Assembly: GCA_029573015.1 (NCBI GenBank)
Contig: JAKQHK010000101.1
Span: 1-43,487 of the forward strand
Source: a bacterium
GTDB taxonomy: Bacteria > Patescibacteriota > CG2-30-54-11
Length of the DNA stretch: 43,487 nt
Direction: 5' to 3'
Numbering within the stretch: the first letter of the stretch is position 1; each line of letters opens with the position of its first letter. The translations under genes were made by a program, and so were the position numbers. The notes below the pieces were generated by a model that was not told where the DNA came from, ran no database searches, and was given only the letters and a program-made list of their open reading frames with translations. Below are positions 1-43,487 of the stretch, one piece after another.

Positions 1-72
1 TTTTTTTCACATCAAAGGCGGGGTCGAAAAAATGAAAGGGTTTGAACCCTTGGAAAGTGGCGTCGTAGCAAC

Positions 73-94
73 AAAAAAGACGCCTTCAGCGTCT
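73..94 (-). terminator. Intrinsic terminator of tRNA-His
   Basis: On the minus strand a 6-bp stem (AGACGC / GCGTCT) with loop TGAAG is followed directly by a run of T. It lies 13 nt past the encoded CCA of tRNA-His, where a Rho-independent terminator for that gene is expected. Confidence 0.8.
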
Positions 95-106
95 CTTTGT
101 ACCATC

Positions 107-184
107 TGGGGTGACTGATGGGACTCGAACCCACGGCCTCCAGGGCCACAACCTGGCGCTCTAACCAACTGAGCTACAGTCACC
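107..184 (-). tRNA. tRNA-His (anticodon GTG)
   Basis: The minus strand folds as a full cloverleaf. The acceptor stem GTGACTG pairs with CAGTCAC, the anticodon arm is CCAGG-TTGTGGC-CCTGG with anticodon GTG, and the T-arm has a TTCGAGT loop. The G at 184 can be the G-1 that marks tRNA-His and faces discriminator C73 at 110. CCA is encoded at 109-107. The gene decodes CAC/CAU. The flanks hold a structured repeat and a collapsed copy of its own acceptor stem (311-377). Confidence 0.95.
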
Positions 185-310
185 ATATTGATTGAATCGA
201 ATAATAAATGTACAGGATGAACCTTGGCCAAAGGCCAACCGTCCTCTGGACGCAACTGCCCACCTCCGCTTATTCCTCTTTCGCTAACGCTTCAGAGGAC
301 TTCGGCTTCG

Positions 311-357
311 GTGGATAATTTCGTCATCCACTCTCCGCCTACGGCGGATCGCGGTGA
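311..357 (-). repeat. Structured repeat, family A, copy near tRNA-His
   Basis: On the minus strand this begins TCACCGCG, then a hairpin TCCGCC-GTA-GGCGGA (348-334), then a hairpin GTGGAT-GACGAAATT-ATCCAC (331-311). The same order and nearly the same loops occur in the three tandem copies at 27955-28180. There the second stem is GCGGAT/ATCCGC in copy 3, so the pair C-G has become T-A. A compensatory change of that kind points to selection on the fold, or to inheritance from a structured ancestor. Confidence 0.7.
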
Positions 358-377
358 CTCTCTAAAGCTACAGTCAC
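354..377 (-). pseudogene. Collapsed tRNA-His fragment (acceptor minihelix)
   Basis: The minus strand reads GTGACTGTAGCT, identical to the first 12 nt of tRNA-His, then TTAGAG, then AGTCAC, which matches the 3' acceptor strand. The result is an acceptor-stem hairpin without D, anticodon or T arms. It lies about 170 nt upstream of the real tRNA-His and runs directly into the family A repeat. It is a relic of a tRNA copy rather than a working tRNA. Confidence 0.65.
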
Positions 378-513
378 TACAAAACAGCTGAATAAAAATA
401 GCATAACTGACCAAAAAAGCAAACTCCTCTGTACTTCCCCGTTTTCGCAGAGCCGTCTCAAGGATAAATCTACGGGGTGGAACACGTCTCTCTTAATTTA
501 AGTGATTGTCACA

Positions 514-760
514 CTATATTTTCAATAATCTTTTGTGCATAAATGCTCGACCTGAACAAGTTTTTAAATATCGTTCAAAAGATAAGGCAAGCTCCTTGTC
601 ATCAAACGCAAAATAAGTTCTCAGTCTCCAAGGACGATATTTGCTAGTATAAACAGAATCGCCTTTATTATGTGCAGATACTCTCTGTAAAACATCCGTT
701 GTATAGCCAGTATAAACTTGCTCTGGATTCGCTATACTTTGAATGATATACCCAATACAT
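514..760 (-). pseudogene. GIY-YIG endonuclease, frameshifted
   Basis: Read on the minus strand, an ATG at 760 starts MYWVY. After a shift of frame by an apparent 2-nt loss in an AT repeat (near 745), the reading continues IIQSIANPEQVYTGYTTD, then LQRVSAHNKG, SKYRPWRLRTY, and FERYLKTCSGRAF up to TAG at 516-514. These are the hallmarks of small single-domain GIY-YIG proteins: the VY..VYTGYT pair of beta strands, the catalytic Arg in LQR, and the metal-binding Glu in FERYLK. No in-frame ATG opens the main frame, so it is probably dead, unless slippage or a non-ATG start rescues it. It lies between the tRNA-His and tRNA-Arg(TCT) relics. An intact relative lies at 30973. Confidence 0.75.
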
Positions 761-800
761 TTTCGAATCGGTTAATATAATGGCTTGAAGTTAATTTAAT

Positions 801-834
801 CTGCCCGCCTTCGTTATTCAACTTCGTCGGGCAG
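801..834 (-). repeat. GCGAAG-type hairpin repeat
   Basis: CTGCCCG at 801-807 pairs with CGGGCAG at 828-834. On the minus strand the loop contains CGAAG words before GGCGGG, like the hairpins inserted in the tRNA-Lys tails (31413-31450) and in family A copy 3 (28153-28177). This supports a dispersed hairpin family. No gene is visible in the rest of 761-958, which is rich in CCCCTTCGGGG-type stems. Confidence 0.5.
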
Positions 835-958
835 CCTTCGCTTCCTTTTTTTTGCAGTGGCGTGCCAGCCGTAGCTCGACAGAGCCCCATCGAATGACGG
901 GGCGAAAAAGAGCGAAGGCTGGTGCCCCCTTCGGGGATTACACCCCCTTCGGGGACTT

Positions 959-1028
959 CGCCCCCAGCAGGACTTCCTTCCCCTTCGTCGCGTTGCTCCT
1001 CAGTGTCAGGATAAACTTCTCGTCCTGC
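959..1028 (-). repeat. tRNA-Arg(TCT) tail copy 2 with expanded T-arm
   Basis: On the minus strand this runs from GCAGGACGAGAAG, through a long insert, to GGAAGTCCTGCTGGG. That is the T-stem and part of the 3' acceptor strand of tRNA-Arg(TCT), with the 7-nt T-loop replaced by about 45 nt. The 3' end has decayed (GGGGGCG in place of GGGCGCACCA). It shares the CGAGAAG...GAAG framing with copy 1 (1131-1208). Confidence 0.6.
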
Positions 1029-1093
1029 TTGATACTACTACCCCGTTTTCTGATGGACCGCTCCGAGGAAAACGGTCCCCTTTCTTTTGGCGT

Positions 1094-1120
1094 CACCTTT
1101 TCTTTCTTAAAGAAAAGGTG
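1094..1120. repeat. Perfect inverted repeat, 12-bp arms
   Basis: CACCTTTTCTTT at 1094-1105 and its exact complement AAAGAAAAGGTG at 1109-1120 are separated by CTT. It lies 10 nt from tRNA-Arg tail copy 1. There is no T-tract on either side, so it is not a typical terminator. It is more likely part of the repeat field. Confidence 0.7.
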
Positions 1121-1130
1121 AAGGTATCAC

Positions 1131-1208
1131 TGGTGCGCCCAGCAGGACTTCCTACACTCCCCTCCGCCTTACGGCTCCGGCTCGCTTCAGGACAGGCTTC
1201 TCGTCCTT
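1131..1208 (-). repeat. tRNA-Arg(TCT) tail copy 1 with expanded T-arm
   Basis: The first 19 nt on the plus strand (TGGTGCGCCCAGCAGGACT) are identical to 1253-1271 of the true gene. They cover the encoded CCA, the discriminator, the whole 3' acceptor strand and the T-stem 3' strand. Past that, the T-loop is replaced by about 55 nt that return to AGGACGAGAAG (minus strand), a T-stem-like partner. The copy lacks the 5' half of the tRNA. It lies directly downstream of the real gene. Confidence 0.7.
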
Positions 1209-1252
1209 TATCTCAACTCACGACTCACAACTAACGACTCACGACTATCTTG

Positions 1253-1330
1253 TGGTGCGCCCAGCAGGACTCGAACCTGCAACCTACTGCTTAGAAGGCA
1301 GTTGCTCTATCCAATTAAGCTATGAGCGCA
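1253..1330 (-). tRNA. tRNA-Arg (anticodon TCT)
   Basis: The minus strand gives acceptor TGCGCTC / GGGCGCA, the anticodon arm ACTGC-CTTCTAA-GCAGT with anticodon TCT, the T-arm GCAGG-TTCGAGT-CCTGC and an encoded CCA at 1255-1253. It reads AGA/AGG codons. Two degenerate copies of its 3' end follow downstream (1131-1208 and 959-1028), with a low-complexity spacer of 'actcacgact' words between the gene and the first copy. Confidence 0.95.
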
Positions 1331-1475
1331 GAAAGGCACGTATATATGGTAATGTGCTGCAACCTCTTACTCTTAAACTATACCATCAGCCGCCGAAAAA
1401 CCGCAACCGCTTTGGATTTACAGGCTACTCCGAGTTTGTTATGCTTTCACTATACAACTTAATAGTGGCGCAGCC

Positions 1476-2486
1476 ATGAGCCAGAATAAAAAGCAGCAGC
1501 ATGTCGATATCTGCCTGAAGCATCCGGTAGAGACCGGAACGAATGGTTTTGAAGCATACTGGTTTGAACATACCGCCCTACCGGAAATCGACCTGGCGGA
1601 AATAGCCACCAGTACGGAATTCCTTGGCAAAGCCATCAGCGCTCCGCTCATCATCAGCGCCATCACGGGCGGATCTGACAAGCTCGGAGCTATAAACCGC
1701 CATCTGGCACTGGCGGCACAACAACTCAATTTACCTCTCTGCGTCGGCTCGCTGAAAACCGCGCTCGAGCATCCGGAAACAGCCTCATCCTTTCAGGTAC
1801 GCCAGTATGCCCCCTCCATTCCCCTGCTCGCCAATCTCGGACTGGTGCAGCTCAATTACGGCTACGGACTGGACGAATGCCGAAGAGCAGTTGAGCTCAT
1901 CGAAGCGGATGCACTCGTGTTTCATCTCAACCCCCTCCAGGAAGCGATCAGCGCCGAGGGAGACACGAATTTCAAGCATCTGCTCTCCAAGCTGGAAAAA
2001 ATCATCCCGCAGCTTGGTGTACCGGTAATCATCAAGGAAGTCGGTTTCGGCATCTCCCGCCCGGTTGCCCAGAAACTTGCCAACATCGGGGTAAAATACA
2101 TCGACGTCAATGGCCGTGGCGGCACCAACTGGGCGCTCGTCGAAGGCATCCGAACGAACAATCCGATTAGCACAGCTTTTGCCACATGGGGCATTCCCAC
2201 GGCTACCTGCCTGCGTGACTGCCGGGATATTCACGGATTAACACTTATTGCCGGCGGTGGCATTCGTACCGGAGTCGATATCGCCAAATCCCTTGCGCTT
2301 GGCGCAGACTATGCCTCTCTGGCATTGCCTGTCCTCGCTGCTGCCGCTACCTCAGAGGCTGCGGTTGTCGAAGTTTTAACGGCACGCATCACCGAACTGC
2401 GCTATGCCATGTTCTCTACGGGCGAAAAAAACATCCACGCCCTGCAGCAGTCAAAAAAAATTCATCACCCGTCTGACCGGTTATGA
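1476..2486 (+). CDS. fni: Type 2 isopentenyl-diphosphate delta-isomerase
   Basis: 336 aa, the usual length of the FMN-dependent IDI-2 family. This cytosolic enzyme interconverts isopentenyl and dimethylallyl diphosphate, the precursors of undecaprenyl and other prenyl chains, with reduced FMN and a divalent metal. Seen in the sequence: SAPLIISAITGG (55-66, FMN site), HLNPLQE (150-156, the conserved His-x-Asn...Gln-Glu of the active site), VNGRGGTNW (211-219) and GGGIRTG (260-266, phosphate binding of a TIM barrel). The start ATG at 1476 has no clear Shine-Dalgarno. The stop overlaps the next start by 4 nt (ATGA), so the two genes are probably translationally coupled. uppP at the right end of the window uses the same lipid carrier pathway. 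No mevalonate or MEP gene is nearby. Confidence 0.92.
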   Translation: MSQNKKQQHVDICLKHPVETGTNGFEAYWFEHTALPEIDLAEIATSTEFLGKAISAPLIISAITGGSDKLGAINRHLALAAQQLNLPLCVGSLKTALEHPETASSFQVRQYAPSIPLLANLGLVQLNYGYGLDECRRAVELIEADALVFHLNPLQEAISAEGDTNFKHLLSKLEKIIPQLGVPVIIKEVGFGISRPVAQKLANIGVKYIDVNGRGGTNWALVEGIRTNNPISTAFATWGIPTATCLRDCRDIHGLTLIAGGGIRTGVDIAKSLALGADYASLALPVLAAAATSEAAVVEVLTARITELRYAMFSTGEKNIHALQQSKKIHHPSDRL

Positions 2487-3766
2487 CCGACATCCTGCCG
2501 CTTATCAAAATTTTTGTCATCCTCGCCGTTATCGGCTGGTTCATCAGATTGAAACTGAATATCGGTGTCAATCTCTTTCTTGCCAGCATCCCGCTGGCAT
2601 TCCTCTTCAATTTCGATGCTCGGGACTGGCTGCAGTCGGCTGCCGAAGCGCTCAGCTATATGCCCACCCTGACACTCGCTGCGGTCATCATCAGCATCTC
2701 TGTGTTCTGCCGCATCTGGAAAGCAACCGGCCGCATGGATGAACTAGTGCGTTCCTTCGCTGAACTCGTGAGCTCACGTCGCCTCAGCCTCATGTTCTTC
2801 CCGAGCATCGTCGGACTGCTTCCCATGCCGGGCGGAGCATTTTTCTCCGCGCCGCTCGTGCAGGCAGCTGCCCGGAAAACCAGTCTGACTGTCGATGACC
2901 AGGCAACGATCAACTACTGGTTCCGCCATGTCTGGGAATTCGTCTGGCCGCTCTATCCGGCCATGCTCTGGTTCAGCGAAACGTACAAAGTCCCTCTGGT
3001 CAGGATCATACCCTACAGCGGGGTGATCACCCTGAGCGCCATTATCGGAGGCAATGTCGTCCTGTTCCGCAGGCTGGGCTCCCTCGCTGATTTCAGTATC
3101 CATCTGAAAAAGCTGCCGGCTTTCCTGAAAACACTCTCGCCCCTGCTCATCCTCGCATTTATCGCCATAACCAGCGCAACAACGCTGCCGTTACTCCATA
3201 CCCTGCTGCCGGAATCCATCTATTCCTCACAAAACATCCCGCTTATGATCGGAGTTGTCTGCGCTACCCTGTTTCTCGTCATCCGCAACCATCTCTCTCT
3301 GAAAACCGTCAACCAGCACATCCGATCTGCTGACGTTCCCGGCCTCGCGGCTATTGTGCTCGGGGTGATGATTTTTAAAGAAATGTTAACCGACAGCGGC
3401 GCTGCCACGGATATTGGGGCAGCTTTTCAGGCAGTACACATCCCCGCCCCCCTCTTTGTCGTCGTTTTTCCCCTGTTCCTCGGTGCCCTGCTCAGTTACA
3501 CCATGAGTTCCCTGAGCATTGCCCTGCCGATTGTTATTGCGAGCGTCGGCATCAACCCGGCTGATATGCAGGCAATTCTTCCTTATTTTATCCTCGTATT
3601 TGCCTCCACCTTTTTCGGCGTCATGCTCACGCCCCTGCATGCCTGTTTTGCCCTCACCCGGGAATACTTCCAGGCAAGCTGGGGCGGTATGCTCAAGCGG
3701 GTTGCGCCGGCCTATCTATTTCCCATGACCGCTGCGATCATTATGTTCGTGCTCATGAAGCAATAA
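2483..3766 (+). CDS. DUF401 family integral membrane protein
   Basis: 427 aa and hydrophobic throughout, with about ten predicted membrane segments. It resembles the DUF401/TIGR00529 family, known mainly from archaea, Thermotogae and other anaerobes and distantly similar to ion-transporter-type permeases. The diagnostic stretch is LLPMPGGAFFSAPLV (112-126) followed by NYWFRHVWEFVWPLYP (144-159). The substrate of the family is unknown. It overlaps fni by ATGA, which suggests co-expression, but I see no biochemical link to isoprenoids. The gene ends just before a bidirectional terminator. Confidence 0.8.
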   Translation: MTDILPLIKIFVILAVIGWFIRLKLNIGVNLFLASIPLAFLFNFDARDWLQSAAEALSYMPTLTLAAVIISISVFCRIWKATGRMDELVRSFAELVSSRRLSLMFFPSIVGLLPMPGGAFFSAPLVQAAARKTSLTVDDQATINYWFRHVWEFVWPLYPAMLWFSETYKVPLVRIIPYSGVITLSAIIGGNVVLFRRLGSLADFSIHLKKLPAFLKTLSPLLILAFIAITSATTLPLLHTLLPESIYSSQNIPLMIGVVCATLFLVIRNHLSLKTVNQHIRSADVPGLAAIVLGVMIFKEMLTDSGAATDIGAAFQAVHIPAPLFVVVFPLFLGALLSYTMSSLSIALPIVIASVGINPADMQAILPYFILVFASTFFGVMLTPLHACFALTREYFQASWGGMLKRVAPAYLFPMTAAIIMFVLMKQ

Positions 3767-3770
3767 AAAA

Positions 3771-3794
3771 ACCAGGAGATGACTCCTGGTCTTT
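3771..3794. terminator. Bidirectional terminator between convergent genes
   Basis: ACCAGGAG and CTCCTGGT (8 bp) enclose ATGA. A T-run follows on both strands: CTTTT on plus and TTTTTT on minus. It serves the fni-DUF401 pair and the convergent DUF4342 gene. Confidence 0.85.
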
Positions 3795-3825
3795 TGCTCA
3801 CTAAGCAGATCAAGATTAAAAGAAG

Positions 3826-4107
3826 CTAGGCATCCTTTTCCACGGCAATCGAGCAGCCGGTTGCCAATCCCACGATCAACCCGAGCACGGCAAGATAGGG
3901 AGCCAGGATGGAAGCGATGACTGCAATCGTGAGTGGCAGCTGAATCACCTGTTTGCCATCATGTGAAATCACCACCCGGCGCTTATTGCCTTCCTGGACT
4001 GCTTCCTTGCCTTTGGCGAGGACTTTCTCTCCGGCACAACAGAGACGTTCTTTTGCCTCAGGCTTGGCAGTCTTGGCAGCGGGTTTTTTCTTGCTTTCTT
4101 CGACCAT
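3826..4107 (-). CDS. DUF4342 domain protein
   Basis: 93 aa. A Lys/Ala-rich N-terminal tail (1-22, KKPAAKTAKPEAK) leads to a core with EKVLAKGKEAVQEGNKRRV, then a short beta pair (ISHDGKQVIQLPLT) and a hydrophobic helix pair LAPYLAVLGLIVGLATGC, ending IAVEKDA. This order matches DUF4342, a small bacterial family of unknown function with a membrane-like C-terminus. The minus-strand AAGGA lies 7 nt before the ATG at 4107, which supports the start. It is transcribed alone and converges on the DUF401 gene. Confidence 0.75.
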   Translation of the reverse strand: MVEESKKKPAAKTAKPEAKERLCCAGEKVLAKGKEAVQEGNKRRVVISHDGKQVIQLPLTIAVIASILAPYLAVLGLIVGLATGCSIAVEKDA

Positions 4108-4210
4108 GGATGATTCCTTGGACTAATGATTAGAGAGGGTGGTCCGCTATATCAGACCGCGTCCAGTGTACCACGGATGCGACGCTGAGGGTAGTCTTTT
4201 TCAGGCCATT

Positions 4211-4238
4211 TTGAGAATAAAACGAAAAAGCGTACACT
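4211..4238 (+). promoter_or_regulatory. Putative sigma70-type promoter of pncC
   Basis: TTGAGA (4211-4216), 16 nt, TACACT (4233-4238). The predicted start of transcription, near 4245, lies about 26 nt before the ATG at 4271. Each hexamer differs from consensus by one or two bases. Confidence 0.5.
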
Positions 4239-4270
4239 GACACCGATAACTCGTACCAACAGGTAACCAC

Positions 4271-4762
4271 ATGGCAGACACATCAGTAACCAGCAAACAC
4301 GCTGTGCAACTCCTCGAGCTTTGTGCATCGCAGAACCTCACCCTCGCTGCTGCCGAATCCTGCACCGGCGGGGGCCTGGCCGCCTGTATTACCGGTGTAC
4401 CCGGCAGCTCCCACGTCTTCCGGGGCAGCATCGTCGCCTACAGCAATGAGATTAAAACAAGCGTCCTGCGCGTATCCCCTGAAACGCTCGCAGCGCATGG
4501 CGCGGTCAGCGAAGCGACCGCGCGGGAGATGAGCGAACGCATCTGCAGTCTCATGCACAGCGACATCGGCATCGGCATTACCGGCATCGCCGGCCCGGAC
4601 GGCGGCATGCCGGAAAAGCCGGTTGGGCTGGTGTATATCGCCATAACTGTCCAAGGGTCAACCGATGTAACGCAGCTGCACCTGATCGGCGACCGGCAGT
4701 CTATCCGCGAACAGGCTGTCAATGCCTCGCTTGATCAGTGTCTGAGAAAAATCAAGGGGTAG
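4271..4762 (+). CDS. pncC: CinA C-terminal domain protein, nicotinamide-nucleotide amidohydrolase
   Basis: 163 aa, the size of the free-standing CinA C-terminal domain (PncC/YgaD). In E. coli this enzyme deamidates nicotinamide mononucleotide to nicotinate mononucleotide in pyridine nucleotide salvage. Seen in the sequence: AAESCTGGGLA (27-37, with catalytic Ser30), FRGSIVAYSNEIK (50-62), the HGAVSEATA segment (76-84), GITGIAGPDGG (102-112) and KPVGLVYIA (116-124). No N-terminal MoCF-like CinA domain is present. It stands alone behind its own promoter. The 200 nt downstream hold only low-complexity sequence. Confidence 0.88.
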   Translation: MADTSVTSKHAVQLLELCASQNLTLAAAESCTGGGLAACITGVPGSSHVFRGSIVAYSNEIKTSVLRVSPETLAAHGAVSEATAREMSERICSLMHSDIGIGITGIAGPDGGMPEKPVGLVYIAITVQGSTDVTQLHLIGDRQSIREQAVNASLDQCLRKIKG

Positions 4763-4963
4763 AGGTCAGAATTTAGAGGTTAGGGACTAGGAATAACCAT
4801 TCATAACAAGTTCTAACCAGCAATAACAGTTGGTTTGGGTCACGAGTCCAAAGTCTCTAGTCAGGGAACAGGTGTGAGGTGTACCGATACTATAGCGCCT
4901 GTCGCCTTTCCCCTGTACTCTCTCCCCTGCTCCCTTTGTGTTCTTCGTGGTAAAAAAAAGCTA

Positions 4964-5629
4964 CTAGTCCCGATGCCGCATCTGTGTTTCCAGCCAGACG
5001 ATCATCTCCTCCAGGCCAGTACCTTTGGTTGCCGAAACTTCGAACGTGATGGCATCGGTATTGCACATGAGAATATTGTCATAAATCTGCTTCAAGTCAG
5101 TCCCGAGTATTTCAGCAAGGTCAACCTTGTTGATGGCAACCGCCTGGGTCCGGGCAAACATGACCGGATATTTCAGGGGTTTATCCTCGCCCTCGGTGAT
5201 GCTCAGGACCACGAGTCGGGCATGCTCGCCAATGTCAAACTCAGCCGGGCAGACGAGATTGCCGACATTCTCGATGATGAGGACGTCCAGATTATCAAGG
5301 TCGAACTGTTTGAGGGCATTTTTGACCATGAGCGCATTCATATGACAGCTGCTTCCGTATTTCTGAGTGATGATCTGCACAGCCTGGATACCGAGCGCCG
5401 CGATCCGATCCCGGTCGCGGGTGGTGGCCATATCACCCTCGATCACCCCCATACGGTATTTGCCGGTTAGTCTGGTAATCAGCGCTTCCAGCAGGGTCGT
5501 TTTGCCGGCTCCCGGGCTGCCCATGACATTGAGGCAATAAACGTTCTTTTCCTGAAAAACCCGGCGGATTTCTGCAGCCAGCCGGTCATTGTCCTCGAGA
5601 ATTGCTTTATCAACCACGATTTCAGTCAT
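4964..5629 (-). CDS. hypB: Hydrogenase nickel incorporation GTPase HypB
   Basis: 221 aa, SIMIBI-class GTPase. HypB works with HypA to load nickel into the large subunit of NiFe hydrogenases. Seen in the sequence: Walker A GSPGAGKT (37-44), EGDMAT (64-69), GSSCHMNA (92-99) with the Cys95-His96 metal site of the G domain, ENVGNLVCPAEFD (120-132), SITEGEDKPLKYP (143-155) and NKVD (167-170) for guanine. The N-terminus lacks both the CxxCGC motif and the His-rich stretch of some homologues, so it probably does not store nickel. A strong AGGAGGA lies just before the ATG at 5629. It is separated from the other hydrogenase genes by about 10 kb; its partner hypA is at 15561. Confidence 0.95.
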   Translation of the reverse strand: MTEIVVDKAILEDNDRLAAEIRRVFQEKNVYCLNVMGSPGAGKTTLLEALITRLTGKYRMGVIEGDMATTRDRDRIAALGIQAVQIITQKYGSSCHMNALMVKNALKQFDLDNLDVLIIENVGNLVCPAEFDIGEHARLVVLSITEGEDKPLKYPVMFARTQAVAINKVDLAEILGTDLKQIYDNILMCNTDAITFEVSATKGTGLEEMIVWLETQMRHRD

Positions 5630-5656
5630 GCTGTCTTCCTCCTGAATACAACAAAC

Positions 5657-5682
5657 GTGCCTGTCGTCATGCTGACAGGCAC
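5657..5682 (-). terminator. Terminator or attenuator upstream of hypB
   Basis: A 9-bp perfect stem GTGCCTGTC / GACAGGCAC with an 8-nt loop, followed on the minus strand by GTTTGTTG. It lies between the stop of the gene at 5708 and hypB, so it may end that transcript or only weaken read-through into hypB. The T-run is imperfect. Confidence 0.55.
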
Positions 5683-5707
5683 GCCTATTTTGCCATGAAC
5701 CGCAGGA

Positions 5708-6385
5708 TTACTGCAAGGGAGCGCTGAGCGGCGTATCTGCCGGCGCGGCAGGATCAGTCGGGGTTTCCGTGCTGCCCTGCTCCAGTTCCTCAAGATTCTT
5801 TATCGCGGTAAGTATTTCAGCATCCGGACGGATATCCTCGATAAACAGGATCGTATCCTTGCGGATACGCAGATTCTGGGTCGGCTGGTGCAGCTCGGTC
5901 TGACCAAGCTTGGTCAGATTCAGTTTCTGCTGGACATCACCCTTGTCATCCTCCTCTTCCTTGACTTTCAGATAGTACACATCCGCGCACCAGACATACT
6001 CGTCATTGAGCTCGGCAAGCTTGCAGAAATAAACTTGGTTGTTGTTCAGGAATACTGCCTGATACTGACCGTTGTACGGGGAAAGCTGTTCTTTTTCCTC
6101 CAGCTCGTAGAGGATGTTATCCGTGTTGTTATTAACTGCTTTAATGACCGATACCGAGGCGATCAGCACGCTGAAGGAGATGACAAACAAACCGACGATC
6201 GTCACAATCCGCAGGAGATAGTCTTTTTCCATATCCTCCTCGCAGCAACAGCAACTCTCCTCCTCGGCCGGCAGAAAGCTTGCCTGCTCTGGCGCTTTCA
6301 CCGCCACATGCGGTTTTTCTGTATGTTCGTGGCTAACTTCCGCTGTTGGTGCGTCCGGTTTTTTTTCTTTACTTGCTTTGGGCAT
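5708..6385 (-). CDS. Single-pass membrane protein with Cys cluster, unknown function
   Basis: 225 aa from the ATG at 6385. An ATG two codons earlier (6391) sits only 2 nt from the AGGAGG, while 6385 has 8 nt spacing, so 6385 is preferred. Numbering from there: a charged, Pro/Glu-rich N-terminal region of about 55 residues containing four consecutive Cys (45-48, SCCCCEED), a membrane helix at about 58-81 (RIVTIVGLFVISFSVLIASV), then an extracytoplasmic domain. The domain contains YQAVFLNNNQVYFCKL, VWCADVYYLKV and LNLTKLGQTELHQP, ending in an acidic Pro/Thr-rich tail. The NNQVYF.K...DVYYL...LTKLG pattern resembles conserved uncharacterised CPR membrane proteins. I know no function. The Cys cluster next to the membrane could bind a metal or be a redox site. 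Confidence 0.8.
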   Translation of the reverse strand: MPKASKEKKPDAPTAEVSHEHTEKPHVAVKAPEQASFLPAEEESCCCCEEDMEKDYLLRIVTIVGLFVISFSVLIASVSVIKAVNNNTDNILYELEEKEQLSPYNGQYQAVFLNNNQVYFCKLAELNDEYVWCADVYYLKVKEEEDDKGDVQQKLNLTKLGQTELHQPTQNLRIRKDTILFIEDIRPDAEILTAIKNLEELEQGSTETPTDPAAPADTPLSAPLQ

Positions 6386-6411
6386 AATCATGTCCTCCTG
6401 CTAGATGCATG

Positions 6412-6438
6412 AAGCGGCCCGCCGCTGGCGGGCCGCTT
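6412..6438 (-). terminator. Strong hairpin after the giant surface protein gene
   Basis: AAGCGGCCCGCC / GGCGGGCCGCTT is a perfect 12-bp stem with loop GCT (AGC on the minus strand). It lies about 40 nt past the stop of the gene at 6477. The stem is very GC-rich but lacks a good T-tract, so it may act as a transcript-stabilising hairpin or a weak terminator. Confidence 0.6.
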
Positions 6439-6476
6439 GTCAGTATAGCTATTCGCGTGCGATCTCGCAACTGCTG

Positions 6477-9400
6477 TTATGGCTCGATCGCCATCCAGTA
6501 GAACGAACTGTTGACATCGCCAGAACAATACGCAGTAAACTGGCTGGCAGTTACTCCACTTACCGTAACACGTGTGTTAACCGTATTGATCGGGGTAGCG
6601 GTTATAATCGGGGCTACACCAAAGGCAGCAGGATAATTAACAACAACAGTACCCGCTGCGCAGGTACCCATGCCCCTCTGCAAGTCAGCATCTGTCAGGA
6701 CGGTCGATCCACCAACTGTAGCGCTACCTGCGCTAAGAGCTCCAGCAGTTGTAATCGAACCAGCTGTTAGCGCTCCGCCAGTTGTAATACTTGCTGCGGA
6801 AAGCGCACCAGAAGTAGTAATGCTCCCTGCACTAAGTGCACCAGCAGTCGTAAAGCTTCCAGCAGATACTGCCCCGCTAGCTGTAAGTGATACTGCACCG
6901 ATTGACCCAGCACCAATGATATTGCCTCCCGTGATGGACAAACCACCATTAATAAAGCTCGCAGCAGTAAACGTACCACCAGCAGCAGTGATCGAGCCAT
7001 TAGACTGATCAATCCTAAGGACTTCTGCGCCAGCAGGAGCAACATTCGATCTCACAACAACATCACCAACAAAGGTGTTGTCATTGCCGGTTGAAGTCGT
7101 GCTGACATATCCGAACTGCCCAAGCCCTGCAGCCTGGATGCTGGAAACGCTAATCGTGGCGCTGGTGGCGCTGATATTGTTGCCTGCAATGGTCACATTG
7201 CCGTCATCATCTACAGAGAACACCGCATTGGCTGTACCGGAATTTTCAATCTCAAACCCACCGCCAGCCTGAACCGTAACCGGCTGACCGGTCGAATTAA
7301 CGATTTTCCCCTGGATATCAATGCTTCTTACGGTGGTATTACCGTCGACATTGAGTTCATTATTCAGATCAACATTTCCGCTTACCGTAGCTCCACCGCT
7401 GACCGTCATGCCATCTTCGATTGTTGCTCCGTCCTTGAGAGTTGTCGCTCCATTCACCGTCATGCCGCCGGTGATGGTAACACCAGCATTGAGTGTGGCA
7501 ATGTCATCATCAACCGTCACGCCGTCAAGAGTCGTTGCGCCGTTGACATCGAGGTTGCCGGTTACATTCAAGTTAGCAAGACCAAGAGCACCGGTCAGCG
7601 TCATGTTATCAGCAGTTATATCTGTGGCATCCACATCCCCATTCTCATCAACCGTGAAAACCGGCACAGCCGCAACGGAATTTACTTGAATCGCTACCGC
7701 ATCGTCAGCCGGTGTGAGGATGATATCCGTCGGATCGATGGAACCGCTCACATAAAGGTCGCCTATTACTGCGACATGTTTGCCTGTGCTGGCAGCATTT
7801 CCGAGCGGATCGACTGCAAACACAGTCGTCTCGGTTGTGTAATCCTGAACCGCGATACCCTGGTCATCCCGCAGATACAGCGGATTGGCTTCACCGGATC
7901 CGATAGAACCGGTTACATGCAGCCGGTCATTAACACTCACATAATTAGTGTCACTCGCTGTGCCGTTCATGATCGTTGCTGCGTAGACCGTGTTCCAACC
8001 GTTTGATCCGGATCCCAGATTCCTACTTCCGGTCGGAATAATGTTGGTGTTGATACGTCCGTTGACCGAAATCGTGTCAGCAGCAGCATCCCCGAGATCA
8101 ACCGTACCATTAAGCGTGGTGGCGCCGTCAACTGTCAAATTACCGGTATTATCCAGATCGCCATTATTCGTCGTCGGCTGTCCCATGGGATAGAATTGTA
8201 CATCGCCATAGAGATAGACGCCTTTGCCGGCACTACCGATGTCGGCATCACCGTCATGGTCAATCGCACTGTCAACATCACCACGAAAGAAATTACTGCC
8301 ATGTAATGTCATATCGCCGTAGAAATCCGATGCCGCTTGCACCGTCAGGACATCATTCAGTGTGGTCGCCCCATCAACGTCAAGCGTGCCGGTGATGTAG
8401 GCATCATCACAATAGGTGGATCCCCCCACCGCAACACTCAAGCAACCGATGAAGTCGTCAGCATAGATTTCATCCCATTCCAACCCTGCTGCACCAAGAT
8501 CAAATGTTTGGTGTGCGTTGGGAACAACATCGCTGTTGATGCGGGCATTGTAGACGACTATGTCGCCCAATGCATCACCAAGGAGAGTATTGCCCGAGAC
8601 AGATAGTGTATTACCGACACTTACGTTGTTGCTGATTGTTGCATTGTTACCAACGGTCAAATTGACATCGGCGGTAACATTGTTTAAAGCTCTGACATTA
8701 TTGTCCGCTCGTACATCTACCGCGGACCGGATGGTGTTGGCAGCATACACATTGCCATCCTCTGTGACCAGGAAAACATCAGCGGTATCAAGTGAATCAC
8801 GCACCTCGATCACATCCTGGCCATCCCCGATCGGCTGGAAATAAATCGCCGTGGGATCAATAGTACCGGTTACCTCCAGGTCGCCATTGATACTCACTTC
8901 ATAGTGAGACGCCATAGGGCCCGCCTCTGGTACGCCATTACGCATGGTGACAAAAGTATTGCCATCACTGCGGAAATCAAACCCATGGCTATCGCCAAAG
9001 ATGAGGGGGTCAGCATCTCCGGAACCGATGGAATCAGTGACGAGCAGACGGTCATCAACCATGACATATCCGCTGTTAGCAGCAGGATTGCTGTTGTAGA
9101 TGGCTCCCTGGATATCGATTGTATCAGTAGCGTCAGTCCCCAGCACCGTATCTTCGTAAACATTCAAATAGTCGGTGTTGATTGTCGTCGCCGTAATGGT
9201 ATCAACAAACAGATTAGCCCACTCACGTGCTGCAGAACCGAGATTATAAGCAAGCGTCGTGCTTGGCAGAACGTCCGCTCTTATATCCACAATACCTGTC
9301 TGGGGCACGAGGAAAATATTTCCTCCGCCGGCTGTGGTACGAATGGTGAGTGCCCCGCCAACTTTCTGAATTGCATTATTAAGCACTCCTGTCTGGTTGC

Positions 9401-12047
9401 CCGGCATTCCTACCTGCACACTGTTCGAATAATACCCACTGTTCCACCGATCCATGCCAGTACCTAAATCCCAGCTACCTCCCTGTGGAACAACATGACC
9501 GTAGGAATACGTGTAATTGCTACTCGGCCATAATTCAACATCATATCCACCCATCGTACCAAGTATAATATCCATACCGATACTGCCAACAGCTCCGGGA
9601 ACGATACCACTGATTGTCCCGCTCCCATTAATATCACCAACTGCAACCCCCTGACTGAAAAATCCAGCCATCCAGCGATTATTCGGATCACCAAGTAAAT
9701 ACATATCGTCAACGCCAGGGAATAGGTTATCATCAATAATTACGTCGCCGATAGAATTATATATTCTATCCTGAGCATCTATGTCATCATAATAATGTTC
9801 TGGACTGCTGTGGAATGACTCTCCGTAAACATATAAGTCATTGTGCACAATAGTGTCACCAGCCGCATCAACCTCAAACCAATCTGTACCGCTGCCATAA
9901 TGCTCTACCAGGAAGCCATCATTGTCAGCCACGATGAGCTGCTGCCCGGGAGCGGTTGATCCGCTACCGATAGAGACCGGAACGAGCAGGCGGTCGTCAA
10001 CGAGCACGTGGCCGTTATTTGCCGTACCAAGATTAACAATCCGATCCTGCGCATCGATATCATCATAATAGTGCTCTGGTCCATAGTGTTCTGACTCAGC
10101 ATACACGGTTAGATACTCAGTATAGACATTACCGGTATACACATTGTTCCATCTGCTCCATGGCTTGCCAAGATCATAGGTTAAGTCCATGGTGGGAATA
10201 ATATCCGCGGCTGATCGTACTTTTTCATTGCCGGGCCGCAATACGACATTATGCTCTGGTGCCAGGACGATATTGTAATTTCCGCCGCCGTCTGTCACCA
10301 GTCGCATATCCTGCCCTACAGTCCTCAAACCATTGTCCCGAAGGACAGTTTGCAGTCCGGCTACTCCTACCCGAACGGTATCAGAGAAAAATCCGTCACT
10401 CCAGCGGTAGTTCGGCAAGCCGATGGAATACATGCCATTGGACTCAGGCACGAGGTCAGTGGCAAATCTGCCGTTGGCATAGAGCAGATCGCTCGTGTCA
10501 TCCCCGAGATAGACATATCCGTTCAGATAGGTATCACCGTCAACCGTTATGTCGCCTAGATTATAGTAATTCCCATAATTAGTGGTAACAACATCGGGAA
10601 AGAAATCAATAGCTCCCCAAAGTGCCACATCTTTGCCATAGTCACCAATATCTGCATCACCGTAGTGATCAATATAGCTGTATTCATTGCCATAAAACAA
10701 TGCTGTAAAAGTATCCGTCCCAATCAGATTGATGCTGTCATAGTAATACTCAGGCCCGTAGTGGTAGGACTCGCCATCAACTGCGAGATTACCATCGATC
10801 CAGACATCCCCGGTTACCTCCAGGTTGTCATCCACAACCACAATGTCAGTTATGGAATTAGTAATGGTTGTCTGGGCATCCAGACCGCCATGTACGATTG
10901 CATCCGCGGCGACCTCCAGGCTGTCATCCACGACGACCATACCGGTGTCTGAATTAACGATTGTACCCTGCGCATCAATGATGTCGTAAAAATGCTCCGG
11001 ACCGTTATGGAATGACTCGGTATTCACGGTCAGAGTGTCCACAGTCAGGTCAGTAGCAATGATGGTATCAACGTAAATATTAGCCCATTCATTACCGAGC
11101 GCACCAAGGTCATAGGTGCTGTCTGCGGTTGGCTGGATATTTGCTCCAAACAGATTGCCATTCTCATCCACGAGGAATGAGCTGGCGCCGCTCGTGTCGC
11201 GCACGTCAATAGCCGTATCGCCGTCAGCTACTGGTTCCAGTAACATGTCGGTAGCATTAACGCCTGCGGTTACATACAGCCCGCCGATCACTCCGACCGT
11301 CTCTCCATTGGGTCCGATACCGGTTTCGTCGACGTAGAGCGTGCCATCAGCCGCGAGCGTGCCGGTGGTGGTATCGTCTACGGTCAGATCAGTATAGGGA
11401 TTAATCTTATCGCCGGTGACCGAACCGTCCTGAATGGCAAAGGTGCCGACGGCATCCTCGGACAGCTGGTCACTCGTGATGGCATGCGGGGTGATGTACT
11501 CGGTTCCGACTGCCCAGATACGCATATCATGCCAGTTGACATCCCCTTCCTTGATCTGCAACGTGCCGATTGATTCAGGACCTGCACCGACAGTATTGGT
11601 AACGTAGGTTGTCGGATTCGTGACCACGGTTGTACCAGTGCCGGTTGTACCGGTGCCAGTGGTACCAGTGGTGTTACCCACCTCGCTGACCCGGGATTCC
11701 AGTTCATCCACCCTGTCGGTCAGGTCAGTAATGGTTGCCGAGCTTCCTGCATCCACGACGAGATTGGCACCCTCGGCTGTATCAGAAACACCGAGAACCT
11801 GCCCCCCCATCTTCTTACCTTCTTCACCGGGATACAGAACCGCCCCGAATACGGTATCATTTCCGCTAAACTTGATCCCTACTGCCAGTTCATCATCCAG
11901 CTGGTCAACCCCGACTGCCTGCGCTTCGATCTGGTCTCCCTTGATCGTCTGCGAACCGCTGTAGGCGACATAGCCGAGCACGCCTGACAGGATCGCGAGA
12001 ACCCCAAAGACTGCAACTGCGACCTTCAGTCCTTGTTGGTCTTTCAT
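6477..12047 (-). CDS. Giant surface fibre-like repeat protein
   Basis: 1856 aa from the ATG at 12047. An upstream in-frame ATG at 12128 exists, but GGGAGA is 7 nt before 12047, and the signal-anchor helix (LKVAVAVFGVLAILSGVLGYVAY) follows at once. The rest is a low-Cys, Asp/Gly/Asn/Thr-rich, beta-forming chain. A Thr/Gly linker (about 125-142) leads to many imperfect modules of the type 'YDLG....W..IY.DTI.A....V' and 'VDGNLTVDGATTLN'. There are five or more copies of a 'YHYGPEYYYDSI'-like segment (e.g. FHSSPEHYYDDIDAQDRI). This architecture recalls phage tail-fibre and trimeric adhesin stalks. Near the C-terminus come short 'GALSAGSITT' repeats, then an end domain (GTVVVNYPAAFGVAPIITA ... SFYWMAIEP) like the C-terminal lectin-type domains of tail fibres. 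It is probably membrane-anchored by its N-terminus and exposed for attachment. No sorting motif or enzyme domain is seen. Confidence 0.85.
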   Translation of the reverse strand: MKDQQGLKVAVAVFGVLAILSGVLGYVAYSGSQTIKGDQIEAQAVGVDQLDDELAVGIKFSGNDTVFGAVLYPGEEGKKMGGQVLGVSDTAEGANLVVDAGSSATITDLTDRVDELESRVSEVGNTTGTTGTGTTGTGTTVVTNPTTYVTNTVGAGPESIGTLQIKEGDVNWHDMRIWAVGTEYITPHAITSDQLSEDAVGTFAIQDGSVTGDKINPYTDLTVDDTTTGTLAADGTLYVDETGIGPNGETVGVIGGLYVTAGVNATDMLLEPVADGDTAIDVRDTSGASSFLVDENGNLFGANIQPTADSTYDLGALGNEWANIYVDTIIATDLTVDTLTVNTESFHNGPEHFYDIIDAQGTIVNSDTGMVVVDDSLEVAADAIVHGGLDAQTTITNSITDIVVVDDNLEVTGDVWIDGNLAVDGESYHYGPEYYYDSINLIGTDTFTALFYGNEYSYIDHYGDADIGDYGKDVALWGAIDFFPDVVTTNYGNYYNLGDITVDGDTYLNGYVYLGDDTSDLLYANGRFATDLVPESNGMYSIGLPNYRWSDGFFSDTVRVGVAGLQTVLRDNGLRTVGQDMRLVTDGGGNYNIVLAPEHNVVLRPGNEKVRSAADIIPTMDLTYDLGKPWSRWNNVYTGNVYTEYLTVYAESEHYGPEHYYDDIDAQDRIVNLGTANNGHVLVDDRLLVPVSIGSGSTAPGQQLIVADNDGFLVEHYGSGTDWFEVDAAGDTIVHNDLYVYGESFHSSPEHYYDDIDAQDRIYNSIGDVIIDDNLFPGVDDMYLLGDPNNRWMAGFFSQGVAVGDINGSGTISGIVPGAVGSIGMDIILGTMGGYDVELWPSSNYTYSYGHVVPQGGSWDLGTGMDRWNSGYYSNSVQVGMPGNQTGVLNNAIQKVGGALTIRTTAGGGNIFLVPQTGIVDIRADVLPSTTLAYNLGSAAREWANLFVDTITATTINTDYLNVYEDTVLGTDATDTIDIQGAIYNSNPAANSGYVMVDDRLLVTDSIGSGDADPLIFGDSHGFDFRSDGNTFVTMRNGVPEAGPMASHYEVSINGDLEVTGTIDPTAIYFQPIGDGQDVIEVRDSLDTADVFLVTEDGNVYAANTIRSAVDVRADNNVRALNNVTADVNLTVGNNATISNNVSVGNTLSVSGNTLLGDALGDIVVYNARINSDVVPNAHQTFDLGAAGLEWDEIYADDFIGCLSVAVGGSTYCDDAYITGTLDVDGATTLNDVLTVQAASDFYGDMTLHGSNFFRGDVDSAIDHDGDADIGSAGKGVYLYGDVQFYPMGQPTTNNGDLDNTGNLTVDGATTLNGTVDLGDAAADTISVNGRINTNIIPTGSRNLGSGSNGWNTVYAATIMNGTASDTNYVSVNDRLHVTGSIGSGEANPLYLRDDQGIAVQDYTTETTVFAVDPLGNAASTGKHVAVIGDLYVSGSIDPTDIILTPADDAVAIQVNSVAAVPVFTVDENGDVDATDITADNMTLTGALGLANLNVTGNLDVNGATTLDGVTVDDDIATLNAGVTITGGMTVNGATTLKDGATIEDGMTVSGGATVSGNVDLNNELNVDGNTTVRSIDIQGKIVNSTGQPVTVQAGGGFEIENSGTANAVFSVDDDGNVTIAGNNISATSATISVSSIQAAGLGQFGYVSTTSTGNDNTFVGDVVVRSNVAPAGAEVLRIDQSNGSITAAGGTFTAASFINGGLSITGGNIIGAGSIGAVSLTASGAVSAGSFTTAGALSAGSITTSGALSAASITTGGALTAGSITTAGALSAGSATVGGSTVLTDADLQRGMGTCAAGTVVVNYPAAFGVAPIITATPINTVNTRVTVSGVTASQFTAYCSGDVNSSFYWMAIEP
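6720..6897 (-). repeat. Tandem repeats coding for GALSAGSITT-like units
   Basis: About six imperfect 30-nt units in the 3' part of the giant gene encode ten-residue repeats of the form (S/G)GALSAGSITT. They give a low-complexity collar between the modular stalk and the C-terminal domain. The unit number could vary between strains by slippage. Confidence 0.7.
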
Positions 12048-12257
12048 AGACATTCTCCCTAAAAAAGGTAGATAAGGTATTTCGGATTTTATTTTATTTT
12101 GTACGAATATATATAGAAGGCGTAACACGCCATAAAAAAGCTCTCGACCTGATCATCAGTGAGCTCGTTTATTTCCAAACTGTATCTAAATAACTTCGTC
12201 AACCTGGAAATACCCAGCGAGAGTATTCTACAGGCAAAAAAAAGGCAATGTCAAGCA

Positions 12258-12392
12258 TTATCCACACAGCCTGTATGTTCGCTTTTTTTTTGTGTGCATA
12301 TCGTCATATACAAAAAACAGCCAAACTGGCTGTTTTTATACGCTCCAAGGCGCTAAATCGCTCAAAACAAAGCTAAAACCCACTTATCCACA
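12258..12392. promoter_or_regulatory. Two perfect DnaA-box sequences in an AT-rich gap
   Basis: TTATCCACA occurs at 12258-12266 and again at 12384-12392, both on the plus strand. Between and beside them are A/T tracts and one terminator. The second box overlaps the stop codon of the CAP gene. The gap 12129-12383 has no gene that I can support. A binding site for DnaA is possible, but no dnaA, dnaN or further boxes are visible, so an origin is not claimed. Confidence 0.3.
12313..12337. terminator. Bidirectional intrinsic terminator
   Basis: AAAAACAGCCA and TGGCTGTTTTT form a perfect 11-bp stem around AAC, with U-runs built into the stem on both strands. On the minus strand it lies about 45 nt past the stop of the CAP-domain gene. 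Confidence 0.8.
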
Positions 12393-13334
12393 CAGGAGAG
12401 AAGCATGATTTTCAGACGTGGAGCTCATCTGTCTCCGGGATCGCACGATAAGCATGAGGCAGAGACCCGAAGCCAGACAGGCGCTGACGCTGCAGACAAA
12501 GAATGCGAAGCTTGCCTGCCCCTCCAACCTGCTGATCTCTTTTTCTCTTATCAGTATGTCTTCCTGATTTTTTCGATAGGCAAGCAGGACGGAATCGCTA
12601 TTGGCTGTCCTTTCAGATACCGTGTTTTGTTCTGGCAACGGCTGAGCAGTATCTAGACTCCCGGTAGCCGATTGCTCCCCTGCTACTGCTTCGCCTGTAG
12701 ACGTCGAAACAGTCTGCAAGTCTTCAGTTGTTGGCGAAGCATCTGTCTGACTAATTGATTCCTGACTGCCCTGTCCGACAGCTGCCGGTAGTCCATTCTC
12801 CGGCAAACCCATAAAAACTGCCACGAGTGTGGTTTCCCTTCCTTCAAACTCCCCTCTCGCTACCCCTACCCCTATCTCAGTATAAAATGTGTCCAGGATA
12901 TTGGCACGGTGGCTTCCGCTTGCCAGCCACGCTTCATGCATGGACAGGCAGTCATCGAAATCAATCGCCAGATTTTCCCCGGCTTTTACATATTCATACT
13001 GAGCCTCTGCAAAAAAAGACCAGGGAGTAGCACCGTCCGGAGCGGTATGCGCGAAATAGGCATGACGGAGCATATGGTCAGCCTTGGCCTGTGCTGCAGC
13101 ATCCAGCGTTGGGTTCTCGGTCAGAGGTGAAAGTCCGTTATCCCGCCGCGAGAGGTTGGTCAGGGAGATGATGTTTCCGCTGCTGATCGCCAGGGTTGAA
13201 CCGTCAGTCGACTCTGTAGCAGCATAGGTTTCGGGTGAATTGAACGACACCGCCCCGAGGGCGCTGCCCACAAGCATGATGCAGAGAAACAGGAGAACAG
13301 GATATCTATGAGTACGTTTTACCCAAATCGGCAT
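12384..13334 (-). CDS. CAP (SCP/YkwD-like) domain surface protein
   Basis: 316 aa. A signal or anchor helix (11-30) is followed by a CAP domain at about 52-178 with its usual marks: LTNLSRRDNGLSPL, YFAHTAPDG (93-101), AGENLA (118-123), HEAWLASGSHRANIL (133-147) and TEIGVGV. The two His, Glu120 and Trp136 line the CAP cavity. A Ser/Thr/Gln-rich linker (about 185-255) leads to a coiled stretch and a C-terminal membrane helix (about 278-302). The protein is probably tethered at one or both ends outside the membrane. Bacterial CAP proteins have no single known function. A sigma70-like promoter lies upstream (13370-13398). The ATG has an A-rich leader and no Shine-Dalgarno. Confidence 0.87.
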   Translation of the reverse strand: MPIWVKRTHRYPVLLFLCIMLVGSALGAVSFNSPETYAATESTDGSTLAISSGNIISLTNLSRRDNGLSPLTENPTLDAAAQAKADHMLRHAYFAHTAPDGATPWSFFAEAQYEYVKAGENLAIDFDDCLSMHEAWLASGSHRANILDTFYTEIGVGVARGEFEGRETTLVAVFMGLPENGLPAAVGQGSQESISQTDASPTTEDLQTVSTSTGEAVAGEQSATGSLDTAQPLPEQNTVSERTANSDSVLLAYRKNQEDILIREKEISRLEGQASFAFFVCSVSACLASGLCLMLIVRSRRQMSSTSENHASLLCG

Positions 13335-13369
13335 TTTTTGTTTTTGTTTTGTTAACTTCTAATTATTCT

Positions 13370-13398
13370 AGTATACCTGTTTTCAGCAATCCTGTGAA
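13370..13398 (-). promoter_or_regulatory. Sigma70-type promoter of the CAP-domain gene
   Basis: On the minus strand TTCACA (13398-13393), exactly 17 nt, then TATACT (13375-13370). Both hexamers are one base from consensus. The predicted transcription start is about 30 nt before the ATG at 13334. Confidence 0.6.
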
Positions 13399-13410
13399 GG
13401 GTTTTATATC

Positions 13411-13440
13411 AAAAAAGCCATCCTGTACCACAAAATGGCT
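13411..13440 (-). terminator. Intrinsic terminator after the GT-C glycosyltransferase gene
   Basis: On the minus strand AGCCAT ... ATGGCT, with an inner TGT/ACA pairing, is followed by TTTTTT. It lies about 50 nt past the stop at 13491. Confidence 0.7.
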
Positions 13441-13490
13441 CATCTGTCCGATTCGATCCGGTTTAACACCGGAAAAAAGCTGTCGAACTG

Positions 13491-15530
13491 CTAAATGTTT
13501 GATTTATGCAAAGAATAGGCATCTCCCTGCCGGTCAATACGCAAGATCACCTCGCGATCGCTGGGCTGCACATACTCCTGCAGGACGACACCCAGGGATT
13601 CCTGCCTAACGGTCATATCTTCCAGCCATTCCGGCATAAGCGTCAGAATGCTCCCATCGGTAAGCAGCAAATCAAAACGCTCCTCCCCTGCATAGGGTAA
13701 AATAGCCCAGTTAGTCCGGTCGATGAACATCGACCGGCTGAAATCCCGGCGGTACCTGCCTGCCAGATGCGCCCCCAGCTCGAGGAGCCAATCGTTATGG
13801 TTGAGTTTGTGGGAAGACAAGGCAGTGTGCCAGCCGCGCCAGGACGAGGATATCTGACGGACATTCGGCGTGACCCGGATGAAAAACACCGCTGACTCAC
13901 CGGGCTGTAAATGTTCAATATTTTTCAGAATGCGAGCTGCATCTGTTGACTCTGCTGCATCAGCGATGCGCACATCATAAATTGCCTGATACTCATCCTG
14001 TACCGCCAGATCTATGCGGGCATCACGCAGGCTGGGCGCAAGCGATGACTCGGGAAAAAGCCCATATTCCGCCCGGTCCACCTGCCAGAACATCCCGTCG
14101 TACTTGTAATTACTGTAAAAAATCGCCCCGGTGGTCACATAGGTCGTGATCCCCTGCTCGTTAAGTTGCTTCATATTCGGAATACAGCTGAAACTAGTCG
14201 CCCAGCATGACTGTTCAAGCGTTGTCAGCTCGCCGTGATAGCCGTACCACCCCACGCTATAGGCATCCTGTATATGCATCAGATAATTCCCCTGTTTCAA
14301 AGCAGCTTCGCTGCGTTTCATAGTCTGGTGCGGGAATTCGTGCGCCTGCATATACAAAACCGGCCAGAGACCGTACTGCATCAGATATACTGCCAATCCC
14401 ATAGCAAAAAGCTTGAAAAGCACTTTGCGCTTCAAAAAAAGTTCAACGATCGCATAACCAATAAGCATCCAACACAAAAGCCCCCAGAGCGACAGGGTGC
14501 GCCCGTAGAAGCTTCCATAATTGTAGAGGATGGACGGATAAAACAGCGCGCAGATGCTGAATCCAAAGGTAATCCCCAACCACCTGTCTTTTTTAATAAG
14601 CAGGATAATCGAAATCGGCATGAGGGCTATACCAAGCGATGACAGCTGGGTCAGGACAAACCGCATCATGATGCCGATATTAAAAATCTCTCGAAAATCA
14701 CGAGCGTTATTAAAAAATAAGTACTGCAGTGCAGAAGCAACGGTAAAATCATACCCATTGGGCCAGCGGTCCTGAATCATGACCAAAACATAGGCAATAA
14801 TGCTCATGAGCGGACCGATACTGAATAGCGCCAAAGACCGCGCTGTTACAGACAAAACAGCGATTGGTTGGCGTAGTAACGACTCATAGCGCTTCCGGTC
14901 GCGCAGGAGCGCCAAAGCAATCAACGCCAGATACATGGGTGTCCAGAGCACTAGCTGGGTATGCCCCCAGAAACCATAGCCAAAAGCCAAGCCTGCCCAA
15001 AAAAAATCCCTCTGCCGGGGGTGCTGCGGTAGTTTTAACAGCGCCTGCTGGAAGAAAAAAAGCGACAGCACAAAGAAAAACGTATAATGCGTATCATTGG
15101 CAGCCGATATGTTCAGGATGAAAAAAGTCGGGTACCAAGAGGCTAGCAGGGCCATAAACCATGCTTGCGCCACTCCGACATACATGCTGAATATCCTGGC
15201 CAACAGCACGAACGTCATCCCGCCCAGCACCGCGTTGCTGAGCACGATCGTCATCGCATCGGAGATCGGATACGCCAGCTGAATGGTGTGCCTGAGTATG
15301 TAATTGGTAAAAATAAACGCCGGATGGAACGGGGCATGCCCGGATGACAGCGCCTTGCCTAATGGCTCGAATCCGACTCGGATAAGATACTGGCTGGTAT
15401 CATAAAAAATATCCTGCGGAATTACGAGCAGCAGCCGCGGGAGCGTAACCGCACAACCGAAAAATATGTACGGATGTCGGATTACTGCCCGTTTTACTCT
15501 TTCAAGCCATGTTTTGAAAAAAGCCGGCAT
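13491..15530 (-). CDS. GT-C (family 39-like) membrane glycosyltransferase
   Basis: 679 aa. After a basic N-terminus there are about ten to twelve hydrophobic helices in the first 400 residues. The first extracytoplasmic loop contains IPQDIFYDTSQYLIR (37-51), whose Asp residues would be the acidic site of GT-C enzymes. NISAANDTHYTFFF (141-154) resembles the second conserved loop of the PMT/ArnT group. The C-terminal 270 residues are soluble and probably outside the membrane. Such enzymes move sugars from lipid-linked donors to proteins or glycans; the substrate here is unknown. It follows hypA by 30 nt and may be co-transcribed with it, but a functional link is unlikely. It may serve the surface proteins encoded downstream. 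Confidence 0.7.
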   Translation of the reverse strand: MPAFFKTWLERVKRAVIRHPYIFFGCAVTLPRLLLVIPQDIFYDTSQYLIRVGFEPLGKALSSGHAPFHPAFIFTNYILRHTIQLAYPISDAMTIVLSNAVLGGMTFVLLARIFSMYVGVAQAWFMALLASWYPTFFILNISAANDTHYTFFFVLSLFFFQQALLKLPQHPRQRDFFWAGLAFGYGFWGHTQLVLWTPMYLALIALALLRDRKRYESLLRQPIAVLSVTARSLALFSIGPLMSIIAYVLVMIQDRWPNGYDFTVASALQYLFFNNARDFREIFNIGIMMRFVLTQLSSLGIALMPISIILLIKKDRWLGITFGFSICALFYPSILYNYGSFYGRTLSLWGLLCWMLIGYAIVELFLKRKVLFKLFAMGLAVYLMQYGLWPVLYMQAHEFPHQTMKRSEAALKQGNYLMHIQDAYSVGWYGYHGELTTLEQSCWATSFSCIPNMKQLNEQGITTYVTTGAIFYSNYKYDGMFWQVDRAEYGLFPESSLAPSLRDARIDLAVQDEYQAIYDVRIADAAESTDAARILKNIEHLQPGESAVFFIRVTPNVRQISSSWRGWHTALSSHKLNHNDWLLELGAHLAGRYRRDFSRSMFIDRTNWAILPYAGEERFDLLLTDGSILTLMPEWLEDMTVRQESLGVVLQEYVQPSDREVILRIDRQGDAYSLHKSNI

Positions 15531-15560
15531 TATTCGTACCTGATACCTAAAAACTCGCGT

Positions 15561-15911
15561 TTAATCATCAGCAACTTCAAATGATTTGACCGCCAGTTCA
15601 AATCCCTTTTCGATTTTCAGCTTGCGTGACCCGCACTCCGGACAGATAAACGGCGGTTCGTTCACCACCGCCGCTGTCCCGCATCCCTCGCAGGTGCCGC
15701 TCAAAGAGATAGTGGTGATCTCAAACTGCGCTCCCTCGAGCTGACTGCCCTTCGTTATCCCGGCAAAACAAAACTCCAGTGCATCCGGTACCAGCTGACG
15801 CATCTCTCCGATGTCGAGCCGAATGAGAATGACACGCGTGGTAATGGCATTTTTTTCTAGTGCTTCTGTAACGATTTTTTGGATTTCCGCCGCGATGCCC
15901 AATTCATGCAT
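15561..15911 (-). CDS. hypA: Hydrogenase nickel chaperone HypA
   Basis: 116 aa from the ATG at 15911. Another ATG two codons upstream (15917) is less likely, because HypA needs the free N-terminal Met-His-Glu to bind nickel, and only the 15911 start gives MHELG. Domains: an alpha/beta nickel part (1-65, ending LEFCFAGITKGSQLEG) and a zinc ribbon with TCEGCG and FICPECGS. HypA passes nickel with HypB (4964) to the hydrogenase large subunit. It is divergent from the hydrogenase genes, with promoters facing away from each other at 15946-16026, which would allow shared control. Confidence 0.95.
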   Translation of the reverse strand: MHELGIAAEIQKIVTEALEKNAITTRVILIRLDIGEMRQLVPDALEFCFAGITKGSQLEGAQFEITTISLSGTCEGCGTAAVVNEPPFICPECGSRKLKIEKGFELAVKSFEVADD

Positions 15912-15945
15912 GACCATCCTTTTCTAACGATCCTGAACGCGAAAT

Positions 15946-15974
15946 ATCGTAACAGACCAATACGCCCGAAGCAA
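15946..15974 (-). promoter_or_regulatory. Putative hypA promoter
   Basis: On the minus strand TTGCTT (15974-15969), 17 nt, TACGAT (15951-15946). It is a moderate match to sigma70, in the divergent gap with the hydrogenase promoter. Confidence 0.45.
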
Positions 15975-15997
15975 ACACGCCTTTAATGATTCTGATA

Positions 15998-16026
15998 TTG
16001 AAACCCTGCTGGGTTTGTTGTATCTT
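15998..16026 (+). promoter_or_regulatory. Putative hydrogenase operon promoter
   Basis: TTGAAA (15998-16003), 17 nt, TATCTT (16021-16026). Transcription would start near 16033. That excludes the in-frame TTG at 16015 as the hydB start and supports the ATG at 16078. Confidence 0.5.
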
Positions 16027-16077
16027 AGAACCCGATTGTTAAAACCATCACAATTAATCAATTACTGCAAAACGCGC

Positions 16078-17100
16078 ATGCCCACCTATCATCTCAGCGA
16101 AACAGAACTGTCCTCTTGGGTTAATGCCATCATGGCGACGCAACCAGTCATCGGTCCGGTTGCCAAGAAATCACGCTTTGTCTTCGACCGACTCGAGGAC
16201 AGCGCCGATCTCCGGTTGGACTACGACACCACGATCCTGCCGCCCAAAAAAGCGTTCTTCCCTCCCAAACAGGATCTGCTCCATTTTGATGCAAGCGGCG
16301 TACGCGGCGCCATCAAACCTGAGTCCAAGGTTCTGTTCGGCGTGCACCCCTATGACATCAAAGCTATCCACATGCTCGACGTGCTGTTCGCCGAAGGCCA
16401 TCCTGATCATGCCTATCTTGCCAACCGGGAAGCAACAACGATTATCGGTTCCAGCGTCCAGAATCATTACCAACATGCCTTTTTCGGTACTGCCAGCCCG
16501 AGTGTCCCGGTGCAGGGGCATGATGCCTTCCTGACCAAAATTCCGGATGGCTACACCCTCGATATCCTTAGTGAAAAAGGACGGAAACTTATCGAGGGAC
16601 AAAATTTCAAGCCAGCCAGCGCCGAACAGACTGCTGCCAGCGAAAAAGTCAACGAAGACGCCAAAGCCAATTGCCCGGAAAAATTGACGTATACGTCTGA
16701 AGAAATCAAAGCCAAGCTCAAAGCCTCCTGGGACTCCCCCCTCTGGGAGGAAGCCAGCCAGGACTGCTTTTCCTGCGGCAGCTGCAATACCACCTGCTCG
16801 ACCTGCTACTGCTTCGATGTGCAGGACACCTGGAATATCGACCAGAAGTCAGGCAAACGCTACCGCCGCTGGGATGCCTGCATGACGACAGAATTCGCCG
16901 AGGTCTCAGTTCAGGGCGGCACAGAAAACTTCCGGGAGACCAAAGCAGCCCGCTACCGTCATCGTATGATGCGCAAGGCCGCCTATCTCAATGACAAGCT
17001 CGGCGGTCCTGCTTGCGTTGGCTGCGGACGCTGCTCCGGTGCCTGCACGGCTGACATCGCCAACCCGGTCAATTTCATCGACAAGCTTATGAAAAGCTAA
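16078..17100 (+). CDS. hydB: Group 3b NiFe hydrogenase, beta (iron-sulfur) subunit
   Basis: 340 aa from the ATG at 16078. An upstream TTG start at 16015 would precede the promoter. This is the electron-transfer subunit of soluble NAD(P)-linked hydrogenases (sulfhydrogenase type): it carries electrons between the small subunit and the flavin subunit. An alpha/beta N-terminal half (GVHPYDIKAIHMLD is typical of the family) is followed by a Cys-rich module DCFSCGSCNTTCSTCYCFD and a C-terminal ferredoxin-type motif CVGCGRCSGAC (Cys 313, 316, 319, 323), which would hold [4Fe-4S] clusters. It is the first gene of the cluster; the next gene follows after a 69-nt spacer of degenerate 'attctaaattct' words. 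Confidence 0.9.
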   Translation: MPTYHLSETELSSWVNAIMATQPVIGPVAKKSRFVFDRLEDSADLRLDYDTTILPPKKAFFPPKQDLLHFDASGVRGAIKPESKVLFGVHPYDIKAIHMLDVLFAEGHPDHAYLANREATTIIGSSVQNHYQHAFFGTASPSVPVQGHDAFLTKIPDGYTLDILSEKGRKLIEGQNFKPASAEQTAASEKVNEDAKANCPEKLTYTSEEIKAKLKASWDSPLWEEASQDCFSCGSCNTTCSTCYCFDVQDTWNIDQKSGKRYRRWDACMTTEFAEVSVQGGTENFRETKAARYRHRMMRKAAYLNDKLGGPACVGCGRCSGACTADIANPVNFIDKLMKS

Positions 17101-17169
17101 ATTCCAAATTCTGTATTCTAGATTCTATATTCTAAATTCTAGCCCCATTCTCTGTTCTAAGGAGCCCTC

Positions 17170-18018
17170 ATGACCTGTTCATGCGCCACCCATACTGAAA
17201 AAAAAGATGTCGGTATGCCCCAGGAAGCCTTAGTCCTGGAAGCGAAAATGATGACTGCCACGGAAAAACATTTCACCCTCAAGCTCCGTGACGGCTCGAA
17301 GTTCGAGTATGAACCAGGCCAGATCGTGGAAGCCGGCCTGTTCGGCTACGGCGAGATCCCTCTCGGTCTGTCCAGCTCGCCGACGCAGGAGGATTCGTTC
17401 GAACTGGTAGTACGCAAGGTCGGCAAGGTTTCTAGCGCCCTGCTCAAGCTGGAAAAGGGCGACAGCATGTACATTCGCGGCCCGCTCGGTCATGGGTTCC
17501 CCATGGAGGAGCTGCGTAACAGCGATGTGCTTATCGTAGCCGGAGGCATCGGACTCTGCCCGACCCGCAGCCTTATCCGCTATATCTGCGACCGCCGCGA
17601 GGAATTCAAGAAATTTACCCTGTTTTTCGGCGCCCGTTCTCCAAAAGAACAGCTCTTTACCGACGATCTCGCCAACTGGCGCTGCTCTATGGATGTTACC
17701 TATGATGAAACTGTTGATAAAGGAGATGACAGCTGGAAAGGCAATGTCGGCGTTATCACTACCCTGTTTGCCAAACACCCTGATCTGAGTCCGGAAACCA
17801 AAGTCATCGTTTGTGGACCGCCGATCATGTACAAATTTGTCATCCGTGAACTCGACAAGATCGGCATCCCGCACGAGAATGTCTTCGTCGACCTGGAGCG
17901 TCGCATGAAGTGCGGCATGGGTAAATGCGGTCACTGCCAGATTAATGACAAATACACCTGCAAGGACGGACCAGTCTTCAGATTCTCTGAGATTGAAAAC
18001 CTTCCGGAAGCTATCTAA
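17170..18018 (+). CDS. hydG: Group 3b NiFe hydrogenase, gamma (FAD/NAD(P)-binding) subunit
   Basis: 282 aa, ferredoxin-NADP reductase fold. It is the diaphorase subunit that exchanges electrons with NAD(P)H. An FAD barrel (about 18-108, with GYGEIPLGLSSSP) is followed by a nucleotide domain with VAGGIGLCPTRSL (123-135) and VCGPPIMYKF (214-223). A C-terminal [2Fe-2S] site is made by Cys248, 253, 256 and 264 (MKCGMGKCGHC...YTC). An AAGGAG lies 6 nt before the ATG. The N-terminal MTCSCATHTE extension carries two extra Cys. The next hydrogenase gene is displaced 470 nt by a four-helix-bundle cassette. Confidence 0.92.
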   Translation: MTCSCATHTEKKDVGMPQEALVLEAKMMTATEKHFTLKLRDGSKFEYEPGQIVEAGLFGYGEIPLGLSSSPTQEDSFELVVRKVGKVSSALLKLEKGDSMYIRGPLGHGFPMEELRNSDVLIVAGGIGLCPTRSLIRYICDRREEFKKFTLFFGARSPKEQLFTDDLANWRCSMDVTYDETVDKGDDSWKGNVGVITTLFAKHPDLSPETKVIVCGPPIMYKFVIRELDKIGIPHENVFVDLERRMKCGMGKCGHCQINDKYTCKDGPVFRFSEIENLPEAI

Positions 18019-18454
18019 TACAATTTCTAATTGATCTAATTTCTAATTGACCTAAACGAGCGGGATGAATAACAATGAGAAAAAATGGAATCTAGAAGAA
18101 AGAACCGCACGATTTGGGGAAGCAATAATTGAACTTTGTAGCAAAGTGCCAAGAAATGAAATCACCAGACCTATCATTACTCAGCTCGTTAAAGCCGGGA
18201 CAAGCGTTGGGGCAAATTACTGTGAAGCAGACGACGCAGAAAGTAAAAATGACTTCAGGCACAAAATTGGAATTTGTAAAAAAGAATCACGGGAATCCAA
18301 GCATTTTCTCAGAATGCTATTAAAAGCTACGTCCTCAATAGAAACAGATATTGCACCTCTCTCCCAAGAAGCCAAAGAATTGAACCTTATCTTCAACACT
18401 ATTTTTCGAAAAGTATCCGATTAGAAATTAGGCCAATTAGGTCAATTAGAATTT
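18019..18454. mobile_element. Inverted-repeat-flanked cassette carrying a four-helix-bundle gene
   Basis: Left flank 18022-18053 holds two 16-nt direct copies of AATTTCTAATTGA(T/C)CT. Right flank 18420-18454 reads TTAGAAATTAGGCCAATTAGG and onward, the reverse complement of the left type (AATTCTAATTGACCTAATT). The two flanks thus form imperfect inverted repeats around a single ORF, inserted between two hydrogenase genes that are normally adjacent. No transposase is present. Whether it is mobile is inference. Confidence 0.5.
18065..18424 (+). CDS. Four-helix-bundle protein (23S rRNA IVS / S23 type)
   Basis: 119 aa, all helical. Family marks: WNLEERTARFGEAIIELC, RNEITRPIITQLVKAGTSVGANYCEAD (the conserved 'SvgaNy.EA' turn, split here by text only), then FRHKIGICKKESRESKHFLRML. 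It belongs to the family first found inside intervening sequences of 23S rRNA and later as stand-alone genes; related bundles (Avd) bind nucleic acid in retroelements. The cellular role is unknown. There is no clear Shine-Dalgarno, and base use is more AT-rich than in the hydrogenase genes on either side. Inverted repeats flank it. It probably arrived by insertion and plays no part in hydrogen metabolism. Confidence 0.85.
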   Translation: MNNNEKKWNLEERTARFGEAIIELCSKVPRNEITRPIITQLVKAGTSVGANYCEADDAESKNDFRHKIGICKKESRESKHFLRMLLKATSSIETDIAPLSQEAKELNLIFNTIFRKVSD

Positions 18455-18488
18455 TTCTGTTTGTAAACTTAACGTCAAGAGACACCCC

Positions 18489-19250
18489 ATGGGAAAAGCA
18501 AAATGTGCCTGGTTCGATTTCACCTCCTGCGAAGGCTGCCAGATCGAGATGACCAATTTCGGCGAACCCTTCCTTGAACTGCTCGAACATGTCCAGCCCG
18601 TGGAATTCCGGGAAGCTATGAGCGAAAAAGCTGAAGAAATCGATGTCGCCTTCATCGAGGGTTCTTTCAGCCGCGAAGCAGACCGGGCCCGCCTCGAAGA
18701 CATTCGCAAGCGTGCCAAAATCGTCGTTGCTTATGGTGCCTGCGCCACCTCGGGCGGCATCAATGCCCTGAAAAATCATCAGGATCGGGAAGACTACAAG
18801 GAGTTTGTCTACGGCAAGGACAAGGACATGCCCCATCTCGATACACAGGAAGCCAAACCGATCAGCGCCGCCATCAAGGTTGACTATGAAATCCGTGGCT
18901 GTCCGATCAGCAGAGACGATTTTGTCAATGTTGTCTCCCAGCTCCTGCATGGTACAGAAAAAGTCTATATCCCCTCATATCCGGTTTGTGTGGAATGCAA
19001 GCTACGGGAAACCGTTTGCCAGTATGATCAGGGTGGCCATTGCCTCGGCCAGATTGCTCGGGCTGGCTGCGGCGCTCCCTGCCCGGCTGACGGCATCCCC
19101 TGCGAAGCTTGTCGCGGGCTTATCGACCATCCCAATCTGGAAGCCAGCGTCAAAGTTTTAAAAGAAAAAGGCAAACTGCCAGCCCGATGGGCGGAAAGCA
19201 AGGCACGCATGTTTACCGCTAATTTGCTGCCTGACGCAAAAGCAGATTAA
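18489..19250 (+). CDS. hydD: Group 3b NiFe hydrogenase small (delta) subunit
   Basis: 253 aa. It carries the FeS chain next to the active-site subunit. The proximal cluster ligands are Cys14 and Cys17 (TSCEGC), Cys85 (GACATSGG) and Cys138 (RGCPIS). The C-terminal part has eight more Cys at 167, 170, 177, 185, 194, 198, 205 and 208 ([37 protein letters not shown]), enough for two further [4Fe-4S] clusters. No Tat signal is present, which fits a cytoplasmic bidirectional enzyme. It is separated from hydG by the inserted cassette and followed by rubrerythrin after 56 nt. Confidence 0.93.
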
Positions 19251-19306
19251 ATTCATGTTATTTTCAAATCGACAATTTTCAATTTTCTAATCAAGGTAGT
19301 ACAGCC

Positions 19307-19882
19307 ATGACCTCCATCAAAGGCACCCAGACCGAACAAAATCTGCTTAAATCGTTTGCCGGCGAGTCTCAGGCCCGCATGCGCTACGACTACTTTGCCA
19401 AGCAGGCGCTCAAAGACGGCTACGTCCAGATCTCGAAATTTTTTGATGAAACAGCCCGCAATGAAAAAGAGCATGCCAAACGCTTTTTCAAGTTTCTTGA
19501 GGGCGGCATGCTGGAAATAACTGCCAGCTATCCGGCTGGCCGGATCGGAACGACTGCCGAGAACCTGCTCGCGTCCGCGGATGGTGAAAAAGAAGAATGG
19601 ACTGAGCTCTATCCGGAATTTGCGAAAATTGCGGACGAAGAAGGCTTCAAGGAAATCGCCGTGGTATTCCGGATGATCGCTCGGGCAGAAAAAGCGCACG
19701 AAACCCGCTATCGCAAGCTGTTAGACAATATTGAAAAAAATCACGTTTTTGCCCGCAGTGAGAAGATAGTCTGGAAATGCGACAACTGCGGCTATATACA
19801 TGAGGGTGACACCGCGCCGGATCAGTGCCCTGCCTGCGCGCATCCCCAGGCACACTTTGAACTGTTTGTCGAAAACTACTAA
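19307..19882 (+). CDS. rbr: Rubrerythrin
   Basis: 191 aa. A ferritin-like four-helix domain (about 1-145) carries diiron ligands in [28 protein letters not shown] and [14 protein letters not shown]-terminal rubredoxin-like domain has [13 protein letters not shown] and DQCPACAHP as the Fe(Cys)4 site. It is a cytosolic peroxide reductase of anaerobes, supplied with electrons by NAD(P)H through a rubredoxin or reductase. Its place inside the hydrogenase cluster suggests protection of the enzyme, or use of H2-derived reducing power against peroxide. AAGG lies about 10 nt before the ATG. Confidence 0.95.
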
Positions 19883-19970
19883 ACTTCCCCACCTGACACA
19901 ATCTGCTCTGTAGAGAACTCGCTTTATCAACCCGATTTAACACGTGCAGCGCACCTTACCATCATCATCC

Positions 19971-20933
19971 CTACCGGCGACTGGTTTGTATCGTCAAATG
20001 CTTTTCGACGAGCTGTAGCAATGAATCAATCAATTGCTTCTTGTCGATAGCAATTCCATACTCGCGCGCCCGCTGAACCATAGGTTGACTGAGATGCTCG
20101 GCAACGACTCGCTGTGCTGATTGTTGCTCTGCAACCAGCTCAAGCGAAACACGATATTGATCCGGACGAAGACCAAGGCTTCTCTGATATACCTGCCACA
20201 TCCGCTGCAGAGGCTCGCCGGTTAAATAACCAAGCAGCCATTTGCCCGGCTCAGAATTCTCCCGCGATAATGCATCCACGATTTGTTCACTACTCCGTCT
20301 CCTCCGACTGATACCTTCCAACCCTGTTCCCGGATCGTGATCCTGTTGTCGTTGCATCCAATAAGTATATTCCTGTAGTAACCGAATTTTTAACAACGGA
20401 TCGCTATCCCAGCCAGTAACAATAGTGCGGAAAAGCTCGATATCAGCATTATCATTCGATCCTGTTGATATAGCAGCTTCCGGCAATTGATTCAAGACTT
20501 GTAACAGATACTCATGAATTGTCTCTAAAACTGCACCCTCATCTACTGCCTGTGAATGCTCAACTGCCCGCTTGCGAGCAGGAACCCTCATCATCAGAGC
20601 TCCGTCTGCCGCAGCCTGGAGATTTTGCAATCTGACTTCTGTAGCATCAAAATTTCGGCGACTTCGTCTTCGAGCCAATGTGCTAGCCAATTTTTCAAGC
20701 CATTCCTGGTTACGATCTATCCATTCAGATATTCTGTTGTATGAACCTTGAGAGGCGATTTGCTTTTCAACTTGCGCTACCCCGCTGGCGACCATACATA
20801 ATCCATCTAAACTACTGCCTGATTGCTTTTTCAAAACTTGATCAATAGCAGCTATCAGCTGATCTCCATGATTTTCACCATTTTGTTCGTATTCTAATCC
20901 AGGCAGACCCGCGCGGAACTCGGAAAGTGACAT
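19971..20933 (-). CDS. Hypothetical helical protein on the opposite strand within the hydrogenase cluster
   Basis: 320 aa, no family recognised. Predicted soluble and mainly helical, rich in Gln, Arg, Glu and Leu. There is an Arg-rich patch at 87-93 (RRRSRRN) and another further on (ISRRRRSSEQ). No signal peptide, membrane helix, Cys cluster or catalytic motif is visible. It is read against the hydrogenase genes and has a good promoter of its own (20971-20999), so it is an independent insertion into the cluster. The coding potential is clear from the long open frame and the lack of any competing frame. The two basic patches could bind nucleic acid, but that is a guess. Confidence 0.75.
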   Translation of the reverse strand: MSLSEFRAGLPGLEYEQNGENHGDQLIAAIDQVLKKQSGSSLDGLCMVASGVAQVEKQIASQGSYNRISEWIDRNQEWLEKLASTLARRRSRRNFDATEVRLQNLQAAADGALMMRVPARKRAVEHSQAVDEGAVLETIHEYLLQVLNQLPEAAISTGSNDNADIELFRTIVTGWDSDPLLKIRLLQEYTYWMQRQQDHDPGTGLEGISRRRRSSEQIVDALSRENSEPGKWLLGYLTGEPLQRMWQVYQRSLGLRPDQYRVSLELVAEQQSAQRVVAEHLSQPMVQRAREYGIAIDKKQLIDSLLQLVEKHLTIQTSRR

Positions 20934-20970
20934 TGTTAAGCTTTTTTAATATATCTTACCTTTTCTTTAT

Positions 20971-20999
20971 ATTGTACGAAATACCATCATAGGTGTCAA
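20971..20999 (-). promoter_or_regulatory. Near-consensus sigma70 promoter for the 320-aa gene
   Basis: On the minus strand a perfect TTGACA (20999-20994), 17 nt, then TACAAT (20976-20971), one base from consensus. It is the best promoter match I see in the window. It lies in the 123-nt gap shared with the hydrogenase large-subunit gene, whose own promoter must also lie here if it is not read from upstream. Confidence 0.7.
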
Positions 21000-21056
21000 A
21001 ATACCTTCTATCAATAATTTAACCTGATACTTACCTAATTAACCGGGAACTAACGT

Positions 21057-22376
21057 ATGTCCAAGAATATCAGTATCGATGTCCACCACCTCACCCGGGT
21101 CGAGGGCCACGGCAATATCGTGGTCGATGTCAAAAACGGCACTGTTGAAAAATGCGAGTGGCAGGTACCCGAAGCGCCCCGCTTTTTTGAAGCCATGATC
21201 CGCGGCCGCCATTATACCGAGGTAGCCCGCATCACCAGCCGCATCTGCGGCATCTGCGCTGTCGGCCACACCCTCGCCTCGCTCAAGGCCACGGAAAACG
21301 CGCTCGGCATACAGATTACCAAGCAAACAGAGCTTTTGCGCCGCATCCTCAAGCATGGAGAAAATGCTGATTCGCACATTTTGCACGTCTACTTCCTGGT
21401 CGCGCCTGATCTGGTCGGCGCACCTTCGGTTTTTCCGCTTGCTGAATCGCATCCTGATGTAGTTAAACGCGCCTTGCGCATGAAAAAAATCACCTGCGAC
21501 TGGGCCAGCCTGATCGGCGGGCGCAGCACCCATCCCACCAAACCGGTGCCGGGAGGTTTTGCCTCAATACCGACGAAAAAAGAACTCGAAGAACTCAAGA
21601 ACAAACTGTTAAACACCTTTGTCCCCGATGCGGTTGAAACCTTCAAGCTCCTCCAGACGCTCGCGCCAAACATTCCTGCCTTCGAACGCCCCACCGAATA
21701 CATCGGTCTGGTAGATGAAGTTGAGTACGGCTTGTACGACGGCCAAATCGGCTCGCTCATGCCGGACGGGACGAAAACCATCTACGAGGTTTCAGAATAC
21801 CGTTCTGTAACCAATGAATGGGTTAGCCCACTATCAACCGCCAAATTTACGAAACACAACCTCGAAAGCTACATGGCTGGAGCCCTTGCACGCATCAATC
21901 TCAACTATAATCAACTGCACCCGGAAGCGAAAAAAATCGCTGAGGGGCTAGGATTCAAAACCCCTGTCTTTAATCCTTACTTCAATTCCGTTGCTCAGTT
22001 CATCGAAGCAGTCCATTCTGCCTATATGACCGTTGGCTTTATCGATGAACTGCTCGCTATAGGACTCAAGGATGAGGAACCAGTCAAGCCGACCAAATAT
22101 AGCAAGGGTGCGGGTGCAACCGAAGTCCCGCGCGGCATTCTCTTCCATGAATACGAGTACGATGACGAAGGTTTCTGCCTGGGTGGCAACTGCATCATCC
22201 CGACCAACCAGAATCATGCCAACATCCAGCAGGATTTCAACAAGCTTGTTCCGGAAATGCTCGCGGCTGACAAATCAGAAGCCGAGATGACCCTTGGTCT
22301 TGAGATGCTCGTCAGAGCCTATGATCCCTGTATCAGCTGCTCCACGCACTATCTGGACATTAAGTTTAAGAAGTAA
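21057..22376 (+). CDS. hydA: Group 3b NiFe hydrogenase large (alpha, catalytic) subunit
   Basis: 439 aa. It binds the Ni-Fe(CN)2CO centre that splits or forms H2. Seen in the sequence: HHLTRVEGHGN (10-20, L1 region), RICGIC (62-67; Cys64 and Cys67) and DPCISC (423-428; Cys425 and Cys428). After CSTH (431) come eight residues (YLDIKFKK) that would be the tail cut off by the maturation protease encoded at 27390. The sequence fits group 3b/3d-like soluble enzymes; the company of hydB, hydG and hydD selects 3b. It is cut off from the other subunit genes by a reversed gene and ends at a strong terminator (22466-22494). Confidence 0.95.
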   Translation: MSKNISIDVHHLTRVEGHGNIVVDVKNGTVEKCEWQVPEAPRFFEAMIRGRHYTEVARITSRICGICAVGHTLASLKATENALGIQITKQTELLRRILKHGENADSHILHVYFLVAPDLVGAPSVFPLAESHPDVVKRALRMKKITCDWASLIGGRSTHPTKPVPGGFASIPTKKELEELKNKLLNTFVPDAVETFKLLQTLAPNIPAFERPTEYIGLVDEVEYGLYDGQIGSLMPDGTKTIYEVSEYRSVTNEWVSPLSTAKFTKHNLESYMAGALARINLNYNQLHPEAKKIAEGLGFKTPVFNPYFNSVAQFIEAVHSAYMTVGFIDELLAIGLKDEEPVKPTKYSKGAGATEVPRGILFHEYEYDDEGFCLGGNCIIPTNQNHANIQQDFNKLVPEMLAADKSEAEMTLGLEMLVRAYDPCISCSTHYLDIKFKK

Positions 22377-22465
22377 GACAGCTCAGTTAAAATGCGGCGT
22401 CAGTTTGCATGATAATTAGAAATGCCTTATCCCGAGTGTAACGAGAGATCGACAACTATATATTT

Positions 22466-22494
22466 AGCCAGCTCACGATGAGCTGGCTTTTTTA
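22466..22494 (+). terminator. Terminator of the hydrogenase large-subunit gene
   Basis: AGCCAGCTCA / TGAGCTGGCT, 10 bp, loop CGA, followed by TTTTT. The stem core is the same as in the terminator at 23728. Confidence 0.9.
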
Positions 22495-22506
22495 GTTTAA
22501 TAATCA

Positions 22507-22536
22507 TTGCTATGGTGGGTAAAAAAGAAGTATAAT
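22507..22536 (+). promoter_or_regulatory. Promoter of the Cache-PAS gene
   Basis: TTGCTA (22507-22512), 18 nt, perfect TATAAT (22531-22536), about 60 nt before the ATG at 22603. It sits just past the hydA terminator, so the PAS gene is a separate unit. Confidence 0.55.
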
Positions 22537-22602
22537 TAAATGATTAACGTCTGATCGAAATCATGCGTTAAGCTTTTTTCTGTAACACAAAGAGGATAAA
22601 AA

Positions 22603-23697
22603 ATGAAAATTAAAATCAAGGAATCAATTTATTCTGATTTTTTTCCATGGTTTAACGCGGCGCTTATTTCGATTGCCTGCATTATTTTTGGCATTTTTTA
22701 TACAACTATTGTCGTAAATACTACCAAGAATAATGTGAAAAAAGAGCTGTCTATCCAAGTCAATACTGCTGCAGCCGCACTCCATCCGGAATATATTGGT
22801 TCCGAAAAGCTACTCGACATGCACTCCCTCGAATACACCACCACCCTCGAACAACTCCGCCGGGTCACGGCAGCGAACCCCAATGTACACTGGTACTATA
22901 TGATGGCGAAACAAGGAGAAAACATCATTTGGACAGTTGATCCTGATACTACTTCTGAACAAACACCCGCGGGAGAAATCTGGGACAATCCCACGGAGGA
23001 TGTATGGGAGATATTTGAAACAGGCGAATCATCAGTAACTGGCCCTGTAACTGATGAATGGGGCACCTGGGTCAGCGCCATGGCTGCCATAAAAAATGCC
23101 CAAGGTGAAATTGTAGGTGTTCTCGGACTGGATGTCGAGGCAAAGGATTGGTACACGCAAATCAATGCTCAAATAAGACGTGCATGTTCTATTTCCTTCT
23201 TGGTCTGGGTCATACTCGAGCTCAGTCTGGTGGCATATTTTGTACGTCTTAAGTATATCAAGCATATCCGGGCGCTCAATGCTGATTTACAGAGAGAGCT
23301 TGAGGATCGAAAAGATATCGAAGAGATGCTCTGGGAAGCGGAAAATCGTTTCAAGGATATTACCCAAAGTTGTGGTGATTGGTGCTGGGAAATTGATAAC
23401 ACTGGCAAATACACCTATGTACTGGGCAATTGTCAGGAAGCGCTCGGTTACACAGCTAAAGAGATGGTTGGAAAAAACGTTACTGATTTCTTTCCTGCAG
23501 AACAGGCTGATCAATTAACCGCAGAACTCAAAGACGGCTTGGAACGACACGCTCCCATCAAGGACTGGAAGAATGCAAAGAAAACCAAGGATGGCCGCAC
23601 CATTACTGTAGTGAGCAATGGTGTCCCAATGATTGATCAAGATGGCTGCGTAGTCGGCTATCGTGGTGTGAGCCGAGTCATTTTAACCAAAAAATAA
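22603..23697 (+). CDS. Membrane sensor with extracytoplasmic Cache-like and cytoplasmic PAS domain, no output domain
   Basis: 364 aa. TM1 at about 18-38, an external domain at about 40-190 of the Cache type (EYTTTLEQLRRVTAANPNV, VHWYYMMAK, WGTWVSAMAAIKNAQGEIV, VLGLDVEAKDW), TM2 at about 193-213, a coiled-coil linker (RALNADLQRELEDRKDIEEM), and one PAS domain at about 246-362 (CWEIDNTGKYTYVLGNCQE, GKNVTDFFPAEQ, GCVVGYRGVSRVI). The chain stops at LTKK, just where a histidine kinase or GGDEF domain usually begins. Either it is a truncated kinase or a one-part sensor acting on a partner. A GAGGAT Shine-Dalgarno and its own promoter and terminator suggest that it is functional as it stands. Confidence 0.85.
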   Translation: MKIKIKESIYSDFFPWFNAALISIACIIFGIFYTTIVVNTTKNNVKKELSIQVNTAAAALHPEYIGSEKLLDMHSLEYTTTLEQLRRVTAANPNVHWYYMMAKQGENIIWTVDPDTTSEQTPAGEIWDNPTEDVWEIFETGESSVTGPVTDEWGTWVSAMAAIKNAQGEIVGVLGLDVEAKDWYTQINAQIRRACSISFLVWVILELSLVAYFVRLKYIKHIRALNADLQRELEDRKDIEEMLWEAENRFKDITQSCGDWCWEIDNTGKYTYVLGNCQEALGYTAKEMVGKNVTDFFPAEQADQLTAELKDGLERHAPIKDWKNAKKTKDGRTITVVSNGVPMIDQDGCVVGYRGVSRVILTKK

Positions 23698-23727
23698 TTG
23701 AGTACTCGTTATGTTCACTCTGGTTAA

Positions 23728-23754
23728 AGCCAGCTCTTCGCGAGCTGGCTTTTT
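23728..23754 (+). terminator. Terminator of the Cache-PAS gene
   Basis: AGCCAGCTC / GAGCTGGCT with loop TTCGC, then TTTT. The stem is nearly identical to the hydA terminator 1.26 kb upstream. Confidence 0.85.
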
Positions 23755-23850
23755 AGATATTTCAATCCGCAGGCACGGCGTTAAGTTGTTTGAGAATTAG
23801 TAATGTCTACCCCTAGCCTGACAAAGGATAAAAAAGGCACCAGACACAGC

Positions 23851-23932
23851 GGATCCTCCGCCGAGAAACCAGGAAATGAAAAATCAAGTAAACTTAACTA
23901 ATCAAACCAAGAATCCGAATGGCGGAGGATCC
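23851..23932. repeat. 12-bp inverted repeat around 58 nt
   Basis: GGATCCTCCGCC (23851-23862) and its exact complement GGCGGAGGATCC (23921-23932). In the 400-nt gap 23698-24097 I see no supported gene. A 33-codon plus-strand ORF starts inside the repeat at 23877, and a 62-codon minus-strand ORF crosses it, but neither has convincing signals. Confidence 0.6.
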
Positions 23933-24097
23933 ACTAGAAGTGTAACCTGTATTTTCAAATATAGCAATACAATTTGAAAAAGCCTCATCACGATGCACAT
24001 TAATGCAGAACGTTTGCCAGCGTAAAAAAAAGGAAGTGACTTCTGAGTAGGATTTGCTGTACGATACCGCTGAATTATCCATTACCCGAGGTCAACG

Positions 24098-24502
24098 ATG
24101 ATCGGTAAACTTCCCGAAAACATCCTGGAAGCGCTGCTGGAAACCATACCTTTGGAATTTTCAGTTGTAGATGCTAAAGATCAGGTTCTCGCCTGGAACA
24201 GGCACACCACCCGTATCTTTAAGCGTCCTGAGGGTGTAGTCGGCAAAAACGTTAAAAATTGCCATCCACCTAAAAGCTTGGACAAAGTCGAAAAAATCCT
24301 CCAGGAAATGAAAGCGGGCACGCGCGACAAGGCAGAATTCTGGATTGATCTGCCGATCGGTCCTGATGGCAGCAGGGAAAAAGTCCTCATCCAGTACTTC
24401 GCACTGCGTGATGCCAACGGTACCTATCTCGGCTGTCTGGAAGCCAGCCAGAACATAGCTACAATCCAGACCCTCCAGGGAGAAAAAAAATTGCTCGATT
24501 AA
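24098..24502 (+). CDS. Stand-alone PAS domain protein (PAS_10 / DUF438-associated type)
   Basis: 134 aa, essentially one PAS fold: PLEFSVVDAKDQVLAWNRHT (18-37), RPEGVVGKNVKNCHPPKSL (43-61), VEKILQEMKAGTRDKAEFWI (63-82), VLIQYFALRDANGTYLGCLE (96-115) and SQNIATIQTLQGEKKLLD. The GR/K-NV..CHPPKS and EFWI signatures are those of the PAS domain found after hemerythrin-like and DUF438 domains in anaerobes, where it may bind heme or a small ligand. Here it is alone. GAGG precedes the ATG by 6 nt. With the Cache-PAS gene just upstream, the locus holds two sensory modules lacking outputs next to the hydrogenase. Confidence 0.85.
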   Translation: MIGKLPENILEALLETIPLEFSVVDAKDQVLAWNRHTTRIFKRPEGVVGKNVKNCHPPKSLDKVEKILQEMKAGTRDKAEFWIDLPIGPDGSREKVLIQYFALRDANGTYLGCLEASQNIATIQTLQGEKKLLD

Positions 24503-24559
24503 ATTACCAGAGCAGCAACGTTCTTCGACTTACCCCGTTGAATTGCATCTCAGCTCAAA

Positions 24560-25105
24560 TCATCTTAGCGCACGATGCAGCAGCTTCGGCGGGATATCGT
24601 ATGTCAACCCGGCCTGTACGCGAGCTATCTGTACCCCATCAGGCACCTCCCGATCTACCTGCCAGAGATGAGTTCCGATTTGCGTAAGTGAAGGCTCATT
24701 TCTCCAATCCGTCAGGAGATCACCATTTTTCTCAATGACCGGACTGAGAACCGTCTTGCGGATGATGCGCACATCCGCAGGATGTACCGGCCAGGTCGGC
24801 GGTTCGCTCTGATGCTGCAGGTCAACCAGTAATTCATGCTTGTTTACCGCCAGCTGCAATCCTTCGGTCAGTATTCTTTCAAGTGCAAATGCATCGAATG
24901 GTCCTGTTAATACAATATCCACGTCCCAGGTCGGCCACTTCTGCTGGAGAAAACCGCCACATAGCCAGACATCATACCCATCCAACCCCGAAATAGCGAG
25001 AAAGTCGGTAAACCAGGCAGTAAAAGCCTTCCTGGACGGCCGTTTCCATGGTATGGCTGTCGTAACCGGACCGTTTTTATACCAAAACCCTGTTTTTACT
25101 GACAT
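24560..25105 (-). CDS. Nucleotidyltransferase-like protein
   Basis: 181 aa. The middle has VWLCGGFLQQKWPTWDVDIV (47-66), the GG....(S/T)D-D-(I/V) pattern of minimal nucleotidyltransferase domains, followed by a helix and a strand NKHELLVDLQHQ (88-99) whose Asp could be the third acidic residue. The W in place of the usual small residue before the D-x-D, and the lack of other recognised domains, make the activity uncertain. Its ATG overlaps the stop of the upstream gene by one nucleotide (TGATG), so translation is coupled to the membrane protein at 25105-25539. Confidence 0.65.
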   Translation of the reverse strand: MSVKTGFWYKNGPVTTAIPWKRPSRKAFTAWFTDFLAISGLDGYDVWLCGGFLQQKWPTWDVDIVLTGPFDAFALERILTEGLQLAVNKHELLVDLQHQSEPPTWPVHPADVRIIRKTVLSPVIEKNGDLLTDWRNEPSLTQIGTHLWQVDREVPDGVQIARVQAGLTYDIPPKLLHRALR

Positions 25106-25539
25106 CAGCTCGCCTCACCGCCTCCGCCGCGTTCTTCAGTATTCTCCTCCTGAATGAGTATCCGCCCCGAACCGCTCGCCGCCCCTCCGCCTCCACGTTC
25201 TATAATAGTGTCCGAAGTATCGGACTTGGTTTCCAGCTGCTTAAACCCAAGCAGCATAAGCAGATAGGCAATGACTGCCACTGTAAAAGCAACATAGGCA
25301 TAGAGCGCGCTCTTTTTTGCTGCTTCTGACGTGTCGGTATCATCTTTAGCTGTTTTGAACTGGTAGAGCGCATAGCCAAGCATGATAAATATCGCTATGC
25401 CAATCGCAACCACGATCCCGAAGTGTAATTCTTTTATCAGCTCGTATGCGCGTGCATCCTGCACCGGTGAATCGATCAGCGGTTGCACGATAGGGCTGAT
25501 AATTGGTCCACTCATCGGACCGGAGAGAAGAGGATCCAT
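25105..25539 (-). CDS. Small two-helix membrane protein with Gly-rich tail, unknown
   Basis: 144 aa. An N-terminal Pro/Ser-rich stretch (GPMSGPIISPIVQPLIDSP) leads to a first membrane helix at about 41-62 (GIVVAIGIAIFIMLGYALYQF), a charged loop of about 18 residues, a second helix at about 80-100 (AYVAFTVAVIAYLLMLLGF), then an acidic C-terminus with two ERGGGG boxes. I recognise no family. It is coupled by TGATG to the nucleotidyltransferase-like gene downstream. The two may act together, but I see no evidence for a known toxin-antitoxin pair. Confidence 0.75.
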   Translation of the reverse strand: MDPLLSGPMSGPIISPIVQPLIDSPVQDARAYELIKELHFGIVVAIGIAIFIMLGYALYQFKTAKDDTDTSEAAKKSALYAYVAFTVAVIAYLLMLLGFKQLETKSDTSDTIIERGGGGAASGSGRILIQEENTEERGGGGEAS

Positions 25540-25766
25540 GGGAACTCCTGATAAAAAAACTAACAGCAGACTTCATCTCACTACCATACCATAACATAAC
25601 AGCTTTTTAAAGAAAATAACCATAGAAAACCCGCTAACAGCACCACTGCTTCTGTGTTATAGTCAGACTGTAATCTGCATCAGCCGGAGAACCATTTTGG
25701 GCTTACAATATAAGGTCAACTGAACTCCCAATATCTAATATCTTTGTATCGTTATATCGTTCCTCC

Positions 25767-26858
25767 ATGAAACCAAGTTCTTATTTCCGCATTGCCTTAC
25801 AGCAAGCCATGCTTGATCCGCTGGCACTCCCCTCCCTAGTAAACAGGGGAAAGATGCTGCGGCGCATAGTCAAGGCAGGCGAAACCCGACGGGAAGCAGC
25901 GCTGGCCTCGTGCACACATCCCATACCCCGGACCTGCATTTTTTCCATAACCTGGAAATGCAATCTCTCCTGCAAAGGCTGCTACGCCAAGAACTATCAA
26001 CAAGTGGAAGGCCTTGATCAGGAAACGATTACGCGTGTCATTAGGGAAGCAACCGGACTCGGCACCTATCTCTGGATTATTGCCGGAGGGGAACCGCTTA
26101 TGGTCGAAAAAATCATACCCGAACTAGCCAGTATAGAAAATGCTTTTTTCTTCCTGTTCACCAACGGCACCTTGCTCAACACATCCCATCTCGCTCTGCT
26201 CGCTGATACGCCTACGATTCTTCCTGTTATCTCTCTGGAGGGAGACGAGGAACAGACTGACCAGCGCCGTGGCAACACAGTTGGCCGCCAGATCAGACAA
26301 GCCATGGCACGCTTGAAAAAAGCCCGCATACCGTTTGGCTTCTCGGTCATGGTCACGCATGCCAATGTGAAATCAGTCACCTCGCGTGCCTGGTTCGATA
26401 CCATGTGGCATGCCGGCGCACGCTTCGGATTCTGTATTGACTATATACCCTTTGCCCATGACCTCAATCCGGAATATGTCCTGACTGATGCTGATCGCGC
26501 CTACAAAAATCGGGCGTTAGCAGAACGGAAAAGAGAAGCCCGACCCCTGATTTTCAACCTGCCACCCGATGAATACGCGCAGGGAGGCTGCGCCTCAGCC
26601 GGCAAGGGCTTCATGCATATCAATGCAGACGGCTATGTAGAGCCCTGTCCGTTTACCCACTACGCCCGGGACAATATCAGGGATAAAACTATCCAGGAAG
26701 TGCTCGATTCACCTTTTTTCCACGCTATCCGCCGCGACATGCACCATCTGCCCAACCCCAAAGACGAATGTCTGCTCTATGCCCATCTAGTGGAGGTGCA
26801 ACGCCTTGCCCGGGAAACCGGTGCCCGCTCCACAGAAACAAAACAGGATCAAAGCTGA
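25767..26858 (+). CDS. Radical SAM protein with SPASM-like C-terminus
   Basis: 363 aa. The cluster motif is CNLSCKGC (Cys65, 69, 72), in ITWKCNLSCKGCYAKNY, with a GGEP box (AGGEPLM) for SAM binding. The C-terminal region has GGCASAGKGFMHINADGYVEPC followed later by DECLLY, which looks like a reduced SPASM/Twitch auxiliary-cluster domain. Such proteins modify peptides or cofactors; no precursor peptide is evident beside it. The last 10 nt overlap the convergent gene at 26849. Confidence 0.88.
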   Translation: MKPSSYFRIALQQAMLDPLALPSLVNRGKMLRRIVKAGETRREAALASCTHPIPRTCIFSITWKCNLSCKGCYAKNYQQVEGLDQETITRVIREATGLGTYLWIIAGGEPLMVEKIIPELASIENAFFFLFTNGTLLNTSHLALLADTPTILPVISLEGDEEQTDQRRGNTVGRQIRQAMARLKKARIPFGFSVMVTHANVKSVTSRAWFDTMWHAGARFGFCIDYIPFAHDLNPEYVLTDADRAYKNRALAERKREARPLIFNLPPDEYAQGGCASAGKGFMHINADGYVEPCPFTHYARDNIRDKTIQEVLDSPFFHAIRRDMHHLPNPKDECLLYAHLVEVQRLARETGARSTETKQDQS

Positions 26859-27334
26859 GGCCAGCCGGCGCGAAATCTGGCAATGCCCTCCTGCAAGGCC
26901 CGGGACAACCGTTCGCATTTTCTAATATCAAGATCTTCTGTCCGGGTGTTCATCAGTGTTATGATCTGGTCTGCAATGACTGACAGGTCAACCAATGTAT
27001 TCAGTCCTGACTCCAAAGCACGGTCATGCCTGCCGAGAATCTCAAGTTTGCTGCGTAGCCCCTGGATTATATCCTGGGCATGCAGGGCACAGGCTTTGAC
27101 CTGCTGGCGGAAAGCGCGTTCCCGGCGTCTGGGTTCCCCACTGAGATAACAGAATACTGCCAAACAGACAACAGCGAGCAGCAGCAAGATACCTCCTTCG
27201 GTCTGCCCGTAAGCACGGGAAGAGGAAGCAAACAACTTAACCGCATACATCTGTACTGGCCATCCCAAAAGAATATCTGACACCCAAAACCCTTTTTGAT
27301 AGCTTAACCTCAAAACAATATGCAATAATTGCAT
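26849..27334 (-). CDS. Small membrane-anchored helical protein, unknown
   Basis: Up to 161 aa. The ATG at 27334 or a later ATG at 27250 (MYAVKLF) could be the start. One membrane helix (GGILLLLAVVCLAVFCYLSG, about 47-66 from the first start) is followed by a basic patch (EPRRRERAFRQQ) and a soluble helical domain, probably coiled-coil, to the end (QALEGIARF-like). No family recognised. It is convergent with the radical SAM gene and overlaps its end by 10 nt, and divergent from the maturation protease gene. Confidence 0.55.
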   Translation of the reverse strand: MQLLHIVLRLSYQKGFWVSDILLGWPVQMYAVKLFASSSRAYGQTEGGILLLLAVVCLAVFCYLSGEPRRRERAFRQQVKACALHAQDIIQGLRSKLEILGRHDRALESGLNTLVDLSVIADQIITLMNTRTEDLDIRKCERLSRALQEGIARFRAGWPQL

Positions 27335-27389
27335 ATACCCTAGATAAATAGTATATTCCTAATATCTTATCATGGTCAATGAGTAATTT

Positions 27390-27851
27390 ATGGCAAAAAA
27401 ACGCTACGCAGTCGGACTCGGTACCTATGCCCAAAGCGATGATGGCATCGGGCTGCATATTATCGAGCATCTTAACGAAAAAGCACTCGCCCATGGCTTT
27501 GAAGCGATCGAGGTGGGCAATAACGGCCTGCAGCTCATCAACCTGTTTGCTGACCAGCCCGAGCGAATCGTGGTCGTTGATTGTGCGTATATAGGCAAAA
27601 AGCCCGGCGAGCTCCTTGTTTTCACTCCTGATGACGTCATGACCCAAAAAGTCACCGGAACGATATCAACGCATGAAGGTGATATCCTCAAGCTGATTGC
27701 TTTAGCCCGCCAGCTGAACTACGCCATCCCTCCGATCACCATCCTTGGCATCCAGCCACAAAGTACTGCTAACGGTATGGAGCTTTCCCCTGCCTTGCAG
27801 GACAATATACCGCTCTATGTTCAAGTAGTTATAGAAGAAATTTTTAAGTAG
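27390..27851 (+). CDS. NiFe hydrogenase maturation protease
   Basis: 153 aa, HyaD/HybD/HycI family. This endopeptidase removes the C-terminal tail of the large subunit after nickel insertion. Seen in the sequence: GLGTYAQSDDGIG (9-21), VVVDCAYIGKKPG (61-73) and STHEGD (93-98). By comparison with HybD, the nickel-sensing residues would be Asp18 (Glu in HybD), Asp64 and His95. ILGIQP (118-123 region) is the usual C-terminal strand. The likely target is HydA (21057), which has an eight-residue tail after CxxC-STH. The gene stands alone, 5 kb from the structural genes. Confidence 0.9.
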   Translation: MAKKRYAVGLGTYAQSDDGIGLHIIEHLNEKALAHGFEAIEVGNNGLQLINLFADQPERIVVVDCAYIGKKPGELLVFTPDDVMTQKVTGTISTHEGDILKLIALARQLNYAIPPITILGIQPQSTANGMELSPALQDNIPLYVQVVIEEIFK

Positions 27852-27954
27852 CACAACGATGTAAAACGCCTTAATGATTGGAATCTACTGGACAAATGCT
27901 ACACTTATACTCCATACTAGCAAAGCATATCCCGTCTTTCGTGCCCCCTAAGTT

Positions 27955-28180
27955 TTAGTGAATCACCGCGAAGCGCCGCAGGCGGTGAGCGGATGATGAA
28001 CTTATCCTCGGAACGAAGAGAAGGTGGGTTAGTGAATCACCGCGAAGCGCCACAGGCGATGAGCGGATGATGAACTTATCCTCGGAACGAAGTTAAGACG
28101 GGTTAGTGAATTACCGCGAAGCGCCACAGGCGATGAGCGGATGATGAACTTATCCGCCGCAGCGAAGCGAAGGCGGACAA
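27955..28180 (+). repeat. Three tandem copies of structured repeat family A, period 74
   Basis: Units start TTAGTG at 27955, 28029 and 28103. Each holds TCACCGCG or TTACCGCG, a small hairpin CGCC-(G/A)CA-GGCG, then GCGGAT-GATGAACTT-ATCC(T/G)C, then a GAACGAAG segment. In copy 3 the tail forms TCCGCC/GGCGGA. The array fills the gap 27852-28237 between the protease gene and tRNA-Arg(TCG). I see no gene in this gap. A single distant copy lies at tRNA-His (311-357). Confidence 0.85.
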
Positions 28181-28237
28181 CTGGGCAGATATACCTTAGT
28201 TCCTTACAATCTGTTTTAATAATACAATTACAAGCGT

Positions 28238-28314
28238 GCCCCCTTAGCTCAACTGGATAGAGTACCTGGCTTCGAACCAGATGGTTGGGGGTTCAAATCC
28301 TCCAGGGGGCACCA
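28238..28314 (+). tRNA. tRNA-Arg (anticodon TCG)
   Basis: Acceptor GCCCCCT / AGGGGGC, anticodon arm CTGG-CTTCGAA-CCAG with anticodon TCG, T-arm GGGGG-TTCAAAT-CCTCC, discriminator A and encoded CCA at 28312-28314. It reads CGA. Copies of its 3' end follow at 28344-28487, and the family A array precedes it. Confidence 0.95.
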
Positions 28315-28343
28315 CCGACAATACAAACGATTGGGATCAACCC

Positions 28344-28487
28344 AACCCGTCAGATCCCGTGAGCGCAGCGAAGCGGGATTCAAATCCTCCAGGGGGCACC
28401 AATGATAACATTTTCGAATAAGACCAACTCAACCCGTCAGATCCCGTGAACAGCGTGAAGCGGGATTCAAATCCTCCAGTAGACCAC
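28344..28487 (+). repeat. Two tRNA-Arg(TCG) tail copies, period 87
   Basis: Copy 1 (28344-28401) reads AACCCGTCAG, a hairpin ATCCCG...CGGGAT, then TTCAAATCCTCC and AGGGGGCACCA, which is the T-loop, T-stem 3' strand, acceptor 3' strand and CCA of the tRNA just upstream. Copy 2 (28431-28487) repeats the same order, with the acceptor decayed to AGTAGACCACC. The anticodon and 5' halves are missing. Confidence 0.8.
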
Positions 28488-28527
28488 CTGTGTTCCTATT
28501 TTTTCACTTAATCCGCAAGCATAATCC

Positions 28528-28824
28528 ATGGCAGCCATCAGACGTATCGTACTTGACACCCTCAAACCGCACGAACCCGGCATCATCGAACTGGCGGAAA
28601 AAATCAGCGACCAGCCCGGCGTCGACGCGGTCAATATCAGCATTTATGAAATGGACCGCAAAGTTGAAAATGCCAAGATCACCATCGAGGGGAATAATAT
28701 CCAAGTTGATGAAGTATTCAAGATTGTAAAAGATTATGGTGCCAGTATCCACTCCATCGATGAAGTCGTCGCCGGCAAAAAAATCATCGATGATTCCGAA
28801 ACTCCCCAGGACAGCTATAACTGA
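28528..28824 (+). CDS. DUF211 family protein
   Basis: 98 aa, a ferredoxin-like alpha/beta fold typical of DUF211, a family best known in archaea. Marks: IRRIVLDTLKPHEPGIIELA (4-23), GVDAVNISIYEMDRK, NAKITIEGNNIQVDEV and YGASIHSIDEVVAGK. Its function is unknown; structures of archaeal members suggest a small-ligand or metal-binding oligomer. The stop overlaps the next start (TGATG), linking it to the CCC1-like transporter, a pairing also seen in archaeal genomes. Confidence 0.88.
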   Translation: MAAIRRIVLDTLKPHEPGIIELAEKISDQPGVDAVNISIYEMDRKVENAKITIEGNNIQVDEVFKIVKDYGASIHSIDEVVAGKKIIDDSETPQDSYN

Positions 28825-29408
28825 TGTTGCATCGACTCCGTACCGCCCTTACTGATCTTGATCGTATCACTGACGTTATCAGCATTGCCCGCCGCAATTT
28901 CGTCATGAATGCCTTTGATGGCGTTCTCACGATGACCGGAATCCTGGCTGGTTCCTACTTCGTCGGTATCGACGACCCCAAAATCGTGCTAGGAACCGGT
29001 TTCAGCACGGCGATAGCCATGGGCATATCCGGCATGTGGGGCGCCTTCCTGACTGAGCGTTCGGAGCGCCGACATGACATCAAGCAACTCGAACGGCACA
29101 CCCTTGCTGACCTGTCCGACTCTCATCTCGTTACCGCCTCGCATCAGGCTACCATAATCATAACCCTTGTGGGTCTTGCCCCGCTACTGGCAGCCCTGTC
29201 TGTGTTATCACCGTTTCTGTTCTCCTTCCTGTTCCCATCCATAACCATGATGTATTTCAGCTCACTGGCTCTCATCATACTTCTGCTGTTTAGCTTGGGG
29301 ACGTTCCTCGGAACCATTTCAAAAGAAAACATCCTGCTATCAGGCCTCCGTCTCTTGGCTGCTGGCATCATCTGTATCGGCATCCTGCTCATGATAGAAA
29401 CGTTATAG
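28824..29408 (+). CDS. VIT1/CCC1-like (Fe/Mn) membrane transporter
   Basis: 194 aa with about four or five hydrophobic helices. The first helix region, RRNFVMNAFDGVLTMTGILA, carries the typical 'NAFDGvlt..G...G' motif of the VIT1/CCC1 family. It is followed by GFSTAIAMGISGMWGAFLTE with the Glu that ends the second helix, and a short charged cytoplasmic loop (ERSERRHDIKQLER). Family members move Fe2+ or Mn2+ out of the cytosol. It lacks the long metal-binding loop of plant VIT1. Translation is coupled to DUF211. Iron handling would suit an organism with many FeS clusters, but that link is inference. Confidence 0.85.
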   Translation: MLHRLRTALTDLDRITDVISIARRNFVMNAFDGVLTMTGILAGSYFVGIDDPKIVLGTGFSTAIAMGISGMWGAFLTERSERRHDIKQLERHTLADLSDSHLVTASHQATIIITLVGLAPLLAALSVLSPFLFSFLFPSITMMYFSSLALIILLLFSLGTFLGTISKENILLSGLRLLAAGIICIGILLMIETL

Positions 29409-29444
29409 CGTTGACGCGTTATCAAATCTTATTCTTCCAACAAA

Positions 29445-29480
29445 AAAAGAGCAGACTCGCAATATCGAGGCTGCTCTTTT
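29445..29480. terminator. Bidirectional terminator between CCC1-like and secreted protein genes
   Basis: AAAAGAGCAG and CTGCTCTTTT form a 10-bp stem, with inner CTCG/CGAG pairing. A and T runs on both sides serve the convergent genes. Confidence 0.85.
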
Positions 29481-29505
29481 CATATGCTGAAATTTTGGGT
29501 ATGTC

Positions 29506-30690
29506 TTAAAAAACCGGCTTGGCGATAAAGATCAATTCGTGCGCGTAGTTACCCGAAGGCTGCAAATTATTCACCTCGAGCTGCAAGGTGATATTAGTAT
29601 AATCCTGGCCCTCGATATCACTTTGCGTTGCTTCATGATGATACAGAATTTCTTCTGATGTTGTGGTGAATCCGGCATATTTGGTAGCAGTAGCGAACCG
29701 ATTGGGACCATCCCCAACTGTATTCAATGTCGTATCGCTGGTGGTATAACCGAGAAACCCTGTATCAACCCCCAGCGTTGTTCCAGTCGGTGATGTCCAG
29801 TCTACCGGAGCATCATTAGTCCCAACCGCGACATTCTTGATTGGGTCAATATCAATTGTCGGGTCCACCGCATGCAGCATATTGGTATCCTGTTTGATGT
29901 AAACGGTGAAACCGTTCTGCGCATCAGTATTGACTTTGGCACGCATCACCGCGGTCTTGGCCACTCCCGGAGTGATTTCCCGCCATTCGATGAGGTTGGG
30001 GGCAATCACACCCCCATCCGGAGGGGTAATTCCGGATATCTCAAAGGTCATATGCGGTTTTTGTCCCGCATACTCCTCAACATGCTCAATCGTAGCAACG
30101 AGTAATTCAATCGTGTCGATTATCACACTGCTTCCGTCTGCAGAAGTTATATCCACAGACCATACATCTCCGGAGCCAATTGGATTTACTTTCGCCGGAT
30201 TGACGATCTGCTCTGCGCCCGTCACCCCGTACGTGGCTATAGTACCGATCTCTATGACAATCGCAGAATCTGCAGCCACAGTATCCGTATCGTTGTTTGT
30301 CAGAACTAGCGATCCGCTCGTGCCGCTCGTCACCGCCACGCCCCAGGCGCTTCCTGCTCCGCTGCCGGCTGAGGCAGCCAGAGGCACATCTGATCCGTTC
30401 AGCGAAAGATCACAATCTTCGTAATCCATAGCAACCGGGATCGTAAAATATGTCGCTTCCGGTTCGATCGTGATCGTCCCACCAGCTGGTATCGCCTGTT
30501 TGTTTGTCAGCGTGATTATCCAGTCGGATCCCGTAGCTGGTTTGGATTCAAGTAGTTCAACGCTCGCATCATAAAACTGCATTTGTACCGCATGCGCACC
30601 CCGGCTCGAGAGCAACACGACAGCAAAACAACCCATAACAGCCAAAGCAGATATTAGTGCCGTATGCAAACGGTATCGCGAATTCATCAT
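29506..30690 (-). CDS. Secreted beta-rich surface protein, unknown
   Basis: 394 aa. The signal peptide at 1-34 ends SRGAHA before VQMQFYD. The mature chain is Thr/Ser/Asp/Gly-rich and beta-forming, with no Cys beyond one. Segments include WIITLTNKQAIPAGGTITIE, repeated 'GVAVTSGTSGSLVLTN'-like stretches and a C-terminal LEVNNLQPSGNYAHELIFIA ending KPVF. The 'LQpSGNY...I.yIa.P.F' ending occurs in many uncharacterised secreted CPR proteins. AGGA lies 8 nt before the first ATG. It is likely exposed on the cell surface or released; function unknown. Confidence 0.8.
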   Translation of the reverse strand: MMNSRYRLHTALISALAVMGCFAVVLLSSRGAHAVQMQFYDASVELLESKPATGSDWIITLTNKQAIPAGGTITIEPEATYFTIPVAMDYEDCDLSLNGSDVPLAASAGSGAGSAWGVAVTSGTSGSLVLTNNDTDTVAADSAIVIEIGTIATYGVTGAEQIVNPAKVNPIGSGDVWSVDITSADGSSVIIDTIELLVATIEHVEEYAGQKPHMTFEISGITPPDGGVIAPNLIEWREITPGVAKTAVMRAKVNTDAQNGFTVYIKQDTNMLHAVDPTIDIDPIKNVAVGTNDAPVDWTSPTGTTLGVDTGFLGYTTSDTTLNTVGDGPNRFATATKYAGFTTTSEEILYHHEATQSDIEGQDYTNITLQLEVNNLQPSGNYAHELIFIAKPVF

Positions 30691-30826
30691 GCGTTTATCC
30701 TGTATATACCTGTATAATCAGCCTTTCCCATAGTACCGCAAGTCAGAAGCGGTTGTCCAGCGCGCAAATACCCTTGCAGAGCCAGGACGGGATTGGTAAA
30801 ATACTGTTTGTCGCATAAATAGGCGC

Positions 30827-30960
30827 GGGTCGCTAGCTTCAGATCATTCGATCTGATAAACAATCGGTAGTTAGTTGCCTCTTAAGCAATTGGTTCAGGG
30901 TTTCCGGTCATCCGACCGGACCGGGTCGTATGACCCGGCGAGTTATGTTTAATAACCCAC
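30827..30960 (+). pseudogene. tRNA-Lys-like relic with inserted hairpins
   Basis: It starts GGGTCGCTAGCT as in tRNA-Lys. It holds an insert with hairpin AGATC-ATTC-GATCT in the D-arm, then about 30 nt identical to the real gene (30873-30902, anticodon arm CTT included, through the start of the T-arm). Two hairpins follow in place of the T-loop (CCGGTC-ATCC-GACCGG and CCGGGTC-GTAT-GACCCGG), then GCGA and finally ACCCAC at the end. It is a full-length tRNA-Lys copy stretched by palindromic inserts. It lies 418 nt before the true gene. Confidence 0.8.
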
Positions 30961-30972
30961 TATGCTGTCTCA

Positions 30973-31254
30973 ATGTATTACGTCTATTTTCTACTCCTCG
31001 CCAATGGCGACATATACAAAGGTTCGTGTTCTGATGTGCAACAACGTCTGATTGATCATCAAAACGGTCGTGTCAAATCCACCCAGCATTATCTGCCATT
31101 TCATCTTATCGGATACGAATGTTATTATTTAAAAAGTGATGCGCTGAGAAGAGAAAAATTCCTGAAAACAACAGAGGGGCGTCGTTTACTCAAACAGCAA
31201 TATAAGGATATAATTAATCATCTGACCGAAAATATTTCCCAAACGGGTCGCTAG
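30973..31254 (+). CDS. Small GIY-YIG endonuclease domain protein
   Basis: 93 aa, one complete GIY-YIG domain. MYYVYFLLLANGDIYKGSC gives the paired strands (the second motif is YKG). VQQRLIDHQNGRVKST has the catalytic Arg and the usual H-N-G turn. LRREKFLKTTEGRRLLKQQY carries the metal-binding Glu. Such proteins (UvrC N-domain/YhbQ type) are nucleases; the role of these stand-alone forms is not settled. It starts 13 nt after the tRNA-Lys relic, and its TAG stop lies inside the true tRNA-Lys gene (10-nt overlap), so its last codons are tRNA sequence. A frameshifted relative lies beside tRNA-His (514-760). No Shine-Dalgarno is visible. Confidence 0.85.
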   Translation: MYYVYFLLLANGDIYKGSCSDVQQRLIDHQNGRVKSTQHYLPFHLIGYECYYLKSDALRREKFLKTTEGRRLLKQQYKDIINHLTENISQTGR

Positions 31255-31319
31255 CTCAATGGTAGAGCAGTTGCCTCTTAAGCAATTGGTTCAGGGTTCG
31301 AGCCCCTGGCGACCCACCA
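31245..31319 (+). tRNA. tRNA-Lys (anticodon CTT)
   Basis: Acceptor GGGTCGC / GCGACCC, anticodon arm GTTGC-CTCTTAA-GCAAT with anticodon CTT, T-arm CAGGG-TTCGAGC-CCCTG, discriminator A and encoded CCA at 31317-31319. It reads AAG. The first 10 nt are also the end of the GIY-YIG reading frame. Two long tail copies follow downstream. Confidence 0.95.
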
Positions 31320-31343
31320 TATAGTCATTTTTTCCTGTTTGAC

Positions 31344-31507
31344 ATCAGGGGCGAGAAGTAAGATCCCCTGCAATCCCGAAGCTCTGGGATGGAAGGGGAA
31401 GCCCCTGGTTTACCCGCCGAACCCTGAACGAAGTGAAGGGGAAGGCGGGCGACCCACCACAGATCTTAACGAATCGGCCAACGGACGATGAGTTTAGAAA
31501 TGTGGTG
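31344..31507 (+). repeat. tRNA-Lys tail copy 1 with nested hairpins
   Basis: T-stem-like hairpin CAGGGG-CGAGAAG...CCCCTG, a second hairpin ATCCC...GGGAT, then GAAGCCCCTGG (T-stem 3' strand). A third hairpin CCCGCC...GGCGGG is inserted before the acceptor strand GCGACCCACCA. The part from 31401 to 31507 recurs in copy 2 with one visible mismatch. Confidence 0.85.
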
Positions 31508-31567
31508 TACCGGATGATGTCAGATCAGCATCCGGTACAGAGCAAGAAAACGTTAGTATGCAAAGCG

Positions 31568-31592
31568 TTTCCACAGGATGGAAAATTTTTTT
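31568..31592 (+). terminator. Terminator within the tRNA-Lys tail repeats
   Basis: TTTCCA-CAGGA-TGGAAA followed by A and seven T. It lies between the two tail copies and could end transcripts of tRNA-Lys that have read through copy 1. Confidence 0.65.
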
Positions 31593-31779
31593 ATCAGGGG
31601 CGAGACGTACAGCCCTGAGTATAGAGAAGAACAAGGTCCGCTGTAGTCAGCCAAAGGCTGACGGAAGCGGAAGCCCCTGGTTTACCCGCCGAACCCTGAA
31701 CGAAGTGAAGGGGAAGGCGGGCGACCCACCACAGATCTTAACGAATCGGCCAACGGACGATGAGTTTAGAGATGTGGTG
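31593..31779 (+). repeat. tRNA-Lys tail copy 2 with nested hairpins
   Basis: Begins ATCAGGGGCGAGA like copy 1, but the middle differs (hairpin GTCAGCC-AAA-GGCTGAC). From 31673 it repeats 31401-31507 at an offset of 272 nt with one visible mismatch over about 107 nt, including GCGACCCACCA. Short ORFs across both copies are repeat translations, not genes. No gene is supported between 31320 and 32041. Confidence 0.85.
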
Positions 31780-31835
31780 AATTGATTGACGCACCAGCGA
31801 CAACTAAAACTATATAAAACATCGGTTGTAAGCAG

Positions 31836-31863
31836 GCTCTTCCTCGTAGGAAGAGCTTTTTTT
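31836..31863 (+). terminator. Strong intrinsic terminator after the tRNA-Lys repeat field
   Basis: GCTCTTCCT-CGT-AGGAAGAGC followed by seven T on the plus strand. Confidence 0.9.
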
Positions 31864-32041
31864 GACTTGCGATAATCGCCCCCAGTACTGATAGACTAGG
31901 TATGCAATATGACGGCACAAACTGCTAAAACATTATATTGCCTCGAACATCTGATCAGCGCACACTGCTAACGCTTAACTATATACCGCTAGCACCAGCA
32001 ACACTAGGTCGAATAATAATCTTTCATATAAAGGCATCTTG

Positions 32042-32317
32042 ATGTCGGATTTAACCGAAGACAAAACAGAGTTAGCTATACAAGCGGTGAGACTTGTAAA
32101 TGAGATTCGAGAAAAAATGAACGAACCCGGAGCTGATAAACTTGCATTATGCCAAGATATTATCAACGCTATGAAAAGATTACACCTGACCTTAGAGGAA
32201 CCGCTTGATCCGGCTTTTACAGAAGCATACAATGATTTACAAAACTTGAAATCATCATTGAAATGCGATGGATCTGACTGGCTTGCTTCATTAACGCAGG
32301 AAGCTTCTCGTGCATAA
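32042..32317 (+). CDS. Small helical hypothetical protein
   Basis: 91 aa from the ATG at 32042 (AAGG 7 nt upstream); a TTG one codon earlier is less likely. Acidic, mainly helical: DKTELAIQAVRLVNEIREKM and LALCQDIINAMKRLHLTLEE. No signal, membrane helix or known family. It overlaps the next gene by 8 nt in another frame, which suggests coupled translation with the lipoprotein. Confidence 0.7.
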   Translation: MSDLTEDKTELAIQAVRLVNEIREKMNEPGADKLALCQDIINAMKRLHLTLEEPLDPAFTEAYNDLQNLKSSLKCDGSDWLASLTQEASRA

Positions 32318-32840
32318 ATTAACCTGCTCCCTATTGATTATCTCCTTGATCTCCCTGCTGTCTGGCTGTACCTTTTTTGAAAAAAAGAGCAAAAAACCGG
32401 TTTATATCCGTATCAAAGCATCCGAGCACTACACAGAGGACATTAAGCTCGAGACCGGCGATGTCACCATAGAAGGCAATGCAGTAGTCACTGGCAGGAT
32501 CAGCATCGCCAACGGAAGTCTGACGATTGGCAATTCAGTCACCATGGAAGCGCCCGTCTCTATGGGCAATGGCACGGTCAATATCGGCAGCAATGGACAA
32601 TTCCTGCAAGCGGTCAGTGTTGATCGCGGCGACCTGCAGGCCAGCAATTCCAACTCTTTTCATGACATTACCGCGAGCCAAGGCAATGTGCGCCTTGGCA
32701 GCAACAACTCGGTATTTGGTGATATTGGCGCTCCGCAGGGCGAGGTCAGCATCGTTAACTCTAACTCGATCGAAGGGGACATCACCGCTTCCCGCTTCAC
32801 CCAGGGTGGCAATAACACGATCACCGGATCCCATCCGTAA
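32310..32840 (+). CDS. Lipoprotein with bactofilin-like beta-helix
   Basis: 176 aa, starting at GTG 32310. The N-terminus is a lipoprotein signal, LLIISLISLLSGC, with Cys20 as the lipidation site. After a Lys-rich linker comes a ladder of hydrophobic six-to-eight residue steps (GDVTIEGNAVVTG, GSLTIGNSVTM, GNGTVNIGSNGQF, GNVRLGSNNSVFG, GEVSIVNSNSIEGDI). This is typical of right-handed beta-helices such as polymer-forming bactofilin domains, but here it is placed outside the membrane. It overlaps the preceding small gene. A perfect-palindrome terminator follows. Confidence 0.75.
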   Translation: MHKLTCSLLIISLISLLSGCTFFEKKSKKPVYIRIKASEHYTEDIKLETGDVTIEGNAVVTGRISIANGSLTIGNSVTMEAPVSMGNGTVNIGSNGQFLQAVSVDRGDLQASNSNSFHDITASQGNVRLGSNNSVFGDIGAPQGEVSIVNSNSIEGDITASRFTQGGNNTITGSHP

Positions 32841-32859
32841 GCGAACAACGTACAAAATA

Positions 32860-32887
32860 AAAAAAGCTGCCTGCAGGCAGCTTTTTT
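32860..32887. terminator. Perfectly palindromic bidirectional terminator
   Basis: AAAAAAGCTGCC TGCA GGCAGCTTTTTT (split here) is a perfect 28-nt palindrome between convergent genes, with T-runs on both strands. Confidence 0.92.
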
Positions 32888-32928
32888 GGTATAACCCAAG
32901 AAGTCACTGTTAACAGCACTCACACGCT

Positions 32929-33729
32929 CTATTCGACTATGCCATATCTCAGATTAACCGCTGTCTTCACCTCGACCTGTCCGGCACTAATGGCATCGGA
33001 GAGGCCGGCACTCGCCTCGTCAAAGGAAACCGCCTGATTGGCAAAACTGCTGTAGTAGTACGGCTGGTAGTCATAATGCACTGCTTCCGCTTCGAGTAGT
33101 TGACCAAGAGTAACATCAAGTTCCTTGGCTAAATATCCAGCCCGCTCCGTGGCCATATCCGCTGCCAGGCTGTAGGCTTTCTGGCGCGCGGCCTCGAAGT
33201 CCTTGAGGGTAAACTCCAGCGAACCGATCGAATTAGCTCCGGCACCGACTGCAGCATTGATGACTTCCCCGACTTTGTCCAGCTGTTCCAGACGGATGTA
33301 AAGATTACTCGAAACGATAAAAAAATCTATCTTTTTTTCGTCACCCCAGACTGAGCTGTCCTCATAGTAGGGTTGCACAGAATAATTCGATGTCTGGAGA
33401 TTCTTGTCCTCTACCCCAAGGTTCTTGATCGCAGTGATCACGTTACCCATGGTCTGCGTGGCGGCGCTTTGCGCTTCCTCAACGGTCTCCTTACGGACCT
33501 CCACGCCCACGCTCAACTTCACCAGATCAGGAGCCACATACGCTGTGCCTGATCCGCTGACTGAAAGACCTCCGGTCTGTTCCTCGATAGTTGCCCCTGT
33601 TCCGGCCAAGCTCACTTTCAACGACTTGGCTGGCAGCAGGGCAGCGGTAACCAGAGCGCTGATCCCAGCGACCAGCAGAACTGCCCCAACCGCAACACCG
33701 ACAGTAATGACTTGACGCTGCTTTTCCAT
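32929..33729 (-). CDS. SIMPL domain (DUF541) protein
   Basis: 266 aa from the ATG at 33729. A start seven codons upstream (33750) would leave the AAAGGAG Shine-Dalgarno inside the gene; that sequence is correctly placed 3-4 nt before 33729. A membrane anchor helix (about 6-30) leads to a SIMPL/DUF541 domain: LSVSGSGTAYVAPDLVKLSV, NLQTSNYSVQPYY, FIVSSNLYIRLEQLDKVGEV, FTLKDFEAARQKAYSLAADM and a C-terminal VEVKTAVNLRYGI. Family members are periplasmic or surface proteins of unclear role, linked to stress and adhesion in some bacteria. It is probably exposed outside the membrane. Confidence 0.88.
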   Translation of the reverse strand: MEKQRQVITVGVAVGAVLLVAGISALVTAALLPAKSLKVSLAGTGATIEEQTGGLSVSGSGTAYVAPDLVKLSVGVEVRKETVEEAQSAATQTMGNVITAIKNLGVEDKNLQTSNYSVQPYYEDSSVWGDEKKIDFFIVSSNLYIRLEQLDKVGEVINAAVGAGANSIGSLEFTLKDFEAARQKAYSLAADMATERAGYLAKELDVTLGQLLEAEAVHYDYQPYYYSSFANQAVSFDEASAGLSDAISAGQVEVKTAVNLRYGIVE

Positions 33730-33867
33730 GTTTCTCCTTTGTGTAATCAAGATAAACTAATACGGATAGTAACACGAATAATCAAGGAACGTAACAGCAC
33801 ATGAGAATGTTAAAGTTACAGGCATTATGCTAAAATGCGTCTGTCATATTTTTAAACACACCAGAGC

Positions 33868-35514
33868 ATGTACCGATACTTCTGGCGCCTGATGCTCTCT
33901 TTTTTGATATGGGCGGTTATCGCACCTATAAGTCAGACTTGTGCTGCGACATCGAACACCAAGACCATGACGCTCAAGGCAAAAGATGATACATACGTAA
34001 CGCAGGCAGCTCCCCAGAAAAACTATGGTTCAGAAAAAGACCTGCAGGTAAGCTACAGCGATGAGGAAGAAACCGCGGTGGAAGAAACGTATCTGTTCTT
34101 TGACCTGACTGCACTGCCGGAAAAAGCCACCATCACCAATGCTACACTCTCTCTCTATCTAAAATCAGGGACTATTACTGGAGCGCGCACCTTTGAGCTT
34201 AAACCAGTCAGTGCGCCCTGGACCCAGTCGACGCTCAACTGGAGCAATAAGCCAGAAACAGGTGACGGCATCGAGACCAAATCACTCAAACAGGATGCAG
34301 TCGGAGATTTTGTTATCTGGGGCGCTGCATCAACGCATGACACTCCCTCGGATGACGAGCTCACCAGTACCATCAAGCAGTGGCACGCAGCACCGACCAG
34401 TCAGTATGGCTTTGCCCTGCTTGGTCCAGAGGCTGCACCGGCGTATTCCTGCGTTTTCGCCAGCTCTGAGTCAGCCAGCAATGTTCCTGAACTGAAAATT
34501 ACCTACACACTCCCGGGACCAGTGATTTCTGGGGTTACCGCCAGTGACCTGACCAATACCTCGGCCCGGATCACCTGGAGCACGACTGACCAGGCAAATT
34601 CCTATGTCGAATACGGCACATCGACAAATCTCGGCACCACCATCGGAACAGATGAATATGTTTTCAGCCATGCGGTCACTCTCCAGAATCTGCAGCCCGC
34701 GACAACCTACCAGTACCAGGTACAATCAACTGACAAGGAAGGTCTGATCTCCACGTCTGACATCCTGTCTTTTGTAACACTGGCGGTCGCCGCGACCGAC
34801 ACCAGCGCTAATGAACCGGAAGTAACCGCCACAGGCGAAGAGGAAATCGTGGAGGAGCAGCTTGATCAGGCTGCAGCTCTTGCAGACAAACAGGCTGAGG
34901 AGCAAGCACGTTCCCAGGCTCTAGACCAGAATGCCAATGCCTACACACCGAGCACGCAGGAACAGGAAGCAGCCGCAGATGCTACTGCCCTGTCACTGAC
35001 AGCAAGCGATCAGATGAGCAGCGGTACGCGCAATTCCCTGGAGAAGTCGAAAGATTTTTTCCTGAAAATCGCACCGTTTGTTCTGTTGACGTTATTTCTG
35101 TTTCTGGTGTTTAAAAATTCATTAAGCGGCTACATGCATGAGACAATCCAGAAACACCCTGATTCTCCACCGGTTTCCCCACCTTCTGGCCCTGAAATTC
35201 GACCTACAGCTGGCACGACGCCATCATATTCTTCCGAATTCCCAAAAAATTATAAGCAAAACAGCACTGCTGCACCGGCTTATCCTGCACCAAGTGTAAC
35301 CACGACCAACCAACACATCTATGTGCAGGAAATGCCTGACCAGACACCAGCACCTGCTGAAAAAAATACTCCCAGCCCAGGACACGTCGTCAACCTAAGT
35401 TCAGCCATGCCCCGCCCGCCACTTGTCAGCAGGCTGCCTGCGCTGAAGCTCTCGCAACCGCAGGCAGCGAGATCGAACACACTCGACTTAAGCATAAAAA
35501 ATAAAGGGGGCTGA
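33868..35514 (+). CDS. Surface protein with DNRLRE/CBM96-like and fibronectin type III domains
   Basis: 548 aa. Signal peptide at 1-27 (ending TCAAT); a DNRLRE-type beta domain at about 33-213 (DDTYVTQAAPQKNYGSEKDL, TYLFFDLTALPEKATITNAT, WTQSTLNWSNKP); a fibronectin type III domain at about 216-310 (ISGVTASDLTNTSARITWST, YVEYGTSTNLGTT, LQPATTYQYQVQSTD); an Ala/Glu/Gln-rich coiled linker; a membrane helix at about 398-413 (IAPFVLLTLFLFLVF); and a Pro-rich, probably cytoplasmic tail of about 130 residues. The domains suggest glycan or partner binding at the surface. It ends inside a terminator shared with the convergent FmdB-like gene. Confidence 0.85.
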   Translation: MYRYFWRLMLSFLIWAVIAPISQTCAATSNTKTMTLKAKDDTYVTQAAPQKNYGSEKDLQVSYSDEEETAVEETYLFFDLTALPEKATITNATLSLYLKSGTITGARTFELKPVSAPWTQSTLNWSNKPETGDGIETKSLKQDAVGDFVIWGAASTHDTPSDDELTSTIKQWHAAPTSQYGFALLGPEAAPAYSCVFASSESASNVPELKITYTLPGPVISGVTASDLTNTSARITWSTTDQANSYVEYGTSTNLGTTIGTDEYVFSHAVTLQNLQPATTYQYQVQSTDKEGLISTSDILSFVTLAVAATDTSANEPEVTATGEEEIVEEQLDQAAALADKQAEEQARSQALDQNANAYTPSTQEQEAAADATALSLTASDQMSSGTRNSLEKSKDFFLKIAPFVLLTLFLFLVFKNSLSGYMHETIQKHPDSPPVSPPSGPEIRPTAGTTPSYSSEFPKNYKQNSTAAPAYPAPSVTTTNQHIYVQEMPDQTPAPAEKNTPSPGHVVNLSSAMPRPPLVSRLPALKLSQPQAARSNTLDLSIKNKGG

Positions 35515-35532
35515 TAACTCCCTTTATTTTTT
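35496..35532. terminator. Bidirectional terminator overlapping a stop codon
   Basis: A 15-bp stem of A/T-rich arms capped by GGGGG/CTCCC, with loop CTGATAA, lies over the end of the 33868 gene. The minus-strand gene ends within it as well. Confidence 0.85.
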
Positions 35533-35751
35533 ATCTGTGGTGCCGGACGACTGACTTGCTGCTGACCCGGTTTTTTTCCGGCTGTCGTTCTTGTAAAATC
35601 CACTTCCTTTGAAAACAACCCCCGGTGCATGCATCACCTTGAAAACCCGTCCTGGACACTGCGGACAGCTTGTATCCGGTGGATCGTTGAATGCCTGCCA
35701 TTTTTCATAGGTAAATCCACAAATTCTGCATTGATACTCATAAATCGGCAT
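35524..35751 (-). CDS. FmdB-type zinc ribbon protein
   Basis: 75 aa from the ATG at 35751; the frame stays open 14 codons further up, but family members begin MPIYEYQC. Zinc site: YQCRICG (Cys7, Cys10) and TSCPQCPG. It is followed by a short beta segment (GVVFKGSGFYKND) typical of the FmdB/CxxC_CxxC_SSSS family, and a Lys/Ser tail. Putative regulatory proteins with no firm function. It converges on the surface protein gene. Confidence 0.85.
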   Translation of the reverse strand: MPIYEYQCRICGFTYEKWQAFNDPPDTSCPQCPGRVFKVMHAPGVVFKGSGFYKNDSRKKTGSAASQSSGTTDKK

Positions 35752-35837
35752 AGACCCTACCGCACTCTTTATAGAAAATAATAAAGCAATCACCCATTTG
35801 AAAAGTATAATCAGAAACAGGTGTGCTGTCCACTACC

Positions 35838-37313
35838 CTACTGATATAAACGCTCCAGAGCCTGATCAGCCAGCGGAGCGATATCTCCCTCGAAATCAAA
35901 ATCAAGTGCCAGCTGATACTCTGCTTTCGCTTGATCTATCAGACCTTTCTGCTCATAGAGCATGGCCAGATTCAAATGCGCTGAAGCAATAGTCGGATCC
36001 AGCTCAAGAGCTTTCCGCAATTCCTGCTCGGCCTGTTCCAGTTCACCGGACTCCACGAGCGCCCAGCCGAGAATGCTGTGGCTGAGCGCAGTATCCGGCT
36101 GCCGCTCGACTGCCTGCCGGGCTACCTCCAACGCACTCGCCATGTCTTTCAACGTACTCGTATACAGATAAACCAGCGACCGATATACGCCGAGCTCATC
36201 CGGTTGCACCTCCCGGGCTAGTTTATATGCTTTCACTGCTTTGGAATACTCTCCTGTCTGACGCAGGACATGTCCCAAATTGATATATACATCATAGCTC
36301 GTCTCTCCTCCGTCTACCGCGCGTTCAAACGCTTCGGCCGCTTTACTCCATTCCTGCTCATACGCATAGAGCTTGCCCAGATAATAGTAATTAAGCGCAG
36401 CCGGTTTTCCGCCGATATCAAGCGCACCCTCCAGTTCATCCTGGGCTCGGGCTACATCACCTGCGAGGAAGTATGCGTATCCCAGGTAATAATGGGCACT
36501 CTGATAATCAGGCTGGCGCTGAATGACCTGGGTAAAATACTCTGTAGCCAGGGTCGGCATGAGATGCTCGAGGTATACCACCCCGGTTTTCAGTATACGT
36601 AGTGTTTCGTCGGCTGTGGCATCAATATCATCAAGGCTTACAATGGCTTTCTGGGCTTTCGACGCGATATCCGTGTCAGGGTATTGCGCGACGAGAGAAC
36701 CAAGTATCGCCTTGGCTTGGGCCCTGTCCCGCCTGCTCACGAGCAATCCCCAGTAATACTTCGCCTGCTGGGTGTTATCTGATTCCACCTCGGCTGCAAG
36801 CTGAAAATGCGCTTCGGCCGCATCATACTCAGAAAGCCAGAGGCTGGCCAGTCCGAGCGGATAGCGGACTTTTTCCTTCTCCATCGGCGTGTCTCTGACT
36901 TCCGCAAGGGTTCTTTCCAGATATTCCCGCGCCTCATCCCAGTATTTCAATTCGATATAAATACAACCAAGCCGGTACCAGATTTCCGGATTGGTACCAT
37001 CCAGCTGCTCAGCAAAACGGAATTCCTGTTCTGCTTCCATGAAACGGTTTTTTATCTGGTAGAGCTGCCCGATACGCATGCGGACTGAAGCGTCCTGAGG
37101 ACTCTTCTGGGCTGCCTGCTCGTAATACGTCAGCGCCTCGCTGTATCGCTGTTCCTCATACAGGCGGTCCCCCTCGCTGATGAAATCATAAACCGACATG
37201 CCGTCCGCCCAATGGGAAGACGACGGAATCCAGGCCCGTACAAACCAGGCAAGACTCACGCCGGCGATAAGCACGAGAACGGCAATCCCCACGGTATTGG
37301 CTGTTTTTTTCAT
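35838..37313 (-). CDS. Membrane-anchored TPR protein
   Basis: 491 aa. One N-terminal membrane helix (about 7-29) is followed by roughly ten tetratricopeptide repeats covering residues 40-485, e.g. GDRLYEEQRYSEALTYYEQA, AEQEFRFAEQLDGTNPEIWY, SAHYYLGYAYFLAGDVARAQ and HSILGWALVESGELEQAEQE. TPR arrays hold partner proteins; this one is likely on the outer face of the membrane and may organise envelope enzymes. It begins 15 nt after the valS stop, so it is probably co-transcribed with valS. Confidence 0.9.
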   Translation of the reverse strand: MKKTANTVGIAVLVLIAGVSLAWFVRAWIPSSSHWADGMSVYDFISEGDRLYEEQRYSEALTYYEQAAQKSPQDASVRMRIGQLYQIKNRFMEAEQEFRFAEQLDGTNPEIWYRLGCIYIELKYWDEAREYLERTLAEVRDTPMEKEKVRYPLGLASLWLSEYDAAEAHFQLAAEVESDNTQQAKYYWGLLVSRRDRAQAKAILGSLVAQYPDTDIASKAQKAIVSLDDIDATADETLRILKTGVVYLEHLMPTLATEYFTQVIQRQPDYQSAHYYLGYAYFLAGDVARAQDELEGALDIGGKPAALNYYYLGKLYAYEQEWSKAAEAFERAVDGGETSYDVYINLGHVLRQTGEYSKAVKAYKLAREVQPDELGVYRSLVYLYTSTLKDMASALEVARQAVERQPDTALSHSILGWALVESGELEQAEQELRKALELDPTIASAHLNLAMLYEQKGLIDQAKAEYQLALDFDFEGDIAPLADQALERLYQ

Positions 37314-37328
37314 AATCAGACGCTCTCT

Positions 37329-40070
37329 CTAAGACTTGATCCGCTCAATCTGCTTTTCAATAACATCCTTCTGATGCAGCAGCTCCTCCATCTTCTTCCG
37401 TTCCCGCCCTACGACTTCTGCGGGCGCATTCTGGACAAATTGTTCATTGGCCAGCAGCGCAGCAAGCCGCCCCAGGCGAACTTCCAGATCATCAAGCTCT
37501 GCATGCAGGCGCAGCATTTCCTTGCCCCGGTCAATCTGCTTGTCAAACACGACGAATACCCGTATCTGACTGATAACAAATTCGATAGCTGCATCATCCT
37601 TCTGAGGAATCTCCCTGCTGATGGCAACCTGTTTTAAAGGAGTCAGTCGGATCATCTGTTCCTCCAGCTCCTTGAACGTATCATACCGGGCATCATCGCC
37701 CGTGAAAACAATCGTGACGATCGGCTTCGCCGAAGGCGGCAGATCAGCTTCACTGCGGATATTGCGGATTTTCTGGATACTATCCCGCCAGACCTGGAAA
37801 ACAGTCTCAAGACCATCATTGATCAACGCCTTGTTTGCCTTGGGCCAGGAAGCAGTAATCAGGTCGCGCTCTGATTTTTCATAATCAGCAAGCATATGCA
37901 GCTTCGATCCGATGCGCTGCCAGATTTCCTCGGTAATGAACGGAATATACGGATGCAGCATCTTGAGCACAGCCTGCAGTACCCGAAGAATCGTTTCCTG
38001 CGTCACGCTGCGGCGATCCCAGTCCTCTGAATCAAGCAGGGATTTGCTCATTTCCAGATACCAGTCGCAAAAGTCGTTCCAGACAAACTCGTACAGCAGC
38101 GTGCCTGCCTCGCCGAACCGATAGCCATCCAGCAATCTAGTCGCTTGAGCGATCACCTGATTGAGGCGGCTGAGGATCCAGCGGTCAGGAAGCGAAAGCT
38201 TGCTTTCGTCAAAATACAAAAGGTGCAATTCTTCATAAAACGCATTTTTCTTCGAGAATAATGCGAATCGGGTTGCGTTCCAAAGCTTGTTACAGAAATT
38301 GCGATAACCGACGGTTTTATCCTGCGAAAACTTGATATCATTCCCCGGAGTAACATTTAGCAGAAACGATAACCGCAGGGCATCAGCGCCAAATTCTTCG
38401 ATGATTTCCAGCGGATCGACCACATTACCCTTAGATTTGCTCATTTTTTCGCCATGCGCATCACGTACCAATCCATGCAAATAGACTTTTTTGAAAGGGA
38501 TATCATCCATCAAACCCAGGGACAGCAACACCATCCGTGCTACCCAGAAAAAAATGATGTCATATCCGGTCTCCATCATCTGGGTCGGGAAGAACCGTTT
38601 GAGATCCGGAGTCTCCTCCGGCCAGCCGAGAGTGCTGAACGGCCAGAGACCGGAACTGAACCAGGTATCAAGCGTGTCCGGATCACGTTCCAGACGTGTC
38701 CCTCCGCACTGCGGGCATGATGCCGGCTCTTGATCGGATACTATCGTGAATACCCGGTAATCAAGTTCAGCAGCATCCCTGGCTTTTTCCTTTTCCAGGC
38801 AATCCTGACAGTACCACGCCGGTATCTGGTGTCCCCACCAGAGCTGACGGCTGATACACCAGTCATGCAGGTTTCCCATCCAGTGGTTAAAAATTTTGGT
38901 CATACGCTGGGGAATAAAATGAATTTTCCCGTCCGCAACCACCTGTAATGCCCGGGCGGCGAGCGCCTCGGTATGCACAAACCATTGCGTTGAGATATAG
39001 GGTTCAATGGTCGTATCACAGCGGTAGCAGTGTCCCACACTATGGGAGTAATTAACTTCCTTGCTGAGATAGCCGCCGCTCCGTAAAGTTTTGATGATCT
39101 TTCGACGTGCCTGGACAACATCAAGACCTGCACCGAACATGCCTTCCCGGATACGACCTTCTTCTGTGAGGATATTAATAAGTGGCAGATTGTGATGCCG
39201 GGCTATTTCATAATCATTAAAATCATGCGCCGGAGTAATTTTTACCGCTCCGGTGCCGAATTCCATATCCACCCGTTTGTCTGCGATGATCGGTATCTCC
39301 CGTTCCGCCACAGGTAAAAATGCCATTTTCCCGACCAAATCCTGATAGCGGGGGTCGTCCGGATGAACAGCCACTGCTGTATCACCGATCATGGTTTCAG
39401 GACGAACGGTAGCCACGGATATGGATGCTTCACCTGGCTTGCCATTCTCCATGATCGGATAACTCAGTGTATAAAGCTTTGCTTCTGATTCCGCATGTTC
39501 GACTTCATCATCCGCTAGCACAGTCTGGCAGCGGGGACACCAGTTGATCAGATACTTCCCTTTGTAGATCAACTTCTGACGGTATAATTCCGTAAAAGCA
39601 TGGTTAACCGCCTTATTTGCCCGGTCATCCATAGTGAACCGCTCCCGGGACCAGTCGCAGGAAGCACCGAGCTTGCGTATCTGTGTGGTGATGATCTTCC
39701 CGTATTCATCCACCCAAGCCCATACGCGTTCCAGAAACTTTTCCCTACCAAGATCGTGACGGGTAAGATTCTCCTTCTTGATTTCTTTTTCCACGACATT
39801 CTGAGTAGCAATGCTCGCATGGTCAGTACCCGGCAGCCAGAGAACTGCCTCGCCCTTCATGCGATGATAGCGGATAAAAAGGTCCTGGATGGCCACGAAC
39901 ATGGCATGACCCATATGCAATTTGCCGGTTATATTCGGCGGCGGCATGATGATGCAATACGGCTTGCCTTTGGGATGCACTTCTGGCTTAAAAAAACCGC
40001 TACTCTCCCATTTCTGATAGATTTTGTCCTCAATTTCATGAAAATCATATACCTTACTGAATTCTGTCAT
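37329..40070 (-). CDS. valS: Valyl-tRNA synthetase
   Basis: 913 aa, normal length for ValRS. Class I signatures are PPPNITGKLHMGHA (43-56, the HIGH motif as HMGH) and KMSKSKGNVVDP (near residue 543). An editing domain lies between them (TVRPETMIGDTAVAVHP). The anticodon-binding helices follow, then a C-terminal coiled-coil tRNA arm (LRLHAELDDLEVRLGRLAAL to IEKQIERIKS). A zinc-type CxxC pair (ASCPQCGG, with CQDCLEKE) lies in the insertion region. It charges tRNA-Val in the cytosol. Its operon partner downstream is the TPR protein. Confidence 0.97.
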   Translation of the reverse strand: MTEFSKVYDFHEIEDKIYQKWESSGFFKPEVHPKGKPYCIIMPPPNITGKLHMGHAMFVAIQDLFIRYHRMKGEAVLWLPGTDHASIATQNVVEKEIKKENLTRHDLGREKFLERVWAWVDEYGKIITTQIRKLGASCDWSRERFTMDDRANKAVNHAFTELYRQKLIYKGKYLINWCPRCQTVLADDEVEHAESEAKLYTLSYPIMENGKPGEASISVATVRPETMIGDTAVAVHPDDPRYQDLVGKMAFLPVAEREIPIIADKRVDMEFGTGAVKITPAHDFNDYEIARHHNLPLINILTEEGRIREGMFGAGLDVVQARRKIIKTLRSGGYLSKEVNYSHSVGHCYRCDTTIEPYISTQWFVHTEALAARALQVVADGKIHFIPQRMTKIFNHWMGNLHDWCISRQLWWGHQIPAWYCQDCLEKEKARDAAELDYRVFTIVSDQEPASCPQCGGTRLERDPDTLDTWFSSGLWPFSTLGWPEETPDLKRFFPTQMMETGYDIIFFWVARMVLLSLGLMDDIPFKKVYLHGLVRDAHGEKMSKSKGNVVDPLEIIEEFGADALRLSFLLNVTPGNDIKFSQDKTVGYRNFCNKLWNATRFALFSKKNAFYEELHLLYFDESKLSLPDRWILSRLNQVIAQATRLLDGYRFGEAGTLLYEFVWNDFCDWYLEMSKSLLDSEDWDRRSVTQETILRVLQAVLKMLHPYIPFITEEIWQRIGSKLHMLADYEKSERDLITASWPKANKALINDGLETVFQVWRDSIQKIRNIRSEADLPPSAKPIVTIVFTGDDARYDTFKELEEQMIRLTPLKQVAISREIPQKDDAAIEFVISQIRVFVVFDKQIDRGKEMLRLHAELDDLEVRLGRLAALLANEQFVQNAPAEVVGRERKKMEELLHQKDVIEKQIERIKS

Positions 40071-40091
40071 GCCATTCCCTCAAAAAAAGTG

Positions 40092-41000
40092 TTAACCGGT
40101 AACTTCCAGAATGCCATGCATAGCAACGGCGAGTGCTATCTGAATAAACGGGAAAAAACCTAATAGCAGGTATCCCGCCAGACGTTCATATCTGCTGAGC
40201 ACTTTGGAGATAATCGTAGCAACAATGAAAAGAACCCAACCAATAACCGCAAACAATAATAAGAACTGTTTGGGACCGTCGAGTTCTATCCCTCCCAAAA
40301 CCGTGTAATGCAATACCGCATAGCGCGGGATGATGCCTATGCCCCAGAATACATACCCGCTTAAAATGAATAGCAAGAAAAAATTCAAAAGGATATAGCC
40401 TGCATACTGCCTGTCCGGCAACCAGCTTTGCAGGTTGTCCAGAAATTTCGAACGGGAAAAGGTTACTTGTTTTTCGTCGGCAGGTTTCTCTGTATCGAGC
40501 ACCCGCAGTTTATCAATCCGGTAGAAAGCCGCCAGGAACACTATCTGCTGTCTGGGATTGATGATAAATTCCATGTCACGGTACTGCAGGGACAGTGTCC
40601 CGCGCAGCAGCGGGAAACAGGAAGTCAGATACTGTACCTTATGGCCGGATCTGGTCCAACGATTCTCCCAAAAATCCCACAGTCCCTGCTTGCTGTGCTT
40701 TTTTACCTGAATATCACCGAGCGGGATTGCATAACGGGTCAATCCTGATTTGATCATCAGATAGTCCTGGGTGAGGACATAAGTCAGCGTGAAATAACAA
40801 AATAGATAATAAAGAATCACACATCCGAGCACAGCAAGGCCCAAACCAAGACACGTTACCAAATAATAGGTCAGCGATAGCGGATGCGCTGTCAGCCAGC
40901 CGAATACAGCAAACAGACCCCAGCCAGTACCAAAAGCCGGTATACTCAGTAATAGAAACGTAACCAGTTCTCTCTGGCTTCGAAAGGTATAGTTGATCAT
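40092..41000 (-). CDS. Membrane protein with bacterial PH-like domain
   Basis: 302 aa. Two N-terminal membrane helices (about 13-35 and 42-70) are followed by a soluble stretch (about 73-155) with TYVLTQDYLMIKSGLTRYAI and FIINPRQQIVFLAAF, the strand pattern of bPH2/YdbS-type pleckstrin-like domains. Two or three further helices (about 195-295) close the chain. Its start overlaps the glycosyltransferase stop by ATGA, so it is translated with it and may assist glycan synthesis or export. Confidence 0.7.
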   Translation of the reverse strand: MINYTFRSQRELVTFLLLSIPAFGTGWGLFAVFGWLTAHPLSLTYYLVTCLGLGLAVLGCVILYYLFCYFTLTYVLTQDYLMIKSGLTRYAIPLGDIQVKKHSKQGLWDFWENRWTRSGHKVQYLTSCFPLLRGTLSLQYRDMEFIINPRQQIVFLAAFYRIDKLRVLDTEKPADEKQVTFSRSKFLDNLQSWLPDRQYAGYILLNFFLLFILSGYVFWGIGIIPRYAVLHYTVLGGIELDGPKQFLLLFAVIGWVLFIVATIISKVLSRYERLAGYLLLGFFPFIQIALAVAMHGILEVTG

Positions 41001-42685
41001 ACCCCTTTTTCTGTAACCTTGTAATCAAGATTTTTACCGAGCAGCATCCTGGTCTGCGCATCCAGCGCCGGCAACGCCCCGAACAGCACGCCGACAACCG
41101 GCATCATCAGCCATTGTACATATACCTGGGCACGCTGAAGCGGTGTCCAGTCTGCCGGTTTTTTCGGGCTCAGAATCGCGTCAAATGTAACAAAGACTAC
41201 AGTTACCACGCTGGTAAAGGTGAGCAGCCGCGAAGTAAAGACCGGTAAATTGTATCCCATTACCGTCTGGGCAAAATGGGGGCTCAAGTAGAGCGGTAAA
41301 AAAGTTCCAATACCCAGGATAATCGGCATGGTTGCCCAGTTGAAATAATTCGTCAAGACATCCACACAGGCCACCAGCCGCGACCGCAATGGAATTTCCC
41401 TATGGCGTATTGATTGGACGAGGACATAGGGCACATCAGTCGCCCCCCAAGCCCAACGCCTGATCTGTTCATACAAATTCCGCAATGCTTTGCCATACGA
41501 AGCCGCACTGACTGCATCCCCATAAACCGGCAAAAACAGGGGCTGGACCCGCACTTTTTCCCCAAGCGCAAAATAAATTTTCCAGTAAAGCCGCGAATCC
41601 TCCTGCAGCACATCCACATCCCAGTAGCCGGCTTGCTTGATAGTGGCGAAGGATGCAGCATAGCTAGACCAGCTGCGGTTTTCCCGCCTGTCAAACTGGC
41701 GGGCCATCTGGATCTGGGTCCCCAGGGCTGCCTGGATGCGGGAAAACATGTTTACCCGCCAGATATTGTTGAAAAACATGGGGATCGGCTGATAGATATG
41801 ATAGTCTCGCCGCCAGTCAGAAACATACGAATAGGTTAGATGCGCGAAGTACTGGGGATGCATCCGGTAATCCGCGTCCAGACTGGTGACGAGTAAATGA
41901 CGGGCATCGATGGGCTGCTGCTGCAAGACTGTTTGCTCAAACCACTGTATGGCATATGCCTGGTTGGCTGATTTGCCAGCAACCTCACCTGGCATGAGCA
42001 CGTGACGGCTGAAATACAGATGCGGCAAACTGTGAGCATAGGTCTGCGTGATCCACTGCTGCATGGCATCGGCATTGGAATCAGCTGCCTCCTGCGCGAT
42101 GAGCACATGCACCCGCTCATGGGGAAAATCGACCCCGGCCAGATGATCAAGCGTCGGACCGAGGACAGCTTCACTTTCCTTGTATACTGGAACAATTACC
42201 AAATGTTCGATCCTCTCGCAGGCAGGACGCCGGCTGTCAAGATCGTATATGACCAAGGCGCGGTATTCCTCTCGCAAATTGACATACTGCCGGAAAGCAG
42301 TCTGATCCCTGATAAAACAGAAAATGAGCGACACCGCTTTACGAATGCCGGTAAACAAATCCTGACCAAACGGATTGATGCCGCGGCTCTCCCACCAGTC
42401 TGCCAGCTCGGTCTTGACCTCGCGTTTGCGCTCAGGCAAACGGGTCATCAGCATCTCGCAGCGCTGCCACCAGTCCACCTGCATGGCTTTGGTCACATAA
42501 AAAAAACCGAGGCAGAGGCGTACGAGATGGATACAGGTACGGAACACCCAGTACAGGGCATACAGCAGGAGAACGTAGGCGACAATATCAGGGCTGACCA
42601 CAGAAATAACTGCCAGACCTCCGAGCATGCACCAGGCAAGCAATCCGGGCAAACCCCGCAACCAGCGTTCTGATCGTCGTGTCAT
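40997..42685 (-). CDS. Membrane GT2 glycosyltransferase, processive type
   Basis: 562 aa. Two N-terminal helices, then a GT-A domain with the family 2 order: VIVPVYKESEAVL, TSLDADYRMHP (D-x-D metal site), LQEDSRLYWK (catalytic base region, ED) and QIRRWAWG (the QxxRW acceptor motif of processive enzymes such as cellulose or hyaluronan synthases). Three or four C-terminal helices could form a glycan channel. The product is unknown. The downstream PH-like protein is coupled by ATGA. It is divergent from uppP, which recycles the carrier lipid of envelope polymers. Confidence 0.87.
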   Translation of the reverse strand: MTRRSERWLRGLPGLLAWCMLGGLAVISVVSPDIVAYVLLLYALYWVFRTCIHLVRLCLGFFYVTKAMQVDWWQRCEMLMTRLPERKREVKTELADWWESRGINPFGQDLFTGIRKAVSLIFCFIRDQTAFRQYVNLREEYRALVIYDLDSRRPACERIEHLVIVPVYKESEAVLGPTLDHLAGVDFPHERVHVLIAQEAADSNADAMQQWITQTYAHSLPHLYFSRHVLMPGEVAGKSANQAYAIQWFEQTVLQQQPIDARHLLVTSLDADYRMHPQYFAHLTYSYVSDWRRDYHIYQPIPMFFNNIWRVNMFSRIQAALGTQIQMARQFDRRENRSWSSYAASFATIKQAGYWDVDVLQEDSRLYWKIYFALGEKVRVQPLFLPVYGDAVSAASYGKALRNLYEQIRRWAWGATDVPYVLVQSIRHREIPLRSRLVACVDVLTNYFNWATMPIILGIGTFLPLYLSPHFAQTVMGYNLPVFTSRLLTFTSVVTVVFVTFDAILSPKKPADWTPLQRAQVYVQWLMMPVVGVLFGALPALDAQTRMLLGKNLDYKVTEKGV

Positions 42686-42829
42686 CTGGCTTTCATGGCT
42701 AAAACAGTATAGAAAAAGGGTAGCATATTTATGTATGCTTGAAAAGCAGCCCTTTGTTTTATCCCGGCTTTATGCTATGGTAGCCACCGCTCCTATCAGC
42801 AGCACAATCGTTAGACCAGCAAGGGTGAC

Positions 42830-43487
42830 ATGTCATATCTTCAGGCAATAGTGCTCGGAACAGTCCAGGGGCTGAGCGAATTCCTACCTATCAGCAGTTC
42901 CGCGCATCTTGTGCTCATCCCCCGCCTGTTCGGCTGGCCGGACCAGGGATTGCTTTTCGACGTCTTCATGCATGCCGGATCATTATTGGCGCTCTGCTTT
43001 TATTTCCGGAAGGATCTCGTCCTTCTACTTCGCGCTTGGCTGCCGCACCGCCCTGCTGAAACAGCATTACGGCAGCAGGGTAGCATGATGATCCTGGCAA
43101 CCATTCCTGTGCTCATCGCCGGTTTATTATTCAATGACGCGATCGGGACGATATTCCGGGATATCTCCTGGATTGGCGTCTGGTTCATCATCGTCGCAAC
43201 CCTGCTGCTGATTACAGAATTCCGCATACGCAAGAGAAAATCAAACCCTCTATCGGCTTTAACTGCCAAAAACGCACTTATCATAGGGCTGGCACAGGCC
43301 GCCGCTCTCCTGCCCGGCGTTTCCCGTTCCGGGATGACGATCTGGGCTGGGGTGACCCAGGGCTTCTCCCACGCAGCAGCGGCACGCTTTGCCTTTCTAT
43401 TGAGCATACCCGCGGTCATGGCTGCCACCGGCAAAGCCGTGCTTGACCTCGCCACCGGTCATGCCGGTCTGCAATTCGAATGGTCTT
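42830..43487 (+). CDS. uppP: Undecaprenyl-diphosphate phosphatase, 5' part
   Basis: 219 codons are present, and the gene runs off the right edge (family length about 270). This integral membrane enzyme converts C55-PP to C55-P for peptidoglycan and other envelope polymers. The two conserved boxes are visible: QGLSEFLPISSSAH (13-26, with the essential Glu and the Ser triplet) and LLPGVSRSGMTI (160-171, with the phosphate-binding SRSG). The hydrophobic helices between them fit BacA/UppP. The start ATG at 42830 is preceded by AAGGG. Confidence 0.95.
   Translation, partial: MSYLQAIVLGTVQGLSEFLPISSSAHLVLIPRLFGWPDQGLLFDVFMHAGSLLALCFYFRKDLVLLLRAWLPHRPAETALRQQGSMMILATIPVLIAGLLFNDAIGTIFRDISWIGVWFIIVATLLLITEFRIRKRKSNPLSALTAKNALIIGLAQAAALLPGVSRSGMTIWAGVTQGFSHAAAARFAFLLSIPAVMAATGKAVLDLATGHAGLQFEWS

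Follow-up and report, generated by a model that had tools for sequence, protein, structure and literature searches.

The window, by which we mean the whole 43,487-nucleotide stretch of DNA that was analysed, carries four tRNA genes. ARAGORN and Rfam both find exactly these four, with the identities given in the original prediction. The genes and the features around them are listed below, "remnant" denoting a partial copy of the neighbouring tRNA.

107-183, minus strand: intact tRNA-His(GTG) (ARAGORN, Rfam)
224-251, minus: type B double hairpin, GTCCAGAGGAC + TTGGCCTTTGGCCAA, between the His remnant and tRNA-His
313-329, minus: element 3′ end GGATGACGAAATTATCC, after the His 5′ remnant
366-377, minus: 5′ remnant of tRNA-His (nt 1-12, GTGACTGTAGCT), upstream of the intact gene
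553-750, minus: GIY-YIG domain between tRNA-Arg(TCT) and tRNA-His
920-974, minus: 3′ remnant 2 of tRNA-Arg(TCT), consisting of AGTCCTGCTGGG (963-974, 12 nt), inserted hairpins and GGCACCA (920-926)
1016-1026, minus: complementary arm of Arg(TCT) remnant 2
1131-1149, minus: 3′ remnant 1 of tRNA-Arg(TCT), nt 59-77, T loop to CCA, 19 nt
1197-1207, minus: complementary T-stem arm ...AGGACGAGAAG of Arg(TCT) remnant 1
1253-1329, minus: intact tRNA-Arg(TCT) (ARAGORN, Rfam)
27987-28155, plus strand: three tandem copies of the GAGCGGATGATGAACTTATCC element, upstream of tRNA-Arg(TCG)
28238-28314, plus: intact tRNA-Arg(TCG) (ARAGORN, Rfam)
28352-28401, plus: hairpin AGATCCCG..CGGGATTC (28352-28381) running into 3′ remnant 1 of tRNA-Arg(TCG) (28375-28401)
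28439-28479, plus: the same hairpin again (28439-28468) with 3′ remnant 2 of tRNA-Arg(TCG) (28462-28479), which stops before CCA
30827-30938, plus: 5′ remnant of tRNA-Lys, made up of nt 1-12 (30827-30838), a D-loop hairpin (30839-30856), nt 25-54 (30873-30902) and, in the T loop, a type A double hairpin (30903-30920 + 30921-30938)
30973-31254, plus: intact GIY-YIG ORF of 93 aa (PF01541, E=1.5e-10)
31245-31319, plus: intact tRNA-Lys(CTT) (ARAGORN, Rfam)
31346-31459, plus: 3′ remnant 1 of tRNA-Lys, with T-stem 5′ arm, hairpin loop, AGCCCCTGG (31400-31408), a second hairpin and GGCGACCCACCA (31448-31459)
31466-31498, plus: element TTAACGAATCG..CGATGAGTTTAGA, immediately 3′ of the CCA of Lys remnant 1; second copy at 31738-31770
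31595-31731, plus: 3′ remnant 2 of tRNA-Lys, same plan as remnant 1, with AGCCCCTGG at 31672-31680 and GGCGACCCACCA at 31720-31731

Pieces of the gene's own tRNA were found beside all four genes (His, Arg(TCT), Arg(TCG) and Lys), as had been predicted. Most copies had been described as keeping the T-stem, acceptor and CCA. The His locus falls outside this wording because only the 12-nt 5′ fragment and the double hairpin are present there. 5′ fragments occur as well, always upstream. The inserted hairpins were borne out at Lys, where the folds are significant (z of -3.4, -3.7 and -5.3), but not in the RNA fold of the Arg(TCG) copy (z -0.16); the folds of two remnants elsewhere (L110 and L043) were not significant either. 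The candidate agent, a GIY-YIG nuclease ORF of about 80 aa, had been overlooked. A GIY-YIG reading frame adjoins three of the four window tRNAs. At Lys it is intact, and nt 8-10 of the tRNA double as its stop codon TAG. The one between Arg(TCT) and His is apparently a broken ORF, since the ATG at the usual place sits in a different frame.

The frequency of such fragments was determined across the window's genome (G000). At 18 of 31 tRNA genes a fragment of the gene's own tRNA (score of at least 12) lies no more than 400 nt away, against a background of 0.2-0.7% per side for fragments of tRNAs for other amino acids (882 pairs), which excludes chance genome-wide. The original prediction was to fail if other tRNA genes lacked copies or if random tRNAs matched equally well; genome-wide, neither was observed (18/31 against less than 1%). 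Three genomes of one family gave 18/31, 6/33 and 10/45 tRNAs with own fragments, with a background of 0.2-0.9% per side for other tRNAs. In the most affected genome, scars occur at more than half of the tRNA genes. Own fragments share the strand of the intact tRNA, and reverse-strand ones were found at only 1 of the 31 genes in G000. The fragments are also polar: all 20 that contain nt 1 lie upstream of the intact tRNA, and of the 29 extending to the 3′ end of the tRNA, 28 are downstream. The intact tRNA is therefore enclosed by a broken copy of itself. The break points concentrate in the D, anticodon and T loops.

Polarity, break points and content led us to reject several conventional explanations. 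If prophages or genomic islands had used an ordinary integrase to enter tRNA 3′ ends and had then been lost time after time, CCA-ending 3′ fragments would remain; these are the classic mark of integrase sites, and many copies fit that part. Such a history accounts neither for the 5′ fragments upstream nor for the breaks in the anticodon and D loops or the hairpins. The recurrent linked gene is a GIY-YIG ORF, and the 60-260 nt between tRNA and 3′ remnant in G000 leave no room for an integrase gene; we regard this reading as extremely improbable. It is very unlikely that tRNA genes were simply duplicated in tandem and then decayed, with palindromes inserting at random. Local duplication does occur, as the three tandem remnants at Asn and the two at Ala indicate, but decay predicts full-length pseudogenes on both sides, whereas the 5′ pieces observed are confined to the upstream side and the 3′ pieces almost entirely to the downstream side, and both the linked nuclease and the lineage-specific hairpins would be left unexplained. 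A group I intron was rejected on the same grounds; the four tRNAs are all that Rfam detects in the window.

Orthologous loci in relatives are empty where others are occupied. The distance from tRNA-Asn to the next gene is 345 nt in the occupied and 20 nt in the empty state; for tRNA-Thr the values are 547 nt and 18 nt. Together with the genome-wide enrichment and the fragment polarity, these loci support the view that each locus copies its own tRNA. They also support the proposal that the copies are scars of repeated insertion, but the site is the D, anticodon and T loops and not the tRNA 3′ end.

The Lys ORF belongs to the GIY-YIG superfamily. PF01541 covers residues 1-70 of 93, and no separate DNA-binding region of the I-TevI/Seg type was found beyond the GIY-YIG domain; the score against the NCBIfam homing model is far under the cut-off. 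Members of the family are typically 78-93 aa long, and Y5, Y16, G18, R27, H31 and E63 are invariant across seven ORFs. The closest solved sequences, UPF0213 and SLX1 (PDB 1zg2, 1ywl and 6seh; E of 8e-16, 3e-13 and 2e-6), have the GIY-YIG domain in common with it. SLX1 is a structure-specific nuclease, and to our knowledge neither UPF0213 nor SLX1 has been described as a tRNA-linked mobile element. Relatives were collected with a single protein query and the best 90 were examined. Among these, 62 have a tRNA gene no more than 400 nt away, all 62 are co-directional with it, and 30 of the 62 have a fragment of the same tRNA on the opposite side of the ORF (controls 1.9%). Overlap of ORF and tRNA by 10 or 15 nt is frequent. 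An independent query with the window's tRNA-Lys ORF gave 21/30 near a tRNA, 21/21 on the same strand and 12 with fragments. The tRNA type is conserved on the ORF tree (32 changes against 42.5 when shuffled, 0/1000), which suggests that the ORF lineages are target-specific. No phage record matched in the search for phage relatives. A relative is present in 185 of 380 sampled genomes of the phylum, or about half.

Double hairpins are located in the loops of the remnants. They occur in 21 of 25 gaps between remnant and ORF (expected 2.1), and the 50 kb around ORFs hold 54 type B hairpins, compared with 8 in 168 kb of more distant sequence. The hairpin type (A or B) tracks the ORF lineage, with 1 change on the tree versus 6.5 when shuffled (0/1000). 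An interpretation as generic dispersed repeats was tested by pattern searches, in which three of four families were bound to tRNA loci and one was not (3/8). Five of the six genome copies of the family ending in GGATGACGAAATTATCC lie upstream of tRNA genes, and all three copies of AGATCCCG..CGGGATTC (3/3) and, with a stricter pattern, both copies of TTAACGAATCG..CGATGAGTTTAGA (2/2) lie at tRNA remnants.

A partner protein is believed to mobilise REP hairpins. By analogy, the double hairpin itself might be the mobile unit here, moved by a structure-specific GIY-YIG protein with a preference for tRNA loops, and the tRNA pieces might be by-products of repair. The single change of hairpin type along the ORF lineages argues for this, as do the presence of SLX1 among the nearest solved relatives and of ORF relatives between inverted repeats in 23S rRNA (locus L111), RNase P RNA and an atp operon. 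Hairpins in G000 also occur outside tRNA loci; for the CGTCCARAGGACG hairpin, 5 of 8 copies lie outside the tRNA loci examined, which counts against tRNA-targeting cassettes. On the other hand, hairpin transposition alone leaves unexplained why a complete tRNA always stands between polar 5′ and 3′ pieces and why each ORF lineage stays with a single type of tRNA. The mark of REP/RAYT and IS200/IS605 hairpin transposons is an HUH transposase (TnpA/RAYT), and the linked ORF here is GIY-YIG. We consider this account possible but doubtful. It is unlikely that the hairpin-bearing remnants are functional tRNA-like leaders, that is, selected RNA structures controlling processing or translation of the ORF/tRNA transcript. 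Remnant arms do remain closed as stems around hairpins in the RNA fold (T arm at L007), the co-direction of all tRNA-linked ORFs and their overlaps with the tRNA would fit, and phage T4 homing endonuclease genes carry regulatory RNA hairpins (PMC2988022). Yet many remnants in G000 have no ORF, double hairpins are also found on the downstream side of the ORF (L159, L169), and the relatives' loci are empty.

It seems likely, with a probability of roughly 0.7, that minimal mobile cassettes, a family directed at tRNA genes and encoding a putative nuclease, are present in the window both as scars and as living copies. They look like widespread, apparently undescribed selfish DNA aimed at tRNA genes in this small-genome bacterium and many relatives. 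The observations that support it are the nested polar layout, the linkage and co-direction of ORF and tRNA, the empty sites, the target-specific lineages, the tie between hairpin and lineage and one pair with a swapped tRNA. A cassette would comprise the short GIY-YIG ORF (about 78-93 aa), a lineage-specific double hairpin and a complete tRNA copy, and would enter a tRNA gene at a loop (D arm, anticodon loop or T loop). Its complete tRNA would secure survival of the cell, and of the native gene there would remain a 5′ piece on the upstream side, a 3′ piece on the downstream side, or both, each carrying hairpins where the loop was broken. The predicted nuclease might cut the tRNA stem-loop or the hairpin, and repair would copy the cassette in, as in homing. 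The hairpin may block re-cutting or be the nuclease's own site, the ORF would be read from the tRNA promoter, and most copies in the window would be ORF-less derivatives.

Several observations count against such cassettes. The ORF differs from known homing endonucleases in lacking any DNA-binding domain besides GIY-YIG; the frame between Arg(TCT) and His stands between two different tRNAs and not between a remnant and its own tRNA; and 28 of the best 90 relatives (about 30%) lie away from any tRNA, 4 of these 28 near tmRNA. Self-immunity is unexplained, since the intact tRNA retains the presumed target, and a swapped tRNA was seen at a single locus pair only. More tentatively, and at less than even odds, the family could represent mobile elements of a new class. 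Each would couple a minimal GIY-YIG nuclease, structure-specific and lacking a separate DNA-binding domain, to a double hairpin of its own, and the two would jointly colonise loops of structured RNA genes (tRNA, tmRNA flanks, 23S rRNA, RNase P RNA) and swap in a complete tRNA, the target being set by stem-loop structure and not by a long sequence site.

That no such system had been described proved nearly right: close analogues exist in fungal mitochondria, phage T4 and CPR rRNA genes, and none at bacterial tRNA genes in the literature found (PMC3630166, PMC2988022, PMC11270868). On the best reading, the cassettes would behave as mobile ORFs do in fungal mitochondria and as phage genes do in intronless homing, and ORF-less remnants would occur alongside. 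As in intronless homing and the gene hybrids of mobile ORFs, an ORF was found beside its target together with a displaced native gene end and a replacement copy. In fungal mitochondria, hybrids of this kind affect atp6 of Allomyces and atp6, atp9, cox2 and nad3 of Glomus; an endonuclease ORF in an essential gene brings a replacement end and displaces the native one (PMC3630166). Here, in contrast, the targets are bacterial tRNA genes, the whole tRNA is supplied, the ORF has only about 80 aa and hairpins occupy the broken loops. The foreign origin of the replacement has been shown in fungi (PMC3630166), whereas in the window's family it is only suggested, by one pair of sister species (G248 and G380). 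At their Ser locus the 5′ remnant is identical (36/36) and the ORF agrees at 215/240 nt, but the intact tRNA matches at 72/88 positions, and the hairpin-split 3′ half is present in G248 only. A common cassette with different intact tRNAs at this single locus pair suggests that the replacement may be foreign. At the Pro locus of G095, the foreign-tRNA comparison did not discriminate (53/60 for both).

Phage T4 likewise has a free-standing GIY-YIG gene between tRNA genes (SegB, tRNA region), and its free-standing GIY-YIG enzymes are active mobile nucleases in intronless homing; split tRNAs and double hairpins, both present here, were not found described in the available parts of these sources (PMC2988022, PMC13096335). 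Adjacent small hairpins resemble the double-hairpin or repetitive hairpin elements in non-coding DNA and rRNA genes of Allomyces and sponge mitochondria (PMC2800124), but those described here lie in the loops of split tRNAs, and their type goes with a nuclease lineage. If the cassette reading is true, a selfish element attacks and replaces tRNA genes, the puzzling tRNA fragments of these bacteria are explained, and a route exists for tRNA gene swaps between lineages. The pairing of nuclease and hairpin would offer a testable rule for site choice by an 80-residue nuclease. In CPR bacteria, the same broad group, GIY-YIG proteins occur in rRNA gene insertions that are not group I or II introns and lie mostly at the tops or bases of stem-loops; the survey judged these proteins to be outside homing (PMC11270868). 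It covered rRNA only and does not contain the word tRNA, whereas our tRNA data suggest target-specific lineages. The window loci are tRNA genes, while a related ORF lies inside 23S rRNA at L111. Elsewhere, a group I intron was observed near one GIY-YIG relative (locus L160).

The splitting of tRNA genes is real, genome-wide and common to a phylum. The original prediction had named four tRNA genes in the window, tRNA-His, tRNA-Arg(TCT), tRNA-Arg(TCG) and tRNA-Lys(CTT), as flanked by pieces of themselves, and both the genes and own pieces near each of them (4/4) were confirmed. To call an own fragment, ungapped matches with a score of at least 12 and at most 400 nt from the tRNA were accepted, with other tRNAs masked. 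The window's genome (G000) is a draft of 1.35 Mb in 140 contigs, 69% complete, with the window as contig C81. All its 31 tRNAs were tested, and same-strand own fragments were found at 18/31, bearing out the expectation of a genome-wide pattern. In 882 control pairings, each with a tRNA for a different amino acid, the rate was 0.7% downstream and 0.2% upstream, and the reverse strand gave one own match for the 31 tRNAs. Two further genera of the same family carry own fragments at 6/33 and 10/45 tRNAs, and nine other genomes of the phylum at 5/112.

The fragments are polar, with 5′ pieces upstream and 3′ pieces downstream. Upstream, 20/33 fragments include tRNA nt 1; downstream, 28/36 extend to the tRNA 3′ end, which is reached by only one upstream fragment, part of a full-length hairpin-bearing copy. 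Inner ends concentrate after nt 12 and in the D, anticodon and T loops. The intact tRNA is thereby nested within a split copy, as at tRNA-Lys in the window:

Upstream remnant: nt 1-12, hairpin, nt 25-54, double hairpin
Following the upstream remnant: 93-aa GIY-YIG ORF, intact tRNA, two hairpin-split 3′ remnants

The stop codon TAG of this ORF is nt 8-10 of the tRNA. The whole plan is seen at tRNA-Gly of another genome (G002): nt 1-32, hairpin, nt 32-46, GIY-YIG ORF, intact tRNA, nt 20-32, hairpin, nt 28-75. At tRNA-Ile(TAT) of G009 (locus L146), the intact tRNA sits within a copy broken in the anticodon loop, and neither hairpin nor ORF is present.

Comparison of occupied and empty sites, anchored on conserved neighbour genes, identifies the extra DNA as an insertion. 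Between tRNA-Asn and the gene that follows it there are 345 nt in G000, with three remnants, versus 20 nt in G001. Occupied and empty spacings are 547 versus 18 nt for tRNA-Thr(GGT), 363 versus 113 nt for tRNA-Ser(GCT) and, upstream, 194 versus 45 nt for tRNA-Arg(ACG). The own-fragment search found no remnant on the compared side of the empty alleles.

GIY-YIG ORFs are linked to tRNA genes and co-directed with them. Four of the eight GIY-YIG matches in G000 adjoin tRNA genes. One frame in the window looks broken from its sequence:

553-750 (-): GIY-YIG frame between tRNA-Arg(TCT) and tRNA-His, no in-frame ATG, GTG or TTG before the domain

Scanning genome contigs with the G000 tRNA-Pro ORF returned a relative adjoining the same tRNA-Pro in a Microgenomates bacterium (60% identity) and, in a Phycisphaerales genome, one that follows a tRNA-Pro that is split. 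Matches occur in 185/380 genomes of the phylum. Among the best 90 matches, 62 lie at most 400 nt from a tRNA (55 of them at most 150 nt), where about 5% would be expected of random genes by our own estimate from ~45 tRNAs per 0.95 Mb. At these loci the ORF is on the tRNA's strand in 62/62 cases, an own-tRNA fragment lies across it at 30 (control pairings, 122/6471), and it overlaps the tRNA gene at 18, so that its stop codon falls inside the tRNA. Including the window Lys ORF, the overlap is mostly exactly 10 or 15 nt. The Lys ORF as an independent query, with some loci common to the first set, placed 21/30 matches near a tRNA, 21/21 on the same strand and 12 with own fragments, and returned a cassette at tRNA-Lys(CTT) whose remnant spans nt 1-57.

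ORF lineages are associated with tRNA type and hairpin type. On the ORF tree, amino-acid type changes 32 times versus 42.5 ± 1.6 in shuffled data (0/1000), and the Ser and Asn clades each cover several families; the tree has 87 columns and is poorly resolved, and the shuffle test therefore outweighs single branches. Hairpins could be sought in 25 remnant-to-ORF gaps of sufficient length: perfect ones with 6 bp or more are present in 21 (2.1 expected), and nine gaps contain two (0.1 expected). Type A double hairpins pair stem-TC-ATNC-GA-stem with stem-TC-GNAT-GA-stem, and type B consists of two adjoining 15-mers NNNNCC-3-GGNNNN; the paired loops are, judged by eye, roughly complementary. The window Lys cassette is type A and the G000 Pro cassette type B. 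A tree of 111 ORFs needs a single change of hairpin type (6.5 expected; 0/1000). Near ORFs, type B is ~20-fold denser than elsewhere, with 54 in 50 kb against 8 in 168 kb. Two tRNA-free G000 loci, L293 and L299, carry type B double hairpins near position 1500, flanked by AACCCG-like repeats; hairpins may therefore also move on their own.

As a mechanism, we propose that the GIY-YIG protein would cut a tRNA loop or hairpin and that break repair would copy the cassette in. The ORF would be expressed from the tRNA promoter, and cassettes would decay to ORF-less remnants. Known homing endonucleases have an additional DNA-binding region that is missing from the ORF, whose resemblance is to UPF0213 and the structure-specific SLX1; cutting is therefore likely guided by structure. 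The sister species G248 and G380 share a locus, a tRNA-Ser 5′ remnant (36/36 identical) and the ORF (215/240 nt). The intact tRNA-Ser of G380 equals the remnant over nt 1-36. In G248, 6/36 of these positions differ (72/88 identical overall); the nearest tRNA in the sample, at 88%, is a tRNA-Ser from a different family, and a 3′ half split by a hairpin comes after the intact gene. In fungal mobile ORFs, native ends are displaced and the replacement is foreign (PMC3630166); sequence comparison at this one locus suggests a similar logic, and the corresponding comparison at tRNA-Pro of G095 gave equal values (53/60 for both).

These fungal ORFs match the cassettes partially, as do mitochondrial hairpin elements (PMC2800124), GIY-YIG-bearing insertion sequences of CPR rRNA genes (PMC11270868) and intronless homing and SegB (PMC2988022, PMC13096335). 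The CPR rRNA survey makes no mention of tRNA and placed GIY-YIG outside homing (PMC11270868). Our open-licence literature search found no paper on bacterial tRNA-splitting cassettes, and an earlier description is possible. The cassettes are probably a novel form of the mobility seen in free-standing endonucleases, and possibly a new class.

ORF relatives also occur at other genes. In a Lysobacterales MAG record (L111:801-1110), one lies in 23S rRNA between inverted-repeat arms CCGACGATCACTCGCTTA and TAAGCGAGTGATCGTCGG, a position like that of an intervening sequence. A frameshifted GIY-YIG frame at the RNase P RNA 5′ end (L114:2270-2590) lies between inverted repeats AGCACTCAAGAAGCGC and GCGCTTCTTGAGTGCT, and another relative lies between inverted repeats in an atp operon. 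In Kerfeldbacteria (L112:2440-2800), the ORF precedes rmlB, with a duplicated rmlB 5′ end upstream and the intact start recoded. Four of the 90 best matches, at L206, L209, L225 and L226, lie ~110-155 nt downstream of tmRNA (same strand, 4/4). At L160:1501-2090, a group I intron match has a GIY-YIG ORF immediately upstream. One further feature of the window was recorded:

6477-12128 (-): 1883-aa ORF, its match to a phage endosialidase domain weak and below threshold (E 1.2e-4)

Follow-up and report, generated by a model that had tools for sequence, protein, structure and literature searches.

Mobile double-hairpin elements are known from fungal mitochondrial DNA, and so are homing nuclease genes that carry a replacement gene end. 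Among tRNA genes, the T-loop and the anticodon loop were reportedly described by Williams in 2002 as sublocations at which integrases insert. Small GIY-YIG proteins include Slx1, which acts on branched DNA, and the UPF0213 proteins, which to our knowledge are neither mobile nor linked to tRNAs. Also in fungal mitochondria, a free-standing nuclease gene has been found beside a duplicated atp9 (PMC6506933). In T-even phages, SegB is encoded by a free-standing GIY-YIG gene abutting tRNAs of many isotypes, and genome-wide mapping of the cuts made by SegB of T6 gave the motif RAWTSGAAC and placed peaks within tRNA genes (PMC13096335). The locus described here, in which a small GIY-YIG gene stands between a broken and an intact tRNA-Lys gene, is quite probably, judging from its sequence and those of its relatives, a minimal mobile (homing) element that targets tRNA genes and consists of a nuclease and a rescue tRNA.

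The window, by which we mean the whole stretch of 43,487 nucleotides analysed (contig JAKQHK010000101.1 of a member of the Patescibacteriota), carries this locus on its plus strand. An ORF of 93 amino acids (30973-31254), which matches the GIY-YIG nuclease family PF01541 of Pfam with an E-value of 1.5e-10, overlaps an intact tRNA-Lys(CTT) gene (31245-31319) in such a way that its TAG stop codon is U8-A9-G10 of the tRNA. This tRNA, called by ARAGORN and matched by Rfam RF00005 with 70.2 bits, is taken as the working copy. Upstream of the ORF stands a relic of tRNA-Lys with the same anticodon (30827-30904), which reaches from nt 1 to the T-loop and is recognized by two exact direct repeats of the intact gene, one of 13 nt (30826-30838 = 31244-31256, spacing 418) and the other of 30 nt (30873-30902 = 31269-31298, spacing 396); in 200 Markov shuffles of the region, the longest direct repeat was 13 nt. 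Neither ARAGORN nor Rfam calls the relic as a tRNA, 31245-31319 being the sole tRNA called there, and Rfam has no match besides this tRNA between 30300 and 31900. The D-loop of the relic is interrupted by a single hairpin, TCAGATC-ATTC-GATCTGA (30839-30856), with a loop of the type ATNC as in hairpin 1 of the twin hairpins described below. Its T-loop is broken by such a twin hairpin, TCCGGTC-ATCC-GACCGGA / CCGGGTC-GTAT-GACCCGG (30903-30938), which is evident from the sequence and from covariation in the family and is recovered by the covariance model R1 with an E-value of 7.6e-10. Behind it follows a stub, CGAGT (30939-30943), which by comparison with the stubs at loci L034-L045 is the 3' side of the T-loop, and after the stub the 3' strand of the acceptor is absent.

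The initial annotation of this DNA had already recognized the layout of relic, GIY-YIG gene and intact tRNA-Lys, which the exact repeats, the tRNA calls and the Pfam match bear out, and the 30 identical nucleotides that it reported in the relic are the longer of the two repeats. It had taken the relic for a stretched copy ending at 30960; the part derived from the tRNA stops at about 30904, the end at 30960 takes in sequence of other kinds, and the copy is not stretched but interrupted by the two hairpin inserts and then continued by the stub. In the same way, its description of the two copies as 418-nt direct repeats holds for their 5' ends, while the rest is shifted by the insert in the D-loop.

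More remains of the same tRNA lie beyond the intact gene. Comparison of repeats revealed a displaced 3' relic (31398-31459, plus strand), in which the 3' end of tRNA-Lys (GAAGCCCCTGG ... CGACCCACCA) is split by a 41-nt hairpin, and a second copy of it 272 nt onward (31670-31731, plus strand) in a 120-nt repeat of 98% identity. Outside the inserts, the incoming and the broken tRNA-Lys of the window are nearly the same sequence; thus, the insertion is recent, or it came from a close relative, or the two copies have been homogenised by gene conversion. The nearest relative, genome G001, has a tRNA-Lys (locus L005) of 93% identity over 71 nt, and we considered it as an empty site; it is unusable as such because no flanking gene there matches the window, and the neighbouring gene is absent from G001 and from genome G002. 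Some simpler views of the locus were also considered and rejected. TATAAT stands 30 nt upstream of the tRNA-Lys, and the nuclease gene might be suspected of harbouring a promoter for the tRNA in its 3' end; at 33 loci, however, the -10-like matches found there are no better than in shuffles (mean p 0.71). A group I intron with a ribozyme core and spliced exons is countered by the lack of an Rfam match other than the tRNA and by the downstream tRNA, which is whole and not a half. A target-site duplication of fixed length is countered by the extent of the repeats, which run from nt 1 of the tRNA to the T-loop and whose length tracks that of the tRNA (56-72 nt), and also by loci in which the inner and outer sequences differ. 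At another place of the window (963-1329, minus strand), the 3' end of tRNA-Arg(TCT) recurs twice behind the gene (CCCAGCAGGA on the plus strand; copies at 963, 1138 and 1260), accompanied by short inserts of the type CGAGAAG...GGAAGTCC, a type that is also present in L005 and L063. These repeats lack a nuclease gene and make up a second class of 3'-relic element.

What kind of protein does the ORF encode? Its catalytic residues are conserved, Y5, R25, H29, E49 and E61 being invariant in the alignment of the family, and together with the Pfam match and the fold they place it in the GIY-YIG superfamily. The AlphaFold (AF2) model has a pLDDT of 95; its best fold match in the PDB is the UPF0213 structure 1zg2, followed by Slx1 and the catalytic domain of I-TevI, and 1zg2 and 1ywl, both UPF0213, are the closest in the PDB by fold and sequence. 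The clade to which the window protein belongs has a signature of its own, SDAxRREKFLKTTEG. A chain of 93 residues has no room for a separate DNA-binding domain, and it would be a natural guess that the putative substrate is branched or cruciform DNA formed by the T-arm together with the twin hairpin. The gene lies outside introns and inteins, directly upstream of a tRNA and with a relic on its other side, as is the case for free-standing homing genes. No family for the protein was found in NCBIfam or PHROGs. An origin from phages or plasmids was considered and rejected: IMG/VR holds no relatives of the nuclease, collections of phages and of plasmids gave one marginal match each, and the exact pattern of the twin hairpin had no match in viral contigs. 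A second, more distant GIY-YIG gene is present in the window at 517-735 on the minus strand, between tRNA-Arg(TCT) and tRNA-His.

The arrangement recurs in genomes that are far apart. The 38 closest homologues of the nuclease, picked from 84,980 genomes by protein similarity only, come from CPR groups, Kiritimatiellota, Lentisphaerota, Cloacimonadota and Omnitrophota, and 35 of them have a tRNA gene within about 100 nt, the other three running off the end of a contig; by chance, one or two per hundred would be expected at an ordinary tRNA density, estimated as about 45 per Mb. The adjacent tRNAs are mostly tRNA-Ser, and tRNAs for Lys, Arg, Tyr, Gln, Gly, Leu, Thr, Ile, Glu, Pro and Met are also represented. 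A fragment of the same isotype is found in the flanks of 27 of these 35 loci, if a fragment is accepted only when its match to the adjacent tRNA exceeds that to 99% or more of the tRNAs for other amino acids. Typically it extends from nt 1 to the T-loop (1-72 in Ser, 1-57 in Lys, 1-67 in Tyr and 1-56 in Gly), and the size of the whole unit is about 100-420 nt. Loci L046, L055 and L069 have the mirror order, in which the intact tRNA and the nuclease gene are followed by the twin hairpin and a displaced 3' end. Among the 82 nuclease sequences placed in a tree, 39 rows make up the close clade (support 95/92), and 36 of these are linked to tRNAs of mixed isotypes; thus, the linkage has been kept while the tRNA has changed. 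The initial annotation had proposed to look for a tRNA beside other GIY-YIG genes and for a copy of it in the other flank, both of which are found, and it had named orthologous nucleases lying far from tRNAs as what would speak against its reading; none was seen in the close clade. Among more distant GIY-YIG relatives, about half are adjacent to tRNAs (19/30 in set S2 and 18/40 in set S3). In locus L035 (1771-2261), a tRNA-Tyr relic with its twin hairpin stands between the end of a first GIY-YIG copy and another GIY-YIG gene downstream, a tandem which suggests repeated insertion into a regenerated tRNA. The genes of a related GIY-YIG group follow tRNA-Glu, Gln, Tyr or Arg at a distance of about 115-170 nt (L154, L155, L161, L173, L175, L179 and L180), in most cases with no detectable relic, and possibly have a different target position.

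Where are the tRNAs broken? In the aligned relics, the usual site of breakage is GTTC^GA in the T-loop; the anticodon loop (CTC^GAAA, CTCC^GAAG) and the D loop are affected more rarely. The break is usually filled by a twin hairpin of about 40 nt, made of two tandem hairpins of about 20 nt each, and it is this structure in the T-loop of the broken copy, not the 418-nt repeat, that is the hallmark of the unit. In an alignment of 24 twin hairpins, 99% of the cells are paired and 13 of the 16 pairs have changed on both sides, a level of covariation that none of 500 shuffles reached. In the relics, 55-75 nt usually separate the hairpin from the GIY start downstream of it. If genomes are scanned with a covariance model of the hairpin alone, disregarding tRNAs, it is found in 29 of 287 genomes of the phylum, including several copies in the genome of the window itself; 26 of the 35 matches with E-values up to 1e-6 have a tRNA at a distance of 350 nt or less, and at least one of the nine without a tRNA within that distance is at a contig end. 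Some further observations concern the variety of these hairpins. In the same genome as the window, the tRNA-Ala(TGC) of an rRNA spacer (L103, contig C112, 1000-1800) is associated with a tandem pair of 96-nt units, each terminated at the T-loop by a twin hairpin; a 17-nt 5' relic, whose D-loop is filled by a different, 30-nt twin hairpin, lies upstream of them. Near other tRNAs, a shorter class with 6-bp stems, 3-nt loops and a length of 30 nt (L083 1896-1925, L090 1744-1773, L093 1453-1484 and L078 1410-1439) sits in the D or anticodon loops of relics, where it can be placed. Twin hairpins away from tRNAs occur in L213 and L212 (both at about 1501) and in L217 and L220 (both at about 1507). 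The flanks TTC/GAA of the hairpin in L213 match an unfilled site downstream of a tRNA in L219 (GGTTTCTTCGAACC), so that the target may be TTCGAA in hairpins generally.

It might be imagined that the twin hairpin is an independent palindrome of the REP or MITE kind, which enters hairpin loops and especially those of tRNAs, with the GIY-YIG gene and the tRNA duplications as passengers or as merely tolerated at such sites. Many twin hairpins indeed have no adjoining nuclease gene, some are at loops outside tRNAs, such as TTC^GAA in L213 and a terminator-like hairpin in L217, and single hairpins of the same type are found in D and anticodon loops. However, such a palindrome leaves unexplained both the near-constant adjacency of this GIY-YIG clade to tRNAs and the usual distance between hairpin and GIY start, and a replaced tRNA is often found even at hairpins that have no nuclease; we therefore regard it as unlikely. 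The initial annotation had counted relics in strains without the nuclease gene against an insertion. Such relics do occur, but by their anatomy they represent the same insertion in a shortened, non-autonomous form.

At many loci, one isoacceptor is represented by two different alleles, one in the broken outer and the other in the intact inner tRNA, as for Leu (L116), Ser-TGA (L117), Gly (L110, L136) and Ser (L075, L111), the T-stem usually differing as well; in the window, L037, L038 and L042, the two are the same or nearly the same. The clearest case lies downstream of rnhB, where the orthologous locus of tRNA-Ser(CGA) was compared among 12 genomes of one CPR family, which by sequence comparison represent filled and unfilled states of one site, as the initial annotation had recommended to seek. 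The sequences of the intact tRNA-Ser(CGA) at this locus form several classes that differ greatly, with identities down to 57%. The gene is plain, without hairpin or relic, in G261, G125, G288 and G291. In G236 and G158, a twin hairpin and a 3' relic stand behind a different tRNA, and these relics agree with the intact tRNA of G180 at 20/20 positions and with their own at 14-15/20. In G180 itself, the nuclease gene and a new tRNA, in this order, are flanked on either side by a twin hairpin; the 5' relic of G180 agrees at 35/35 positions with the intact tRNA of G293 and at 28/35 with its own, and its 3' relic resembles the class of G125, G261 and G288 (18-19/20) and also G158 (19). In G287, 11 nt of the G180/G291 class precede an unrelated tRNA, agreeing at 11/11 positions with that class and at 5/11 with its own. 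The tRNA-Ala and tRNA-Arg near this locus are also variable in the family, and for this reason the argument for replacement rests on the matches of the relics and not on divergence alone. Since the relics match alleles that are intact in sister genomes, the resident tRNA has been broken and replaced by another one of the same anticodon. As to the donor, near-identical copies of the replaced tRNA-Ser alleles were found only within the sampled family, and no identical tRNA outside it. Comparison across genomes strongly supports the core of the earlier proposal, namely that a nuclease-bearing segment entered a tRNA gene and that the tRNA was rebuilt; what needs correction is that the target is in many loci replaced and not only duplicated.

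From the anatomy, the break point, the conservation of the hairpin and the replacement of tRNAs, we infer the following course of cutting and copying. The nuclease would cut the resident tRNA gene in its near-palindromic T-loop (TTC^GAA), and repair of the cut would copy in the nuclease gene, a complete tRNA and the twin hairpin as one block. The function lost by the cut may be rescued by this new tRNA and, if the nuclease reads the stem, a tRNA with a differing T-stem would escape cutting, while the twin hairpin may protect the broken copy against renewed cutting. Where the nuclease gene was lost, the copies would persist as short relics marked by the hairpin. It is to be noted that the reverse complement of the SegB motif is GTTCSAWTY, that is, the T-loop consensus at the same spot where the relics are broken; the motif lends independent support to the putative cut site. 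Several points weigh against the homing reading: the intact tRNA keeps a T-loop similar to that of the broken one, the near-identical inner and outer tRNAs at several loci, that of the window included, also fit a local duplication, the linkage to tRNAs drops to about half among the more distant GIY-YIG relatives, and nine of the 35 strong hairpin matches are without a tRNA within 350 nt. In a wider and more tentative formulation, for which we would not claim even odds, the locus could be a natural cleave-and-rescue cassette of about 0.4 kb and a new kind of bacterial selfish element, in which a GIY-YIG nuclease of 80-95 aa destroys the resident essential tRNA gene at the T-loop and the tRNA of the cassette, which has the same anticodon, steps in for it. 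In that case, the twin hairpin would be the mark and possibly the recognition structure, and derivatives without the nuclease would persist or spread, so that tRNA genes of CPR bacteria would repeatedly be replaced by foreign alleles.

Could the short loci instead be decayed attachment-site remnants of integrase islands in the T-loop, with the GIY-YIG gene as a chance survivor? Islands of tyrosine integrases resemble them in that insertion is into the T-loop or anticodon loop, both among the known integrase sublocations, and in that a functional tRNA is kept with a displaced fragment at the far end; the displaced 3' ends look like attL/attR. Unlike such islands, the units measure about 100-420 nt only, fragments from both ends of the tRNA, 5' and 3', are displaced, and a whole tRNA of another allele is often brought in. 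No integrase gene was noticed in or beside the units at the loci inspected. In addition, relatives of the nuclease in phage, plasmid and viral collections are marginal at most, and decayed islands are accordingly an improbable explanation. Still less probable, in our opinion, is that the relic works as a leader RNA, a tRNA mimic with control over the nuclease or over the tRNA that follows. Its folding is much more stable than that of shuffled sequences (z -4.2), its stems are kept and the hairpins sit in loops, as such an RNA might; but across close homologues the relic ranges from 72/72 identical to absent, and it can be on the 3' side or without a nuclease, as would be expected of debris. 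A local tandem duplication of the tRNA, with the GIY-YIG gene between the copies by chance, would suit the loci with equal or nearly equal copies and is hardly credible in view of the recurrence across phyla, the constant break point with a conserved hairpin in it, the loci with two different tRNA alleles and the comparison at the rnhB locus.

If the homing element is real, essential tRNA genes turn over through replacement by foreign alleles in a large part of bacterial diversity, and what drives this turnover ranks among the smallest autonomous mobile elements proposed. Engineered cleave-and-rescue drives would then have a counterpart in nature, the presence of so many tiny GIY-YIG genes in CPR genomes would have a reason, and the twin hairpin in the T-loop would be a marker by which replacement events can be searched for.

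How does such an element stand beside the systems mentioned at the beginning? SegB differs from the window protein in its size of 221 aa and in being phage-borne, and no relic, twin hairpin or tRNA replacement figures in the available part of its description (PMC13096335). Homology to SegB of T6 was not detectable when the alignment of the family was compared by hhalign (probability 0.3%, 14 columns), and the window nuclease would thus work like SegB while standing outside the SegB family. From the small GIY-YIG proteins of the UPF0213/Slx1 type, its clade is set apart by its own signature and by its linkage to tRNAs. With the double-hairpin elements of fungal mitochondria it shares a tandem pair of short hairpins, supported here by covariation, and the dispersal of this pair in the genome; with mitochondrial nuclease genes it has in common that a truncated gene copy stands at the side of the nuclease. 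The fungal systems concern other genomes and other target genes; unlike them, hairpin, nuclease and complete rescue tRNA here form one recurrent bacterial unit. The literature searched, which did not extend to subscription literature, contained no account of this combination or of the arrangement in CPR bacteria. Within about 0.4 kb, the unit of the window type combines features that are otherwise met separately in SegB, in tRNA-borne islands, in double-hairpin elements and in mitochondrial nuclease genes.
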